Below, piece after piece: positions 1-64,000 of a stretch of 64,000 bases of DNA. How positions within the stretch are numbered: position 1 is the stretch's first letter; the number at the start of each line of letters is the position of its first letter. This DNA comes from Proteiniphilum acetatigenes DSM 18083. GTDB lineage: Bacteria; Bacteroidota; Bacteroidia; Bacteroidales; Dysgonomonadaceae. The position numbers were made by a program, and so were the translations under genes. The stretch spans positions 124,001 through 188,000 of the forward strand of contig NZ_KB905697.1 in NCBI RefSeq assembly GCF_000380985.1, in the 5' to 3' direction. The notes beneath the pieces were generated by a model. It was not told the DNA's origin. It saw nothing but the letters and a program-made list of their open reading frames with translations, and did no database searches.

Positions 1-56
1 ATTTCACTTTCTCCGAGGGAATAACTCTTCTTCAGGTTTTTTATTTCTATCAACAT
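1..56 (-). CDS. ABC transporter ATP-binding subunit, N-terminal fragment
   Basis: Only the first 18 codons are in the window; the gene runs off the left edge. The visible residues MLIEIKNLKKSYSLGES match the opening beta strands of MacB/LolD-type ABC ATPases. The ATG lies 11 bp after the stop of the permease gene, so it is the last visible gene of the efflux operon. It would energise the FtsX-type permease encoded just upstream. Walker motifs are outside the window, so the call rests on the N-terminus and context. Confidence 0.7.
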   Translation of the reverse strand, partial: MLIEIKNLKKSYSLGESE

Positions 57-67
57 ATCATTTTATT

Positions 68-1306
68 TTATTCGTAACGGATAGAGTCTACAGGTTTCAA
101 ATTGGCGGCGTTCTTTGCCGGCAGATAGCCAAAACTCACCCCCACGATTACCGAAAAGGAGAATGCGATAAAAACGGAGTAGGGTTTGATAAAGGTGGTT
201 ATATCCGTAAACAGGGTAACGATCAACGACAATACTACACCGATCAGCACACCTATCAATCCACCGGTAATACTGATTGCCACCGATTCGGTGACAAACT
301 GGCTCATAATATCGATCTTCCGGGCTCCTACCGATCTTCGGATCCCTATCTCGCGTGTACGCTCCATTACAGTTGCCAGCATAATGTTCATAATACCTAT
401 GCCTCCTACCAATAACGATATGGCAGCAATGGCTCCCAAAAGGAAGTTATAGATCTGCCGTTCTTTTTCTTCCTGTTTAAGAAGCTCGTAAGGGATCACA
501 ATACTGTAATCGTCATTATTAAAGTGATGTCTCTTTAATATTTCATCAATAATTTTGGAAGCCTCGATCAATTTATCCGAATTATTGATCTGCACCGTGA
601 TCTGCTGTATTTCACTGGAGAGGATATTATCCCGTGTAAAACGGTTCAGGAACAAAGATAACGGCACATAGACATCCGTATTCAGATCCCTTGCAGCCAG
701 TTCACCTACGGTTTCAGTAAAAAGACTTTTCGATGCCAGTATGCCAATCACTTCCAGCCATTGGTCGTCTATCTTTACCAGCTTACCGATAGGATCTTCA
801 CCTTTAAAAAAACTGGCAGCCACACCCGCACCCAGGACACAGACCTTTAATCGTTCGTTGTAATGTTTTTCATTGATGAAGTAGCCTTGTTGGACTTTAT
901 AATTCATCAAACTGAGAAAATCGGGTGTAATGCCTATAACAGTAGATTTTACCGATTTGTCATCAAACTTCACTTCGGTATTTTTTTCTGCCTGCGATGC
1001 AACCCTTTCAACTCCCGGGACAATTTCCTTAATGACATTGGCATCCTGAATGGAAAGACCCTGGGAGAATTTAGCCCGCACCTCTTCCAGCTCTTCATCG
1101 GAGAGTGATTTTTCCCTGACAATGATATTGTTTACCCCCAAATCCTGGTATTTCGCAATAGCCTCGCGTTTTGCACCTTCCCCGATCGATAACATAGTAA
1201 TCACCGATGCCACACCAAATATGATTCCCAGCATTGTCAGGAAAGAGCGAAATTTGTGGTCAACCAGTCCCTGAAGTGCCAAGCGAATATTTTCACCGTA
1301 TTGCAT
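68..1306 (-). CDS. MacB-like ABC transporter permease (FtsX family)
   Basis: This 412-aa inner-membrane permease has the MacB layout: one N-terminal membrane helix at about residues 22-42, a long periplasmic domain (about 45-285), then three C-terminal helices of the FtsX domain with the typical stretch GGIGIMNIMLATVMERTREIG. It would work with the adjacent ATPase and the membrane fusion lipoproteins to move a substrate (peptide, lipid or drug) across the envelope. The substrate cannot be read from the sequence. It lies 8 bp after the first fusion-protein gene, which supports one operon. Confidence 0.88.
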   Translation of the reverse strand: MQYGENIRLALQGLVDHKFRSFLTMLGIIFGVASVITMLSIGEGAKREAIAKYQDLGVNNIIVREKSLSDEELEEVRAKFSQGLSIQDANVIKEIVPGVERVASQAEKNTEVKFDDKSVKSTVIGITPDFLSLMNYKVQQGYFINEKHYNERLKVCVLGAGVAASFFKGEDPIGKLVKIDDQWLEVIGILASKSLFTETVGELAARDLNTDVYVPLSLFLNRFTRDNILSSEIQQITVQINNSDKLIEASKIIDEILKRHHFNNDDYSIVIPYELLKQEEKERQIYNFLLGAIAAISLLVGGIGIMNIMLATVMERTREIGIRRSVGARKIDIMSQFVTESVAISITGGLIGVLIGVVLSLIVTLFTDITTFIKPYSVFIAFSFSVIVGVSFGYLPAKNAANLKPVDSIRYE

Positions 1307-1314
1307 ATGCTGTT

Positions 1315-2319
1315 TTATAAAAATTCACAACTCACTGTCATCCCCGGCTTTAATCTCTCATCCGGCTCTAATATCCTGACTTCCACATCAAAAACTCTTT
1401 GACGGGATTTTTGGTCTTTCAACCTGCATAACTTCCCGATATAGGCTATTTCACCTTCAAAGACCACCTTTGGCAATGCATCTAAACGAACTGATACTTT
1501 CTGGTTGACCTCTATTTTCAGAAAGTCGGTCTCATTCACCTGGGTATTCACTTTCATAAACTCCAGTTCGGGAACTTTGGCCAAATTATTTCCCGCATAA
1601 ATATTATCCCCTATTTTGTATAAAGTAGGATTGATATTTTGCCGATTCAATTCAATCTGAAATACGCCTGATACAGGTGTCCGTAAAGTAAGTGTCGGCA
1701 GCAATGCTTTTGCATTTTCTATCTCTTTTCTAATCTGTTCGACCCTGATCTCCTGAATTTTTAAATCGTTAGCATTGATGACCTTATTCAACTCATAGAT
1801 CCTTTTCTCTTTCTCAAGATTGATCTCTGCCTGGTCAAACTCCAGTTTTTTTATCCGTCGTAACCGTTCCGATTCAAAACGGGATGCTTCCAATTCGATC
1901 TTTTTTAAATCGAATGACGCCAGTTCGTTTCTGATTCTCGATTCGCTTTCCTGTTCCCTGTTTTCCTGTTCCACATACAATTTTTCCAACACGGCTAATT
2001 GTGTTTCCAGATTACTCTCCTGATCCAGGATAAATTTATTGATATCTGCAGGATCCAGTTGAGCAATCGAATCTCCTTTTTTCACTATTTCTCCATGATT
2101 CAGCAGCCCGATGATCTTCATTTGATACCAATGCCGCCCGTACCTCGGTATGACAAAGGATATGGAATTGACGGCAGCAAGCTCTCCCGTTTCTATAATG
2201 GTACTTCCATCCGATGTTCTTCTTTCATTACCCTCCGACCAAACTCCCTTTTTACAGGAAATAGAAAACAACAGCAGGAAAAACACTACCGAAAGACTAT
2301 ATATAATGCTTTTTTTCAT
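1315..2319 (-). CDS. Efflux membrane fusion lipoprotein (HlyD family), copy 1
   Basis: This 334-aa protein starts with a lipoprotein signal whose lipobox ends at Cys22 (SISC). A biotinyl-lipoyl-like half follows, with GEIVKKGDSIAQLDPADI, then a Lys/Glu-rich coiled coil at about residues 95-200, then the second barrel half ending in LKPGMTVSCEF. It should bridge the MacB-like permease to an outer-membrane channel. It is the shortest of three tandem fusion-protein genes and lacks the C-terminal membrane-proximal domain seen in the next one. Confidence 0.85.
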   Translation of the reverse strand: MKKSIIYSLSVVFFLLLFSISCKKGVWSEGNERRTSDGSTIIETGELAAVNSISFVIPRYGRHWYQMKIIGLLNHGEIVKKGDSIAQLDPADINKFILDQESNLETQLAVLEKLYVEQENREQESESRIRNELASFDLKKIELEASRFESERLRRIKKLEFDQAEINLEKEKRIYELNKVINANDLKIQEIRVEQIRKEIENAKALLPTLTLRTPVSGVFQIELNRQNINPTLYKIGDNIYAGNNLAKVPELEFMKVNTQVNETDFLKIEVNQKVSVRLDALPKVVFEGEIAYIGKLCRLKDQKSRQRVFDVEVRILEPDERLKPGMTVSCEFL

Positions 2320-2351
2320 ACAATCATTTTTTATTAATTGACAATTGTCAA

Positions 2352-3596
2352 TTATCCCGCCTCACTGCTTTCCGGTTTCTTCTCGTCGGGTTCTACTGCA
2401 AAGGGATCCACCAGTGCAATTTCATCCCCTTCTTTGAGTCCATTGACAACGACCACGTAATCGGTATTATTCTGGCCGGTCTCAACTTCTATTTTATCAT
2501 AACCACTTGTACTTTTTTTATAGACAAAGTTCTTATCTCCCTCTGGTCTCACCGCATCCAAAGGAATATAAAGCACATCTTCTATCTTGTCTATAATAAT
2601 TCTGCAACTCACGGTAAGGCCGGGGAGCAGGTGCTTGTCCGACTCGTTCAGCAATATTTCAACCGGAAATACTTTTATCTTCGATGATCCGTCTTTATTC
2701 ACGGCAAGATTGGCAATTGAGTTGACTGTCCCGGTGAAGATACTATCCGAAAATGCATCCGGCTTTATCTCGACTTTCAGACCTTTACTGATTTTCGCTA
2801 CATCCACTTCGTTAATCCTTACCGTTGCTTTTAACACGGCCAGATCGGGGAGCTGGATAATGGGAAATCCACCCCAGCATTGATCGCCAATCTGAAATTT
2901 ATTGTTACTGCTCCAGTTCCGTGAGATGATGGCAATTCCGGATGAAGGAGTAACCACAGACAATTTTTTCAGTGTTTCATGCGCTTCATCAAGCCGGGAT
3001 TGAAATTGCATGATGGAAAGATTTTTTTGCTTCACTTCTTCCCTCTGTATTTTTATCCGGTTATCTATCTGTTCTTTGGCTCTTTCCAAAGCAATATCTG
3101 CCTTATCAAGATTCAGTTGTATCTCTTTTTTCTTTATCTCCGATTCATACTCTGCCGACTCAAATCGTATTTTAGATATTTCATGGGAAATTCGCGCCAC
3201 CTCATAGCCGGCTCTCAGTTCTTCCAGATCGGATTTCTGCTGAGCGATCATCTTCTCAAACTCAGCCTTGGCTATTTCCAGACTCGACTCCGCTTCTACA
3301 ATGCCTTTAAGAACTTCCGACGGGTCGAAAACGATGAGTGTGTCTCCTGCTTTCACCTCCTGTCCATCTTTTACCAGTTCGGTAATTTTCAGATTACCAT
3401 ATCTCCATGAGATAAGAGGCGCCACAATATTGATAGATTGTACAGCTTCTATTTCTCCTTCTTCATACAAATCAAGAAAAAGAGTTCCTTTTGCCACTTT
3501 TCCTACAGGTACTTGCTGAGTTTCTTTCCGGCCGCATGCAGCAAAGAATATCAAACAAAAAAGGAGAAAAAAAAGCGTATTAAACTTGTTCCTCAT
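2352..3596 (-). CDS. Efflux membrane fusion lipoprotein (HlyD/RND type), copy 2
   Basis: This 414-aa protein has a lipobox ending at Cys21 (FAAC). It carries a lipoyl half with ELVKDGQEVKAGDTLIVFDP, a long coiled-coil hairpin, a beta barrel, and a C-terminal membrane-proximal domain with LYIPLDAVRPEGDKNFVY, followed by an acidic Pro/Glu tail. It is the middle of three paralogous fusion-protein genes that read toward the permease and ATPase. The three differ enough to suggest specialised roles rather than recent duplication. Confidence 0.87.
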   Translation of the reverse strand: MRNKFNTLFFLLFCLIFFAACGRKETQQVPVGKVAKGTLFLDLYEEGEIEAVQSINIVAPLISWRYGNLKITELVKDGQEVKAGDTLIVFDPSEVLKGIVEAESSLEIAKAEFEKMIAQQKSDLEELRAGYEVARISHEISKIRFESAEYESEIKKKEIQLNLDKADIALERAKEQIDNRIKIQREEVKQKNLSIMQFQSRLDEAHETLKKLSVVTPSSGIAIISRNWSSNNKFQIGDQCWGGFPIIQLPDLAVLKATVRINEVDVAKISKGLKVEIKPDAFSDSIFTGTVNSIANLAVNKDGSSKIKVFPVEILLNESDKHLLPGLTVSCRIIIDKIEDVLYIPLDAVRPEGDKNFVYKKSTSGYDKIEVETGQNNTDYVVVVNGLKEGDEIALVDPFAVEPDEKKPESSEAG

Positions 3597-3647
3597 TTTA
3601 TCAGTATTTATCTTATTGTTGTAAAATCATTGAAGCAATATCACACC

Positions 3648-4901
3648 CTAACGAATTGAGTCCGAGAGGAACCTCTTCCCTCTTATAAATGAAGCGGGCG
3701 GTTTAATCAGAGAAATTACTTCTCCCTTTCTTAAACCTGTGGTAACTATCGATTCTTTTATTGACGACGGGCCGGTTGCAATTTGGCGCATCTCATATTT
3801 ATTATTATTCCTGACATACACGACCTTCATCGAATCAACATCATAAATGGCAATCTGGGGAATTACGATGGTATCTCCGATATAGGTTGTAATTACACGG
3901 CTGTTTGCTGTAAATCCCGGTTCGGGAAGCTGTATCACACTATCGATAGATGCTTCTACCTCAAAAAACTTCACTTTTGAATCTCTTTTATAGGGTTGTC
4001 CGACGGGTAATTTTTTGGTTATTCTTCCATATGCACTGTTCCCCGGCATGGCCTCAAAGGTGTAAGCCACAGAATCGTTTTCATTGATCTGTTTGAAATC
4101 TGTTTCATTGACAGCCATTTTCACCTTCATTTCCGACATCTCAGGGATAATAACCACCGGCATATTATTCCAGACATTGTCCCCCACTTTTAACTTGGCG
4201 CCTGTCATGCGGGAATCGGCAATAATAGCCAATCCTTTTTTAGGAGCCCTGATAGTCAACTCTTCAAGAATTTTTTCTGCTGATTGTAAACGGTTGGTCA
4301 ACTGCTGGATATTTATTTCCAACTTTCTTATTTCGGACTGATTAATGATATCAAGGGCATTCAGTTTCTGTTCGAATTTTACTTTTTCTATGTATGCCCT
4401 TTCAAGTTCTAATTCCTTGATTCTTCTCTGGGTTGGCGTGGCAAATTTGAGTTGCAAGGAATCAAGATGGGCGATGTCCGTATCGACCTCGTTATTCTTC
4501 ACCTGTGCTTCCAAGAGAGCGTATTGCATCTTCAAATCGGCATTGACCTTGTTCAATTCAGCCGTAGCATTTTCCAATGCAATTTGCAGGTTGTCATAGT
4601 TGTTCTGTTGATTATTATCCTCAATAATACATACTATATCTCCTTCGTTGACATATGTACCATTATCAATCAGGAAGGTGACTATCCCGTCTACATTACC
4701 CGGACAAGCCAAGGTTGTAAACCGGATAGGCTCGACTATACCTTCAATTAAAATCGAATTCTCAAAATCCGTTTTGGAAACGGTATAAGTAGATATACTC
4801 TCTTTATTTTTCAAATTACATGAAGAGAGACAAAAGAATAAAGTTAAAATAAAAATTATCTTATCTTTTTTGAAGATAATATGATTAGATCGATAGTGCA
4901 A
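3648..4901 (-). CDS. Efflux membrane fusion lipoprotein (HlyD/RND type), copy 3
   Basis: This 417-aa protein has a hydrophobic signal with a lipobox ending at Cys28 (LSSC), a lipoyl-like segment with DNGTYVNEGDIVCII, a coiled-coil hairpin and a barrel with PGFTANSRVITTYIG, then a membrane-proximal domain. The chosen start is TTG because no ATG lies upstream of the signal sequence in frame; the exact start is uncertain. It is the first gene of the efflux operon. The upstream gene fhs is 88 bp away and is not obviously co-transcribed. Confidence 0.83.
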   Translation of the reverse strand: MHYRSNHIIFKKDKIIFILTLFFCLSSCNLKNKESISTYTVSKTDFENSILIEGIVEPIRFTTLACPGNVDGIVTFLIDNGTYVNEGDIVCIIEDNNQQNNYDNLQIALENATAELNKVNADLKMQYALLEAQVKNNEVDTDIAHLDSLQLKFATPTQRRIKELELERAYIEKVKFEQKLNALDIINQSEIRKLEINIQQLTNRLQSAEKILEELTIRAPKKGLAIIADSRMTGAKLKVGDNVWNNMPVVIIPEMSEMKVKMAVNETDFKQINENDSVAYTFEAMPGNSAYGRITKKLPVGQPYKRDSKVKFFEVEASIDSVIQLPEPGFTANSRVITTYIGDTIVIPQIAIYDVDSMKVVYVRNNNKYEMRQIATGPSSIKESIVTTGLRKGEVISLIKPPASFIRGKRFLSDSIR

Positions 4902-4989
4902 TAAAAAAAATTTTGGTATTCACCCCTGTTTGTTGCAAATATCGAAAAAAAAGATGATATACCAAAAAATATTACACCTAAAAATGATA

Positions 4990-6654
4990 TCAACTCAATC
5001 CTTCCACTTCTCCGTTAACGATATCTATCCGTTTGGCCTGCGGATCGGCGGGTAATCCGGGCATACGCATCATCTCACCGGCGATGGCAACGATAAACTC
5101 CGAACCACGGTTAATCACCAGATCATTGATTTTAAACCGGAAATCTTTAGCTACTCCATACCATTTGGGGTCGGCTGAGAAAGAGTATTGTGTTTTAGCG
5201 ATGCATACCGGCATCTTTTCGAGGGGTGTTCCTTCAACCAGTTTCAGTTTTTTCAATGCTTTCTCACCCATTACCACATCGCGTGCACCATAAATCCGCG
5301 TGGCAATCTTGGTAAGCTTGGTTTCGATATCATCCTCATCGTCGTAAGTAAATTTCAAATCCCCTGATGGTCTGTTCTCGACGGCATCTACTACCGCTTC
5401 GGCCAACTCCACGGCACCTGCACCTCCGTCGGTAAACGCCTCATTGACAGCAAACGACACTCCACGATCATGACAAAAGGTACGTACCATATCGATCTCT
5501 TCAGCGGTATCAAAAGCATATTTATTAAATGCCACCACGACCGACTGACCAAAACCAGCCAGGTTTTCAAGATGTTTCCCCAGATTCTCCAATCCTTTTC
5601 TCAAACCTTCCATATCGGGCTCTTTGATCATCTTCTCCGGTGTGCCTCCGTGCATCTTCAACCCCTGCGCTGTAGCAACAATGACGGTCAGTTTGGGACG
5701 CAATCCGCTCTTACGGCACTTGATATTGAAAAATTTCTCTGCACCCAGATCAGCCCCGAAACCTGCCTCAGTCACCACGTAATCACCATATGACATCGCC
5801 ATTTTGGTAGCCAGGACCGAGTTACATCCATGCGCGATATTGGCGAACGGACCACCGTGTATAAAAGCAGCTGTATTTTCAGTAGTCTGCACCAGGTTAG
5901 GATGGATGGCATCTTTCATCAATACGGTGATAGCGCCTGCCACGCCCAGATCTTTTACAGTGAATGGTTCACCGTCGATCCTGTATCCCAGGAGTATATT
6001 CTCTATCCGTCTGCGGAGATCGGGTTCATCTTCTGCTAAGCAAAGGATAGCCATCAGCTCTGATGCAGCGGTAATATCGAAACCTCCTTCCTGAGGTATC
6101 CCGTTACTCGGTCCGAGTCCCGTAACAATATAACGCAGATTTCGGTCGTTTACATCCAGTACCCGTTTCCAGAGCACCTCTTTGATCGCCTCGCCAGTAC
6201 CTTGCACGCGAAAGATATAGTTGTCGAGCAGCGCAGAAATGGTATTATGGGCTGTGGTCACAGCATGGAAATCACCAGTAAAATGGAGATTGATGTTTTC
6301 CATAGGAAGCACCTGGGCATATCCTCCACCCGCAGCACCGCCTTTCATCCCGAATACAGGGCCTAATGAGGGTTCACGTAATGCAATGATAGCTTTCTTC
6401 CCAATCTTGTTCAATCCCAACGCCAACCCTATGGAAACGGTTGTCTTACCGATACCCGCCTTGGTAGCGGTAATCGCCGTCACTAATATAAGATTACTAC
6501 GGCTAATTTTTTCCTGATCGATAAGATGGAGAGGTATCTTTGCCATATGTCTTCCGAAACCGATCACTTCTTCGCGATCGATCCCTATACTCTCTGCTAT
6601 ATCTTTAATTTTTCTCAGGGGTGTTTCCCTCGCAATTTGAATGTCTGATTTCAT
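4990..6654 (-). CDS. fhs: Formate-tetrahydrofolate ligase
   Basis: The 554-aa protein is a full-length FTHFS. It makes 10-formyl-tetrahydrofolate from formate, ATP and THF in one-carbon metabolism. The N-terminus holds the P-loop [11 protein letters not shown]. The family signature [20 protein letters not shown] and the stretch [14 protein letters not shown] follow. The C-terminus has the family-conserved end [17 protein letters not shown]. The length equals the usual size of the bacterial enzyme. It stands alone between the efflux operon and uvrB, with a 108-bp spacer on the uvrB side. Confidence 0.97.
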
Positions 6655-6762
6655 CTAAAATTGATTTACTTATTTGTTGATTTAACGATTTACTGATTAA
6701 CAAATCATCACATCATCCTTCCCTCTTTAGTTTTCACCTTCCCACCTTCCCACTTTCCCACC

Positions 6763-8772
6763 TTATTTCAGTTTTTCTTCCAGCATGATCAACTGATCAC
6801 GCAATTGTGCCGCCTCTAAGAATTCCAGTTTTTTTGCTGCTGCCATCATTGCTTTCCTCGTCTGCTCAATTTTTTTCTTCAGGTCGTCGGTCGAAGCATA
6901 CTCAGGTATCGGTTCCGCCGCCAAAGCATAATAATCCGGTTCTATATATGCTTTTGCTTCAGCTGTTATTTTATATTCTCTGGTCAATACCGATGAGCGT
7001 GCCTTCTTTATCTGCTGCGGTGTGATGCCATGCTCTTCATTATATTTTATCTGCTTTTCACGCCTGCGATTGGTCTCGTCGATAGTCATCTGCATACTAT
7101 CGGTCATTTTATCGGCATAGAAAATCACCTTTCCGTTCACGTTACGTGCCGCACGACCGGCTGTCTGGGTAAGGGATCGATGGGAGCGGAGAAATCCTTC
7201 CTTGTCGGCATCCAGTACTGCCACAAGCGATACCTCGGGTAAATCCAACCCTTCACGCAACAGATTCACACCGATCAACACGTCGAACAACCCGCTACGC
7301 AATTCATCCATGATCTTCACCCTCTCCAATGTCTCTACATCGGAGTGGATATAATTACACCGTACACCATTCTTTGTCAGGTAATCGGTCAGTTCTTCGG
7401 CCATCCGTTTGGTGAGGGTAGTCACCAATACCCGCTCATCGACCTCCACGCGCTGCCGGATCTCTTCCATCAGGTCGTCGATCTGGTTCAGGCTGGGACG
7501 CACATCTATAGGCGGATCGAGCAACCCTGTAGGACGAATCAACTGGTCGACCACAATCCCTTCCGATTTTTCCAGTTCATAATCAGCAGGGGTGGCGCTC
7601 ACAAAAATAATCTCAGGGGTAATCGCTTCAAACTCTTCGAACTTCAGCGGACGGTTATCGATCGCTGCCGGAAGCCGGAACCCAAATTCTACAAGATTGA
7701 TCTTGCGGGAGTGATCGCCCCCGTACATAGCACGGATCTGCGGGATGGTGACATGGCTTTCGTCAATAACAGTGAGATAGTCTTCGGGAAAGAAGTCGAG
7801 GAGACAGAAAGGACGTGTACCGGCGGCACGGCCGTCGAAATAGCGGGAATAGTTCTCTATCCCGGAACAATAACCTATCTCCTTGATCATCTCCAGGTCA
7901 TAGGTCACCCTTTCGTAAAGTCGCTTGGCCTCATACGGTTTTCCGATAGACTGAAAGAACTCCACCTGTTTTCCCAGATCGATCTGTATTTCATCTATCG
8001 CCCTGTTAATACGTTCCTGCGTGGTGACAAAAAGGTTGGCTGGAAATATCCGGTAAGAATCCAACCGTTCAATGGTGATCCCACTGAGGGGATCTACCGA
8101 TTCAATACTCTCTATCTCATCCCCCCAGAAGATAACGCGGATGATATAATCGTGGTATGCCAGGAAAACATCTACCGTATCGCCTTTCACCCGGAAATTC
8201 CCACGGTTGAAGTCGGCCGTTTCGTTACGTGAATAAAGACTGTTTACCAGCAGGCGCAATAATTGGTCGCGCTCCATCACCTGCCCCTCACGGATATCGA
8301 TAGTCGTCTTGTTAAAATCTTCGGGATTCCCGATACCATACAGACAGGAAACTGAAGAAACCACTATCACATCGTTTCTTCCCGAAAGCAGTGAGGAGGT
8401 GGCTGCGAGCCGCAGTTTTTCAATCTCATCATTGATGGAAAGATCCTTTTCTATATAGGTATCGGTCGTAGGGATATAAGCCTCCGGCTGATAATAATCG
8501 TAGTAGGATACAAAATATTCCACCGCATTATTTGGAAAGAAACTCTTGAACTCGCTATAAAGTTGTGCTGCAAGTGTTTTATTGTGACTCAGCACTAAGG
8601 TGGGTTTATTTATCTGTGCAATCACATTGGCCACCGTAAAAGTCTTACCCGATCCGGTAACACCTAACAGGGTCTGATAAGGGACTTTCTGCCGGAGTCC
8701 CTCTACCAGTGCCGCGATTGCTTCCGGTTGATCTCCGGTAGGTTGATATGCTGATGTAAGTTGAAAATCCAT
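6763..8772 (-). CDS. uvrB: Excinuclease ABC subunit B
   Basis: This 669-aa protein is the damage-verifying helicase-like subunit of nucleotide excision repair. It has Walker A LLGVTGSGKT near residue 36, the beta-hairpin motif YYDYYQPEAY, DESHVTIPQ with the family's downstream MYGGD, helicase motifs with QTAGRAARN, and a C-terminal UVR domain of about 35 residues that contacts UvrC. The length is typical of UvrB. It is followed on the same strand by fhs and preceded by the zinc-ribbon gene. Confidence 0.98.
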   Translation of the reverse strand: MDFQLTSAYQPTGDQPEAIAALVEGLRQKVPYQTLLGVTGSGKTFTVANVIAQINKPTLVLSHNKTLAAQLYSEFKSFFPNNAVEYFVSYYDYYQPEAYIPTTDTYIEKDLSINDEIEKLRLAATSSLLSGRNDVIVVSSVSCLYGIGNPEDFNKTTIDIREGQVMERDQLLRLLVNSLYSRNETADFNRGNFRVKGDTVDVFLAYHDYIIRVIFWGDEIESIESVDPLSGITIERLDSYRIFPANLFVTTQERINRAIDEIQIDLGKQVEFFQSIGKPYEAKRLYERVTYDLEMIKEIGYCSGIENYSRYFDGRAAGTRPFCLLDFFPEDYLTVIDESHVTIPQIRAMYGGDHSRKINLVEFGFRLPAAIDNRPLKFEEFEAITPEIIFVSATPADYELEKSEGIVVDQLIRPTGLLDPPIDVRPSLNQIDDLMEEIRQRVEVDERVLVTTLTKRMAEELTDYLTKNGVRCNYIHSDVETLERVKIMDELRSGLFDVLIGVNLLREGLDLPEVSLVAVLDADKEGFLRSHRSLTQTAGRAARNVNGKVIFYADKMTDSMQMTIDETNRRREKQIKYNEEHGITPQQIKKARSSVLTREYKITAEAKAYIEPDYYALAAEPIPEYASTDDLKKKIEQTRKAMMAAAKKLEFLEAAQLRDQLIMLEEKLK

Positions 8773-8847
8773 AGGTATTCTTTAACAAACAGAATTGAAT
8801 TTAGTTTTCGGGATTGCTGTCTTGGACAACGCCTGTAACCATTACCA

Positions 8848-10062
8848 CTAAGGCGCTTCAGGATAAGGCTTTGTTTCAAATATGCTGACAATCTGAAACA
8901 GTGTATCCAGCTCAATGTGGGCAATATAGCCATGTACCTCTTCCGTGGCACCATCTTTCTGATAAGATTTCCGAAGTGGGACATTGATTTTGTAATGGTT
9001 GCTGCTCGTCACTTCATATTGTAGTGACTCCAGATCCGGAGTAAATTTCAGAGTGGCACCTTCTGTCTGTGCACCCGTCACAAGCAGCTCACCGGCAATT
9101 CTTTCACGGGTAGCGGCACCTGAATTGAAGAAGCGATACACAGTAGGTGCCAGATAGCGAACCATACCATTATGATCTAAGGCAGAAAGGGCTATAAAAA
9201 ATCCGCCTACTGTAGCACGTATACTATCCAATGTAACGGCATCGGTCGATTGCGGCCGGGAAAGCAAATCATATCTCTTTCGTGCTTCTGCAATATAATC
9301 GCCTGCAATACCACCGTTCTCAGCCAACATGATATAATCAGAGTATGACTCTGGCGTATTCATTTGCAAAGTGCCTATCCATATAAGTGAATCGAGTCTT
9401 GTCCTTACTAACGGGGCGTAAGGACTATCGGTATGCCTGTCTAAGAAATCACGCAACTCGGTAACGTTGTCAGTTTCTTTCATCTTTTCCCATGCGGCGG
9501 CTTCTTCCGATTTCAGTCTGCGCAGGCCGGCCTGTGCTTCGTCAAAGTGCGCACCCCGCGGATGTGCTTCCATATAAGCCAGATATCCCTCTACCGAATT
9601 TACTTTTACAGCTGCATCCCATCCGCTGCGATCCAGGTTACTCTTCCGTATGGTAGCGTTATACATAAAAAAGGCTCCTGCCAGAAGAGCAGTCACCAGT
9701 ACAAATAAAACCGGCGCCCCTACCTTCTTTTTCTTCTTCGGTAGCGTTTTTTCCGTCTCCATTTCCTCCTCATTTGCCCCTATTTTTGATTCCACTTCCC
9801 ATTCACGCTCTTCCTCTTCATCAGGATGATTTAAACCGTTATGATCCTGATTGACTATTTCTTTTTGGGATAACGCGGAATTGCCGGTCCTATCCTCCAG
9901 TTGTTCCTGCATAAGCAAATTTTCAGCAGCAGAAGTATTCTTTTCTTCAATTTCCTTCGGAATCTCTACTTCATATTCAGTATGGATCTTCCTCGTACAA
10001 TCATCACAAAAAAGCGCTTCTTCCGGCTTGGTTTTTCCACAAAGGGGACAAGATTGAGACAT
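8848..10062 (-). CDS. Zinc-ribbon membrane protein of unknown function
   Basis: This 404-aa protein begins with a CxxC...CxxC zinc ribbon (CPLCGKTK...CDDC). An acidic, low-complexity linker follows, then one membrane helix at about residues 116-135, then a large domain that should lie outside the cytoplasm. The last 130 residues, starting near ATVGGFFIALSALDHNGMVR, have the look of an NTF2-like fold. Proteins of this type are common in Bacteroidales and have no settled role. The gene ends 75 bp before uvrB. Confidence 0.72.
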   Translation of the reverse strand: MSQSCPLCGKTKPEEALFCDDCTRKIHTEYEVEIPKEIEEKNTSAAENLLMQEQLEDRTGNSALSQKEIVNQDHNGLNHPDEEEEREWEVESKIGANEEEMETEKTLPKKKKKVGAPVLFVLVTALLAGAFFMYNATIRKSNLDRSGWDAAVKVNSVEGYLAYMEAHPRGAHFDEAQAGLRRLKSEEAAAWEKMKETDNVTELRDFLDRHTDSPYAPLVRTRLDSLIWIGTLQMNTPESYSDYIMLAENGGIAGDYIAEARKRYDLLSRPQSTDAVTLDSIRATVGGFFIALSALDHNGMVRYLAPTVYRFFNSGAATRERIAGELLVTGAQTEGATLKFTPDLESLQYEVTSSNHYKINVPLRKSYQKDGATEEVHGYIAHIELDTLFQIVSIFETKPYPEAP

Positions 10063-10239
10063 ATTTTTCCAGAATTAATGGGAACTCTTACTTATCTACA
10101 AATTTACAAGATTTTTTGAAACCGGCATAATTCCTATCACCCTTAGACGTTACACCACCATTTTTTTATTCTTCCATTTATCACATTACTGTATTCCACT
10201 CATGGTTGATTCTCTTCTAAAAATACCTTTGTCGTACTA

Positions 10240-11382
10240 TTATTCTGGTCTTGTCCAAAATAAATCAGGGTTGTTTGTCTTGTAATAAATAAATTTCACT
10301 CCGGTTTTTTCATTTCCCCATTCTCTTTTTTGAGGTGTTTGCTCAATGCCATCCAACGGCAATAACTCTACATATATCACCTCTTTTCCATTTTCCCGGG
10401 TTTCTGTATTATATTCACTTACTAACTGCGTTTGAAGTCTGTAAAGATTTTTCGCCATATAATAGTCTAAATAGTATTCTTTTGTCTGCAACATCGTCCT
10501 ATTCCAGTTAGCATCTGCATTAAGCACCAAAGGTTCTCCCTTGACAAGTCTTTCTCTGACTTCCTGAATACCAAGTATGCGTCCTTTGTCATCCATCACA
10601 TAAGCATCAAAGGTTGGGTCAATCCAAATCCATTTATCTAATTCACTGCTATATACCATATTGATAACATGACAATCATCAAATTCTGTGTCTCTTGGCA
10701 TACAGGTTATGTATCTGGATTTTATCCCTATTGACAAATAACATTCGTTCAATATCGTCGCCAACATCCTGCAATTCACGCCCCGATTTTCAGTTTTACA
10801 AATCTCTATCAAATCAATCGCATTTTTCGACGTTGGATTATCACTGCTTCCGTCATGTCTTATCAGATTGTGAATCCAATGCATTAAATTGAAAATTTGG
10901 GAAAGTTCACTTCCATTTCCGGCAATAGAGTCCAATTTCAACTCTTTTCTTACCCTGATAAGATTCGGATCATCCTGCGATTGATAACTAAAGGTTGGAA
11001 TAGGACGATTATCCGAATAGTTATATTTTTTTCCTTGCCTTAGAATCTCCAGTTTCGAAAGTTCCCAAACAATTCGTGTCCTTGCAGAGTCATTCCCATT
11101 GAGCAATATCACAAAATCATATTGTTCATTTGGCTCTATATCAAATGAAATGGAGTCTACATCTGTATAGAAAGTGACCTTTTTGGCTGACGTTCTGAAA
11201 ATATCAGGATTTTCTTCGGGAACAATTCGCCATGCATTCTTTCTAACGACATCATCCTCTTTAATATCCACTTGCGTAGAATTTGCGTGTATGATTTTTA
11301 ATTCTTTCGGGATGGATTTGTCAGGTTTACAACTTACAATAAAACCGATGATTAATAGAAGTAAAACTATTTTACCTTTCAT
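10240..11382 (-). CDS. Transglutaminase-like lipoprotein
   Basis: This 380-aa predicted lipoprotein has a lipobox ending at Cys18 (IVSC). The papain-like transglutaminase core is recognisable from its triad: Cys204 in GVNCRMLA, His238 in DDCHVINMVY and Asp255 in WIWIDPTFDA. An N-terminal beta-rich region of about 130 residues comes first. Such proteins are usually surface or periplasmic peptidases or amidases in Bacteroidetes; the substrate is unknown. The gene stands alone and is divergent from dgkA. Confidence 0.82.
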   Translation of the reverse strand: MKGKIVLLLLIIGFIVSCKPDKSIPKELKIIHANSTQVDIKEDDVVRKNAWRIVPEENPDIFRTSAKKVTFYTDVDSISFDIEPNEQYDFVILLNGNDSARTRIVWELSKLEILRQGKKYNYSDNRPIPTFSYQSQDDPNLIRVRKELKLDSIAGNGSELSQIFNLMHWIHNLIRHDGSSDNPTSKNAIDLIEICKTENRGVNCRMLATILNECYLSIGIKSRYITCMPRDTEFDDCHVINMVYSSELDKWIWIDPTFDAYVMDDKGRILGIQEVRERLVKGEPLVLNADANWNRTMLQTKEYYLDYYMAKNLYRLQTQLVSEYNTETRENGKEVIYVELLPLDGIEQTPQKREWGNEKTGVKFIYYKTNNPDLFWTRPE

Positions 11383-11566
11383 TGTCCAGTTTTTTACAGC
11401 ACGGTTACCAATTTTAAAACAGACGCAATATTACTACTTTTTTCAATAAGTACAATAAAATCAAAAAACAGAAATAATCAATCAGAAAGACGGTTACAAA
11501 TTATTTCTATAAGTATAGAACTATCTGCTTATAAACTTTACCGTTCATCATAATAAATGAGACTGT

Positions 11567-11597
11567 TTTGCCAAAACAGACATTTTTTGTACATTTG
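11567..11597 (+). promoter_or_regulatory. Bacteroidetes-type promoter for dgkA
   Basis: TTTG at 11567-11570 is followed after 19 bp by TACATTTG at 11590-11597. This fits the Bacteroidetes primary-sigma consensus (TTTG, about 19-21 bp, TAnnTTTG). It lies about 100 bp before the dgkA ATG. The rest of the 312-bp gap between 11382 and 11695 holds no recognisable gene; a short palindrome around 11564-11580 overlaps the -33 element. Confidence 0.65.
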
Positions 11598-11694
11598 AGT
11601 ACAGATTTCCAATATGAAAGTGGACTGTAAATCAACTAATCTGTAGATTAGCAATCAGTAAATCAGCTAATCAACAAAGCAGCCAATCAACAAA

Positions 11695-12054
11695 ATGTCC
11701 TATATAAAAAAACGAATCCAATCTTTTGCATATGCCTTCAGTGGTCTGCGTTTTTTATTCAAAGAGACGCCTAATACGCTGATACATTTGATAGTGACAT
11801 TTATTGCGATCTCGTTAGGATTCATATACAATATATCCAACAACGAATGGCTTGCCATTATCATTGTTATCGGTGCTGTGTTTTCTATGGAAGCCATAAA
11901 TACCGCCCTGGAAAGATTATCTGATTATACTTGTAACAAAGAGATCCATCCCGCTATCAAAAAAGTGAAAGACCTTTCAGCCGCAGCAGTTTTGATCGCC
12001 GCTCTGGCAGCATTGGCAGTGGGGATTATCATCTTTCTACCTAAAATCTTCTGA
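11695..12054 (+). CDS. dgkA: Diacylglycerol/undecaprenol kinase family protein
   Basis: This 119-aa integral membrane kinase phosphorylates diacylglycerol or undecaprenol. It has three membrane helices and the family motif EAINTALERLSDY at residues 66-78, with the catalytic Glu and Asn in place. The length is that of DgkA. It ends in a TGA stop, which shows that the host reads TGA as stop. The next gene starts 6 bp later, so the two are probably co-transcribed. Confidence 0.93.
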   Translation: MSYIKKRIQSFAYAFSGLRFLFKETPNTLIHLIVTFIAISLGFIYNISNNEWLAIIIVIGAVFSMEAINTALERLSDYTCNKEIHPAIKKVKDLSAAAVLIAALAALAVGIIIFLPKIF

Positions 12055-12060
12055 TATTGT

Positions 12061-15000
12061 ATGACCGAATCTTCCGCTTTTCCTGCAGGTATTTCCACTG
12101 ATGCTATCCGTGTTCAACTACTTAAAGTTGATCGTGAGAGGAAATTACTTATCTGCATGACCATGGAGAATCCGGGTACGGCACTGATTGCCAGATATGG
12201 GATTTCGCCTGAGAACAGCGTTTTTGACAGTTCGGTAGATAGATTTCAGGAGGGAGCCAACCTGAACCTGATAGATTGTATTATCGACGGGGATGGTTTC
12301 CTTATCCCTAACTATATCATCCTTGAGCCTGATTATCTGATCGATGCTTCCGCAATCGCAGAGTGTTTTCAGGATTATTTGATATCCCCGCTTCACTATT
12401 TCCGCAACAAATTTGAAGAAAAGGAAAACCGCTCTTATCTGCTACTGGGGAATTTAGCGAACTTCTTCCTCGACGAACTGGTATTTGCTGAAAATCCCGA
12501 AGAGGTTTCCTTCAGGGATGTATTCCTGCGATCGTTTAAACAATCGCCTTTCGAATATACCAGTTGTGAAGATATCCGTTCCGACAGTGATTTCCGGGCA
12601 TTCATGGAAAAAGCGCAAAGTCAGTTTGAAAATATCAAACGGGTAATTCGTGAGGACTTCCCCGGTCGGGGTATCAATCTACATTACTGTACGCTGGAAC
12701 CTTCATTCTTTAGCGAACGGTTCGGATTCCAGGGGCGACTCGACCTGCTACAACCCCAATCCGAAGAGACAGATGCCCGGATTGTGGAATTGAAATCGGG
12801 CAGGTTACCGTTCCCTTCCTCCGACAGCAATAAAATCACACTTAATCATGAAGTACAGACCGCCGTGTACCGTCTGATGATAGAGACTGTTTTCGGAAAG
12901 AAGGTACAGGGAATAGATGCCTCCATCCTCTATTCAACGGGATCCCGTCCGGGAGAGAACCTTCGTACTGCGACGGTAAATGGCGAATTGGAAAAGTCGA
13001 TCCTGAATATCCGTAACCTGATCGTGGCCAATGAGCAGATTCTGATCCGTGGAGAAAATAGAGATACGGAGGCGTTGTTCAAATCACTGATCAATCTTCT
13101 CCAGACAGAAAAAAAACTGCCTGAATTCTTCACCGGGAAAATTGAACGGATACGCACGCTGTTGTCAGGTTGCAGCGAAACGGAACTCACCTTTTTCTAT
13201 CGCTATATCCGGTTTATCTCAAGGGAATTGTATCATCACAAAATCGGTGATATAGCCTATGAAACGCCGACTGGTACGGCATCATTATGGAATAGTGCTT
13301 TCAGCGAACGGGCCGAGGCGTTGGACGTACTTTTCAATCTTACTATCCTGACCATAGATGATTCGGGACATGATATGACGATCTTATTCACCCGTAACCA
13401 TACAGAAAACGATATTGTCAATTTCAGGGAAGGTGAGATATGTATTGTCTATCCAAGACAAGATGACAATGATACGGTACTGAACCGGCAGATACTGAAA
13501 GGTGCTATCGCACGGATCACAGTGGAGACAGTAGAGGTGCGTTTTCGCTATAAGCAGAAAAACCGCCGTTTTTTTGAAGAAAACCGGCTCTGGGCTATAG
13601 AGCACGATTCGCTGGACTCCAGTTACAACAGCATGTACAAAAGTCTCTTCTCTTTTCTGGGTGCATCTCCGAAAAAGAAAAAGATACTGATGGGATTGGC
13701 ACTTCCGGGAACAAGTAATGACGCATCGGAGGAAAGTAAAGCTTGTAGAGAAGAAAATCATCCAATAGAAACTTCTCAAGAGGCAGGTTATCCGGAAAAT
13801 ATCATTCGGAAAGCGATGAGCGCCCAGGACTATTTCCTGATCGTGGGTCCTCCCGGTACCGGGAAGACCTCGATCTTTGCCCGACGACTTATCGAAGAAT
13901 ATCACACACAACCGGGAAAAAATATCATGGTACTGGCTTATACCAACCGTGCTGTGGACGAGTTGTGTGAAGCCATCAACGCTGCTTTTGGATGTAAAAA
14001 GGGAGAATGTGACGCCTATATCCGGGTAGGGACGGAGCTTTCTTGTACCGAAACCTACCGACACCGATTACTGCAAAGGATTTCGGAGAAAGCCAAAGAT
14101 AGGGAGTCGTTACGGCATGAGATAGAGCGGACACGTATATACATTTCTACCCTCGCTTCCATCAACGGACGGATGGAGCTTTTCAATCTCAAACATTTTC
14201 ATGTAGCCATCATTGATGAGGCTTCACAGATACTGGAACCACAGATCATCGGACTTCTCCCCCGGTTCGACCGGTTTATCATGATCGGTGATCACCATCA
14301 GCTATCTACCATCGTATTGCAGGATCGTCAATTTTCAGGCATCGATGAGCCGGTATTGTGTGAAGCGGGATTTATTGATTGCCGTGATTCTTTATTTGAA
14401 CGACTGTTGCGCCTCTGCAAAGCGAAAGGATGGCATCATGCCTATGCGCAACTCACCCATCAGGGGCGGATGCACAACGATATCGCCGCTTTTCCGGCAA
14501 CCAGTTTTTATTCCGGAAACCTTTTCCCTGCACTCGACTGGCAATTGGAAGAGTGGAAACTGCACAGCCCGTCAGACAACCTCTTCGACCGGTGGATAGC
14601 CGCCAAACGGACCGCCTTTTTTTCGACGGAAAAGATTAATCGTGCCTCTCCGTCCGACAAGATCAATGAAACCGAAGCAGATCTGATCATAACACTTCTG
14701 ACATCTATCCGTAATGTATATGAAGCAAATGGAAATGTATTCGACACTCAGGCAATGGGGATTATCGCCCCCTACCGGAACCAGATCGCCTTAATCAAAC
14801 ACAAGCTGTCATTAGCAGGAATTCCTCATTGGGAGAAAATCATGATCGATACAGTAGAACGGTATCAGGGGAGCCAGCGCGATGTAATCCTGATTTCGTT
14901 CTGTGCAAATAAACCCTATCAGATGGATTTTCTCTGTAATCCGAACCATGACGGAACGGTGGACAGGAAACTCAACGTAGCGATTACCCGTGCACGCCGG

Positions 15001-15108
15001 CAACTTTTTCTTGTCGGCAATGCCACTGTCCTGCGTGAATCCCCGGTCTATACTGCCCTACTCGATTTTTACAAGGAAAAGGATAGTTATTTGGTAGTTG
15101 TTCGGTAG
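12061..15108 (+). CDS. Dna2-like nuclease-helicase (Cas4-type nuclease fused to SF1B helicase)
   Basis: This 1015-aa protein joins a PD-(D/E)XK nuclease half to a superfamily 1 helicase half. The nuclease shows GRLDLLQ, then IVELKSGRLPFP and NHEVQTAVYRLM, as in Cas4/Dna2 nucleases. The helicase has Walker A VGPPGTGKTSIFARR near residue 600, motif II IIDEASQILEPQ, motif III GDHHQLSTIV, and motif VI NVAITRARRQLFLVGN. The layout resembles eukaryotic Dna2, suggesting processing of DNA ends or Okazaki-like flaps. I saw no cluster of four Cys for the iron-sulfur site, so that feature may be missing. Confidence 0.85.
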   Translation: MTESSAFPAGISTDAIRVQLLKVDRERKLLICMTMENPGTALIARYGISPENSVFDSSVDRFQEGANLNLIDCIIDGDGFLIPNYIILEPDYLIDASAIAECFQDYLISPLHYFRNKFEEKENRSYLLLGNLANFFLDELVFAENPEEVSFRDVFLRSFKQSPFEYTSCEDIRSDSDFRAFMEKAQSQFENIKRVIREDFPGRGINLHYCTLEPSFFSERFGFQGRLDLLQPQSEETDARIVELKSGRLPFPSSDSNKITLNHEVQTAVYRLMIETVFGKKVQGIDASILYSTGSRPGENLRTATVNGELEKSILNIRNLIVANEQILIRGENRDTEALFKSLINLLQTEKKLPEFFTGKIERIRTLLSGCSETELTFFYRYIRFISRELYHHKIGDIAYETPTGTASLWNSAFSERAEALDVLFNLTILTIDDSGHDMTILFTRNHTENDIVNFREGEICIVYPRQDDNDTVLNRQILKGAIARITVETVEVRFRYKQKNRRFFEENRLWAIEHDSLDSSYNSMYKSLFSFLGASPKKKKILMGLALPGTSNDASEESKACREENHPIETSQEAGYPENIIRKAMSAQDYFLIVGPPGTGKTSIFARRLIEEYHTQPGKNIMVLAYTNRAVDELCEAINAAFGCKKGECDAYIRVGTELSCTETYRHRLLQRISEKAKDRESLRHEIERTRIYISTLASINGRMELFNLKHFHVAIIDEASQILEPQIIGLLPRFDRFIMIGDHHQLSTIVLQDRQFSGIDEPVLCEAGFIDCRDSLFERLLRLCKAKGWHHAYAQLTHQGRMHNDIAAFPATSFYSGNLFPALDWQLEEWKLHSPSDNLFDRWIAAKRTAFFSTEKINRASPSDKINETEADLIITLLTSIRNVYEANGNVFDTQAMGIIAPYRNQIALIKHKLSLAGIPHWEKIMIDTVERYQGSQRDVILISFCANKPYQMDFLCNPNHDGTVDRKLNVAITRARRQLFLVGNATVLRESPVYTALLDFYKEKDSYLVVVR

Positions 15109-15237
15109 TTATTCAATGGTAAAATACGAAAGAAGTGAGTGAACAACGCACAAATTGAGAACAACAGCGGAGCCGAACAATGTGAGCGAAGCGAATGAAT
15201 AACGACGTAAGCCAAATTATTTTTTTGTAGAACTTTT

Positions 15238-15265
15238 TTTGTTGTGACAATTTTTTATACCTTTG
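15238..15265 (+). promoter_or_regulatory. Promoter of tRNA-Gln
   Basis: TACCTTTG at 15258-15265 fits the Bacteroidetes -7 element, with a TTTG at 15238-15241 about 16 bp upstream. The tRNA begins 9 bp downstream, as expected for a tRNA promoter. Confidence 0.6.
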
Positions 15266-15274
15266 CAGTCCAAT

Positions 15275-15345
15275 TGTCTTATGGTGTAATGGTAGCACAA
15301 CAGATTCTGGTCCTGTTTGTCCAGGTTCGAGTCCTGGTAAGACAA
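15275..15345 (+). tRNA. tRNA-Gln (anticodon CTG)
   Basis: The cloverleaf is clear. Acceptor strand TGTCTTA pairs with TAAGACA, the T arm is CCAGG-TTCGAGT-CCTGG, and the anticodon loop TTCTGGT gives CTG. The discriminator is A and CCA is not encoded. The D-arm sequence GGTGTAATGGTAGCACAAC is that seen in Bacteroidales tRNA-Gln. The stem below the anticodon loop has one A-C mismatch. Confidence 0.93.
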
Positions 15346-15385
15346 CAAATTACCTGGAAATCAATATTTTTTGAAAGATGCGAAT

Positions 15386-15424
15386 AAATGTCGGATTGAT
15401 AAATCATCGGTCCGACATTTTTTA
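15386..15424 (+). terminator. Rho-independent terminator after tRNA-Gln
   Basis: A perfect 10-bp stem (AAATGTCGGA at 15386-15395 with TCCGACATTT at 15411-15420) is followed by more T residues. It ends the tRNA-Gln transcript and also lies just downstream of the convergent flavin reductase gene. Confidence 0.85.
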
Positions 15425-15433
15425 TAGTGAAAA

Positions 15434-15964
15434 TTACTGTACCAGAAGTTGCAAAAGTATTGCTAAGCGACTTTTATAATTGTCGCTTATATTCCCGTTT
15501 TCATCAAAAAGCTCAAAGCGCTGGATAGGAACACTGTAAGGAAGTGTCCATGCTCTTAACGACTTAGCGACAGCATCCATGGCGTTGATGCCTTGCATAG
15601 CCTGCACTCCGTCTGCCCAACATACCAGACCGACTTTCTTTCCGGTCAGGTAAGGCTTAGGTAATGTGGCCGTACACTCCAACCAGTCCAAACAGTTTTT
15701 CATCACACCTGTCATACTTCCATGATAGAGAGGTGTAAGCCAGATATGGACATCAGCTTCGAGAAACTGTATGTTCATTAATTCTACTGCAGCAGGTTTA
15801 TTTTTCAGTGTAATATCAAATAACGGTATACCTGAATCTGCAATTTTAAATATATTGGTTTCAACTCCAAGTGCTTTGAGTTGTTCACTTAGATAATTGG
15901 AAAGACGTTCCGATGTAGAATCTTCTCTTCTTTCCAATGCACCTGTAAATATCAATGCTTTCAT
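15434..15964 (-). CDS. NADPH-dependent FMN reductase family protein
   Basis: This 176-aa flavodoxin-fold protein opens with MKALIFTGALERREDSTSERL, a beta strand and phosphate-binding loop that would hold FMN. It has the family stretch WLTPLYHGSMTGVMKNCLDW (residues about 75-95) and a VGLVCWADG loop. It probably reduces flavins or quinones with NAD(P)H. It lies next to superoxide dismutase, which fits a role in redox stress, though the two have separate flanks. Confidence 0.85.
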   Translation of the reverse strand: MKALIFTGALERREDSTSERLSNYLSEQLKALGVETNIFKIADSGIPLFDITLKNKPAAVELMNIQFLEADVHIWLTPLYHGSMTGVMKNCLDWLECTATLPKPYLTGKKVGLVCWADGVQAMQGINAMDAVAKSLRAWTLPYSVPIQRFELFDENGNISDNYKSRLAILLQLLVQ

Positions 15965-16016
15965 TAATTATTATTGTGCTTGTTTTTACAAATTATCATC
16001 TTCGCTCATAATTACA

Positions 16017-16054
16017 GTTTCGTCTTCCCCTTTGGGTTAAGGAGAAGACGAAAC
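16017..16054 (-). terminator. Strong stem-loop downstream of sod
   Basis: An 11-bp stem (GTTTCGTCTTC at 16017-16027 and its complement at 16044-16054) sits about 25 bp after the sod stop. The minus-strand T run after it is weak, so it could be an RNA-stability hairpin rather than a full terminator. Confidence 0.55.
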
Positions 16055-16077
16055 CAATTGAAAAAAGAGACAAAAGA

Positions 16078-16701
16078 TTACTGCACCTTTGAAAGTGCTT
16101 CTTCGTAATTCTTTTCAACTGCCGCCCAATCGAGAACAGACCAGAAAGCATCGAGATAATCGGCGCGCTTGTTTTGATATTTCAGGTAATACGCATGTTC
16201 CCAAACGTCTACACCCAGGATCGGACAGCCTTGATTAGCCGGGTTGGTATCCATTAAGGGATTATCCTGATTAGGAGTTGCAACAACAGCCAGAGATCCG
16301 TCCCCCTTTACTATTAACCAGGCCCAACCAGATCCAAACTGGCCTAAACCGGCTTGCTTGATCTGCGCTTTGAGTTCGTCGAGGCTTCCAAAATATTTAT
16401 TTATTTCTTCCGCCAATTTTCCTTCAGGAGCAGTTTTTGGTGTTGCCGACAAAATTTTCCAGAAAAGAGAGTGATTGTAATGTCCACCTCCATTATTCCT
16501 GACAGCAGGAGCATACTTACTTACCTCTTTCAGAATTTCTTTCAACTCTTTAGACTCTGCGTCGGTTCCTGCAATAGCCTTATTTAGATTGTCAACATAC
16601 GCTTGATGATGACGTTGGTGATGGATAGTCATCGTTGCGGTATCAAAGTGAGGCTCTAACGCATCATAAGCGTAAGGCAGTTCAGGTAATGTGTAACTCA
16701 T
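16078..16701 (-). CDS. sod: Superoxide dismutase (Fe/Mn)
   Basis: The 207-aa enzyme dismutates superoxide. Metal ligands can be seen in TIHHQRHHQAYVDNLNKAI, HYNHSLFW, and the pair DVWEHAYYLKYQN (Asp and His). The start at ATG 16701 (MSYTLPELPYAYDALEPHFD) is the family N-terminus; an upstream in-frame extension of 18 codons is not conserved. Fe or Mn cannot be assigned with certainty. It is divergent from a SufR-like regulator across a 288-bp spacer. Confidence 0.96.
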   Translation of the reverse strand: MSYTLPELPYAYDALEPHFDTATMTIHHQRHHQAYVDNLNKAIAGTDAESKELKEILKEVSKYAPAVRNNGGGHYNHSLFWKILSATPKTAPEGKLAEEINKYFGSLDELKAQIKQAGLGQFGSGWAWLIVKGDGSLAVVATPNQDNPLMDTNPANQGCPILGVDVWEHAYYLKYQNKRADYLDAFWSVLDWAAVEKNYEEALSKVQ

Positions 16702-16948
16702 AATTTTACTTTTTAGATGTTTACTATTATATAGTTCTGTAAATACATATACCAATCAACAATAAAACAATTATTTTGTTGTTTTATTTCATTCATTTAA
16801 CAAATCAGCATCATTCTCTGTAATCATTAAACTATATTTTCAGCATGTTTTCATATGATTAAATTATTGATTTAAATGTATTTAAATAATTTACTTTTAA
16901 TTATTTACTGGAATGAGAACTATATTATGCTTGTTTCATATATTTATT

Positions 16949-16956
16949 TAACTTTG
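16949..16956 (+). promoter_or_regulatory. -7 element of the SufR-like regulator gene
   Basis: TAACTTTG matches TAnnTTTG, with TTG at 16931-16933 upstream. It implies a transcript start near 16963, which supports the ATG at 16990 rather than an earlier in-frame start at 16876. Confidence 0.55.
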
Positions 16957-16989
16957 CGACAGATAATAAACCAATATAATGATTGTAAA

Positions 16990-17631
16990 ATGAAAAAAAC
17001 TACGGTTGATAGAATTTTGATGATTTTAAAAATGCGGGGCAAGATTTCCACCGCAACTTTAGCAACCGAGTTAGGAATAACTAAAGAAGGGGTTCGTTTA
17101 CATCTTTTGAAATTAGAAGAAGAAGATCTAGTAAAGAGTGATACTAAAATCGAAGGGGTCGGTAGACCCATAACCTATTACTCTTTATCCCGAAAAGGAT
17201 TGTCTAAATTTCCGGATACACATGCGCTTGTTACAGTAGAACTATTGCGTTCCATAAAAAAACTGCTGGGAGACAATGCATTGGATTTACTGATAGGTGA
17301 GAGGGAAAAGCAAGTTTATGAGCGTTATGAAAAAGAAATGAAGAATGCCTCTTCTTTGGAGGAGCGTTTAAACATATTGAGTAAAATTCGGACCGATGAA
17401 GGATATCTAGCTGAATGGACAAAAGAAGCCGGAGTATACTACTTTACTGAAAACCACTGCCCTATCTGCGCTGCGGCTACCGAATGTCAAAAATTCTGCA
17501 GAGCAGAGTTATCCAGTTTTAAGCAATTGATTGGCAATGAATTTGAAATTGAAAGGGTGCAGCATATTGTTTCCGGTGATCATCGTTGCGTATATCGAAT
17601 AACGGAGGCTGTGAGTCTCACAGCAAAATAA
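16990..17631 (+). CDS. SufR-like winged-helix transcriptional regulator
   Basis: This 213-aa protein has an N-terminal winged helix (TTVDRILMILKMRGKIS, then ATLATELGITKEGVRLHLLK). A helical dimer region follows. The C-terminal third contains a cysteine cluster CPICAAATECQKFC and a later DHRC. This layout is that of SufR-type regulators, which bind an iron-sulfur cluster and sense redox or iron state. Its divergence from sod suggests that it controls sod, itself, or both. The target is inferred. Confidence 0.8.
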   Translation: MKKTTVDRILMILKMRGKISTATLATELGITKEGVRLHLLKLEEEDLVKSDTKIEGVGRPITYYSLSRKGLSKFPDTHALVTVELLRSIKKLLGDNALDLLIGEREKQVYERYEKEMKNASSLEERLNILSKIRTDEGYLAEWTKEAGVYYFTENHCPICAAATECQKFCRAELSSFKQLIGNEFEIERVQHIVSGDHRCVYRITEAVSLTAK

Positions 17632-17816
17632 TTTGAGTTTTCTGGCAAATAAGAAAAAAGACAGGTTGGCCAATTTTGTATATTGACAGGCAAAGCGTAA
17701 ATCACAATGAAGCTAAATAACGTGAACATAGTGAACAAATAACTATGTAACTGAATTATATATTAAATAAAAAACAGAAACACGCCAAACATGTAAAATT
17801 CTAAATTACAGAACCT

Positions 17817-18350
17817 ATGAAATCAATCAATTACTTATTTGCTTTATTATTCCTGTGTGGAGCACTACAACTGAATGCACAGCAAATTACACTGGATGTA
17901 CCTTATGTACCCACACCGCAGAACGTGGTAGAAGGTATGCTCGACCTTGCCAACGTGGGCAAAGGAGATGTTGTCTATGATCTCGGCTGCGGGGATGGAC
18001 GGATTGTGATCACTGCAGCGAAAAAATACGAAGCGACCGGAATAGGTGTAGACCTCAATCCGGAAAGAATAAAAGAAGCCAGCCAGAACGCCAGGGAGGC
18101 TGGAGTAGAAGACAAGGTAACATTCTATGAAGGTGATCTTTTTAATTTTGACTTTAGTAAAGCTTCTGTACTGACGCTATATCTTCTTCCGGACGTGAAT
18201 CTAAAGTTGATGCCGAAAATCTTGTCTGAGATGAAACCCGGTAGCCGGGTGGTTTCTCATGCATTCGACATGGGCAACTGGAAGCCCGACGAGCAGATTT
18301 CGGTGAATGGCAGTACTGTTTATCTCTGGATAGTCCCTGAAAAGAAATAA
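17817..18350 (+). CDS. Exported class I SAM-dependent methyltransferase
   Basis: This 177-aa protein starts with a clear signal peptide ending at about residue 21 (LNAQ). The Rossmann motif I VYDLGCGDGRIV, motif with GIGVDLNPERI, and TLYLLPDVNLKLMPKI follow. The fold is a methyltransferase that would bind SAM, but a signal peptide on a SAM enzyme is unusual because SAM is cytoplasmic. The substrate is unknown. The gene sits alone. Confidence 0.8.
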   Translation: MKSINYLFALLFLCGALQLNAQQITLDVPYVPTPQNVVEGMLDLANVGKGDVVYDLGCGDGRIVITAAKKYEATGIGVDLNPERIKEASQNAREAGVEDKVTFYEGDLFNFDFSKASVLTLYLLPDVNLKLMPKILSEMKPGSRVVSHAFDMGNWKPDEQISVNGSTVYLWIVPEKK

Positions 18351-18420
18351 TATGTCTGTATGGATATAACGTCATGAAGTGATCCTACAAAATCATAACT
18401 AAATGTGAAATAAGTTTGAA

Positions 18421-18516
18421 TAATGAAATTGAACTATTCTGTTAAGCCAAATGCCCAGAGCCAAGCTTGCTTGAGCTATGTCATGGCGAAGAATAGTCTA
18501 ATGAAATTGAACTATT
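18421..18516. repeat. 18-bp direct repeats, 78 bp apart
   Basis: TAATGAAATTGAACTATT occurs at 18421-18438 and again at 18499-18516. Each is followed by a similar but not identical stretch. The repeats lie in the 273-bp gap between the methyltransferase and the aldo/keto reductase. They could be operators or the ends of a decayed mobile element; no gene is seen between them. Confidence 0.6.
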
Positions 18517-18583
18517 TCGTCAGGCAATTAATCCTGCAACAAGTTAAAGTATAATAATCGCTTTATTTTTATTCAAAAGAAAA

Positions 18584-18591
18584 TATCTTTG
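18584..18591 (+). promoter_or_regulatory. -7 element of the aldo/keto reductase gene
   Basis: TATCTTTG fits TAnnTTTG and lies 32 bp before the ATG. A GGAGGAG purine run at 18611-18617 could serve as a ribosome binding site, which is stronger than is usual for this group. Confidence 0.55.
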
Positions 18592-18623
18592 TATCAATAA
18601 TGTATTAACTGGAGGAGATAAAT

Positions 18624-19535
18624 ATGGACAGGCGTAAATTTATAAAGACCGGAATCGCAGCAGGGACACTGATAGGTGCAGATATGCTGAATGTCAGTTA
18701 TGCACGATCCTTTGACATAAAGAGTAAAAACAACATTCATGATGACGCCTACCTGGATAGTGAAGTAGCACTGGGATCTACCGGACTTACCGTATCTCTT
18801 ATGGCCATGGGATCCGGCACTTCCGGTTGGAACAACTCTTCCAATCAGACGCGGATGGGAATGGAGCAGTTTGTCAGGCTGGCGAAAAATGCCTACGACA
18901 GGGGAATGAAATTCTATGAGATGGCTGAATCGTACGGTTCTCATCCTTTTTTTGCTGAAGCAATGAAAGGTCTGCCACGCGAAGAGCTGACACTTCTTAC
19001 CAAAATAGCAAAAACCGACGGGATTTCAGCAAAAGACACACGAACCAAGATCGACACCTATCGCAGGGAACTCAGCACAGATTATATCGACATTATACTG
19101 ATGCACTGCATGACTTCAGGAGGTTGGGCCAATAGCCGCCAGGGAACTATGGAAGGGTTGACCCGTGCCAAAGAAGACGGCATTATAAAAGCGGTCGGTA
19201 TCTCCGCACACAATCTTGAAGCGCTTCAGGAAGCCGTCGAATCGCCCTGGGTAGATGTAATACTTGCCCGTATTAATCCATTCCAATCGCATATGGACGG
19301 AACTCCCGAAGTAATACGGGAGATATTAAAAAGAGCACGCCAGAACGGGAAAGGTGTGATCGGCATGAAAATATTCGGTGAAGGCAGTCGCGTGAAAGAT
19401 GAAGAGCGTGAACAATCGCTGCGTTACGCCCTGACAGAATCAAATATACACTGCATGACACTCGGATTTCAAAGCACCGCACAAATGAACGATGCCATTG
19501 CACGTGTAGTCCGCATACAGAAAGAAACAGCCTGA
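18624..19535 (+). CDS. Tat-exported aldo/keto reductase
   Basis: This 303-aa protein has a twin-arginine signal (MDRRKFIKTG plus a hydrophobic stretch). An aldo/keto reductase barrel follows: LGSTGLTVSLMAMG, FYEMAESYG with the catalytic Asp position changed to Glu-Ser, LTLLTKIAKTDG with the active-site Lys, and DYIDIILMHCM. It would fold in the cytoplasm with NADP(H) before export. The substrate is unknown. It ends in TGA, another sign of the standard code in the host. Confidence 0.85.
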   Translation: MDRRKFIKTGIAAGTLIGADMLNVSYARSFDIKSKNNIHDDAYLDSEVALGSTGLTVSLMAMGSGTSGWNNSSNQTRMGMEQFVRLAKNAYDRGMKFYEMAESYGSHPFFAEAMKGLPREELTLLTKIAKTDGISAKDTRTKIDTYRRELSTDYIDIILMHCMTSGGWANSRQGTMEGLTRAKEDGIIKAVGISAHNLEALQEAVESPWVDVILARINPFQSHMDGTPEVIREILKRARQNGKGVIGMKIFGEGSRVKDEEREQSLRYALTESNIHCMTLGFQSTAQMNDAIARVVRIQKETA

Positions 19536-19659
19536 TCCAATGTAAAATTTATATTGGCTTTTATTTATCCTGTTCTTGATTTGCTCCGATTCTCAACTTA
19601 TCGTGCTCTTTGTTTATTCCTTGTGTTATCGCATTTCCCCATTGACCAGTATAAAAAAA

Positions 19660-19690
19660 GACAGGGTAGAGAATAACTCCCTTCCCTGTC
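19660..19690 (-). terminator. Terminator of the susCD operon
   Basis: GACAGGG at 19660-19666 pairs with CCCTGTC at 19684-19690, and a run of seven T residues follows on the minus strand. It lies about 70 bp after the SusD stop. Confidence 0.75.
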
Positions 19691-19760
19691 CCATTCCCTT
19701 TCAATAGTGCCGGGTTTATACAGAATTGTATGATAAACCCATTAAAAAGGTACTGATTGA

Positions 19761-21338
19761 TTATTGATTGGCCGGATGGTCGTATGTGGAAGTACGCACA
19801 TCCCAATACATTTTCGTATAATAATTATTGGTTCCGTCATCTAATTTTGAAACCGCTTCTTCCCAGTTAGCCCCGTTCAACGTACTTTCATTGGTAGGAT
19901 ATTTTACCCGGGCGATAATATCTCCTTTCACATCGGACAAAGGTGTAAATGGAATTTGGGTACCGTCGACGACTGCGGAAATCTCTCCGGGCCGGAGGAC
20001 CTGTTCAGGGTAACCTGTGCGGCGGATCTCCGTCCAGGCTTCGGTACCGTTCATAAACAGATCGATATATTTCTGCACGGCAACAGCCTCGGCATCCACG
20101 CTCTGGGAAACGGCATCCACATAAGTATTCAGAGCCGCTCCTGAAACCGTAACTCCTGCCTGTGAAGCCCAATAAGTGATGGAAGCTTCTACCCCTTCTC
20201 TGTAATCGCTGACGGAATAACCGTTGTATTCGCTCAGAATAAACTTCAATTCGGCATAGGTCATCAGCGGAACAGCAAAGTCTTTTTCCAGAAACATCGG
20301 AGGATCGTTGTACCAGTTAGGGGTTCCGACACGAAGTGCTGCGGTTCTCGCATTCGGGATACCATAAGGAATTCCCCTATAAACCCCGTCTATCGCAGTA
20401 GTATACATCTCCAGCCGCGGATCCACAACTCCTTCCCACGGATGAGATTTACTGTTCAGATCGTCTTTCGTTCCCTGAAGAAGGTCGACAAAAGGTTTGG
20501 TGATCGTAAAATCATTCCGTCCGTCAACAAAGAAACCGGAATAAAACAGACAATAATCCGATCCTGTGGTGGAGTATTTGAATGTAGCGGCATCACTATT
20601 ATCTGTAAATACTCCGTCGGCAACGGCCTCCTCTATATAGGTATGCCAGTTGGGATCAACCTTAGAGAGATGGATGGCCAGACGGCATTTCAACGAGTTC
20701 CCGAATTTTTTCCATTTAGATGCGTCGCCTCCGTAAATGACATCCCCTGAAACAAAAGCCACTTGAGATTCGTCGATCATATTCACCGCTTCCCTTAACT
20801 CATCTAACATACCTGCATAAATATCGCTCTGATCATCGTATTTTGCGTACAATACGCCATCTTCCAACCCTGCAATCTCAGTATAGGGTACATTTCCCCA
20901 TGTATCGGTAATGACATTCATAAGCCACACTTTCAATATTTTGGCAGCAGCTATCTGATTGACATTCGCCCCGTATTTCGCATTTTCGGATGCAGTTGTC
21001 TCATCGCTATTCAGTTTTTCCACCTTTTCGAGATTCGCAATTCCCATGTACAAATAATTGAAATAGTTATTATTGGTGGATTCACGGATCTGATAACGGT
21101 CTTCCTCCGTATAGTTCCTTTGTGCCCAATATTGCGCATAAACCAGATTCTGGCGGCCACTGAACCAGTTGTCGTAAACGTTATCCATGATCCATTTCTG
21201 CGCACCGTTCATCAGCATATGTGAAGGCACTTCTTCCGGGTTATTCGGATCCTGATTCAATGTATCCAGATCTTCACAGGATACAATAGAGAAACTTAAT
21301 GCTATTAAGAGCAGAAATTTATATATTTTACTCATCAT
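19761..21338 (-). CDS. SusD/RagB-like nutrient-binding lipoprotein
   Basis: This 525-aa surface lipoprotein has the lipobox SIVSC followed by EDLDTLNQDPNNPEE, typical of the SusD-like_2 family. Helical repeats in the first half and the C-terminal region with VKYPTNE fit the family. It caps the SusC-like transporter encoded just upstream and helps to capture a glycan or peptide. ATG 21338 was chosen because a GGGAGG site lies just before it and a lipoprotein signal follows; an upstream TTG would add five residues. The ligand is unknown. Confidence 0.93.
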   Translation of the reverse strand: MMSKIYKFLLLIALSFSIVSCEDLDTLNQDPNNPEEVPSHMLMNGAQKWIMDNVYDNWFSGRQNLVYAQYWAQRNYTEEDRYQIRESTNNNYFNYLYMGIANLEKVEKLNSDETTASENAKYGANVNQIAAAKILKVWLMNVITDTWGNVPYTEIAGLEDGVLYAKYDDQSDIYAGMLDELREAVNMIDESQVAFVSGDVIYGGDASKWKKFGNSLKCRLAIHLSKVDPNWHTYIEEAVADGVFTDNSDAATFKYSTTGSDYCLFYSGFFVDGRNDFTITKPFVDLLQGTKDDLNSKSHPWEGVVDPRLEMYTTAIDGVYRGIPYGIPNARTAALRVGTPNWYNDPPMFLEKDFAVPLMTYAELKFILSEYNGYSVSDYREGVEASITYWASQAGVTVSGAALNTYVDAVSQSVDAEAVAVQKYIDLFMNGTEAWTEIRRTGYPEQVLRPGEISAVVDGTQIPFTPLSDVKGDIIARVKYPTNESTLNGANWEEAVSKLDDGTNNYYTKMYWDVRTSTYDHPANQ

Positions 21339-21353
21339 TTTTAATCCTCCCAA

Positions 21354-24300
21354 TTAAAATTTTAAACTTACGCTCGCGCCAAAATTAGCTACGGAAGGAA
21401 TGGCTCCTCCCTCTATCCCTTGTATATTTCCGGAGCTGGTGACGATCATTTCGGGATCAAAATGTTTTGTATCCGGCCCCCACACCGCCAGATTGCGGCC
21501 ATAAGCGGAAATACGCAGGGATTTTACAAACTTGTCTTTCTTCAGAGGAAAAGTATATCCTACATTTATTTCACGAAGCTTAATATAATCCGATTTGAAA
21601 ACAGATTGTGCCGCCGGCCCCGTATAAAAGTGACTGGCATAATCCAGTGCATCGGCAACAGTTGTATTTCTCGTGCCATTTTCATCGATCACGCCATCCA
21701 ATATAATTCCATTTTCACGGATACCGTTGGCAGCGGTCTCTTCCAACATCCCGGAATACATTCCAAACATATATGACGTGGAGAAATAATGTCCACCTCT
21801 GGAGAAATCGAGCAGGATACTTGCATCTACATTCCCTATCTTGAATGTATTTGTCCAACCACCGCTGAAATCGGGATAAATACTTCCCAGATTTTCGTTG
21901 CCATCTGTTGCCAGATACAATCCTGATTCCGGATCGATCATTCTGTTTCCCTGATCATCAAATACATAATTCGTTCCCATAATCACGCCGTAAGCATCGC
22001 CTTTCATCGCACCGATTTCCACTCTGAACGGAGCGGCAACAATCCGGTAATAATCTACTCCATCGATCAACTCTTTGACTTTATTCTTATTAGAAGACAA
22101 CATCAACGATGTCTGCCAACTAAAGCTCCGGGTCTGTACGGGGGTAGCATGAAATGCCAGTTCGATTCCTCTATTCGTAATGATTCCCGAATTAATGACC
22201 TGATAAATATAACCGGTCGTCCCCGATACGGACAATGGAATAATCTGATCCTTCGTTTCCGTTGCATAATAGGTGGCATCAAATCCCAGCCGATTATTAA
22301 AGAAAGAGGTTTCCAGACCAACTTCGAAGGAAGTGGTGGATTCCGGTTTCAACTCTGAATTATTCAAAGTGTTCGGCAAACGATAACCGGGTGTTGATGA
22401 GTCGATATTCGTGTATTGGGTATATGTGGTAAGCACCCGGTAAGGATCCGTGTCATTCCCCACGTTTGCCCAGCCGGCACGCAGTTTTCCGAAAGAAAGC
22501 CATCCGGACTGTTCTTTCAACAGTTCAGAAAAAATGAAACTTCCGGTTAATGAGGGATACCAATATGAATTATTCCCTACCGGCAACGTGGACGATTTAT
22601 CGTTACGCAACGTAGCTTCGAGATAGAGCATATTTTTCCAGCCGGCGCTCACATTCCCGAAGATGGAATGGATTCCTTTCTTGCTCAAAAGATTATAAGC
22701 GGCCGCAGGAGAGATGGAATTATTTAAATTATAAAACAGAGGGATGGCAAGCCCGCCTTCCGTTTCTCCATATACATATTCATAGCGGCGATTCATAATG
22801 TTGCCCCCTACGTTGGCATTCAATGAGTAATCATCGAAATGATTGCTATACATCAGCATAAACTCATGGTTTAACTCATATTGCTGACGGGAAATTTCCA
22901 TATACCGGGATTGTTCCTGAGAACCAATGGCATTCCGTTCGTATTGCTTGTCAACAAAGAAATCCAGATTCGTCTTGTACTGGAATTTAAGTTCCGGCAG
23001 TATCTTGTATGAAAGTCCCACATTTCCGTATATACGGTTGCGCGAATCATTCTGGTAGTTCATGTAACGGCTCCAGTACGGGTTATTGCTGTAAACGGGA
23101 GCCGGATCATCCCATGCCGCACGGTTCCATGTAGCTTGCGAGCCATCAGGCATAATATAGAGATCTTTAGACTGAGCCATATCCAGTTCACGATGTCCCC
23201 ATTGTACAAATTTCACCATCACGTTATTATCGCCGTAACCTATTTCCGAACGTCCCTTAGCACGCGAATTAAAATAAGTTACATTGGTAAAGGCTTCCAG
23301 TTTCTGATCGGCACTTGTTGTCGTTCCCGCTATACTGAATACGTTTCTGGACATTGAACTGTTCGGCAGATACCCTTTTAGATCGGTGTTCGTGAATGAC
23401 AACCGTAAAGATGCCCGGTCCGTAGCCTGTGAAATGGAGAGATTATTCGTATAGGATATCCCTGTTTCAAAGAAATCTTCCACATCATGCGTGGGGGCTA
23501 CCCATCGGGAGGTGGTAGGATCCCCTACTTTTCCTCCGGCTTCCCATTTTGCCAGATCGTACCAGGAAAGCACCTCCTGTCCTTCCAGCTTAGGTCCCCA
23601 GCTTTCATCCGTAGCATAATCCGGATAATTATATGTTTTGCCATTAATGATCACTTGTTCAAATGATGAACTGGCTCCGCCACCATAGAGCCTTTGCAAT
23701 TTCGGCAATTTGTTGACCGTCTCAAAGCCGACGGAGCTTGTGAACGAAACGCCCAATCCCTCCTCTCTCGTACCTTTCTTGGTCGTGATCATAATAACAC
23801 CGTTGTTTGCACGGGAACCGTAAAGCGCCGAAGCAGCAGCCCCTTTCAATACAGATATATTTTCAATATCATCGGGATTAATATCCTGCACAAGATTACC
23901 ATAGTCATATCCACCAGCACCACGCTGCGTATTGGTAGAATTATAATCCGTACCTTCCACCGGCACACCGTCAATCACAAACAACGGCTGGTTATTTCCT
24001 GAAATGGAACTTACCCCGCGAATCAGGATCTTAGACGATCCACCCATAGAGCCTGAGCCGCTGGATATCTGTAATCCGGCAACTTTACCCTGCAAAGCAT
24101 TTACCGGATTCGATAAGCCGCCACGCGCCCTGATCATCTCCTCTCCAGCAACCTCGCTTACGGCATACCCTAACGCCTTTTTATCACGGGAGATACCCAA
24201 TGCCGTTACCACGAGTTCATCCAGCAACTCCGTATCCGATGCCAACACTACCCGCACATTGGTACTGACAGGCACTTCCTCTGTCCGCATTCCCACATAA

Positions 24301-24515
24301 GAGACCACCAGAGTGCCGCCGGCAGGAGCAGACAGGTTGAAATTTCCGTCCACATCGGTTACGGTTCCCTGTGAAGTACCCTTCACCTGGATGGTAGCAC
24401 CGATCACAGGATCACCTGCTTCATCTACAACCGTACCACTCACTTGTGTCTGAGCCACAACAATCCCTACTCCAACAAAGAACAGGGCCAATAACATCAT
24501 TAGCTTTCTTTTCAT
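21354..24515 (-). CDS. SusC/RagA-like TonB-linked outer membrane transporter
   Basis: This 1053-aa transporter has a signal peptide ending VAQTQ, then a carboxypeptidase-regulatory-like domain (VSGTVVDEAGDPVIGATIQV), then a plug domain with LFVIDGVPVEG and NISVLKGAAASALYG, then a 22-strand-type barrel ending in aromatic-Lys-Phe (SLKF). It imports oligomers across the outer membrane using TonB energy. It pairs with the SusD-like lipoprotein 15 bp downstream. No sigma/anti-sigma pair or glycoside hydrolase lies nearby, so the substrate is open. Confidence 0.95.
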   Translation of the reverse strand: MKRKLMMLLALFFVGVGIVVAQTQVSGTVVDEAGDPVIGATIQVKGTSQGTVTDVDGNFNLSAPAGGTLVVSYVGMRTEEVPVSTNVRVVLASDTELLDELVVTALGISRDKKALGYAVSEVAGEEMIRARGGLSNPVNALQGKVAGLQISSGSGSMGGSSKILIRGVSSISGNNQPLFVIDGVPVEGTDYNSTNTQRGAGGYDYGNLVQDINPDDIENISVLKGAAASALYGSRANNGVIMITTKKGTREEGLGVSFTSSVGFETVNKLPKLQRLYGGGASSSFEQVIINGKTYNYPDYATDESWGPKLEGQEVLSWYDLAKWEAGGKVGDPTTSRWVAPTHDVEDFFETGISYTNNLSISQATDRASLRLSFTNTDLKGYLPNSSMSRNVFSIAGTTTSADQKLEAFTNVTYFNSRAKGRSEIGYGDNNVMVKFVQWGHRELDMAQSKDLYIMPDGSQATWNRAAWDDPAPVYSNNPYWSRYMNYQNDSRNRIYGNVGLSYKILPELKFQYKTNLDFFVDKQYERNAIGSQEQSRYMEISRQQYELNHEFMLMYSNHFDDYSLNANVGGNIMNRRYEYVYGETEGGLAIPLFYNLNNSISPAAAYNLLSKKGIHSIFGNVSAGWKNMLYLEATLRNDKSSTLPVGNNSYWYPSLTGSFIFSELLKEQSGWLSFGKLRAGWANVGNDTDPYRVLTTYTQYTNIDSSTPGYRLPNTLNNSELKPESTTSFEVGLETSFFNNRLGFDATYYATETKDQIIPLSVSGTTGYIYQVINSGIITNRGIELAFHATPVQTRSFSWQTSLMLSSNKNKVKELIDGVDYYRIVAAPFRVEIGAMKGDAYGVIMGTNYVFDDQGNRMIDPESGLYLATDGNENLGSIYPDFSGGWTNTFKIGNVDASILLDFSRGGHYFSTSYMFGMYSGMLEETAANGIRENGIILDGVIDENGTRNTTVADALDYASHFYTGPAAQSVFKSDYIKLREINVGYTFPLKKDKFVKSLRISAYGRNLAVWGPDTKHFDPEMIVTSSGNIQGIEGGAIPSVANFGASVSLKF

Positions 24516-24612
24516 ACTCTACTTTTTTTTAAATTAAATGATTTAAAGAAAATACGAATATCTTTCTTCTCTCCAAAAACCAAAACAATCGTCTTTTTGA
24601 TATATAATAGTG

Positions 24613-24620
24613 CAAAAGTA
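24613..24620 (-). promoter_or_regulatory. Candidate -7 element for the susCD operon
   Basis: On the minus strand, TACTTTTG matches TAnnTTTG about 100 bp upstream of the SusC start. The 441-bp gap 24516-24956 between divergent genes holds no gene I can support. It also holds a small palindrome GGACA-TGTCC at 24910-24924 near the receptor start. Confidence 0.45.
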
Positions 24621-24956
24621 AATCATTTCTATCAATAAAAATCGATTTACATTGACAAAATAATCTTTTTAACATTCAGACTTTTGAAAAATATAAAGAA
24701 AAGAAACACCCCATGCGTGATTGGAATATAATGACTAACGGCACTGCTTAATCTACTGAGTTTATTTTTCACATCACCGAAGATTGATTTCAAACCTTTT
24801 TTACTTATCTTTGAAAATTGGAGGTAAACTATAAAAAACAGAGACAAACCCTTCATTAAAATTAGTCGATTTCATCAGACTCTTTCAATTTTTTATTTAT
24901 ACAAAATACGGACAATGCCTGTCCATAAAGGATTTATCCGGTAAGAATAAGACTAC

Positions 24957-25328
24957 ATGACCCGTATCGTTATACTTCTGCTTATTACATTTTGCGTTGC
25001 TGTTTCCTCAACGCTTTATGGACAAACGACTGACAGTATATATCAAAATGAAGCACTTACGCTTGAACCGGTAGAAATAATTGCCTATTTCAACCAGCAA
25101 CCTATTTTAGGATTAACTGCTTCGGCACAGTCCGTTTCTTCAAACCTTATAGAAACACAACAGACCACTACACTTTTACCGGCGTTGAATATGGTAGCCG
25201 GTGTTCGTATGGAAGAGCGTTCGCCGGGAAGTTACCGGCTGACAATGCGTGGCAGTCTGATCCGGTCTCCATTTGGTATTCGCAACGTCAAAATATATGT
25301 AGATGAATTTCCTTTAACCGATGTTTAA
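24957..25328 (+). pseudogene. TonB-dependent receptor, N-terminal part, cut by prophage
   Basis: The 123-codon frame has a signal peptide, then the start of a plug domain: LIETQQTTTLLPALNMVAGV, YRLTMRGSLIRSPFGIRNV and KIYVDEFPLTD. The reading frame meets prophage DNA at Asp122 and stops one codon later. Joined to the segment at 54994-56718 it gives one 696-aa receptor with the expected plug order. The fragment alone lacks the barrel and cannot transport. Loss is reversible if the prophage excises. Confidence 0.93.
25320..25323. other. attL core (GATG)
   Basis: GATG at 25320-25323 is the only block shared with the other junction at 54991-54994. Left of it is receptor sequence, right of it is prophage. 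Such a short core fits a serine integrase, which needs only a central dinucleotide. Confidence 0.85.
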
Positions 25329-25610
25329 TACTTGCACACTCATACTTCTCAAACACGCTATCAATTAATTATTTAAAATCAACAAAGAGCCTTAAAATCG
25401 GTCTGGTGAATATGTGAACAGGAATATTCAGAACATTTCAGATTCAAAAAATTTCCATTTTGCGGAAAGTCGGGAGGGGGGAGGTTAACTCACCCTCTTA
25501 AAAACAATTTCATCCCCCTATCCCTCTTGTTAATTAAAATTCTGATAACCTTATAGTTAATTATATATAAATTATTATTATTGAAAGTTGATTAACAGCC
25601 TAAACAATTA
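25324..25610. other. Left-end prophage region without a recognisable gene
   Basis: These 287 bp between attL and the first accessory gene hold no supported gene. A G-rich run at about 25471-25482 and a C-rich stretch at about 25512-25527 stand out against the A+T-rich surroundings. The first bases form one arm of the reconstructed attP (TTGC at 25332-25335 mirrors GCAA at 54977-54980). Confidence 0.6.
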
Positions 25611-26453
25611 CTACGATTGATTTTGTTTAGATTTTAATTTTTCATATTCATCATATACATCACTATATGATTTCATTTTTTTTAATAATACCATAGTTAT
25701 TATTATGAAAATAATCGCAAGGAAAATCAAAAAACTATAGTTATCACTCACTGGGGTAAATAATAATACTGCAATAAATATCAATGTAAGTATTGATAAA
25801 ATAAAAAATATCAAACTCCCAATTGTATATTGTTTATATTTTTTCATTTTATATTTAAGATAATACAGTTTCTCTGTTCTGTTCTCTCCCTCCTTTTTTT
25901 CTTGTTCTATTTGTTTCTTTTCTTTCTTTCTCTCTTCTTCAAATAACCTAAATAATTCTTTTCTCTCTTTCTCCTTCTCTATCTGTTCTTCTCTTATTCT
26001 TCCATCTTCTAATATCTTCTGTTCCGCTTGTTCCTTATCTATTCTTTCCTGCTCAATCCTTTTATATCGATCTTCCAGATAGTTTTCTATTGATCCAATA
26101 GTGTTTAATGAGAAACGATCTTTCATATCCGTTTCAATCATTACCATAAATTCATTGGTTCCGTCTAAGTTTAAAGCTAAAAACTGATCTTCTATATATG
26201 CAGCATTTAAAAGATATGATCTTTCACCTATATCAATTAATAGTGTAGCTATATTTAATAATTCCCATTTTCCTTTCTGTACTATTCCATTTCTGGAAAT
26301 AAGTAAATCATTATTTGGTCGGAAAATAAATAGCTCTTTATCTCCTGTTTCATTAAATACTTCCCAAGATTTACTATATAAGGTGCTTTCTGCATCTAAG
26401 TTTTGACTATAAGACTTTAGCCGATTGATGGAGTTAAGAATAAAAGTTTTCAT
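25611..26453 (-). CDS. Membrane-anchored coiled-coil accessory protein
   Basis: This 280-aa protein begins with a small globular domain (SWEVFNETGDKELFIFRPNN, then LLISRNGIVQKGKWELL) seen in various Bacteroidetes proteins. A long Glu/Lys/Arg/Gln-rich coiled coil (about residues 130-205) follows, then two membrane helices at about 210-260 and a short charged tail. It stops in TAG and has no internal TGA. Being expressed from the end of the prophage near attL, it is a candidate lysogeny-expressed gene, for example for superinfection exclusion; that role is inference. Confidence 0.65.
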   Translation of the reverse strand: MKTFILNSINRLKSYSQNLDAESTLYSKSWEVFNETGDKELFIFRPNNDLLISRNGIVQKGKWELLNIATLLIDIGERSYLLNAAYIEDQFLALNLDGTNEFMVMIETDMKDRFSLNTIGSIENYLEDRYKRIEQERIDKEQAEQKILEDGRIREEQIEKEKERKELFRLFEEERKKEKKQIEQEKKEGENRTEKLYYLKYKMKKYKQYTIGSLIFFILSILTLIFIAVLLFTPVSDNYSFLIFLAIIFIIITMVLLKKMKSYSDVYDEYEKLKSKQNQS

Positions 26454-26495
26454 AGATAAAATATTTAAGCGGGAGTAAATCTTTATAGCTATAAA

Positions 26496-26831
26496 TCAGG
26501 ATAATAGAATTATTTTATCTACTATTTCCATACTTTCAATTTCATTATCGATATTTGTTTTTATTTTAGCTAAACCAAAAAAATCACATATATCATAAGT
26601 ATATCCACCAGATATTTTATCTGTAAATTTTATACTTCCCCGACCTGTAAATGAATAAATACTTTCTTCTTGAGGTTTAATTATTGCAACCTGATTTATT
26701 TCCTTAATTTCACTTAGACCAATAGATTTTTCTTTGTCTCTCTTTTTAAAAGGATCATCAAATTCTAATTTGTTATTCTTTGATAAATCCCACAACTGTG
26801 TTGATATTATCTGTTTAGCTTCGTCTTCCAT
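26496..26831 (-). CDS. Accessory protein of unknown function, TGA-terminated
   Basis: This 111-aa acidic protein has no family I recognise. It starts MEDEAKQIISTQLWDL and shows a beta-rich middle (YSFTGRGSIKFTD). A TATATTTG promoter element lies just upstream, after the terminator of the preceding gene. It ends in TGA at 26496-26498. If TGA were read as Trp, the frame would run without another stop into the next gene and give a 406-aa fusion, so the stop depends on which code is active. Confidence 0.6.
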   Translation of the reverse strand: MEDEAKQIISTQLWDLSKNNKLEFDDPFKKRDKEKSIGLSEIKEINQVAIIKPQEESIYSFTGRGSIKFTDKISGGYTYDICDFFGLAKIKTNIDNEIESMEIVDKIILLS

Positions 26832-26903
26832 AACTCTATATATTTAATGTTTAACCACAAATATATAGCTTTATTTTCAATTACAGATAAGAATAATAAA
26901 AAA

Positions 26904-26931
26904 GAAAGTACCGACTATTGCCGGTACTTTC
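26904..26931 (-). terminator. Rho-independent terminator after the 26944 gene
   Basis: A 10-bp stem (GAAAGTACCG with CGGTACTTTC) is followed on the minus strand by TTTTTTATT. It separates two accessory transcription units. TATATTTG follows about 40 bp later as a promoter for the next gene. Confidence 0.85.
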
Positions 26932-26943
26932 AAACTTATATTA

Positions 26944-27339
26944 TTACCAAATTGCTTTCTCATTTATAGATTCCCAAAGATTATCATCATCATTTAGATT
27001 CCAATTAAAGTTTCTATTAAGTATCTCTTTGGCTTCCTTATTATAGTAGTCTAAAATATTAGCGTGGTTTGTATCTACTCTATCTAATACTGCTTGATAT
27101 TCTTTTCCATCTAATTCATCTTCTTCTTCAGTTATATCATTTGCTCTATCATAGAACCATTTATAACCATACTTTTCAGCAGTATATTTTAATTCATAGG
27201 CATAAGCTAAACATTCCGCTGGATCAAGCTTACTAAATAAATTTTTTAAGTCTGCACTATTTTTATCAACTGCTGCTGTGTTTACTGGATAACAACCAAT
27301 ACCATTAGGATTAATTTTTTTATTTTGATTCATAATCAT
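26944..27339 (-). CDS. Accessory protein of unknown function
   Basis: This 131-aa acidic protein starts at an ATG that overlaps the preceding TAA (TAATG), or six bases later at a second ATG, so it is probably translationally coupled to the upstream gene. The sequence includes YELKYTAEKYGYKWFYDRAN and a C-terminal Asn/Asp-rich run. I do not recognise a family. All Trp codons are TGG and the stop is TAA, so this gene reads the same in both codes. Confidence 0.6.
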   Translation of the reverse strand: MIMNQNKKINPNGIGCYPVNTAAVDKNSADLKNLFSKLDPAECLAYAYELKYTAEKYGYKWFYDRANDITEEEDELDGKEYQAVLDRVDTNHANILDYYNKEAKEILNRNFNWNLNDDDNLWESINEKAIW

Positions 27340-27800
27340 TAGTTATTAATAGTTTTACCTTCTTTTTGTAACTTCTCTAACTCTTCAGAAGCCTTTTTAG
27401 CAGCTTCTTCTTGCGCTCTTAATCTCTCTTCAGCAGCTTGTAATCTCTGCTGATAAGTCCGTTCAGCTTTCTTTTCGTGATACTCCGTAAGTTCCGTAAA
27501 TAGATTAATTATCTCTTTTACGTCCTTATCATCCAAATCATCCATCTTACTTTTAAAAGTCTTTAGATTGTTCTTCAACGTAGCAACTCTGAAAGTGTCT
27601 TTGGTTGTCCTTACACCTTTTCTAACATAGTTGATGTAGATAATACTCCATTGATCTTTTAATGGTAGTGCATCAAACTGTGCTTCGGTAATAAGTTTAC
27701 CATCAACTTTTTTTCTTCTGTTGCTACTAAGATAAGTAGCTTTGTAGAACTCAATCTGTTCTACTTTTTCGCTTTCGCGAAGAAATTTTTTTGTAATCAT
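27339..27800 (-). CDS. Accessory protein, paralogue of the 28805 gene
   Basis: This 153-aa protein shares the block YLSSNRRKKVDGK...LPLKDQWSIIY with the 149-aa product at 28805-29254, and both have coiled-coil C-termini. ATG 27800 was chosen because a TACCTTTG promoter element lies about 40 bp upstream; an in-frame TTG further up is less likely. No enzyme motif is seen. The frame is open back into the 27909 gene if TGA is read as Trp. Confidence 0.65.
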   Translation of the reverse strand: MITKKFLRESEKVEQIEFYKATYLSSNRRKKVDGKLITEAQFDALPLKDQWSIIYINYVRKGVRTTKDTFRVATLKNNLKTFKSKMDDLDDKDVKEIINLFTELTEYHEKKAERTYQQRLQAAEERLRAQEEAAKKASEELEKLQKEGKTINN

Positions 27801-27839
27801 AATATATTTTTTACGATAAACAACTTCGTTTATCTGATA

Positions 27840-27847
27840 CAAAGGTA
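27840..27847 (-). promoter_or_regulatory. -7 element for the 27339-27800 gene
   Basis: TACCTTTG on the minus strand matches TAnnTTTG. It lies between the TGA stop of the 27909 gene and the ATG at 27800, which argues that these are separate genes and that the TGA is normally a true stop. Confidence 0.5.
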
Positions 27848-27908
27848 TGGTAAAGGCTAAAATCCTATCAGGTATAAGTTTTAAGTCAAAAATTATACTA
27901 TTTGATAA

Positions 27909-28706
27909 TCAGACATATAAAAGCGGATTTAATTGTTTTTTGTCATTCTCTCTTATTGATTTATAGTTCCTCAAAAGAATGTTCATATAGTCATTACTTA
28001 CTATAATACTATCGTTTGTTACGATCTCTGATATATAAGTCAAATAAGAAATAAGTTCCTTTGATTGATTATCCTTATCAAAGTAATCAAACAGATAACC
28101 CACAAAAACGGCTGCTCTATCTGTAAAAGAGAATTTATCAGACTTTCGTTTTAGGTCTACATCACTTGAACGCAACATTCTTCTATCTTCATCCGTTAAA
28201 CTCTCCCTAATCTTATCAATATTAAAAATCAGGTTTATCAATTCCCGATCAATAATCTTTTTTTTTCCTTTTCCTGATTTAATTGTGATCTCACAATCTG
28301 ATTCTTCGGTTAATTCTAATGCTTCTGCTAATTGATTCAATCGTTTTTCACCAATATAAACACTATCTACAGTAACATTAGTAGCAAGATTATAGACAAA
28401 CAGAGTAAGATAATAAAGAGGCTCTAATCTCAATTTATAGTCTTTCTTATAAACGAGATTGAATTTATCTACCCGCTTTATTAGTTCCTGATCCTTTGAA
28501 AAGTCTTCATAAGAAATAGGTAATTTAATTCTACCCTCAACAACTGCATATTCAAAATGAATTATTATTGATTCCACTTGTGGAAAATCCCAAGTTTCTG
28601 CTGTACCTCTATTAAATGGTATTAGTTTATAAATGAAATTCTCAATATAAACATTATCAAATTCCCCGTTTTCCAGATCTACAGTTCCATCTTCACCTAT
28701 AATCAT
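27909..28706 (-). CDS. Accessory protein of unknown function, TGA-terminated
   Basis: This 265-aa protein has no family I recognise. It is rich in beta strands at the start (FIYKLIPFNRGTAETWDFPQ) and helical later, with a Lys-rich loop SGKGKKKII near residue 150. The one visible Trp codon is TGG. It ends in TGA at 27909-27911; read as Trp, the frame would continue 36 codons and then fuse to the 27339-27800 gene, giving 455 aa. A terminator-like hairpin sits just upstream of its ATG, so it probably has its own promoter. Confidence 0.62.
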   Translation of the reverse strand: MIIGEDGTVDLENGEFDNVYIENFIYKLIPFNRGTAETWDFPQVESIIIHFEYAVVEGRIKLPISYEDFSKDQELIKRVDKFNLVYKKDYKLRLEPLYYLTLFVYNLATNVTVDSVYIGEKRLNQLAEALELTEESDCEITIKSGKGKKKIIDRELINLIFNIDKIRESLTDEDRRMLRSSDVDLKRKSDKFSFTDRAAVFVGYLFDYFDKDNQSKELISYLTYISEIVTNDSIIVSNDYMNILLRNYKSIRENDKKQLNPLLYV

Positions 28707-28725
28707 AGTGTTTCTGATTAAATAT

Positions 28726-28754
28726 AAAAGCCTCTGAATTAATCAAAGGCTTTT
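28726..28754 (-). terminator. Terminator between accessory genes
   Basis: AAAAGCCT at 28726-28733 pairs with AGGCTTTT at 28747-28754, followed by a TATATTTA stretch on the minus strand. It lies about 50 bp after the 28805 gene and 20 bp before the 28706 ATG. A TTTG and TATATTTA pair overlapping the hairpin may be the promoter of the 27909 gene. Confidence 0.65.
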
Positions 28755-28804
28755 ACCGGATTACTACTTTCCCATAAAATCCCAGTTTTCATCAATGTAA
28801 GTCA

Positions 28805-29254
28805 TTATTTCTTATTAATTATATCCACTATCTTTTGAAAAGCATCTTTTTCTAAATCGAGATTTTTAAGTATATCTTTAACCTGATTTTGCACCTTTTT
28901 CTTTTCTACCTCTACTTGATTTTGTAAATGTATTTGAGCATAATTTCTCAAAGAATCAAATTCATCTAATAGCGTTTTTATTTGTTCAAGATCTAAATTA
29001 TCAATAATTGATTTGATAGATTTCAATGGATCTTTAATTTGTGTATTATTAATCTCATTATTGACGACTGTTTTATTTCGTCTTATAAAAAGATATATTC
29101 TACTCCATTGTTCTTTTAAAGGTAGTTTATTAAATAATTCTTCAGTAGCATTTTTACCATTAACTTTAGCTCTATTCCTACTTAAGTAATCATTCTTATG
29201 TTCTTTAATAAGTTGCTTTTTCTCTTCTTCTGAATAACGATTTCTTTTAGCCAT
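28805..29254 (-). CDS. Accessory protein, paralogue of the 27339 gene
   Basis: This 149-aa basic protein starts MAKRNRYSEEEKKQLIKEHK and shares YLSRNRAKVNGK...LPLKEQWSRIY with the 27339-27800 product. The C-terminal half is a coiled coil. The function is unknown; the shared N-terminal domain might bind DNA or RNA given its charge, but this is a guess. It has its own promoter element and terminator. Trp is TGG and the stop is TAA. Confidence 0.65.
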   Translation of the reverse strand: MAKRNRYSEEEKKQLIKEHKNDYLSRNRAKVNGKNATEELFNKLPLKEQWSRIYLFIRRNKTVVNNEINNTQIKDPLKSIKSIIDNLDLEQIKTLLDEFDSLRNYAQIHLQNQVEVEKKKVQNQVKDILKNLDLEKDAFQKIVDIINKK

Positions 29255-29281
29255 AATATTTTGTTTTAAAAATTATAATTA

Positions 29282-29289
29282 CAAATATA
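29282..29289 (-). promoter_or_regulatory. -7 element for the accessory gene at 28805
   Basis: TATATTTG on the minus strand fits TAnnTTTG and lies 28 bp before the ATG at 29254. It sits after the terminator of the lysis/tail operon, so the accessory cassette has independent transcription. Confidence 0.55.
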
Positions 29290-29312
29290 TAATTATATTA
29301 TTATACAACAAA

Positions 29313-29342
29313 AAAAGACTGATAAATAATTACCAGTCTTTT
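29313..29342 (-). terminator. Terminator of the late operon
   Basis: AAAAGACTG pairs with CAGTCTTTT around a 12-nt loop, with a T-rich tract on the minus strand. It lies 6 bp after the endolysin stop and marks the end of the long morphogenesis transcript. Confidence 0.8.
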
Positions 29343-29347
29343 AAATA

Positions 29348-29716
29348 TTATTTCTCAAAGTATTTTTTTCTATTATTTGAGTGAATAGAAACGTGTATAA
29401 AATTACGTTTAGGATAATAGATTAGTTGATCTATTTCGTTTATCCTCTCTTTTAATTCAGATAATAATCCCTGAATATTATCAGATGTTATATCTGCTGC
29501 ATATCCTCATAAATGATGGGAACTATCAACACCACCAACAGCTTTATTAAGTTCTGGACATCTATATCCAGATGTTATTCTAAAGTCTATTTCTAATTCA
29601 TTAATAAACTGGAGAGTTTTATTTATATTCTGAATTATTACCGGATCAGTAGGATTATTATCTATCTTCAACCGTTTAGCGGTATCACTTCATATAAAGT
29701 CACTAAATTTTTTCAT
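29348..29716 (-). CDS. Peptidase M15-type endolysin (TGA-recoded)
   Basis: This 122-aa protein has the M15 D-Ala-D-Ala carboxypeptidase/endolysin signature: FRITSGYRCPELNKAVGG, then SSHHLWGYAADI with the zinc His and Asp, then FIHVSIH near the end. It would cut peptidoglycan cross-links at lysis. It contains TGA at codons 9 and 70. Under the standard code only eight residues would be made, so no lysin activity. The ATG overlaps the previous stop region, and the stop is TAA. Confidence 0.88.
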
Positions 29717-29717
29717 A

Positions 29718-30230
29718 TTACATACTTAATATTATTGATGAAAAATTAGACCATACAGGAGTAGTTTTATAAGCGTTTACAGATGTAGCAGGTACATATA
29801 TCTTCACATTTCCTATGTGACCTATATTAGCACCTAAATTTGAACTAAGAAATGGAGGAACTGTAGCTTTAATATATAATCCCTCCAAGTATGGAGTTTG
29901 ATTAAATGTAAGATCACCAATAGTTGTAATTGTTAATGGTAATCTTATTATCTTTAAGTTATCACAACCATTAAATGATCCATTTAATACTGCTATTCCC
30001 TCTGGAACTTCTATCTCTAAAGCATCAATATACCAAGACGGTCTGTTAAATGTAGTTCCAGAAATAAACGGCTCATTTAGTCCAATAGGAGTTGTAACTC
30101 CTGTGTCTTTATGGATTCAATAACCTACAGATTCATCACTGTAAACTAATTGATTCCCTTTATACACTTCTTTTATTTTCTGATTCCCATAGTAAATACT
30201 TTTTATCTTTTCATTTCCCTTATATATCAT
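29718..30230 (-). CDS. LRR_5 (BspA-like) tail protein (TGA-recoded)
   Basis: This 170-aa protein has short N-terminal repeats (YYGNQKIKEVYKGNQLVY) and a leucine-rich part with LPLTITTIGDLTFNQTPYL, then KIYVPATSVNAYKTTPVW. Such LRR_5 domains occur in the tail tips of Bacteroidetes phages and may bind surface sugars or proteins. There is one in-frame TGA, codon 38, in VGYWIHK; the other Trp codons are TGG. It sits between the fibre gene and the endolysin. Confidence 0.78.
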
Positions 30231-30232
30231 AA

Positions 30233-31951
30233 TTATTCTGTTATAAAATAAAACGTATCAGGATCTGGTGAAGATGGAAGTTCTGAAACTACTACTTGTT
30301 TAGGTATATTCTTACTATTTAACCAGTTGTTTAGCCTTTGTGCCGATACTAATCTACCTGTAGTAGATGTACCAGTATTAATTTCTGATTCACCCATTAC
30401 AACAGGAAATGAATCAACAGTTCCGTTACCTCTCAAATATTGAGAAGTAGTTCCTGTAGGAATATCAAATTTACCGTTTATGGCTGTCTGTAATCCCGTT
30501 ACTTGATCTATACTATGAGTATGGGAAGTATTAGCTTTACCATCTAAAGCTGCCTGTACAGCCGTTGAAATAGGTTTATTTAAATCTGAAGTATTATCAA
30601 CATTAGATAATCCTATATCTGATTTTGTAACAGTATGAGAATGACTAACAATATTACCAGTTAACTTAGCTTCTATCTCCGTTTTAGTAATATCAGAGTT
30701 TTTCTGTGCATTGGTGGGTGGTTTTGTACCAGTTATTTCACTATAACTATATGATGGTTTATTTTCAGTAATCCAACTGGGTTTTCCTGTAACAATATCC
30801 CAGGTTAAATTAATTTCTGTAGTACCTATGTGTTCCCAATTATTATCTATTCAGATATATTCATCTTTAACATTATTGGCTGTTCCTCCCGCTTTAGGTA
30901 CTAAATAAATTATATTCGATTCACCTATTGCTGGTAATACTTCTACGGATTGAATTTGAACAGATTGAACTGAACTTACTAAATCCTGAACTTCTTGCCT
31001 TGTATATGTTTCAGACTTTAAATAATAATTAGTAAGATTACCAACAGTGTTCTTTATAAATTCTTCATCATTATCTAATTGACTTATGGAAGAAGGAATA
31101 TCACCAACATTAGCTTTATTATTCCAGTTATTCTTATCTGAATCTGTTACGTGAATAGAATTATTATTTGAATGTGAATCAAATTCAGATTTAGATGCTT
31201 GTTGTATATTATCTACATTCCCCAATCCTATTTCAGCCTTTGAATAAGTAGGCTTTGTTAATTGTTTTGCCCAATCTGGAACAGTGGGATCACTTTCTAC
31301 TACGATATATCCAAAATCATTATCCAGTTCAGATACCTTAGTAGGAATAACTGGCTTATCGGATAAATCATTATAATTACCGGAAAACAAAGGAGTATTA
31401 ACAGGTAAAGCACCCACATCAGTAGCATTTAATATAACATCTCCTTTTTTTCCATTTACTGAAGATACATCACCACTACCAGAAGCACCACCTTTTAAGC
31501 TATCTAATCATTCCTGTTCAGTTCCTTGAAAACCATTCTTTACAGCAATTTCATAAGCAGATAAACCTCTTAATTCCTCCATTATTCCCTCATATACAAC
31601 TTTATCTTCAGGAACAATTATTTTACAGCTTTTATCAACCAATTCAAAAGCCTTACAATAATCTTTTGTGTAAGTTCTAACTATATCATCATTAATTTGA
31701 TATTGTAAGAATAGATCATATTCACCAGATACATTCAGGTCTTCGGCTAATATTTTTATCTGTAATCTATTATTGTCTTTATAAACAAAAGGTAATTCAA
31801 TTACTATATTTTTATTTTGTCTATGCCTTGCTTCTAACTTTATACTTGATCTTATAATATCAGGATCATCAAAGTTCTCTGGTAATTCGTACTTTCTAAA
31901 TATTACTCATTCTAAATCAATAATATCGGTATTTATTCTATATTGTTTCAT
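30233..31951 (-). CDS. Tail fibre / collagen-like adhesin (TGA-recoded)
   Basis: This 572-aa protein has a beta-rich base domain, then the phage linker motif GFQGTEQEWLDSLKGG, then repeats with KAEIGLGNVDN and KSDIGLSNVDN, then IWIDNNWEHIGTTEI and NTSHTHSIDQVTGL. In-frame TGA codons stand for the Trp of LEWVIF (codon 15), EQEWLDS (codon 148) and EYIWIDN; the last two positions are Trp in the common forms of these motifs. It probably forms a trimeric fibre at the tail tip. Confidence 0.88.
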
Positions 31952-32345
31952 CCTTATTTATTGCGTCATCAGTTTTATAAGTCCCCTTATCTGGTTGTCG
32001 TAAATTACAATCTTCAACTAAACAGATATGCTTTTCAGCATATTGTTTTTTTCGTTGTTCTCCTACTAATAGAAGTGTTAGGTGTTTGATCTTCTTAGAA
32101 TGTTCATCAACTTTTATTTCTAACTCGATTAATTTCTTTTGATAGGTATTAGTTTGTCTTTCTGCAAAGTCCTGAAATTTATCTGCAAACTCCAACATAT
32201 TTTTAGCAGCAGAAGCATCTTTATCTACAACATCAGAATTTTCTTTCTGTGTTCTTTGCTTTAAGAATTTAAAAAAGACAAAGATCGATCCACCACTAAT
32301 AATAAGTGTAGTAATGATTGTTGTTATTATATTTCCCCAATCCAT
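31938..32345 (-). CDS. Holin-like membrane protein with coiled coil
   Basis: This 135-aa protein has one N-terminal membrane helix (IITTIITTLIISGGSIFVFF), a coiled coil, and a Cys-containing tail (ICLVEDCNLR). Its place two genes before the endolysin and its topology suggest a holin or spanin-like role, but there is no diagnostic motif. It overlaps the start of the fibre gene by 14 bp. No TGA is used. Confidence 0.55.
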   Translation of the reverse strand: MDWGNIITTIITTLIISGGSIFVFFKFLKQRTQKENSDVVDKDASAAKNMLEFADKFQDFAERQTNTYQKKLIELEIKVDEHSKKIKHLTLLLVGEQRKKQYAEKHICLVEDCNLRQPDKGTYKTDDAINKDETI

Positions 32346-32362
32346 TATAATAATTATTTCGT

Positions 32363-33583
32363 TTATATCATACTTGTAACGTTAACAGATGTATTTCCTT
32401 CGTACATACCATTTCTAAAGTTAATAGAAACTGTTTCAGTTCGTTTGTCATTAACATTCTGTATATTAGTTCCATTTCTATCTAAAATATTTTGAACCCT
32501 AAAACCTATTTCAATAACTCCGTTATTTGCAGGAACTACGGGTGCTTGTATATATACACCACCAGTATCAGGATTAACTAAGCCAAATGAGAAGTAATTA
32601 GTATTTGCTCCCCAATATGTGGGATTAGCATTCATTTCCCAACCTTGTAGGGGGATTGTAATATTTTGATTTGTATAATTTTCTACTCTTACTTTAAATT
32701 GTAAACCTTTATTTGCAACAAGTGTTCCCATAGATGGATAATAAGGTATATCAATAAACGGTCCTCATTCTGCAAAAACAGCATCATTTGCAGATACTTT
32801 TGTAGGACGAAAACTTAAACCAGATTCATCTCTTAATATTATTCTACTTACATTATTATCATTATCACCTATTGGTAAAGGGCTAAATAATACTGCCGGT
32901 GTAATGTTATCTAACAATGTTAAGTCTGTTATTCTTGTATCACAAAGAACACTATAAAAATCAAGTGATTGTGGTGACATATTACTAAGCGGATATTCAT
33001 TGTTGAAATTAAAAGTAACAGTATTACCATATTCTGAAACACGTTGTGGTGCTGTTTTAATATAAGCCTGATTAAGCCATTCAAATACTACGGTATAGTA
33101 TAAATTACCAATAGATGTATTTAAATCATCAATTCTGATAATACTGGGATCATTTATTGGAGCAGTATTTTTAGTTCTATAAACTGGTTGCATAGTTAAC
33201 AACCCATTAACAGCTTTATTAACTGTTATAGTAGATGCCGGCATAGATGTAACAGGCGGTGTACCATCGTGATTATAGTTTCTAAAATCTCCTAATCTAA
33301 AAGGTTCATTAAAAGAACCACCTCTCGGTTTTATTCAAAACCACATTAAAGATGAAGGAATTAATAACTTATAATTAGTAGTTGCATTATAAACCAATAA
33401 TCCACAATTAGCATTTTGTAATTCCGATTCGGTAATACCTGTTACTTTATTAAGTCTGATTGGCTTTCACCTCGACCACTTGTTTATATTTTGATGAGTA
33501 CAAAGAGTACCCACATCATTACTACCTGAACCTATGGCAGATTTAACCATAGAAACAGTTATATTACTATTTGATAGTGCCAT
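32363..33583 (-). CDS. Phage structural protein, baseplate/fibre accessory (TGA-recoded)
   Basis: This 406-aa protein opens MALSNSNITVSMVKSAIGSG and has INKWSRWKPIRLNK, a motif I associate with structural proteins of Bacteroidetes phages. The rest is beta-rich. Three in-frame TGA codons occur: 33467 (SRWKPI), 33335 (MWFWIKP) and 32765 (AEWGPF). A TGG lies three codons before the first. The exact role is unknown, though its place among fibre genes suggests a tail-tip component. Confidence 0.75.
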
Positions 33584-33584
33584 A

Positions 33585-33776
33585 TTATTTAATTTTAAAA
33601 CAACTTACTTCACCATCTACTATAAGTGAACCTTCTACTGTAAGATCACCTTTTACTGTCACATCTCCTTTAATAGTACCAGATAAAGCTACTTGCTTTT
33701 CAACTGGAATTTCTTTAATTACTTCTTTGATTATAACTTTTTCTATCACTAAATCTACATCAAAGATTTTAGCCAA
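33585..33776 (-). CDS. Small beta-repeat protein between fibre genes
   Basis: This 63-aa protein starts at TTG inside the end of the fibre gene (8-bp overlap). It holds a beta-helix-like run of hexads (GTIKGDVTVKGDLTVEGSL) of the kind found in fibre shafts. It has no Trp and ends in TAA. It may be a small trimerising cap or a detached shaft piece. Confidence 0.55.
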   Translation of the reverse strand: MAKIFDVDLVIEKVIIKEVIKEIPVEKQVALSGTIKGDVTVKGDLTVEGSLIVDGEVSCFKIK

Positions 33777-36369
33777 TCACAGAATTATTTTTTTCATAAT
33801 TATCAATTTTTTCTTTTAGTTCTTTTATTGCTCCAATTAAAAATGGAACAAGTTTAATATAATCTATACCTTTATATTCTCCATCGTACATATTATGTAC
33901 TACTTCAGGTAATATTTCTTCAACTTCCTGCGCAATTAATCCATAATCCGTATCTTTAGTTTTACCTGAATTTAATTCAAATGCTTTATCATTCCACTTA
34001 TAAGAAACAGGATTGAGTTTGTTTATTAACTCCAAAGATGATTTGATTGGCTTAATATCTTCTTTTAATCTTGCATCAGAAGTAGTAAAAGCAGTAAGTT
34101 CACCTGTTGCTAAGACATTACCAAATACGTGCAAAGCTTGTGTAGGAACTGTTGCACCTGCACCGGATAAACCTACTCTAACATTACCACTTGAATGAAT
34201 AACCATCGGTGCATTTGATAAATTAGATTCTGTTCCATTAACAGTAAAACCCAAATAACCATTTGTGGCTGTTGCTGCAATATAATTTGATGAAGCTAAT
34301 GATAAACTTATAGCCCTATTTGTTGTATTATTTAATAATAATGTTTGAGCGGTTAAAGTAGAACTAAAATTGCCAGTGGTTGCTCCAGACAACGCCCCTG
34401 TTACATTCCCTGTCCCATTAAATGATTGTCCCCAAATTGTTCTGGCTGTAGCTAATTGAACAGCACTTTGAGCAGCTATTTCACTTGTCGCCCAACTTAC
34501 ATTTGCAGAGCCATTAACTGATTTTCCTGTACCTCCTATAGTTATTGTTCTGGCTGTTCCCCAATTTGAGGTAGTTATATTTGCTGAGCCGTTGAATGAT
34601 GTTCCGTTGATAGTTCTGGCTGTTTGTAGGGTTGTCGCTGTTGTTGAATTGCCCGATAAAGCACCTGAAAAAGTGGGTGCTGTAACAGTACCTGTAAATG
34701 TAGTTCCACCACTCGCATTTGTTTGTACAATTGTATTTGCAGCACCTGTAGATGTTGTTGTAATTGAGTGAGTGTGTGAACTTGCTGTCACACCATTAGT
34801 AGATGATGCCGATAATGTAGATGGTGTACCAAGTGTAATTGTCCTATCTGCTGCCAATGTTCCACCACCTGATAAGCCATTACCTGCTGTTATTGTTCTT
34901 GTTGATGGTGTACCCCCTAATGTTGATAAAGTTAAATTGCCTGAATGATAAACCGTTCTTGTGTTCCAAGTTAAACCGCTTTCGGACGGAGTTAAAACTA
35001 ACTGATACTTTCCTACTGTATCAACCCAAAAATCAGTATTAGTCTGAGGTGAAAGAAACATTCTCTGTACTGTGTTATGGTATCCTATATAAGCAATTTC
35101 ATTTTCTTCCGCTACATTGGTAACTCTTAATAATCTGATTGCATTGGAGGTATCTTGTGACATTCTTCTCTGTATATTTCCAAAGAAATTGGTATTGTTG
35201 GTGAATGTTTTCGCTCCTGTAATTGTTTGAGTACCATTTATAGTAATATAACCCGCTAAAGAATGATTTCCCCAACTGTAAGCGGTTTGACCGTTGTTAA
35301 TTCTGCTGTCATTACCTAAAGCTACCGTTGTACCAGTAGTTCCGGTAGGAATACGGGCAATATCAAAAATACCAGAAGTTATTTTACTTGCAGGTAAATT
35401 AGGTATTTGTGCTACAGAAGCTGTACCTGTTAATTGCGCAAAGGTTGTTCCGTGTGGATTTCCTGAACTCTGTGAATGATCGTATGCTATTTTACCTCGA
35501 TCACCTCTATAAGCAGTAGAAGAAGTTTCCCCAAGTGCCAAACTTGCACTTATTTCAACATAGGCTGTACCGGATCATCTATAGGTTTTATTTGAATCTA
35601 TAGCTATATATATTTTACCTGTTTCTCCGCTTGATGGAAATGCTGATAAACTTAAATATTCTAATACATCATCTACATAAGATGGTAATTGAGAAGATAA
35701 TACTTTTCCATCAGATCCTAATTCTGCAACTCCATTATTTGATCCTTTTTGAGATAAAGGAATATAATCGTGTGTATGACCGCTTAGAGCTACAGTTTTT
35801 GATACTCCGTTAACTGTAAGTGGTGAATAATTATTTGAAGTTGTTCCCCAAGTTACTGCTGTACCTCCTGCATTTTCTAAAGCTACTATTCTATTATATA
35901 ATTGCTTAGTAGTATAAGCATTAAATGTATCTGTTAAATTATTATCATTGAAAGTACCACTAAGATCAGAATATTTATAAACAGTCTCAATCAATCCACC
36001 ACCAGAACCACCGCCTGATCCAAGACCAAATGCACTAACTTCACCAGTAGCTGCAAATGATATAGGAGTTAAATCATTTTTATTCTTTAATAATAATACT
36101 CCATCTTCATAAGATAATAAAGCATCACCAATTATAGCAAAATTCTTTCCATCTTCTTTATCAGAATATGAAGCTATAGGATAACCAGCTAATAAATATG
36201 GATCATCTAATATATTTCCTTCTTCATCAGTAGTTATTAGTTCCCAATGTGAAACACCACCTGAACCACCTGTTATAGTAGTTCCACTACTTGAACTACC
36301 ATATCCACGTTCAAAATAAAGTTCTTTATTTCTAGGTTTTGCTGGTATTATTCTACTTATTATTTGCAT
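33769..36369 (-). CDS. Tail fibre with C-terminal S74 intramolecular chaperone (TGA-recoded)
   Basis: This 866-aa fibre has the linker TYRWSGTAYVEISASLALGE with TGA (35575-35577) as its Trp, followed by TSSTAYRGDRGKIAYDHS. A long Ser/Thr/Gly/Asn shaft comes next. The C-terminus is a peptidase S74 domain (DARLKEDIKPIKSSLELIN, GLIAQEVEEILPEVV), which trims itself off after trimer assembly. The seven Trp codons after 35541 are all TGG, unlike the upstream part, and the DNA is less A+T-rich there, which hints at a module taken from a standard-code phage. Confidence 0.9.
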
Positions 36370-36370
36370 A

Positions 36371-38386
36371 TTATATTTCTATTAATGTTATATTATTTTT
36401 TTCATATTCATAATCTATATCATTACCAGCATAAATAAATGTTTTATCACTTAAATTATTATCTGTGATTAAAGTGTAAGGTTTTAAATCAACGTTATTA
36501 ACCGGAATTGATACCTGATATTTTGGATTAGAATAATAATCTACTGTTCTATGTAATATTATTTCTTCTGGTTTTAGTTGTATATCTAAAGGTTTATATT
36601 TTAATGTTGATAATAGATTATTACCTATAAAAGTAGTTGAATTACATAGCTTATAATAATCATCTGGAAATGTACATATTTTTAATTCTACTTCATCAGC
36701 TTCTTCAACATAATCACCTTCAATAACATTTTCATAAGTTATATCATTTTTTTCATCTACTCAATCACCATATATTTCATTTTGATTAGGAATAGCATAA
36801 TTAAATGATATATCTTTAATATAATTATATTGATTACTAAAATATCCATATCAACTTACTTTTGAAAAATTATATATAGATAACTCAATAGTACCAGAAA
36901 TTGGAAAGTCAGGGGCTTTAAATACAAAACCCTCTAAATTACTTAATCCTAATTCAAATGAATTTTCATTTTCAATAGTAATATATTTACTTAAATCGTG
37001 AGTTCCATTTACTGATATGGGTATGTTAAATTTACTTTCACTAGTAGTCCATTCAGTTCCATTATAATAATAATTTCCTATTTTTAATTTAATTGGTATA
37101 AAAAAATCACCTAATACAAAATTGATAATAGTATTATCATATTCTATAATTTTTCTGCAAACCTTAATACTACAATTAAAAGAAAAATATACATTGTTAT
37201 TAAAAGTATATCCTTTATTAGAATTAAATGTTATAACTTTATTATCATTATTCAAATAATTTGTAATTGAACCGTATGAATTTTTAATATAGTTTTTTAT
37301 TTGAATCTCATTAACCATAGATAATTTTGAGGGTTTATTATTAATATTATAATTTGTAGTTTTAACAAAAACTGATCCTAAATTATCATTATTATTTTGT
37401 ATTCTGTCTCCTTCTTTACTATCTAAATCATAATAAAATTTAAATTTAGGTTGATTATAATACCTAACTAAATAATAATTATTATCATTTAAATTAGTAG
37501 TATCTACATCTTTATAATAAGTAGCTTTTTCATCATCAAATTCAGGTAGTAATTCATCAATATCAAATAATGAACAAGTTACTTTAGCCTTGTTTTTTCC
37601 TGAATTGATAGATAATCTTGAACTGTCACCACTATACCCTATATTTTGAATTGTCTTACTGTCTGATAAAGTAACGGTAGTAGTTGTGCTACCCTGATAC
37701 AAATAATATTGGTTGAATCCGTTCTTGATTCCAATGTAATCAATGAAGTAAACAGAATCTTTGTCTACTGTAACAGTAAGGCTTAAATATTTAGCTATTT
37801 CTTCCAATATCTCATAGTAAGTCATTTCTTTACCTTGTTCATCTATGAAATTAGATGATGATATGGCAATCAGGTTATATATATTTTGATTCGTTGCATT
37901 TGTAATAGAAGTAGGTAAATAAATCTTACTGATTTCAGAATTGGTATTACTGATTGCATCCTTTATAAGATTGATGAATGTGATCGTTTCACCAGCTTTC
38001 ACAAACTTCTTATACTTTAGAGTAGATATAGGATTTACCAGTTCTATTTCATACACAAATTCTATATTGCTGTAGTCCTGACTATATGTATCATTGGTTA
38101 TAAAACCTAATCATTCTATTTGATTGTTCTTTAATAACTTTACCCTTACACCTTGTGGATTTGATGTAAATAAATTCTGTAGGTAATCCCCACCAAATAT
38201 TCTAAGAGTAGCTGTAGACAATCGAAAAGGAGATAAAGGATTATCCAGTGATGTTTCTATTGTAAAAGGACTTTCAGCACCTATAAGTTCAGTAGAAGAA
38301 CCAGTAAATCCATCTTTTTCTATAACAACCTTATAACTATTTTCATTTATCGATTTGAACGGAAGATTATATATTTCCCTGTACAT
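36371..38386 (-). CDS. Tail hub / antireceptor base protein (TGA-recoded)
   Basis: This 671-aa protein starts MYREIYNLPFKSINENSYKV, the usual start of the tail protein that follows the tape measure in Bacteroidetes siphoviruses. The start shares one base with the tape-measure stop (TAATG). It should form the distal tail ring or hub to which fibres attach. In-frame TGA occurs at 38111, 36851 and 36761; between them the frame has no other stop. The middle part is very A+T-rich and Asn-rich. Confidence 0.82.
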
Positions 38387-40239
38387 TATTTTTTCTTTTT
38401 AATAGATTGATAATTACTTAGAACTCCAACTAAATCTTTACCTGATATTCTAAAATCTACAGAAGATGAACCTTCATTTGAATCAGATAAGATCTTTTTT
38501 AATTTGCTTAATGGTGCAATTACTTCAGGGTTATTAGATGCACCAGGATATTCACCGACCTGGGCAATTGTATTTCCATAGACTAAACCACCATCAGCGA
38601 AAGCCGGAATTTTACTCATTTGAGCAAAACCGGCTATTACAGCAGCGATACCTGAAGCAATAGCAACCAAGTTTAACGGATATGGCATTTTCGCTCCGGA
38701 AGAAGTAGCACTTGCAATTGCACCAGCCTGTTCTGCTACCACAAGTGACTGAATAGCCGGAATAAGTGTAGCTATACCTCCTAAAATAGTTTGGAAGCCA
38801 CCTAACATTCTGGAAGTAGTATCATCTGAAACACTACCTAAAGTCCCAAATACGTTTGCCATTGAAGAAAATGCAAGTCCGATATTATCAGCACTTGTTA
38901 TACTTTCTTCTTCCATCTTCTTCAGATTGGACTGATAACCCTTGAATCAATCACTCATTCCAGCAATATCACCTTCTATATCGATTGAGGGTTTAACAGA
39001 AAAATCTGTATTTACACCTATATCATCCGGTTTTGAATGTTTATACTGAACTTCAATAGATATTTTTTGATTTCTCAATTCTTCTATTTGTTGATATAAT
39101 TTCCTTTGTTCTTCAGGATCAATAGACAATGATATTTTTTTATTAAGATCAGATATTTGTTTATCAATATAAGCAATAGATCCTTCCGGTATTTCAATTT
39201 CAGGTTTTATTTTATTAGATCCACCAGAACCAGAGGATTTATTAAATTTATTCTCTTCCCTATTAATTGTTCTATTTAATTCATCTAAAGAAGAATTATA
39301 ACCAGATACTTCCTGTGTTAAGTCTTTGTATGCTTTCTTTTCTTCATCAGATGATTTAAGTTTAAAATCATATACTTCTTTAAGAGTAGGATATAATTTA
39401 TTTAAAGCTTCTAATTCTTTTTCTGCTTGGTGTGCACCCTCTGTTTTAACTGTTGTCGTTACAGATCCATAATTTGTTCCTTGTGTGAAAGAAGTAGTTT
39501 CTTTTGATTCTTTCTCTAATCTTTGTCGTTCTCTTTCATAACTATCAAATTCAGGACTTGCACCAGCAAAAGCATTTGGAATTAATTCAATTGCTTCTGG
39601 TGATATTCTTTGATTTGCAGCATCAGATACTAATTTATTTCTTGCATTGGTAGCATCTTTTACTATTATTTCTGTAAGTCTCTTTAATTCCGCTTGTGAT
39701 TGTTTTAAAATATCCATTGCAGAATCTTTCTGTTCTTTAGTAGCATTAGGATCAGATAAGGTTGCCCTCGCACCAGCTATTTGTTCTCTTAATTCAGTAT
39801 TTTTTATTGAAAATCCTAACCTCCTATCATCTAATGTATCTAAAGCTAATTTAAATTCTTCTGCTAACCTTATGGATTCAGATAATCCATTTCAAAAGTT
39901 AGAAAAATCTGCTGTAGCAATAGAGGTAAAGAAAAAATCTAAAGCACCTTGTGTTTTAGCAATAGCCATTTCAAAAGCATCTTGTGTAGTTTCTGTACTT
40001 TTAATAACACCCATTAAAGTTTCATAAGATGTTACTGCTACACCAATACCACCAGCTAATTTAGATAAAGCACCAGCAGCCAGTGAAGATATATTATTTT
40101 GAAAACCCTGAATGGACTTGTTTGTCTGTTCAGTGTCCTTAGTGAACTTTCTAATTTGATTTGTTGAATTACTGATAGTCTTGTCAAATTCCTTACTATC
40201 AGCTTTTATAGTGACTTGTAAATCCCCTTTCTTAGCCAT
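38386..40239 (-). CDS. Tail tape measure protein (TGA-recoded)
   Basis: This 617-aa protein is the tail length ruler. It begins with coiled-coil sequence (SNSTNQIRKFTKDTEQTNK), has long charged helices and a hydrophobic segment near residue 500 (LVAIASGIAAVIAGFAQM), then AFADGGLVYG and PEVIAPLSKL, both typical of tape-measure C-termini. TGA is Trp at 39892 (SNFWNGL) and 38947 (SDWFKGY). At 617 aa it implies a short tail. It follows the frameshifted chaperone pair, as in most long-tailed phages. Confidence 0.9.
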
Positions 40240-40240
40240 A

Positions 40241-40854
40241 TTATTTTAATTGTTTTGCAATTTCCTTGCTTTTGTTTTTTAATCTTTCAATATCATCTTT
40301 GCTGATATAAGTTTCCTTAGTATCTACATCCCAAGCAAACTTTAATATATCAGTGGGTTTTAGTTGTTTTGATGAATTAACTTGTGCTGTTATATAGCTA
40401 ATAAATCTGGTTTGTTCCCAGCTTTCTTTATACTTCCGGTTTATACCTTCAACTATAACAGGGATTTCGTAAAACTCCATTTTATTCAGAAAATAATCTG
40501 GACTGATACCTAATTCTATAACAGCGATCTTATATAGTTCCGTGATGGTTAATTCTTTTTTTTTGAATCATCCGTATCTTCAGATTCTTCACTTTTAAAT
40601 AAGGTTTGTTTGTTCAACTCTTTAACCAATCATTCCCTGAAGGTTGAAAATAATGCAGGATCATCATCACATACATCAATAAACTCATCAAATGATAAGT
40701 TAAATTCATTATTAGCCAGTAACACACAATAGAAAAGAAGATATTCAGAATATAGACCTTCAAACTTGAATGGTTTATCTGTTATTCTCTCATAAATGAA
40801 TAATGCTTTTATCGTGTATTTCAGGGTATATTCTTTATTGTTGATTGTAATCAT
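40241..40854 (-). CDS. Tail assembly chaperone, -1 frameshift product (GT analogue)
   Basis: A run of nine A (40556-40564, minus strand) precedes the stop of the upstream chaperone frame. A -1 slip at A-AAA-AAG moves the ribosome into an open frame that begins KKELTITELYKIAVIELGI and runs to 40241, ending KEIAKQLK. The downstream part is the T half; an internal ATG at 40480 could also give a separate protein. The arrangement, just before the tape measure, is the classic gpG/gpGT one. The fused protein is about 204 aa. Confidence 0.75.
40549..40854 (-). CDS. Tail assembly chaperone, zero-frame product (G analogue, TGA-recoded)
   Basis: This 101-aa protein starts at ATG 40854 (MITINNKEYTLKYTIKALF). 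It has one in-frame TGA (40630-40632, FREWLVKEL) and ends in TAA at 40549-40551, just past the A9 slippery run. It would coat the tape measure during tail assembly. Its size and position fit the family. An upstream TTG would add three residues and is less likely. Confidence 0.8.
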
Positions 40855-40897
40855 AATATTCAAATTAAAAAGAAAGGGAACTTAATCCCTTTCTATA

Positions 40898-41362
40898 TTA
40901 TGCTTGTGTATATTTTGAAAGTTCTCCAGATCCAGCGAACGTTACAGAATAAGTAGCATTATCACCGTCCGGTGCATTAACACTAATATTAGTAATATAT
41001 GCTTTCCCTTTTAAACCTTTACCGTTTGCTCCACCTTTTGGAGTCCATCCGGCAGAAGGAACTACTGTACCATCAGGATTTTCTACAGGTGCTTCTTTTG
41101 CAATATCAAATACTACATCTACTGCTGTCCCAGCTTTCCAAGCTGTGAATAATACTGTAAAATCTTCTTCTGTATAAAGGTTATCAGAACTCATCTCCCA
41201 ATTAAATTTAACTGGTTTTGTTGCTTCTCACTTGCCGTGATCTTTTGAACTGATTGAACTTGTAGTAGACCCTAAAGTTAAACTACAACTGGTTGCATAG
41301 GCTAATGATTTACCATCTTGAAACACCATCAGATCAGTTCCTTTTACTATGTTATTTGCCAT
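40898..41362 (-). CDS. Major tail tube protein (TGA-recoded)
   Basis: This 154-aa tube subunit has SISSKDHGKWEATKPVKFNW near residues 38-57, a hallmark of tail tube proteins in these phages, with TGA (41228-41230) at the conserved Trp. ITNISVNAPDGDNATYSVTF at the end is also typical. Other Trp codons in the gene are TGG. It lies between a tail-completion gene and the chaperones, as expected. Confidence 0.92.
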
Positions 41363-41363
41363 A

Positions 41364-41714
41364 TTAGTTTTGTACGTTAAATATTAAATTTTGAATAAAT
41401 GTATCTTCTATAAAATCTTCAGTATTACTTTCTAACCTGAAATTCCTGTTCTTGGAAATAGCTTTGAATGCTTTCTCTGCTAATTCAGCACTTTCATCAT
41501 ATTTATCCGAAGCTATTACTATTTCTACAGTTGCTCATTTTCTTGATATACCATCTTTTGTATAATCGGGATTATAGCTATTCTTTCTATAAACTATAAA
41601 AGGAAATGTAGTATTAATATCAGCTACCAGTGGATAAATCTTATCATCAACTACATCAGTAACATCTGTATCAGATGACAATAAATTATATATGGTCTTT
41701 CCTATTTGTATCAT
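41364..41714 (-). CDS. Tail completion protein, DUF3168-like (TGA-recoded)
   Basis: This 116-aa protein has NTTFPFIVYRKNSYNPDYTK and, after the TGA, VEIVIASDKYDESAELAEK, the layout of DUF3168 tail-completion proteins. TGA at 41535-41537 is Trp in SRKWATVE. It would cap the tail at the head end. It follows the HK97 gp10-like gene. Confidence 0.82.
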
Positions 41715-41715
41715 A

Positions 41716-42162
41716 TTATTTGTGTTTTAATCTTACTCTTACAATGGATTCTAAAATAATATTATCCATTTCAGTAAATATTTGACTTTCGGTCTGATAT
41801 TGTGCATCCCTAAAGAAATACCGACCTTTGATCTCGCCCCTATTATAACCTTTTCTTGTCTTTCTTATCTTAGTACCCTTTTCAAAGAATTTCAACCTAA
41901 AATCACCCATAATATGAACTGTAGATTGTGTAGCATCCCTATCTATTGATGCTTTTATTCCAGATGCTAAAGATTTTCCCGTTTTAGAAGATCTTTTAGT
42001 AATAGAACCTTTGATAATAGACCTTAGATTTGATTTAGTCTGATTGATAAGAATAGCAGAACCTTTTCTTAATGCTTGCCTATAGACATTCTTCTGTTCC
42101 TTGCTGGTTAAATCGGCAAACAAACCAAGTACCTGCTTATCGTCTACGGTTATGTTATTCAT
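41716..42162 (-). CDS. HK97 gp10-like neck protein
   Basis: This 148-aa basic protein has ALRKGSAILINQTKSNLRS and HIMGDFRLKFFEKGTKIRKT, as in the HK97 gp10 family (head-tail joining). The ATG overlaps the end of the head closure gene by 8 bp. It contains no Trp and no TGA and ends in TAA. Confidence 0.85.
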   Translation of the reverse strand: MNNITVDDKQVLGLFADLTSKEQKNVYRQALRKGSAILINQTKSNLRSIIKGSITKRSSKTGKSLASGIKASIDRDATQSTVHIMGDFRLKFFEKGTKIRKTRKGYNRGEIKGRYFFRDAQYQTESQIFTEMDNIILESIVRVRLKHK

Positions 42163-42472
42163 TGATTAAACTTGCTATAATAGTTTTGTGATTCTTTTGT
42201 CTATCTGGAACTATCGATTCAATCCTATATAGTTTATCATTCCATCTGATCCTGTCAAATTCGTTTACATTATGGTAAAACCTGATTCCAAATTCAACCG
42301 TATAGTTATTTACTATCTCATTATTTTCTACAGTCCGTGATCCTGTGCTTTGATATACAGATGATCTTGTGGTTATATAGTCTCTTCAAATAGTAGTAGT
42401 TGCTCCTGAATCGGATTTTGTAACAGTAGACCGTACTATAGTTATTGTCTCGTTAAGTTTTCCAGCTATCAT
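42155..42472 (-). CDS. Head closure / head-tail adaptor protein (TGA-recoded)
   Basis: This 105-aa protein begins MIAGKLNETITIVRSTVTKS, as in SPP1 gp16-like closure proteins. The conserved 'TTxW' position is a TGA (42386-42388, TTTIWRDY). The rest has FDRIRWNDKLYRIESIVPD with a TGG Trp, typical of the C-terminal beta barrel. Order in the cluster fits. Confidence 0.85.
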
Positions 42473-42474
42473 AT

Positions 42475-42771
42475 TTAATTATAATTTTTATGGATTGATA
42501 CTAATAGTTCTAATGTATATGGTATTTTACTAACTGAAGAATAAGCTACAGGTTCTCTGTTAAGATACCAGTTCCCGATAAGCAGCAGCATAGAATGTTT
42601 AATAGCAGGTGGAAGATTGCCACCCACTATTAAATCATCTATATTTTGATTGATTGAATGTTCAACTGCTTCTTTGGCAACTAAAATTAAAGATTCTATA
42701 TAATTATCATCTGTAGTAAATTCTTGATCTATGTTAAGATGTTGTTTTACTTCAGAAATTGATAGATACAT
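42475..42771 (-). CDS. Head-tail connector, gp6-like
   Basis: This 98-aa helical protein starts MYLSISEVKQHLNIDQEF and has VAKEAVEHSINQNI and HSMLLLIGNWYLNREP, the pattern of HK97 gp6-type connectors. It would sit under the portal. It has one TGG Trp and a TAA stop, and no TGA. Confidence 0.87.
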   Translation of the reverse strand: MYLSISEVKQHLNIDQEFTTDDNYIESLILVAKEAVEHSINQNIDDLIVGGNLPPAIKHSMLLLIGNWYLNREPVAYSSVSKIPYTLELLVSIHKNYN

Positions 42772-42773
42772 AA

Positions 42774-43913
42774 TTAAGCCAATATTTTAGCTACAAACGA
42801 ATTTCTTTTCTTTACAGCATCAAAGTAAGCGTTAACTACTAATCTTACTTTTCCGTCTTTTGCAACAGTATAAGGATCGACAGTAATATCTAACCCTCCT
42901 CATTGTGCTATGACAAGATCAGAAAAATCACCAGCAATTACACCTTTACTTACAGCAGCAGTTGTTACAAATGCAGGATAACCATCTACTTCATTATCTT
43001 GATATGCTGCTCTACCGGTAATCATTTCAATTCCTTTGAAAGCAGATTTTGCTTTAGGGGACAAGATGTATTTTTTGTTTTGTACATTCTTTTCGTCCAA
43101 TGCTTCATCTAATCCATTTACTAATTCTTCATCAGCAGGATCTGTTTCAGGTGTCACACCTACAAACATACCAGCGGGTTGTGTGTCAGAACCGGCAACA
43201 GAACCAAGAATAGTAGATTCCAATTTTACGGCAATAGCTTTAGCAATATCATCTCTTAATACAGCTTCAGCATCAGCCGATTCTTGAATAAGGAATTGTT
43301 TAGATACATCTACATAAGCCGTTAATCTTTTAGGTTTAAGGATAACTTCAGCTAACGATCCAGCACCATCAGCAGCAGAAGCAGTTTCACCAGCCCAAGC
43401 TACATTAGTTCCTGAATAAGTGGGGATTCCAACATTACCGGCTAAACCACCCATATAAGTAGCACCGGCATTTACCAGAACCAAGTTAGATTTTAATGCT
43501 GTAACAAGATCAACAGTATTTTTTTCAATTCCAGCACCGGAAGCAGCAGTAATATCTGCTCTTAATTCCATAGGAATAACTACATCCCCGTTTACTGGTT
43601 GTCCTGCTTTTCTTAATTCTTCCTTACCAAGATTTATAACTTCTTCTACAGCCTCATCTTGATTTCTTTTATTAACTACGTTGTTAATAGTTTTAATTAA
43701 TGAAAATTTTTCCATAATTGTTTGTTTTGTTTCTTTATTAAGTTGATTAATTGTGTCATTTAGATTTCTCAATTCATCTGTTAGTGTTTTAAAATCTGTA
43801 TCTTCTTTTTCGGTTAATTTCCTTTGTTCTTTTTCAGCAGAATTAATAAGATTATTAAGTTTTTCCTGCACTTGATTTCGCTGATCTATAACCTGTAATA
43901 AAGATTGTTCCAT
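42774..43913 (-). CDS. HK97-fold major capsid protein (TGA-recoded)
   Basis: This 379-aa protein has an N-terminal coiled-coil scaffold arm of about 85 residues, to be removed by the protease, then the capsid fold (NVGIPTYSGTNVAWAGETAS, LKPKRLTAYVDVSKQFLIQE). The C-terminal motif AQWGGLDITVDPYT uses TGA (42900-42902) for the Trp that is fixed in homologues. An earlier Trp is TGG. The ATG overlaps the protease stop. Without recoding the last 42 residues are lost. Confidence 0.95.
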
Positions 43914-44491
43914 TATTGTATTTGATTTCTAAGGTTAATAAAATAATTATCTAACTCTTTTTTAAGTGCTAATTCTTTAGATTCTTCAATTGCTTTTAAT
44001 GATCTTTGAGCTACAGTAGTCTCATCATAAGCAGGATTAAATACAGGACTAACATCAAACAATAGATTAAACTGTTTAATTGTCCTTAAATACATTCCAT
44101 CATCTAATGGTTTTCATTCATCATCCTGAACTGTAAAAGCAAATGAACTTCCGGTAATATCTTCTCTCCTTAGATATTCTAATAGTTCATCTCCTAATGC
44201 AGTTTTAGGTGCTTCAAATAAGTATCTTAATCCTATATCATCAACAGCTAAAACTAAAGATCCTTTACCGTATTTACTTCTACCTAAAACACCTCTATCT
44301 TCATTGTGATCTAAGTAGCAAAAAACATCTGATCTTTCTATTACACCTGTTAATGAATGAGGTTCTATAGTTTCTATAAAACCCCCTAAATCTTTAGAAT
44401 AGGTATTTCACAAAATCGCATAACCTTCAACTAATCTACTATCAGTTGATACACTAATATCAGATGTTATACTTCTCTTTTCTTTATTCAT
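43913..44491 (-). CDS. HK97-family prohead protease (TGA-recoded)
   Basis: This 192-aa serine protease has VEGYAILW at the start, the catalytic His in FCYLDHNEDRGVLGR and Ser in DITGSSFAFTVQDDEW, then LLFDVSPVFNPAY. TGA codons (44408-44410 and 44114-44116) are Trp in GYAILW and DDEWKPL; the second is a usual Trp site. It trims the capsid arm. It overlaps the portal gene by 8 bp and the capsid start by one base. Confidence 0.93.
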
Positions 44492-45689
44492 TTGTTTTTA
44501 GATTAATAATATTATCTACCGTACTTGTATTTACTTGAATAAAGTTGTTATCTCCGTTTTCCAGTTTTGGTAGATTTAATTCTTTTCTGATCTCATTGAT
44601 TGTTATTGCTCCAACATTAAATAGTTTATTGTAATATTCAGCTAAACTGTTTTTATCAACTCTCAATAAACTTGTTTCATTAAATTGAATATCATACTTC
44701 ATTCTTTCAGATGGCAACAATAATTTACGCTCTAATTCCAGTTCTAAGTTCTCTAATAGTGGTGATAAGGTATCAGTTAAGAAAGCTAATTGTGTAGCTT
44801 CAACAGTTGAATAATTAGCTTTAGTAAGATCAAATACTTTAATAGGCGATACTCCAAAGAATCTACAAATATCAACTACATTGAATTGCCTTGTTTCTAA
44901 TAATTGTGCATCCGCTGGATTAATAGTTATCGGTTGAAAATCCATATTACCCTCTAATACCGCTATTCCATTAGGTGTACCAGTAATCGGGTCAAATGTA
45001 TCTTGCCAGCTATTCTTTATATCCTTTTTCTGTTTATCAGTTAAGGCTGTATCTACTTTTAATATTCCAGATAGATTAGCACCATTTTTAAAAAATCCTG
45101 AAGCGTGTTTTTCAGAATTAGCTGATAATGAAATAGTATTAGCAGCGTGTTTAAGTACTGATATGCCATTTACACCATCAGTAGAATAATTTAAGAAATG
45201 TAATATATTATATGAATTAATTGGTTTATCATCTATATAATACTTTCCTGATTTTATTGTAACATCATCATTATCTATTAATTCTAACTTAATAGGTAAT
45301 TGTGTGTTCTTATCTCTTATTATCTTGACAAAAGCATTACCTTTTAATAATATTAAAGCAATTATCACTTTAAAAAAGGTATATCTTGTCATATACTCAT
45401 TAGGTTCTGTTCCTAATAATATTGCAACTTGATGATCCCTGTTCTTAGTTCTAAATCCTTCTTCATCTACAGAATATAATTCTATAGGTAATTGTGCTAC
45501 TGAAGAACTGATTACTTCTACACACCTATATACTGTACTTAATTTTAGTGCCTGATTCCCGTTGTTATTAGAGCCTAAATAATTTAATGATACAGTAGCG
45601 GTATCATAGTTCCTTGTTTCCGGTACTTCAGGTATTTGTTTATCTTCTTCAGGTTTATAAGACCTGAAAAAATCTCTTCATTTACTCAT
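44484..45689 (-). CDS. HK97-family portal protein (TGA-recoded)
   Basis: This 401-aa portal has STVYRCVEVISSSVAQLPIE, then GNAFVKIIRDKNTQLP, NFVVDI-type loop in RQFNVVDICRFFGVSPIKVF, and YSTVEATQLAFLTDTLSPLL, all family features. TGA at 45678-45680 is codon 4 (MSKWRDF). Under the standard code only three residues would be made from this start. The ATG lies one base from the terminase stop. It forms the DNA entry vertex. Confidence 0.94.
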
Positions 45690-45690
45690 T

Positions 45691-47331
45691 TTAAATTGTG
45701 TTTGAATATTTTGGTATTGTTAAATAACCACCTAAAGCCATTAATATAGATATTACACCATCTATCTTTTTACTATCTAAATACTTTACTGGTTTAAGAT
45801 TTCCGTTATGATCGGATTTAATGGTAACATTGCTAAAGCAAAATCTGGTTATTTCATTATTATCAATTGTACACTTCTTTGACAATATTAATCTTTCCAA
45901 TTCTTTAGTAGGTCTATTGAAATTGGCTATATTTTGTGCATAAGGTTCTAATGGTAGTCCTTTAGCTGTACAATCTATTGCCCACTGTGTAGAATTGTAT
46001 GGATCATAAAATATCTTTTGAATATTAAGTGTTTTTTTAATACTCATAATATCATTAGTTATATAGTCATAATCCGTTACATTCCCCGGTGTTATGGTTA
46101 AACAGCCTAATCTTTTCCAGAGTTTATATGTCTCTTTAAGTGATTTTTCTACTAATGCCGATTCTGGTAAATAATAATGTACCTTTAATAATAATTTATC
46201 CTCTTGTGGTATTAAGATAGATAAGGCTGTAAGGTCTGAAGTTGCCCCTAAGTCAACACCCAAATAACAAGAATGATTTTTATAATCATCTATGTTTATT
46301 GATTCAGTAGCTTCTATTATGTAAAAATCCGGTATCCATACTTCTGAAGAATCACACCAGATATTAAGGTTCTTTGTTTTTACGCCTACCTCTTCAGACG
46401 GATTATTCTTTGCTTTTTGAATCTGTTCTTTAAGGAATTTTCTCGATACGGTAATATCTAATGATGGATTTGCTTTAATCCAGTTATTTTCATTATCCCA
46501 TTCGTCATTTTCATCTAATTCATAGATTGAAATAAAGAATGAATCATCTTCTTTTAGTTTATTCAGAATTTCTACACCTACTTCACGTAATTTGTAACAG
46601 GGATAAGACTTATTAAAACCGGATGTTGTTATAACTACCAATAACGGGTTATCCCTCATACCTTGTGATGAAGCTATAAGATCCTTCATTTTATTGTCTG
46701 GTGCTTCGTGGAACTCATCTATCAGTCCAAAAGAGCAGTTATATCCGTCACCGGTTTTAGATTCACTGGATAATACCTTTAACTTTGAATTAGTTAGATT
46801 TAATAGTATTGAATCTCTATATACTTTAAGGTTTTTAGATTTAGGATCAATTTGTTTTGTAAGAGTATCACATATTTTAAAATCAACCTCTTTAGCCTGT
46901 TCTCTCGAATTTGCCAATAATAAAACTTCCGCTGCTGGTTCTCCGTCCGCTATTAAAAAATACAAACTAAGCGCACCCGCCCAAAAACTCTTTCCGTTCT
47001 TTCTTGCTACTTGTATGTAAGCATTGGTAAACCTTCTCCTATTATCTTTAGTCCAATAAAAGCCAATTAAATTAGCAGTAATAAAACTTTGTCACGATAA
47101 TAATACAAATGGTTTTCCATTATGTGATCCGGTATAATGTTTGAATATCTGAATAAATTCAATAGCTTCATCTACTTTTTGATAATCAAAATAAAATCTA
47201 TCATCATTAAGATCATCTAAAAATCTTTGTGCTGCTAACTTTATTAATTTACCAGCTACTATTTTACCACTAATAACATCAACAGCATAATTATAATAAT
47301 CTTTTCCGTTTATACTGTTAATAATACTCAT
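45691..47331 (-). CDS. Terminase large subunit (TGA-recoded)
   Basis: This 546-aa motor-nuclease has the adenine-binding motif KPFVLLSWQSFI with TGA (47092-47094) as the conserved Trp, Walker A as VARKNGKSFWAG, Walker B in FGLIDEFHE, and the nuclease motif YLGVDLGATSDLTALS. All eight other Trp codons are TGG. The length is that of Terminase_1 members once the TGA is read through. The ATG overlaps the end of the small-subunit gene. Confidence 0.96.
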
Positions 47332-47699
47332 TATCTTGTTTCCTTTTTACCTTTAATAAATTCCTCTAATGGTGAATCTTCTGAATCTTTTGTTTTTGCT
47401 TTTACCGATGTTCTGGATTTTAGTGTTAATCCAAATTCTTTAAGTATAGATAAGCATTGTATTTGAGCATCTTTGATAATTTTAATTCGTGGGTTTGGAT
47501 TTAAGTTACCCTGTACATTAGTGATAACCATATCTTCATCTTTCAAAATATCAGATTGTCTTATAAATACGTCATAGTTATATTCTAACATACTTAGCGC
47601 ACCGGAATCTATACCTTCCAATCCCTGTACTTGTTCTAAAACGCTTTTCATAAAGTCTCTGGTACGGTGTGTTAGACCTTTACTCATTGTATATTCCAT
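47331..47699 (-). CDS. Terminase small subunit (P27 family)
   Basis: This 122-aa protein has VITNVQGNLNPNPRIKIIKD and LKEFGLTLKSRTSVK, the P27 small terminase pattern that selects phage DNA for packaging. It starts the late minus-strand operon. It has no Trp. A second in-frame ATG four codons later is also possible as a start. Confidence 0.87.
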   Translation of the reverse strand: MEYTMSKGLTHRTRDFMKSVLEQVQGLEGIDSGALSMLEYNYDVFIRQSDILKDEDMVITNVQGNLNPNPRIKIIKDAQIQCLSILKEFGLTLKSRTSVKAKTKDSEDSPLEEFIKGKKETR

Positions 47700-48035
47700 T
47701 TCCCTTTAAATATTTGTATTTTGTGTTTTTATATTTTGATTATCTGGTTTAATAGTGTCTCTGGTGTGTTATATAAAGATTATCAATAGTTTATACTTTT
47801 AATTTCAGCGATTCACTATCTTTGTATTATCAAATTAAGCAATGATTTTTTATCATCAAAAACACACCTAAAGTATTATAACTGTATTATTTTCCAGTAA
47901 ATCATTTAAAACGTGTTTCTATATATTTGATTGAATTTCTACAATTATTATCCTCTCTACGATAGAGCCAGTGATAATGTACGTACACTAAATAATGAAT
48001 TGTGTGGTAACTATAACTATTTAAAATTATAATCT
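47700..48035. promoter_or_regulatory. Divergent control region between late and early genes
   Basis: This 336-bp gene-free region separates the minus-strand late operon from the plus-strand early operon. Plus-strand elements TATCTTTG (47817-47824) and TATATTTG (47922-47929) fit TAnnTTTG. I did not find a clear late promoter on the minus strand. A palindrome at 47978-47987 lies just before the first early gene. Confidence 0.55.
47978..47987. promoter_or_regulatory. Candidate operator (palindrome)
   Basis: TGTACGTACA is a perfect 10-bp palindrome about 50 bp before the ribbon-helix-helix gene. It is a plausible binding site for that protein or another phage regulator; no second copy was found by eye. 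Confidence 0.35.
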
Positions 48036-48179
48036 ATGGAACAACTAAGAGACAAAAGGTGAGGAATGAGACTAAATGCAGATGAATGACAAATGTTAGA
48101 AGACCTATCCAAGAAATACAAAAAAGATAAAAGTGTAATAGTAAGAACATTAATATATGACCTATGAAAAAAGATTTAA
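48036..48179 (+). CDS. Small ribbon-helix-helix-type protein (TGA-recoded)
   Basis: This 47-aa protein reads MEQLRDKRWGMRLNADEW then MLEDLSKKYKKDKSVIVRTL, which fits a ribbon-helix-helix DNA-binding fold (strand, then two helices). TGA stands at codons 9, 18 and 44. Under the standard code only eight residues would be made. The third TGA overlaps the ATG of the next gene (ATGA), and the true end is TAA four codons later. It probably regulates early or late transcription. Confidence 0.72.
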
Positions 48180-48631
48180 CTAAAGAAATAGCTTTACAAT
48201 ACATCTATGATTATGGAGTAGATAAAGCAGCAGAGTTATTAAAAATAACAAGAATAGAATTAAATAAAGTTATATCAGATAAAGTAACTGAAGATTGAAA
48301 TAAACCCTGTTTAAATAGAAATGCAAAAGTAGAATATCTCAATCCAGTAATATCGGATTTTGTAGAAAAGAATTATAACAAATTACACGCTGAATATGTA
48401 AAGAATCTAACTACAGATATATTCTATCAGAATGATGAAGATATATTTCATAATGCACTTATAAAAGTCTGTTCTGATCTCTCTAATCCGACCGAAGAAA
48501 CAATATTAAAGCTATTTGATAAAACCTTTAAAACAATCAAATGAAGAAATAGTAAAGAAAATAGCGAAATGAGAAAGAAGGAGAAAAATATTAAATATGA
48601 TAATCAGGATGGAGAAAAAGAAGATGAATAA
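48164..48631 (+). CDS. HTH-like early protein (TGA-recoded)
   Basis: This 155-aa protein has an N-terminal helix-turn-helix-like segment (YDYGVDKAAELLKITRIEL), a helical middle, and a charged C-terminal tail. TGA codons at 48296 (TEDWNKP) and 48542 (TIKWRNS) are read as Trp. Short helices such as IFHNALIKVCSDL recall sigma-like factors, but I cannot assign it. It overlaps both neighbours, so the early genes form one operon. Confidence 0.6.
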
Positions 48632-49190
48632 TTCAGGAATTTATGTATTTGAGACAAAATACCATTTTTATATAGGATGTAGCAAACAATTAGATAAAAG
48701 AGAAGAAAGACATTGGTATGAACTTATTAACCTTATACATCGTAATGATTATATGCAGAATGTATATAATGCCGGATATGACTTTGATTTTAGAGTTTTA
48801 GAATATTGTCTTGAATCGGAATTAGAGATTAAAGAAAAAGAATGGTTTAATAAATACTCTAATGAGAATAAACACAAGAAAGCATTAAATTTAAAAGAAT
48901 GTGGTAAACGTCCAATTCATTCTTATGATACGAAGGTAAAGATAAGTAAAAAGAAAGCTAAAAAAGAATATAATTTTAATCAAAGATATACAGTATATGA
49001 CTATAATACAGAAGAATTACTATTCATTGGTAATCTATTAGAAGTAAGTAAATACTTAAATTTACACTTAAGAGAAATATTAGAAATAAACAAAATATGA
49101 TCCGATAAACTTAACACTCATATATTTATAATAGAAGAATTAGAATTTATTCCATTAGATGAACAAATTGATTTTACCGATTTACTATAA
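48624..49190 (+). CDS. GIY-YIG endonuclease (TGA-recoded)
   Basis: This 188-aa protein has the GIY-YIG pair in SGIYVFETKYHFYIGCSK, then a conserved-type Arg and a Glu-rich helix, and a C-terminal repeat-like DNA-binding region (YTVYDYNTEELLFIGNLLEV). It resembles homing endonucleases. TGA at 49098-49100 is Trp in NKIWSDK; the stop is TAA at 49188. ATG 48624 was preferred over an earlier ATG at 48609 because it overlaps the previous gene only slightly and has a GGAG upstream. Confidence 0.8.
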
Positions 49191-49195
49191 CACTT

Positions 49196-49492
49196 ATGCC
49201 AACAATAAATAAACCAACTAAAAAGAAAAATACTCCAACAGTTAACGAACAAATAAGAAGAAGTATTTATGATACTAAAAAATGACGAGATCTCCGAAAA
49301 GCTAAACTAATGCAGAATCCACTTTGTGAAAAGTGTTTTGAAAATGGTATAATTACAGCAGCCTGCGATATTCACCACATCATCTCTTTTGTTGATATTA
49401 CAGATAATCTAAGAAGATTAGAGATAGCCTATGATTTTAATAACCTACAATCACTTTGCAAGAAATGTCACCAGAAAATACACAATCAATAA
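49196..49492 (+). CDS. HNH endonuclease (TGA-recoded)
   Basis: This 98-aa protein has YDTKKWRDLRKAKLMQNPLC, then EKCFENG, DIHHIISF and LCKKCHQKIH. This is the phage HNH nuclease with two CxxC zinc pairs. The Trp of KKWRDLR is nearly invariant in the family and is a TGA here (49283-49285). Such nucleases help terminase cut DNA during packaging. It ends in TAA and overlaps the next gene. Confidence 0.92.
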
Positions 49493-49662
49493 TACTAAAA
49501 TACGGATTTAAAGATATATATAACGGTCTTATATTTGAAAGAGATACATTCACTCTAAGAATATCTGATGGTGAATTTGAAATATATTGTGATCCTGAAT
49601 ATGATTTAAGATATTATCACGGAAAAATAGATCAGTTAGAAGATGTATTAAACGATCTTTAA
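49465..49662 (+). CDS. Small early protein of unknown function
   Basis: This 65-aa acidic protein starts at ATG 49465 inside the HNH gene and has YGFKDIYNGLIFERDTFTLR and YCDPEYDLRYY. I do not recognise a family. It has no Trp. It ends 7 bp before the tRNA, so the tRNA may share its transcript. Confidence 0.55.
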   Translation: MSPENTQSIILKYGFKDIYNGLIFERDTFTLRISDGEFEIYCDPEYDLRYYHGKIDQLEDVLNDL

Positions 49663-49669
49663 ACCATTT

Positions 49670-49765
49670 GCGGATGTTTACCTATTTGATAATAGGACTG
49701 ATCTTCAAAATCAGAAGCTGTAATTCCAACCTACAGTTATCAGGGCTTAAAACCTTGCATCCGTG
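49670..49765 (+). tRNA. Putative UGA suppressor tRNA (anticodon UCA), selC-like shape
   Basis: The acceptor GCGGATG pairs with CATCCGT. The D arm is a 6-bp stem with a TGAT loop. The anticodon arm CTGAT-CTTCAAA-ATCAG gives UCA. A long variable arm has 5 Watson-Crick pairs plus flanking pairs and a 9-nt loop. The T arm CAGGG-CTTAAAA-CCTTG is unusual in its loop, with no TTC. The discriminator is G. The D arm and variable arm resemble tRNA-Sec or class II tRNA. Reading the stem as 8+4 bp, with U-G at the eighth pair, is also possible. It is the only UCA anticodon arm I found in the prophage. Confidence 0.8.
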
Positions 49766-49769
49766 CAAT

Positions 49770-49792
49770 AGCTACATAATAATAGCTTTTTA
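49770..49792 (+). terminator. Weak terminator after the tRNA
   Basis: AGCTA at 49770-49774 pairs with TAGCT at 49783-49787, followed by TTTTA. It lies 5 bp after the tRNA and may end its transcript, though the stem is short. Confidence 0.4.
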
Positions 49793-49954
49793 GACAAGAA
49801 AATCAATACTCCGGTATATCAGAAAATTATTTTTAACAAATTTTCATAACCGATTAAACCTTATTGATTATCAATAGTCTAAGTAATATAACAAAACGCT
49901 ACAAACACTTATTATTAAAAGTAGATTTCTACCGACAGATAACCACAAAATTAG

Positions 49955-50012
49955 TATGTTTGTTAAGATAAGATCAGCTAAATCAACTCTGGTTGATCTT
50001 ATCTTCTTTTTT
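49955..50012 (+). promoter_or_regulatory. Promoter element followed at once by a strong hairpin
   Basis: TATGTTTG at 49955-49962 fits TAnnTTTG. A 12-bp stem (AAGATAAGATCA at 49965-49976 with its complement at 49994-50005) follows with a CTTTTTT tail, a good terminator shape. If the promoter is used, the transcript would start inside the stem. The rest of the gap to 50273 holds no gene I can see, so it may be a long leader for the helicase gene. Confidence 0.45.
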
Positions 50013-50273
50013 AGAAAAGCACAATCCCCGAAAACATCATTATAACCACAGGTAAAAATAGGGAGTTTGACTACAAAAATAAAATATCATCTTCTACTAT
50101 ACTAATTAAAACAATTACAGATAAAACTATAAAATACTATACATAAAACCTACATAGATAGGTTATTTTTTGAAAAAGAATGTAACCAAATTTTCACAGG
50201 GTACTAAGAAAAAATATGTTCAAAAAAAGTGACATACAAATAACCAATATAAACATTAATATAATAACTTAAT

Positions 50274-52031
50274 ATGAAAATTTTAACCGTTCCGAATGAA
50301 TTAATAGAACAAAAAGCACTTAAAAATGAAAAGATATATCTAAGTGATTTAGATGAATTTAAAGATAATAATTTATCAATATTATACAATACAGTATTTA
50401 ATAAAGGTGTAACTGGTATAGGTGGGACATCATTAGCTTTAGATAGTAAAGAGAATATTATAATAGTTATGCCGTTTGTTGAGGTTGTAAACAACAAAGA
50501 AGGATATAACGAAGATGTATTTACAGTAAAAGAAGGAGTTACTATTGCAGCTATAAAGAAGTATTTAAAGACCACACCAGTAAGAAAAATAGTTTCTACT
50601 TATGACGGACTTTCAAAAATATTAGAAGCTTATAAAGCAGTTGAAATTAATCCTTATGATGATTTCTTATTAGTTGATGAGTGGCAAGTAATATTTAATC
50701 AGTATGGACTTAGATTAAAGGTAATGAAGTACTTACTTGAACAATCTACACTATTTAGTAATAAATGCTTTATGACTGCAACTCCAATTAAAAAAGATTA
50801 TTGGTTTAAAGAATTAAAAGGACTTGAAGAACTCGTTCTTGAATATGATATTGAACCAACAATAGTAAAACATTTTAAATCAAGAAATGTAATTGACGAA
50901 GTAATAGCTATTATTAATAGTAAAGATTCTAAGAACCTTCATTTCTTTATAAATTCAGTTGATATGATTAAATCAGTTATTAAGACCTTGAATATTGATA
51001 AATCAGATGTGAGAATCATTTGTTCCAAACAAGAAAAAAATGAATATAAATTATCTGGATATGATATAGAGAGTACAAAAGATCCTGTAAAACCTATAAA
51101 TTTTTATACTTCTACTTGTTTTGAAGGTTGTGATATATTTGATAGGAACGGACAAATATTTGTTATCTGTAATGGAAATAAAGCACATTCACTTGTAGAT
51201 ATATCTACTACTTTACCACAAATAGCAGGTCGAATCAGAGATATAGAAGATGGAACAATTAATCTTATTTATTCATCGAGTAGATATATTGATATTACAG
51301 AGGAAGAATTTAATAAAAAGGTAGATGAAAACATACAAAAAGGAAGAAATATAATTGAAGAAGTAAAGAGTAAAGATACTATAGAAGTGTTATCAGATTG
51401 GAAAATTAATGATAGATATTTAATTATTGAAGATGATAAACTTATATTTGAAGAAGTATTGCTCAATGTAGATAAAGCTAATTTTGAAACGTCTAAAACC
51501 TATTCATTTAAAACTAACTTAAATAGAAAACTAAATCAATCAGATAAATTTTATTCTGTTATTATTGAAAAACCTTGGGCTGAAGAATATATAAAGTTTG
51601 AAGAAGAAAAGTTTAATAGTTTATCCTTCAAAGAAAAATGTTTATTATATGCTAATCTTTCAGATATGACCTTTAGTTATGTTCCTGATTTCCCGAAAGA
51701 AGTAATAGAGGCAGTAGATATATTAGGAATAGATAAATTAGAAGAACTGGACTATCATAAAGGTAATATAAATAAATATTTAGTTTCAAGATTAAATACT
51801 ACGGATGAAATGAAAGTAATGAAACTTTTAAAACTAACAAAAGGAGAATTTTATAAATCTTCTGATCTTAAAAATAAACTTACTGATATATACAAAGTAT
51901 TGAAGTTAAATAAGGCAGCCAAAGCAACAGATATTAAAACATTTTATGAGGTAAAAGAAACTTCAAAAAGAATAGATAATAAAGTATATAAAGGATATAT
52001 AATAATAACACCCAAAATAATTTTCAAATAA
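50274..52031 (+). CDS. SF2-like DNA helicase of phage type
   Basis: This 585-aa protein has a P-loop-like GVTGIGGTSLAL near residue 45, motif II as FLLVDEWQVIF, motif III as CFMTATPIKK, a second RecA lobe with FINSVDMIKS and YTSTCFEGCDIFD, and motif VI as LPQIAGRIRDI. The Walker A lysine is not apparent, which I have the impression is common in this phage group. It is probably the replication helicase. All Trp codons are TGG, there is no TGA, and the stop is TAA. Confidence 0.8.
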   Translation: MKILTVPNELIEQKALKNEKIYLSDLDEFKDNNLSILYNTVFNKGVTGIGGTSLALDSKENIIIVMPFVEVVNNKEGYNEDVFTVKEGVTIAAIKKYLKTTPVRKIVSTYDGLSKILEAYKAVEINPYDDFLLVDEWQVIFNQYGLRLKVMKYLLEQSTLFSNKCFMTATPIKKDYWFKELKGLEELVLEYDIEPTIVKHFKSRNVIDEVIAIINSKDSKNLHFFINSVDMIKSVIKTLNIDKSDVRIICSKQEKNEYKLSGYDIESTKDPVKPINFYTSTCFEGCDIFDRNGQIFVICNGNKAHSLVDISTTLPQIAGRIRDIEDGTINLIYSSSRYIDITEEEFNKKVDENIQKGRNIIEEVKSKDTIEVLSDWKINDRYLIIEDDKLIFEEVLLNVDKANFETSKTYSFKTNLNRKLNQSDKFYSVIIEKPWAEEYIKFEEEKFNSLSFKEKCLLYANLSDMTFSYVPDFPKEVIEAVDILGIDKLEELDYHKGNINKYLVSRLNTTDEMKVMKLLKLTKGEFYKSSDLKNKLTDIYKVLKLNKAAKATDIKTFYEVKETSKRIDNKVYKGYIIITPKIIFK

Positions 52032-52032
52032 T

Positions 52033-52188
52033 ATGACAACGGACAAATTAAAAGAATGCTTAGAACTAATTGGAGAAGTAATAACAATAAAAATTAAAGA
52101 TCGAGATTTACACAGATTAAATGATGAAGTAATAGATAAAATACATACAGATGTAGATGAAAAAGAATGTTCTATTTCATTTGAATAA
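52033..52188 (+). CDS. Small early protein of unknown function
   Basis: This 51-aa protein (MTTDKLKECLELIGEVITIK...) follows the helicase by 1 bp and ends in TAA. It is Lys/Asp/Glu-rich with no Trp. It looks translated because of the tight spacing on both sides. No family is recognised. Confidence 0.5.
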   Translation: MTTDKLKECLELIGEVITIKIKDRDLHRLNDEVIDKIHTDVDEKECSISFE

Positions 52189-52195
52189 TAAAATA

Positions 52196-52660
52196 ATGAA
52201 TAAATTTACAGAAGCAGAAAACATAGGTAGAAATAATTTCAAAAGTTGATTAGAAGCTATTGGAGTTACAGACTATGAATTTACAGAAGATACTTATAGC
52301 ACCATAGATTGTAACTTTATCTATGAAAGCTATACATTTGCAGCAGAAATAAAAGTAAGAGATATAAAGTTCAAAGATTATCCTACTCATTTTATGGAAC
52401 TGGATAAATACAATAGAATGACTGAATTAATAGATAATAATTTGATTGATTCAGGTATATATGCAAACTTTTTTGGTGATGATTACTTATATATCTACAA
52501 CTTATCCAGAATAGATAAAAACCAGATCAGCATTATAAACGCACCAGTTACCTCTGCTGAAGATAATGGAAGAAGGAATAAAACAATGATAGAAATATCA
52601 ACTGAAAAAGCACAAATATTTAAAAAGGAAAACGACAAATGAATAAAATTAAAAGCTTAA
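52196..52660 (+). CDS. Early protein of unknown function (TGA-recoded)
   Basis: This 154-aa acidic protein starts MNKFTEAENIGRNNFKSWLE with TGA (52247-52249) as Trp. A second TGA (52640-52642) overlaps the ATG of the next gene as ATGA, and reading through it adds six residues before TAA at 52658. The middle (YSTIDCNFIYESYTFAAEI) is beta-rich. No family is recognised. Confidence 0.6.
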
Positions 52661-52806
52661 TAAAGCACCTCTGAAAGAACTACAAAGAAATAATTATAAT
52701 GATTGGATTAGTAACAATCCTCTATTATCCAACATATTTAGGAATTAAAAGAATATATGATAATTTTGCAGATAAAATAGAACTAACAATAAAGCTAAAT
52801 AAATAA
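52639..52806 (+). CDS. Small membrane protein (TGA-recoded)
   Basis: This 55-aa protein has one TGA at codon 12 (KHLWKNYKE) and one membrane helix (IIIMIGLVTILYYPTYLGI). It overlaps the previous gene by 22 bp and ends 2 bp before the next ATG. The function is unknown. Confidence 0.5.
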
Positions 52807-52808
52807 TA

Positions 52809-53240
52809 ATGAAAAACTTAATCATTCTATCAATGTTACTTTTAGCGGTAACAGTAAAAGCACAAAAACCTGTCTTAATCTATGAAGATCAGTTAACTCA
52901 CAACCGTATTACAGCTATTTTTGAAGATGATTCCGAACAGATTTATTACACTAATACCTATGCTAAACCGTGGACTGGTAAAATGGTTACAGTTATGGTT
53001 AAATCTGGATCGTATGATGAAATGAATGATTTCTTCAATCAGCTATTAGAGTTTGGAGAAGATAACAAAGATGTAAATTCTACTACTGAAATTAACGGTA
53101 CAAACGTTTCTATTAAAAAGAAAATAGGTGCTTATCTGATCGAGATTGAAACGGATGATATTCCTATTTATACTTCTTCTAAAGAACTAAAATACATTGT
53201 AAATCAGATGAAACAATACAGGGTAGAATATCCAGAATAA
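52809..53240 (+). CDS. Exported protein of unknown function
   Basis: This 143-aa protein has a signal peptide (LIILSMLLLAVTVKAQ) and a mature part with ITAIFEDDSEQIYYTNTYAK. It would lie in the periplasm or envelope. It has TGG Trp, no TGA and a TAA stop, so it can be made in lysogens. A role in altering the host surface or blocking superinfection is possible but not shown. It shares a two-way terminator with the integrase. Confidence 0.65.
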   Translation: MKNLIILSMLLLAVTVKAQKPVLIYEDQLTHNRITAIFEDDSEQIYYTNTYAKPWTGKMVTVMVKSGSYDEMNDFFNQLLEFGEDNKDVNSTTEINGTNVSIKKKIGAYLIEIETDDIPIYTSSKELKYIVNQMKQYRVEYPE

Positions 53241-53244
53241 AAAG

Positions 53245-53266
53245 AAAGCCGGAATCATCCGGCTTT
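53245..53266. terminator. Bidirectional terminator; its loop holds the integrase TGA stop
   Basis: AAAGCCGG (53245-53252) and CCGGCTTT (53259-53266) form an 8-bp stem with A/T runs on both sides, so it works on both strands. The TGA stop of the integrase (53255-53257) lies in the 6-base loop. Convergent genes end here. Confidence 0.85.
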
Positions 53267-54925
53267 TTCTGTTTCTGGTTCTATCTTCGGTACAACCGAT
53301 GGAAATTTTATAGTTTGTTCTATCAGGATTGTTTTATCTGTTACCTGATAAGCAGTAGCACCATCAGGAACTTCAGACATATCATTTACTACTCCGTTGA
53401 TTGTATATTCTTTTTTTTGTGGATGATATTTACATTCTACCTTATTCCCGCTCTTTAGGAATATTTCTACCTTATATCTTTTATCGCTTTCTCCATAATA
53501 CAATTTACTTTTGTCTGGTACATTTTTAGTAATATATATGTAATCTATAAACCTATGTAAGAAGTCATATTTAGTATTATAATCGAGTGTTGTTAAATCC
53601 ATATTTTCAACATCAGATAAATCTTTCATTCTACTTTTTAATGATGCTATTTCATTATCTAACATTTCTTTTTCACTATTAAGACGTTTAATGTTTGATT
53701 GAATGTTTGATAGCTTCTTTTTCTCTCTTTCTTGTAAATCTATAAGATCAGGAAATTCAATTTTTAATTCCTGTAATCCAGAATATATTATACCTACTTT
53801 TTTGTTTTCTTTCTTTATTTCATTGTCGATAGATTGTTTAATTCTATTCTTATCTTCAATAGCTTCTAATAAATTAGCTTCATTATTCCGTTTTCTATCA
53901 TCAACATATACTTCTCTAAAATACCTGCTTACAATATCCCAAATAAGATAATTCATATTATGGAAATTAACTGCTGGTGATGTACATTTAGATTCTTGAA
54001 AAGTTCTATTCATTAGTCTGGTACATTTATACTGGTGATGTATTTTATCTTTTGCGTTAGTAAAATATGTTCCGCAATGTTTACATTTAATAAGATTCCG
54101 AAGTAAAAAAGTGTTTCCTACCTTTGTAGCACTTCTTGTTAGTCTTTGCTTCCTTTTAATTTGTGAAAGATCAAATGTTTCTTTAGAAATAATAGCAGGA
54201 CAATCTATAAAAGTGTCTAAATACTTAGCTTTACCATAATAAGCAGTATTTTGCAACATTTTACTAACTGTTGATGCAGACCATAGAGCGTTTTTTGTAC
54301 TTGTAGTAGGAACACCATCTGCATTTAACTTAACTGCTATGCTATATTGAGAACTACCATTAATAGATAAATCAAATATTTCTTTTACTATTTTAGCTTC
54401 TGGCTCACTAATTACCATTTTTTTCTCTACTCTTGTATAACCAAATGGTGGATGTGAAGTATAACTATATCCTTTCATAAATACATTGTGCCGTTTGGTA
54501 GCTACTACTCTTTTCTTCATTGTCTTAATTTCTTCTTCAGCTACAGCGGACAGCATACCAATAAGCATATTTATAAAGCTGTTTTCTTCACCATTAGAAT
54601 CAAAAATGCTTATACCTCTATCATAAATAAATACATTGATTCCTTTATTTTTAAAATTTCTAATATCTGTCTGTATCTCTATAGATTTTCTACTTAATCT
54701 GGATAACTCCCATATCAATACTATATCTATATCTTCTTTTGTAAGATTAATGAGTTTATTGTACTCCGGTCTTTCGGAATTAAGACCTGATTCTGTTTCT
54801 TCAAAAATATATTCAATACTAATATTATTCCGATTAGCATATTCTTTTAACTCTTCTAATTGTCTGGTATATTCCTGTTTATCAGTTGATACCCTTGCGT
54901 AAATAGCACCTTTTTTCGTTTCCAT
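53255..54925 (-). CDS. Large serine recombinase (phage integrase)
   Basis: This 556-aa protein has the resolvase start GAIYARVSTDKQ with catalytic Ser13, then LIWELSRLSRKSIE, the recombinase domain (SHPPFGYTRVE, TAYYGKAKY), a zinc ribbon (LIKCKHCGTYF...YKC), and a long coiled coil. It catalyses integration at the receptor gene, with the short core expected of this class. It has no internal TGA and ends in TGA, so it is written in the host code. Its promoter lies inside the attP arm. Confidence 0.96.
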   Translation of the reverse strand: METKKGAIYARVSTDKQEYTRQLEELKEYANRNNISIEYIFEETESGLNSERPEYNKLINLTKEDIDIVLIWELSRLSRKSIEIQTDIRNFKNKGINVFIYDRGISIFDSNGEENSFINMLIGMLSAVAEEEIKTMKKRVVATKRHNVFMKGYSYTSHPPFGYTRVEKKMVISEPEAKIVKEIFDLSINGSSQYSIAVKLNADGVPTTSTKNALWSASTVSKMLQNTAYYGKAKYLDTFIDCPAIISKETFDLSQIKRKQRLTRSATKVGNTFLLRNLIKCKHCGTYFTNAKDKIHHQYKCTRLMNRTFQESKCTSPAVNFHNMNYLIWDIVSRYFREVYVDDRKRNNEANLLEAIEDKNRIKQSIDNEIKKENKKVGIIYSGLQELKIEFPDLIDLQEREKKKLSNIQSNIKRLNSEKEMLDNEIASLKSRMKDLSDVENMDLTTLDYNTKYDFLHRFIDYIYITKNVPDKSKLYYGESDKRYKVEIFLKSGNKVECKYHPQKKEYTINGVVNDMSEVPDGATAYQVTDKTILIEQTIKFPSVVPKIEPETEKAG

Positions 54926-54950
54926 ATTCTTTAGTTTTTTGTATTTGAAA

Positions 54951-54981
54951 CAAAGGTATATATTTTTGATGAGTATGCAAA
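54951..54981 (-). promoter_or_regulatory. Integrase promoter
   Basis: On the minus strand, TTTG (54978-54981) is followed after 19 bp by TACCTTTG (54951-54958), a full match to the Bacteroidetes consensus. The -33 element overlaps the GCAA arm of the reconstructed attP, so integration complexes may shut off the promoter. Confidence 0.7.
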
Positions 54982-54990
54982 CCTTTTAAT

Positions 54991-54994
54991 GATG
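54991..54994. other. attR core (GATG)
   Basis: GATG at 54991-54994 matches the attL core at 25320-25323. Prophage DNA lies to the left and the continuing receptor frame (DAGGNTYLNLIDPAS) to the right. Confidence 0.85.
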
Positions 54995-56718
54995 CAGGAG
55001 GTAATACCTACCTGAATTTGATAGATCCTGCTTCCATATCTACGATACACGTACTAAAAGGACCTGACGGCTCGCTTTATGGCGCCAATTCAGGGGGTGT
55101 TATCCGCATTCAACCTAAAGGATTTGGCATACAACAAAATCAAGGTTACTTATTATTAAACGGAGGCTCTTTCGGATTGTTCCAGGAGCAACTTTCCATA
55201 CAGCGAAAAATAAGCGACACCTATGCTTTTTCAATAGACCAGTCATTCACGCGTTCGGATGGTTACCGGGAAAATACAACATTAAACAAAAAGACTTTTC
55301 AAACAGCTCACAAATGGCAGTATACAAAACACAACGAATTAAAGTTTATTGCCTTATATACCGATTTAGGTTATCTCACTCCGGGCGGATTGACCGAAAG
55401 CCAAATGCAGGAAAATCCGAGGATGGCCCGTCCCGCCAGCGGATCCATGCCTTCCGCCACAGAACAAAAAGCAGGTATATATAACAGGACATTTTTCGGA
55501 GGTATTGCCCACAACGCACGAATCAGCGAGAGGTTATCCCATACCGTTAGTGTTTTCGGTTCACACACCGATTTTGAAAATCCGTTTATTACCAATTATG
55601 AATTCCGGGAAGAGAAAAATCTGGGTATCCGCACTTACTTTTCCTATAGAAATGTGGATCAGGAACAGTTTCAATGGCAGATGCAATTTGGTTTCGAAGG
55701 GCAAAAGGGGTGGAACAGGATTGATAATTATGATAATGAACAGGGTACAGCTACAGTTCCACAGGCAAAGGACAATCTGAATAATACACAGAGCAGTGTC
55801 TTTTATCGGGCAATGATCAATTTACACAGACGATGGACGATTGAAGCCTCATTAGGCTTAAACCGGGTTAAAATCAACTATACCCAACGCTATCCCGAAG
55901 TTTCAGATCCTGATGGCAGTATTGGTTTCGGAAATATATGGATGCCGAGAATTGCCACCTCTTATATACTAAGAGAGGGCTTAGCCCTCCGCGGTTCCAT
56001 ATCAAAGGGATATTCACCGCCTACTATTGCCGAAGTGCGTTCTTCGGATAACATCATCAATACTGATCTGGAAGCGGAAACAGGGGTAAATTACGAGATC
56101 GGGATACGTTGGGAAACTACGGCCAGAAGGTTTATCGCAGATGTAAGTCTCTACAATTACAATATGGACAACGGAATTGTACGGCATCTTCGTGACAATG
56201 GCGCCGAATTTTATATAAATGCCGGAGAAATAAAACAAAAAGGGATCGAAGTCTCGATCTGGGCTTACCTGTTACCTATGCAACCTGATAGGTTTATACG
56301 AACTTTGAGTTTCCAATCTGCCGCCTCATACAACCATTACCGATTTGGAAACTATCAGGTGAACGACAACGATTTTTCCCGGAATAAGGTAACCGCCGTA
56401 CCGGATTGGGTGTGGACAAATTCGTTGTTTATCACTTTCCCTAAACAGATGGGATTGAATATTTCCCATAATTTTACTTCGGCTATGCCATTGAACGATG
56501 CAAACAGTGTCTTTTCAAACAAGTTTCATCTGATTCAATTGAAAGGAAGCTGGAACTGGAGAATAAATCAATTATTCCAAATAGAATTTTTTACAGGAGT
56601 GGACAATTTATTGAATGAGAAATATAGCTTAGGAAATGATATCAATGCTTTTGGCAATCGTTTTTTCAATCCTGCACCTACAAGAAATTATTATGGCGGG
56701 GCCAAACTCTCATTTTAG
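54991..56718 (+). pseudogene. TonB-dependent receptor, C-terminal part, cut by prophage
   Basis: This 575-codon segment holds the rest of the plug (IHVLKGPDGSLYGANSGGVI) and the whole barrel, ending FNPAPTRNYYGGAKLSF. It is in frame with the left fragment when the prophage is removed. On its own it lacks a signal peptide and start. The intact 696-aa protein is a siderophore- or vitamin-type receptor rather than a SusC protein, judging by length and the lack of the regulatory domain. Confidence 0.93.
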
Positions 56719-56740
56719 CATATCAGGGCGGTTTAGCACA

Positions 56741-59038
56741 TCAGAACGGATAACCGATGGCAAAGTGAAAAGCAAAATCGCGACGGAAGTCCGGTTTGAA
56801 GATGGTCCATCGGGTACCTTCAGGAAGAGCAGGATTATGCGCCTTCATCCCACCGTCCACCCTGATAAGCAGAAAATTGAGATCTAAACGCAGACCAAGT
56901 CCGTATGCCACGGCCAGTTCCTTGTAAAAACTGTTCCACCGGAACATACCGCCCGGTTGCTCCACATAATCCCTGATAGTCCATATATTCCCCGCATCGA
57001 CAAAAGTAGCCAGTTCAAACAGATTGGTCAACTTGTGCCGATACTCTACACTGAAGTCGAGTTTCACATCTCCTATCTTACGGCCGAAATCGGAGCCTGC
57101 AGCAGCATCACTGCTGTAAGTACCTGGTCCCAAAGTACGGGTACTCCAGCCTCTCACACTGTTAGCTCCTCCTCCGAAATAACGCTTCTCAAAAGGTAAT
57201 ACATCAGAATTCCCATAAGGATATGCCAATCCTAAGGCAAGATGAGTTGCAATAGTATTTCTATCGTCAAAAGCATGGGAGGCAGCAATATCGAAATCTC
57301 CTTTCACATACTCTGAATAAGGCAATTTGAAAATTGTCTCAAATCCATTCTCATTCTTTTGGGTTCCACCCAGACCGGTAATGATACGGGGCAGCCACCC
57401 GGCCACTTCTATTCCCGAGCGAACCCGAATCGGAATAGAAGGCATACTCCGTCTCCCAAGTTGGTTATAATTAGTATAAGTAATATTATAAGCCGTTCGC
57501 ACAATAAGCTGTTCCTCGTAGCTGTAACGCAAAATAGGAGTATCGTCACTCATGTAAAGTTCTCTGAATCGTTCAGAAGTCCGGGGCATTCTTACATAGG
57601 TGATACCTATCGGTTCCAGCATATGCTGTAATCGCCACTCCATAGAGGCCCATTGAAAACGGGTGGATAGGTTAAAGAACTGACGCAGGTAATCCGGCCG
57701 GTTCTGATAGTTGATCCCCCCGGAAAATTCCGTCGATGCCGACGGCTGATCCCTGAGCCGCTTCATCAACCATGGAAGCAGCAACTGCGGAATGGAGAGG
57801 AACGCCTCGACTCCGTACTCGTAGTAACTGTTATCGATGAGATTCAGGCTGTCGGAAGCCGTGATAAATTCATAAGCGGCATTCAACTGAAGACGGAATG
57901 TCTCTCCTCCCTTCAGGAAGTTACGGTGTTCATAGGTCACGTTACCGGCAACCCCAAGGTCGCCCGCCGAATTGGTACCATCCACCCCGAACTGTGTATA
58001 GTGCAGGTTTCCCGGGAAGAGGGTGATTCTTGAATCTATATAGGCGGAATCATTGCGTACAACAGGTGTCATATTGATTGCTGTCTGATTTACCGGTCCC
58101 ATCCCGTTTAACGAAGAATAGGTTCGCTCCACCACCCTGTCGGCATAAAGCCGTCCGGGACGGAGAAAGGTGTTATAGTATATGGCCCGTGGACGCAGGA
58201 AGCGATCTTTTTCCGAAATGATCTGCATCCCCCGGTATTCAATTGTATCTAAAGGGATATGGCGGGTCGAATCTTGCAAAAGAGTCGGATCCACCCCGTT
58301 GATCACAGTTACATTTCCCATATAGTACTGCTGATGGAATGTAGAATCGGTAGGATTATTCAGGGCAAGCGTCACATCCACCTGGTTAGTTCCCACAGTA
58401 GTATCCGCAATAAAATAGAAATTATCCTTCAAAAAATTATAATATCCTCTATTCCTCAGTATGGTGGTCATCCTTTCCCTACCCTCCTCTAACACGGAGA
58501 GATCAAAAATATCGCCTTCCTTCATCAACTCGAGCTGTCTGCTCCGGTTCAGGATATTATAAATAGTAGTATCCGCCGAATGAATAGTATCGGTAAAAGT
58601 GCGGATACGATGAGGTTCGTTGCCCGTCACATTATAAGTAACATTGGCTTTCTTATCCTTTTTCACCACGGCAGTATCCACCTCGGCATTCAGATATCCC
58701 TTATTTTTCAGGTGCAACCGGATCTGTTCTGCCGAAATAACGGCCAACTGCTCATTATAAAGTACCGGCGGTTCACCGTATTTGAGAAGCAGTCTGTTCA
58801 TCCATGTGGAGGTATCATTGGGGATATTATACATATGTAGCTTCACCCTTCCCAACAAGATCATCGACGAGTTGGGTTTCTGCCGTATATAAGGGTTCAG
58901 GGCGGACGAGCCGATACCTCTCACATCTGATTTTATATCAGTCTTGTTGAGAAGATAACTCCCATCAGGCACTTTCTTGGTAATATTACAAGCGCCTAAT
59001 ATAAATATCCACAATATAAGGACTATATATTTTTTCAT
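56741..59038 (-). CDS. Omp85/TamA-like outer membrane protein
   Basis: This 765-aa protein has a lipoprotein-like signal (ILGACNITKKVPDG), POTRA-like repeats in the first half (LKNKGYLNAEVDTAV, LRNRGYYNFLKDNFYF), and a C-terminal Omp85 barrel with FGGGANSVRGWSTRTLG and the end FHFAIGYPF. The VRGW loop is the Omp85 lid motif. ATG 59038 (MKKYIVLIL) was chosen over an upstream in-frame codon because the signal begins there. It pairs with the TamB-like gene upstream. Confidence 0.9.
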   Translation of the reverse strand: MKKYIVLILWIFILGACNITKKVPDGSYLLNKTDIKSDVRGIGSSALNPYIRQKPNSSMILLGRVKLHMYNIPNDTSTWMNRLLLKYGEPPVLYNEQLAVISAEQIRLHLKNKGYLNAEVDTAVVKKDKKANVTYNVTGNEPHRIRTFTDTIHSADTTIYNILNRSRQLELMKEGDIFDLSVLEEGRERMTTILRNRGYYNFLKDNFYFIADTTVGTNQVDVTLALNNPTDSTFHQQYYMGNVTVINGVDPTLLQDSTRHIPLDTIEYRGMQIISEKDRFLRPRAIYYNTFLRPGRLYADRVVERTYSSLNGMGPVNQTAINMTPVVRNDSAYIDSRITLFPGNLHYTQFGVDGTNSAGDLGVAGNVTYEHRNFLKGGETFRLQLNAAYEFITASDSLNLIDNSYYEYGVEAFLSIPQLLLPWLMKRLRDQPSASTEFSGGINYQNRPDYLRQFFNLSTRFQWASMEWRLQHMLEPIGITYVRMPRTSERFRELYMSDDTPILRYSYEEQLIVRTAYNITYTNYNQLGRRSMPSIPIRVRSGIEVAGWLPRIITGLGGTQKNENGFETIFKLPYSEYVKGDFDIAASHAFDDRNTIATHLALGLAYPYGNSDVLPFEKRYFGGGANSVRGWSTRTLGPGTYSSDAAAGSDFGRKIGDVKLDFSVEYRHKLTNLFELATFVDAGNIWTIRDYVEQPGGMFRWNSFYKELAVAYGLGLRLDLNFLLIRVDGGMKAHNPALPEGTRWTIFKPDFRRDFAFHFAIGYPF

Positions 59039-59118
59039 ATAATCAGCAGAGTAAAATTTCAAATTACTAATTACCAATTAATAATCAACACATTATCATT
59101 ACTTCCCGGGACAAATTA

Positions 59119-59183
59119 TCCCGACTTGTCGGGATTGGCACATTAATCAATAAATCGTCACTACTTGTCCCGACCTGTCGGGA
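59119..59183. repeat. Two near-identical palindromes
   Basis: TCCCGACTTGTCGGGA at 59119-59134 and TCCCGACCTGTCGGGA at 59168-59183 can each form a tight hairpin. They lie in the 161-bp gap between the TamB-like and TamA-like genes and are REP-like. They may slow exonucleases or end transcription in part. Confidence 0.65.
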
Positions 59184-59199
59184 TCATCGCATCAAATCA

Positions 59200-62100
59200 T
59201 TACTCTTCTTCCTCCTTTGGTCTGACAAACCTGAAATCAAATAACTCTCTGAATATTTTAGCCTCCCTGGTAACCATGATCCCCACCCCTTGAGTGGTGG
59301 GTGCGCGGCGGTAAAACCGTTGATTGGCCCTGTTAAAGGCCCGCAGCATAAGCCAGGTATTGATATCATACTCCAATTCAAACTCCCCCAGAAATGCCTG
59401 CTGGCCGGCTTCCATACTGTTTTCCCCGTAGCTCAGGTTAGTATTGATACGCAACCGGTTATTCATCAAACGGGTAGATACATCCACTCCCATCCTCACG
59501 TTATCGAGGCTACCGTCGACCGACTCCAGATTGGTACTAATCGACCAGTTGTCGCTCAGCGCGCTGGCAAAGAGGGCATCCAACCCCCGGGAGAGGGTAT
59601 TGGCCGCAAATTTTGTAAATACAGACGAACCAAAGTTCATGTCCGGAGACCCTTCCGAAGGTATAAAGTTACCGGTAGTAGCCAGATAGGCGAATTGAAG
59701 GATTTTTGTTTCTTCATTAGAGAGAAAACCGTTTACCCGTTGTTGAATATCATTGGAACTTTCCGGCAGTTCAATATCATATTGCAGATCCATCCCTTCC
59801 AGATTTCCTCTGATCTGAAGTAACGCATTCACAGCTACCCGTGTATTGGCGAGTTGTGTGGAAAATGAGGGGTGGAGTGTTGCCAGATCTGCTTTTACAG
59901 GCAGATAAGCAGTAACATTGAACTGCGTATTCATCGGATTCCCTACCATGGAGAGCCTGCTCCCTTCACGAATATTAAACTCTATCGTACGAAGATTCTG
60001 GAGGTTATAATGAAACTTTCCACTGTTAATAACATAGTCTCCATAAAGTAATACCGGCGGTGTAGATCGGGAGTTGAAATTGACATTTAATTCACCTTCT
60101 CCACTTATTTCAAGCGCATTACCGGTAGTTGGATCGAGTACCACACCCGCTTCAAGTAACGGATTCAGGTTCACGGTAATTGCCATCACAATAGGAATAC
60201 CTCTGGGCACATTAGTGTTAAGCTGTGTTCCGGCCTCTTCATTCTTACGTAGAAATGCCAGTGAATCGGGTTCCCGGGATTTGCTGCTAACATAAACTAT
60301 ACCACTGTATTCCGTTGCTGTCGCTGTTTGTGGAAGTACCACGGTAACATCTGACTTGCTTGAACTGGTCAAATTCCCATTGCCAAAAATTCCGGAGGGA
60401 GACCCCGTCACTTTCAGTTCTCCCGACAGTTTCAGGTTGCCATAGGCCATCAGGTCGGTCCGGTTCGCATTGTTCAGCAGCATGAAATCGTTGAGACGGA
60501 TACCGGCATTATACACCATACGCCCGAAATTGGTATGTGACAGGCTTACGTTCAAAGTGGCTGTATGATTGTTCTGGTCACGGATCACCAGATCTTTCAA
60601 TCCCACATTATCCCTGCTAATCTCTATTGTATCGGATATAAAATAGGTTACATTGGTAAATGCCACCTTCATCATACCATCATCAATTCCGAGCCATCCT
60701 TCCGTTATTGGTTCGGAAAGTGTGCCGGTTACGTGTATATTAGAATTTAAACGTCCGTTCAATTCACTAAAAACACCGGTGGTAAGCGGCTGGATTGCCA
60801 TCATTTTAAAATCAGCAATAGAGAGGTTTACATCCATCGGAAACGGGCTGTCATCACCGGTAGGAATATATCCTTTGATATCGAGGCTGCGTTCTCCTCC
60901 ATCCTCAAGCCAGGCATTCAAATTAAGGCCGGAGAGGAGGTTATCCCAATCCGCATCGATCCGGAAAGTACCAATTGTGTCACCATGCACGGTAATATTA
61001 TCCACCCGGAGTTCTTCGGTGCGTATCATCGGATTATCCAGTGCCTGCCGTACATAGATATCGCCATTGATGGAACCGGTAAAGTTGGTTACATTAAACG
61101 CGTTGAGAATATTTGCCAGTTCCGTATTATTGAAATAGATCCGTATATTGTCGGCTTCACTTTTGGATGCAACCCCGTCAATTCCCAGCAAAAGCATGTT
61201 ATCTTCACTGATTCCAAAATTGGAGATGGCGATGCGGTCTGTACTGTAGGCGATAGCAGCATCGCTAAAGTCGATCTGTTTATTGTTGAACATGATCGTG
61301 GCAGGTGGTATACGGATGTTTGCCGCCAACTGGTCGTCAATATCACGCCGGAATCCCATTGTGATCATCAGTTCCCCGTTGGAGTTGGTATTGTTTTGCT
61401 TCATATCGAACGACAGGCGGTTATTCACCGAATCCGACGCCGCATCACTATCCAGTTTTACATTAATATATCCGTTATTCTGTACCAGGTAACTGTTCAG
61501 ATCCAGTCCGAGATCAGACGTACGGTTACGTAGGCTCATCTTCGTCTCCCGGATATCATTACTTCCTACCATTATCCGGGGAAGATGTGCGTCGATCTGT
61601 AGCGATTCGTCCGCCGTCATGTCCACACGACCGGAAATGGTCGCCAGCTCCACATTATAAAACGGAAGGGAAAGCGCATAGGAAATATCCTCGGTATTTT
61701 GAAGTTGAATATTGAACTGAAAATTATTCTTGCCGGTTTGCACTTGCTCCTGCTCCTCCTTCTCAACGATTACGGAGGGAAGATGAGGATGGATTGCCCG
61801 CATCAACTCTGCACCGATAGTAGAGAAATAATAATCACCCGTGATATTACCTTCAAAAAAAGAGGACATGAATTCAATCTTCTTTCCCTCGCCCTCATCG
61901 GGCAATGCCTGCAGATAGATCGCGCCAGGGTTATAGAAGAAATTACTGTCAGCCAGCGAAATGTTATCAATCACGACCATTCCGGTCAGGTCATCTATCG
62001 AACTACCTGAGAGATTTCCATCGATATTCACCCTGAGATAAGGATCTTTCCAACTCTCGATCGCCACGAAGGGCGACAGATCAAGTCGTTCCACATTTCC

Positions 62101-63747
62101 CTTTACATCAAACTTCATTGCTTCCCCAAATGTGATGTCCCCGGAGAGATCAAACTTATTTCTCTCCATATCGGAACGGATATCAGCAACGACACTATTG
62201 CCGCTATACACCCCGTCAAAGAAAATATCACTGTAATGGTAGTCCCTGAAAGATGTCGATACGATCCGCCCACCGGCTGCCACAGTAATCGTTGAGTCCT
62301 GAAGGATAGATAATTTGAGATCCGTATCTATGGTAGTATTCCCTATTCCGGCATCCTCTCCGATGATATTGCCCACTTTTATATTATTGGCCGTCACAGG
62401 CCCTTCAAAAACAAGACTTTTAAATTCATTACCTATACGCCCGGTCCCGTTGAGTTTTACATTGCCTTGATCTGTAACCGCCTCTCCGTCATAAAGGAAT
62501 TGTCTCAAACGGCCGTCAGCCTTCATCCGGAGATTGAGGTCGCCCATGGCCACCAACTGTTCGGGAGAAGCAAATTCAGGTGTACCGATACGGATCAATG
62601 CTTGCAGGTCTTCCTGGGAGACAGACAGATTACGGAGATTCACATGCAATTCCCCGTTGTTGATATCACCGTAATCAGAGATCGATCCGGAGACATTGAT
62701 TTCGGTGTCGGGACCATACCGGAAAGTCAGATTATTCAACTCAACCTGAGGCAACGTACCCTTTGCGCTGATTTCAAATGAGATCGGCTTATCGAGATGA
62801 GCAAAACGGGAAACAAAAATATTTATATCAAGCGGATCGATCTGATTACTTTCTGCAGTAAGAGAAAATACTTTTGATTCCAGATCGTAAGCCGCATCTT
62901 TGACTTGGATACGCGATTCGTTCAAAGCGACAGTCACCCCGTCACTGCTGAGCAAAGTGCCCTCTCCCTTCATCCGGGCTTTCAAATTATTAAGTGTAAG
63001 GCCCGCATTCTTTTCCAGAAAATTGAGATGATTCACTTCAGCCTGCATATCTTCCGGGCTCAGAAAATCCACGTTTCCCCTAAAATTAAAATCTTCAATA
63101 TCTATATGACTGACATTAAAGGCTCCCGGAGTCTCAGGCATCGAAAGAATATTATACCGGAGTTTTCCATTCTTCAATATTGCCTCGTTGGCAGTAATAC
63201 GCCATGGTTTCTTATCCTTCTCCACCTGCGTGGTATCTTTCTCTTTGACAAAAGCATCAATAATAAACTGGAAATTAAATGGGTCGTCGGGTGATTCACG
63301 ATGAACATTGGCTGTAAAATTCTCGATACCCGCCTTGTGTACCGTCACCTTATTCCTTAAGAGATCCAGTGCATGGATGCGGACTGCGATCTTGCCGACA
63401 TAAAGTAATGTATCCTGCTGCAGGTCTTCCACATAAACCCCTTCAAGTTCCACGGTATTAAAAAGACGGATACGGATACTCTCCAGATCGACTTTCGTTC
63501 CGATGAGTGGTCTGAATTTTTCCAACGCTACGTTCGCCATACTCTTCTGTACTGCTGGAATGCTGAAAACAATGAAAAGTATTATATTCAACAATATAAT
63601 ACTGACAATGATAATGGCGAATATGCGTGCAATTTTAGCGACCAACTTAATTGAAATATTATAAATGAAAGACTTTCGATTATTAAACGATGCAATAATA
63701 CAAAAAAAAGAGGGTAAAAAACCGTATATTAGGAAGTTTTTAACCAA
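59200..63747 (-). CDS. TamB-like translocation and assembly / lipid transport protein
   Basis: This 1515-aa protein has one N-terminal membrane helix (about residues 37-62) and a very long beta-rich periplasmic part. The C-terminal TamB (DUF490) region has GEGELNVNFNSRSTPPVLLYG, FNVTAYLPVKADLATLHPSF, and YDIELPESSNDIQQRVNGFL. Such proteins form grooved bridges that carry phospholipids or help outer-membrane assembly, with TamA. The TTG at 63747 is the furthest start; a TTG at 63645, just before the helix, is also likely. Confidence 0.92.
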   Translation of the reverse strand: MVKNFLIYGFLPSFFCIIASFNNRKSFIYNISIKLVAKIARIFAIIIVSIILLNIILFIVFSIPAVQKSMANVALEKFRPLIGTKVDLESIRIRLFNTVELEGVYVEDLQQDTLLYVGKIAVRIHALDLLRNKVTVHKAGIENFTANVHRESPDDPFNFQFIIDAFVKEKDTTQVEKDKKPWRITANEAILKNGKLRYNILSMPETPGAFNVSHIDIEDFNFRGNVDFLSPEDMQAEVNHLNFLEKNAGLTLNNLKARMKGEGTLLSSDGVTVALNESRIQVKDAAYDLESKVFSLTAESNQIDPLDINIFVSRFAHLDKPISFEISAKGTLPQVELNNLTFRYGPDTEINVSGSISDYGDINNGELHVNLRNLSVSQEDLQALIRIGTPEFASPEQLVAMGDLNLRMKADGRLRQFLYDGEAVTDQGNVKLNGTGRIGNEFKSLVFEGPVTANNIKVGNIIGEDAGIGNTTIDTDLKLSILQDSTITVAAGGRIVSTSFRDYHYSDIFFDGVYSGNSVVADIRSDMERNKFDLSGDITFGEAMKFDVKGNVERLDLSPFVAIESWKDPYLRVNIDGNLSGSSIDDLTGMVVIDNISLADSNFFYNPGAIYLQALPDEGEGKKIEFMSSFFEGNITGDYYFSTIGAELMRAIHPHLPSVIVEKEEQEQVQTGKNNFQFNIQLQNTEDISYALSLPFYNVELATISGRVDMTADESLQIDAHLPRIMVGSNDIRETKMSLRNRTSDLGLDLNSYLVQNNGYINVKLDSDAASDSVNNRLSFDMKQNNTNSNGELMITMGFRRDIDDQLAANIRIPPATIMFNNKQIDFSDAAIAYSTDRIAISNFGISEDNMLLLGIDGVASKSEADNIRIYFNNTELANILNAFNVTNFTGSINGDIYVRQALDNPMIRTEELRVDNITVHGDTIGTFRIDADWDNLLSGLNLNAWLEDGGERSLDIKGYIPTGDDSPFPMDVNLSIADFKMMAIQPLTTGVFSELNGRLNSNIHVTGTLSEPITEGWLGIDDGMMKVAFTNVTYFISDTIEISRDNVGLKDLVIRDQNNHTATLNVSLSHTNFGRMVYNAGIRLNDFMLLNNANRTDLMAYGNLKLSGELKVTGSPSGIFGNGNLTSSSKSDVTVVLPQTATATEYSGIVYVSSKSREPDSLAFLRKNEEAGTQLNTNVPRGIPIVMAITVNLNPLLEAGVVLDPTTGNALEISGEGELNVNFNSRSTPPVLLYGDYVINSGKFHYNLQNLRTIEFNIREGSRLSMVGNPMNTQFNVTAYLPVKADLATLHPSFSTQLANTRVAVNALLQIRGNLEGMDLQYDIELPESSNDIQQRVNGFLSNEETKILQFAYLATTGNFIPSEGSPDMNFGSSVFTKFAANTLSRGLDALFASALSDNWSISTNLESVDGSLDNVRMGVDVSTRLMNNRLRINTNLSYGENSMEAGQQAFLGEFELEYDINTWLMLRAFNRANQRFYRRAPTTQGVGIMVTREAKIFRELFDFRFVRPKEEEE

Positions 63748-63773
63748 AAATAGGCTTTTTGAATTTTATTCTA

Positions 63774-64000
63774 CTATTTCCACAACAAAGAACTATCACC
63801 ATAACTCAGAAACCGATAATCATTCTCCAGCGCATAATCGTATATCTTATGCCAATCATCACCCACAAATGCTGAAATAAGCAGCAAGAGTGTACTTTGA
63901 GGCTGATGAAAATTCGTAATAATGGCATTGGGAAAATGAAATTCGTAACCAGGGACAATCATCAGTTGCGTGGAAGAGATGAGACGTTGCTGCCCGGTCT
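63774..64000 (-). CDS. queA: tRNA preQ1(34) S-adenosylmethionine ribosyltransferase-isomerase, C-terminal part
   Basis: The last 75 codons are present: TGQQRLISSTQLMIVPGYEF, then AIITNFHQPQSTLLLLISAF and DYRFLSYGDSSLL, the conserved end of QueA, which makes epoxyqueuosine in tRNA. The gene runs off the right edge. It ends 27 bp before the start chosen for the TamB-like gene. Confidence 0.95.
   Translation of the reverse strand, partial: TGQQRLISSTQLMIVPGYEFHFPNAIITNFHQPQSTLLLLISAFVGDDWHKIYDYALENDYRFLSYGDSSLLWK

Follow-up and report, generated by a model that had tools for sequence, protein, structure and literature searches.

Recoded prophages lodged in bacteria that use the standard genetic code were reportedly described by Borges et al. 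in 2022. A paper of 2023 likewise presents, in its available text, some prophages that use an alternative code within standard-code bacteria (PMC10746230). In crAss-like and other phages that read TGA as Trp, the TGA codons stand at Trp positions of structural proteins, the hosts keep the standard code, TAA serves as the stop, and code switches occur across short phylogenetic distances (parts of PMC7886860 and PMC12386605). As to the decoders, the accessible portion of one survey gives a UCA suppressor tRNA for 11 of 73 predicted code-4 phages, many of these 73 infecting hosts that are themselves on code 4 (PMC11210395), and the two crAss-like papers propose, in the sections available, that the suppressors are extremely divergent and hence undetected (PMC7886860, PMC12386605).

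The locus studied here lies in a window of 64,000 nucleotides, the whole stretch analysed, from Proteiniphilum acetatigenes DSM 18083, and holds a tailed-phage prophage of ~29.7 kb (about 25,324-54,994) inside a TonB receptor gene. The receptor gene is in two pieces (left, 24,957-25,328; right, from about 54,991) which, when rejoined, match the unsplit gene of a genome of the same genus (G053) at 91% over residues 1-272. A GATG repeat stands at both edges (25,320-25,323 and 54,991-54,994), and the prophage is poorer in GC (largely 25-37%) than most of the host DNA on either side (about 41-47%); the exact end positions are those that we infer. A large serine recombinase (53,255-54,925, minus strand) matches the PHROG 95 integrase (E 3.8e-83) and the Pfam Resolvase and Recombinase domains; it has no internal TGA and three TGG codons, and its own stop is TGA. 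With this recombinase, and with a broken host gene of which G053 has the intact copy, the element is a temperate, siphovirus-like phage of small size (~30 kb) with a serine integrase.

Across the whole prophage there are 38 in-frame TGA codons in 24 of the 36 ORFs; taking the ATG at 48,597 as the start of ORF 48516 lowers the count to 37. The initial annotation had counted 34 in 21 genes between 29,348 and 52,806; our recount over that span gives 36 in 22 ORFs, and TGA-containing ORFs start further left, from 25,611. All eight motifs that it had named as Trp sites do sit on TGA codons. The prophage ORFs terminate in TAA (33), TAG (2) or TGA (the integrase), and its description of the host as standard-code also holds, as the 20 host ORFs examined in the window have no internal TGA and four of them use TGA as the stop.

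On the minus strand, TGA is found at codon 80 of the terminase large subunit (45,691-47,331; PHROG 9, E 1.1e-152), in a column that is W in 139 of 163 homologous residues; at codon 4 of the portal (44,484-45,689; PHROG 12, E 6.1e-107); and at codons 28 and 126 of the head maturation protease (43,913-44,491; PHROG 80, E 6.1e-38), where the column at codon 126 is W in 119 of 125 and that at codon 28 is F in 114 of 125. It further occupies codon 338 of the major capsid protein (42,774-43,913; PHROG 617, E 6.6e-40; W in 88 of 95), codon 29 of the head closure protein (42,155-42,472; PHROG 25, E 3.9e-14; Y in 26 and W in 18 of 49), codon 45 of the major tail (tube) protein (40,898-41,362; PHROG 1407, E 2e-19; W in 43 of 64), and codons 9 and 70 of an endolysin-like peptidase (29,348-29,716; PHROG 894, E 2e-22). 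The terminase small subunit (47,331-47,699; PHROG 83, E 3.1e-18) is free of TGA. On the plus strand, five early ORFs (48036, 48164, 48516, the HNH ORF 49196, and 49456; together 48,036-49,662) carry eight TGA codons in total, or seven if ORF 48516 begins at 48,597, and the column at codon 30 of the HNH protein is W in 108 of 108. TGA had initially been assigned to the lytic genes; it is indeed present there, but because the early-strand genes have it as well it is not limited to them, and the integrase lacks it altogether.

The residue for which TGA stands was assessed by scoring alignment columns, requiring at least three homologous residues, which left 21 of the 35 TGA positions submitted. 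In these 21 columns W accounts for 573 of 935 residues and is the best-scoring amino acid (+31.5), followed by F (+5.2) and Y (+4.8), with S at -27.0 and C at -29.7; the control codons behaved as expected of the standard code (TGG to W, TGT to C, TCA to S, CAA to Q). A smaller set of residues gave W 84 and S 2 out of 137. The claim that TGA encodes Trp, for which this alignment had been the proposed check, is thus supported, and judged by its codons, columns and host code the element is predicted to be a code-4 (TGA = Trp) phage. In this it is like the prophages of PMC10746230, with an alternative code in the prophage and a standard one in the host, and like the TGA-to-Trp phages of PMC7886860 and PMC12386605, as far as the available text describes them, in its structural Trp positions, host code and TAA stop. 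A TGA-recoded prophage in its host context has been found, as annotated, but its rarity is weaker than claimed, since part of PMC10746230 already provides the precedent. What sets the element apart from the crAss-like and other TGA-to-Trp phages is that it is small (~30 kb), siphovirus-like and temperate, integrates by a serine recombinase and has a candidate suppressor tRNA of class II, and it is this candidate decoder that appears to be the new part.

The prophage appears to have its own oddly shaped tRNA, missed by standard gene finders: a 96-nt class II element with a UCA anticodon at 49,670-49,765 on the plus strand, first spotted by eye. It has a 6-bp D stem with a 4-nt loop, a 26-nt variable region, G73, and a T loop (CTTAAAA) unlike the usual TTC form. 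Its minimum-energy structure is the cloverleaf (z -3.87), computed with an 8-bp acceptor stem, and acceptor/T stems of 7/5 fit equally well as 8/4. A cloverleaf scan, written only after the candidate had been seen, gave it a score of 31, against 24 or less in seven shuffles of the prophage; over 2,855,851 bases (2.86 Mb) one other tRNA reached 31 and the best unrelated match 26. An earlier script, which admitted variable regions of at most 25 nt, had missed it. ARAGORN, and Rfam at its gathering cut-off, reported no tRNA in the prophage, nor did Rfam at E <= 10 over 24,500-56,800; on 161 bases around the candidate the Rfam tRNA model scored 27.5 bits (cut-off 29), aligning only part of the element. 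A UCA anticodon is absent from the 48 host tRNAs found; one of the host searches, in which 150 of the 236 candidates were scored, failed to list the class II element, so that another divergent host suppressor could be missed by it.

A homologue of the candidate, the other tRNA that reached a scan score of 31, is present in a TGA-recoded prophage of Bacteroides neonati (L137:7060-7152). In a hand alignment of 29 base pairs, 12 are changed on both sides, three on one side, 13 are the same and one is broken; folded alone, the homologue is weaker (z -1.04). A model built from the pair (R1), run over 393 genomes of the order with stricter filters and ten candidates scored in each genome shown, returned the candidate's own genome alone at E <= 1e-7; without filters its best E on the sets of two recoded relatives (L074 and L076) was 0.42. 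A sequence pattern found four stretches in viral_contigs, namely the two known tRNAs and two others (L247, L248), the latter rejected as further members in that they form no cloverleaf. With Rfam at E <= 1 there was no match on L074, L130, L152, L153, L154, L160 or L194, and the one match on L076 resembled an S15 leader and was set aside as due to chance. The tRNA of the L155 phage scores 45.9 bits with Rfam, and its anticodon arm is uncertain because its own minimum-energy fold (z -0.39) is not a cloverleaf. The phage relative MT835917 has no in-frame stops.

What the sequence itself shows is the TGA codons and their alignment to Trp, a host on the standard code, the cloverleaf, and its counterpart in B. 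neonati; transcription of the tRNA, its charging with Trp, decoding and any regulatory role are what we infer. Our favoured reading, to which we give a probability of about 0.7, is a temperate phage that uses TGA for Trp and brings its own class II UCA tRNA, charged with Trp by the host TrpRS, in a manner dependent on induction. The phage would spell Trp as TGA in its structural and lysis genes and in several of its early ones, and supply the UGA-reading tRNA itself; during lysogeny this tRNA would be silent and TGA a stop. Once the phage is induced, the early strand would produce the tRNA, which would compete with release factor 2 for UGA, insert Trp there and allow the late proteins to be completed.

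The strongest competing account, though unlikely, is that TGA is read as Trp by the host tRNA-Trp(CCA), through near-cognate readthrough or a weakened release factor 2, and that the element is some other structured RNA. The genome has no canonical UCA tRNA, and three TGA-recoded relatives (L074, L076 and L152; 40-46 kb of each covered) yielded no UCA tRNA above the shuffle level, so that some route without a recognisable UCA tRNA may exist. Against this, the cloverleaf of the element is complete, its anticodon is UCA and a second TGA-recoded prophage has a homologue of it, and several genes have two or three TGA codons each, from which weak readthrough would be expected to give little full-length product.

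If the element is indeed a decoding tRNA, its identity leans toward Trp. By alignment score, tRNA-Trp is the closest of the 48 host tRNAs by a small margin (51.0, next 45.5); by identical letters tRNA-Leu (52) and tRNA-Ser (50) come before it (48). The anticodon arm has 14 of 17 letters in common with host tRNA-Trp, against 12 for the next-best host tRNA, and after its own targets R1 matched tRNA-Trp(CCA) next in all nine loci checked, 21 other genomes having been matched. The host tRNA-Trp(CCA) (L002:2212-2285) has G73, U72, C2-G71, G3-C70 and G4-C69 as in the candidate; it is of class I, whereas the candidate has a long variable arm, the 6-bp D stem, UCA and the unusual T loop. Ten bacterial Trp positions are given in the accessible part of the Table of PMC9976931: the candidate has G73, G3-C70, G4-C69, C35 and A36 (5/10) and fails to match at the other five, where it has G1-U72, C2-G71, A5-U68, U9 and U34 (5/10). 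The host tRNA-Trp itself also carries C2-G71.

Charging with Ser, by which TGA would yield Ser alone or a mix of Ser and Trp, is a less probable outcome still. G73 and the long variable arm, both present in the candidate, are serine features too, and tRNA-Sec-like allo-tRNAs are Ser acceptors (available sections of PMC9976931 and PMC7609411). Yet S scores strongly negative at the TGA columns, which test the point indirectly, and the candidate has U72 and C2-G71 where bacterial tRNA-Ser has C72 and G2-C71, C2-G71 being a negative element for E. coli SerRS (PMC9976931, in part). Charging with Trp by the host TrpRS remains the preferred, sequence-derived prediction.

That the prophage is a decayed relic and its TGA codons nonsense mutations is very improbable. 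A single transition turns TGG into TGA, and many TGA codons are at ancestral Trp positions, but the frames are open throughout, with no internal TAA or TAG in 9,363 codons, just as the initial annotation had asserted. The log10 probability that all 37 stops would be TGA under single random mutations is -21.5 (uniform) or -23.3 (transitions), and ten other relatives have several in-frame TGA each, mostly at Trp positions of the prophage studied.

The candidate resembles tRNA-Sec and allo-tRNAs in its long variable arm and its long D stem with a short loop, and shares UCA with tRNA-Sec; it departs from those systems in its TGA columns, which are Trp rather than Ser or Cys, and in a host without SelA, and may do so in its acceptor/T stems, which fit 7/5 as well as 8/4 where allo-tRNAs have 8/4 or 9/3. 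Cys is the usual stand-in for Sec. A true selenocysteine tRNA, with TGA as Sec, is scarcely credible: the homologue gives 41.7 bits with Rfam tRNA-Sec (RF01852), under the cut-off of 47, the candidate itself is not reported by that model, C is the worst of the scores quoted above, and SelA was absent from the host genome (0/1) and from three hosts of related prophages (0/3), with E. coli positive as the control.

A limited literature search, covering parts of PMC8629427, PMC7609411 and PMC9976931, found no phage class II UCA Trp tRNA. We tentatively suggest, at somewhat less than even odds, that the UGA suppressors of this family are deviant, taking the form of a class II tRNA-Trp with a tRNA-Sec-like D arm here and in B. 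neonati, and of a tRNA with a collapsed anticodon stem in L155. If true, it would give the first Trp tRNA of class II, and deviant shapes would explain some of those TGA-recoded phages for which suppressor searches come up empty; a shape that evades tRNA finders may help to account for the seeming absence of decoders. The element offers a concrete candidate for the divergent-suppressor idea, directly testable because it is integrated and its host genome is known. Should a class II tRNA carry Trp, it would bring something new on the tolerance of TrpRS and a lead for orthogonal UGA suppressors.

Promoter and terminator scans gave results at chance level. Downstream of the tRNA, a 16-bp hairpin followed by a U tract (49,965-50,005; fold -19.1 kcal/mol, z -4.27) is a possible terminator, which the terminator scan, with its loop limit of 8, did not return. 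Beyond it lies a 585-aa ORF (50,274-52,031, plus strand) with no TGA, four TGG codons and a Walker-type motif; it matches nothing in PHROG and nothing above the cut-off in Pfam, relatives of it were found, and it reads as helicase-like. Overall, the early strand has 10 TGA to 7 TGG codons, against 27 TGA to 51 TGG on the late strand (Fisher p = 0.098).

Low in GC, the integrated tailed phage splits a TonB receptor gene into 24,957-25,328 and 54,991-56,718, with a GATG repeat at the prophage ends; the joined receptor flanks match the uninterrupted gene of a same-genus genome at 91% over residues 1-272. PHROG matches encompass terminase, portal, protease, capsid, connector, tail, fibre, endolysin and HNH genes, and profile matches identify the integrase as a large serine recombinase. 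Of the prophage ORFs scanned (30 against PHROGs, 10 against Pfam), none matched a release factor or a tryptophanyl-tRNA synthetase (TrpRS). The same prophage is recorded in IMG/VR as 2518645612_000001. In its divergent early/late region lies TATCTTTG (47,817-47,824), which we take to resemble the Bacteroidetes -7 box; the frequency of this motif over the window is at chance level.

The 36 prophage ORFs contain 38 internal TGA codons, distributed over 24 of them, alongside 61 TGG codons, and none of their 9,363 codons is an internal TAA or TAG. These counts uphold the initial annotation, which had reported 34 in-frame TGA codons in 21 genes and never TAA or TAG. Translation with code 4 joined many broken frames in the window, and the ORFs terminate in TAA (33), TAG (2) or, for the integrase, TGA (1). 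The late and early ORFs together hold 37 nonsense codons; under single-mutation models, the log10 probability of every one being TGA is -21.5 to -23.3. The host was rightly described as using the standard code: among 20 host ORFs examined within the window, none carries an in-frame TGA before its stop, and four end in TGA. TGA makes up 0.39 of the prophage Trp codons, as against A-ending shares of 0.72 to 0.87 in seven other codon families, and is thus still rarer than composition alone predicts. Its assignment to lytic genes holds for the late genes, but early genes carry TGA too, so that a model restricted to late genes is unsupported.

The residues opposite TGA were read from tblastn alignments to the comparison loci, with 25 TGA-phage proteins plus the integrase as queries. 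A first set gave W in 84 of 137 cases, F in 31 and S in 2. A larger set comprised 172 loci free of in-frame TGA, at least four of which (L066-L069) had no homologue and some of which overlap each other; here W accounted for 573 of 935 residues at the 21 positions, of 35 given, that had at least three residues (ORFs 25611, 27339 and 33585, named by window start, were left out). The proposal that many TGA codons fall on Trp positions of homologues is supported by the column scores (W +31.5, F +5.2, Y +4.8, S -27.0, C -29.7), which are not independent evidence counts, the compared sequences being akin to each other. By the same method the control codons returned their own residues (TGG, W; TGT, C; TCA, S; CAA, Q). 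Some TGA columns depart from Trp: protease column 28 is F in 114 of 125, and residues are mixed at g41364 column 60 and in the tape-measure columns.

Neither ARAGORN nor Rfam reported a tRNA in the prophage. On a 161-base input the Rfam tRNA model matched 49,672-49,742 at 27.5 bits (cut-off 29), and a candidate UCA tRNA of 96 nt (49,670-49,765, plus strand) was first recognised by eye as a cloverleaf in the gap 3' of ORF 49456. Its arms, likewise delineated by eye, are an acceptor stem GCGGATG/CATCCGT, a D arm CCTATT-TGAT-AATAGG, an anticodon arm CTGAT-CTTCAAA-ATCAG with anticodon UCA, a variable arm containing GCTGTA/TACAGT, a T arm CAGGG-CTTAAAA-CCTTG and the discriminator G73. Folded alone, the element forms a cloverleaf at -27.7 kcal/mol (z -3.87). 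A cloverleaf scan, written only after the element had been spotted, scored it 31, against at most 24 in prophage shuffles. Across 2,855,851 bases, repeated copies included, nine rows scored 31-32, all of them copies of this element or of a UCA tRNA in a Bacteroides neonati prophage (L137:7060-7152), and the next score was 26 (three rows).

The B. neonati prophage has 5 TGA codons, opposite W (4) and S (1) of the window prophage, and 37 TGG. With the arms of the two tRNAs aligned by hand, 12 of 29 pairs are changed on both sides and still paired, and one is broken. The D and T loops read TGAT and CTTAAAA in the window element versus TGG and TTCGAGT in B. neonati, and the 19-56 pair would be kept, as A-U and G-C, respectively. 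The terminase large subunit (TerL) of the latter prophage (L137:8,419-10,001) is split near codon 293 by about 1.6 kb, perhaps an intron or intein.

A further UCA tRNA (Rfam, 45.9 bits) adjoins a homologue of the 585-residue early-strand ORF 50274 on the TGA-recoded contig L155 (1496-1565, minus strand), where ARAGORN missed it; its anticodon stem has only three pairs in the cloverleaf scan, and folded alone it gives no clear cloverleaf. Identical copies lie on L254 (8341-8411), L255 (11895-11965) and L257 (6598-6668), which are likewise TGA-recoded. No UCA tRNA was found in the TGA-recoded L074 (42 kb covered), L076 (46 kb) and L152 (40 kb) by the cloverleaf scan, by a covariance model of the window and B. 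neonati tRNAs or by an Rfam search of the loci without added flanks, nor in the TGA-recoded prophages or contigs grouped with them (L227-L232), which points to either more divergent tRNAs or another route in the first three. L076 and L152 have a different gene in place of the ORF-50274-like one; near that place both have a non-coding stretch that is conserved and contains a GGTGC-TTT-GCACC hairpin (L076, about 3,510-3,640; L152, about 6,690-6,800, minus strand).

Aligned to 48 host tRNAs, all three UCA tRNAs score best with tRNA-Trp: the window element 51.0 (next 45.5), that of B. neonati 56.5 (51.5) and that of L155 49.5 (44.0); by identical letters, tRNA-Trp is not nearest to the window element. 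Searched against 101 family genomes, a covariance model built from the first two had matches in 22 (E <= 0.01); outside the host's own genome its best matches reach about 40 bits, and all nine loci checked are tRNA-Trp(CCA). By the table in PMC9976931, the window element has five of ten Trp identity positions and lacks two Ser acceptor features, C72 and G2-C71; C2-G71 is there a negative element for SerRS. SelA was not found in the host or in the related-prophage hosts checked. TrpRS is the sister enzyme of TyrRS, whose substrate tRNA-Tyr belongs to class II in bacteria; by analogy, TrpRS may tolerate the long variable arm.

The most likely mechanism would switch decoding on at induction. In the lysogen the candidate tRNA would be silent and UGA would be read as stop, leaving late proteins short, with portal ending at codon 4 and endolysin at codon 9. 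Upon induction, early-strand transcription from 48,036 onwards would run through the tRNA, which can rise first since it requires no translation, and would then let TGA-bearing early and late messages be read. The integrase, with no internal TGA and a TGA stop, would function in both states.

Use of an alternative code by prophages of standard-code bacteria is already known: PMC10746230 states it, citing what is probably Borges et al. 2022; a class II UCA tRNA tied to Trp, not found in the openly accessible literature searched, is the candidate new variant here. A decoder often escapes detection, according to PMC11210395 (found in 11 of 73), PMC7886860 and PMC12386605.

Among the matches listed, TerL relatives from viral and genome collections, with codes called from in-frame stops, include at least ten apparently TGA-recoded loci besides prophage copies (L055, identical to L137, L074, L076, L130, L152-L155, L160, L194) and at least 17 apparently TAG-recoded ones, most others being without in-frame stops. 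In a FastTree tree of 158 TerL (131 standard, 16 TAG, 11 TGA) that of the window forms a group (support 1.0) with three relatives, two TAG-recoded and one of standard code, which argues that codes switch at short distance; the remaining TGA members lie elsewhere, some nodes being weakly supported. Similar short-distance switching is described for crAss-like phages in PMC7886860. ARAGORN detected a CUA tRNA in five of 15 TAG-recoded loci given (L039, L078, L156, L157, L173) and a UCA tRNA in one of six distinct TGA-recoded relatives, that of B. neonati. On L260 (1904-2195), a contig that also has a relative of ORF 50274, CUA, Thr and Ala tRNAs follow one another. Close TerL relatives (49-55%) occur on MAG contigs labelled Oscillospiraceae (L080), Mycoplasmataceae (L097) and Lachnospiraceae (L138), possibly misbinned; the others are mostly Bacteroidales prophages.
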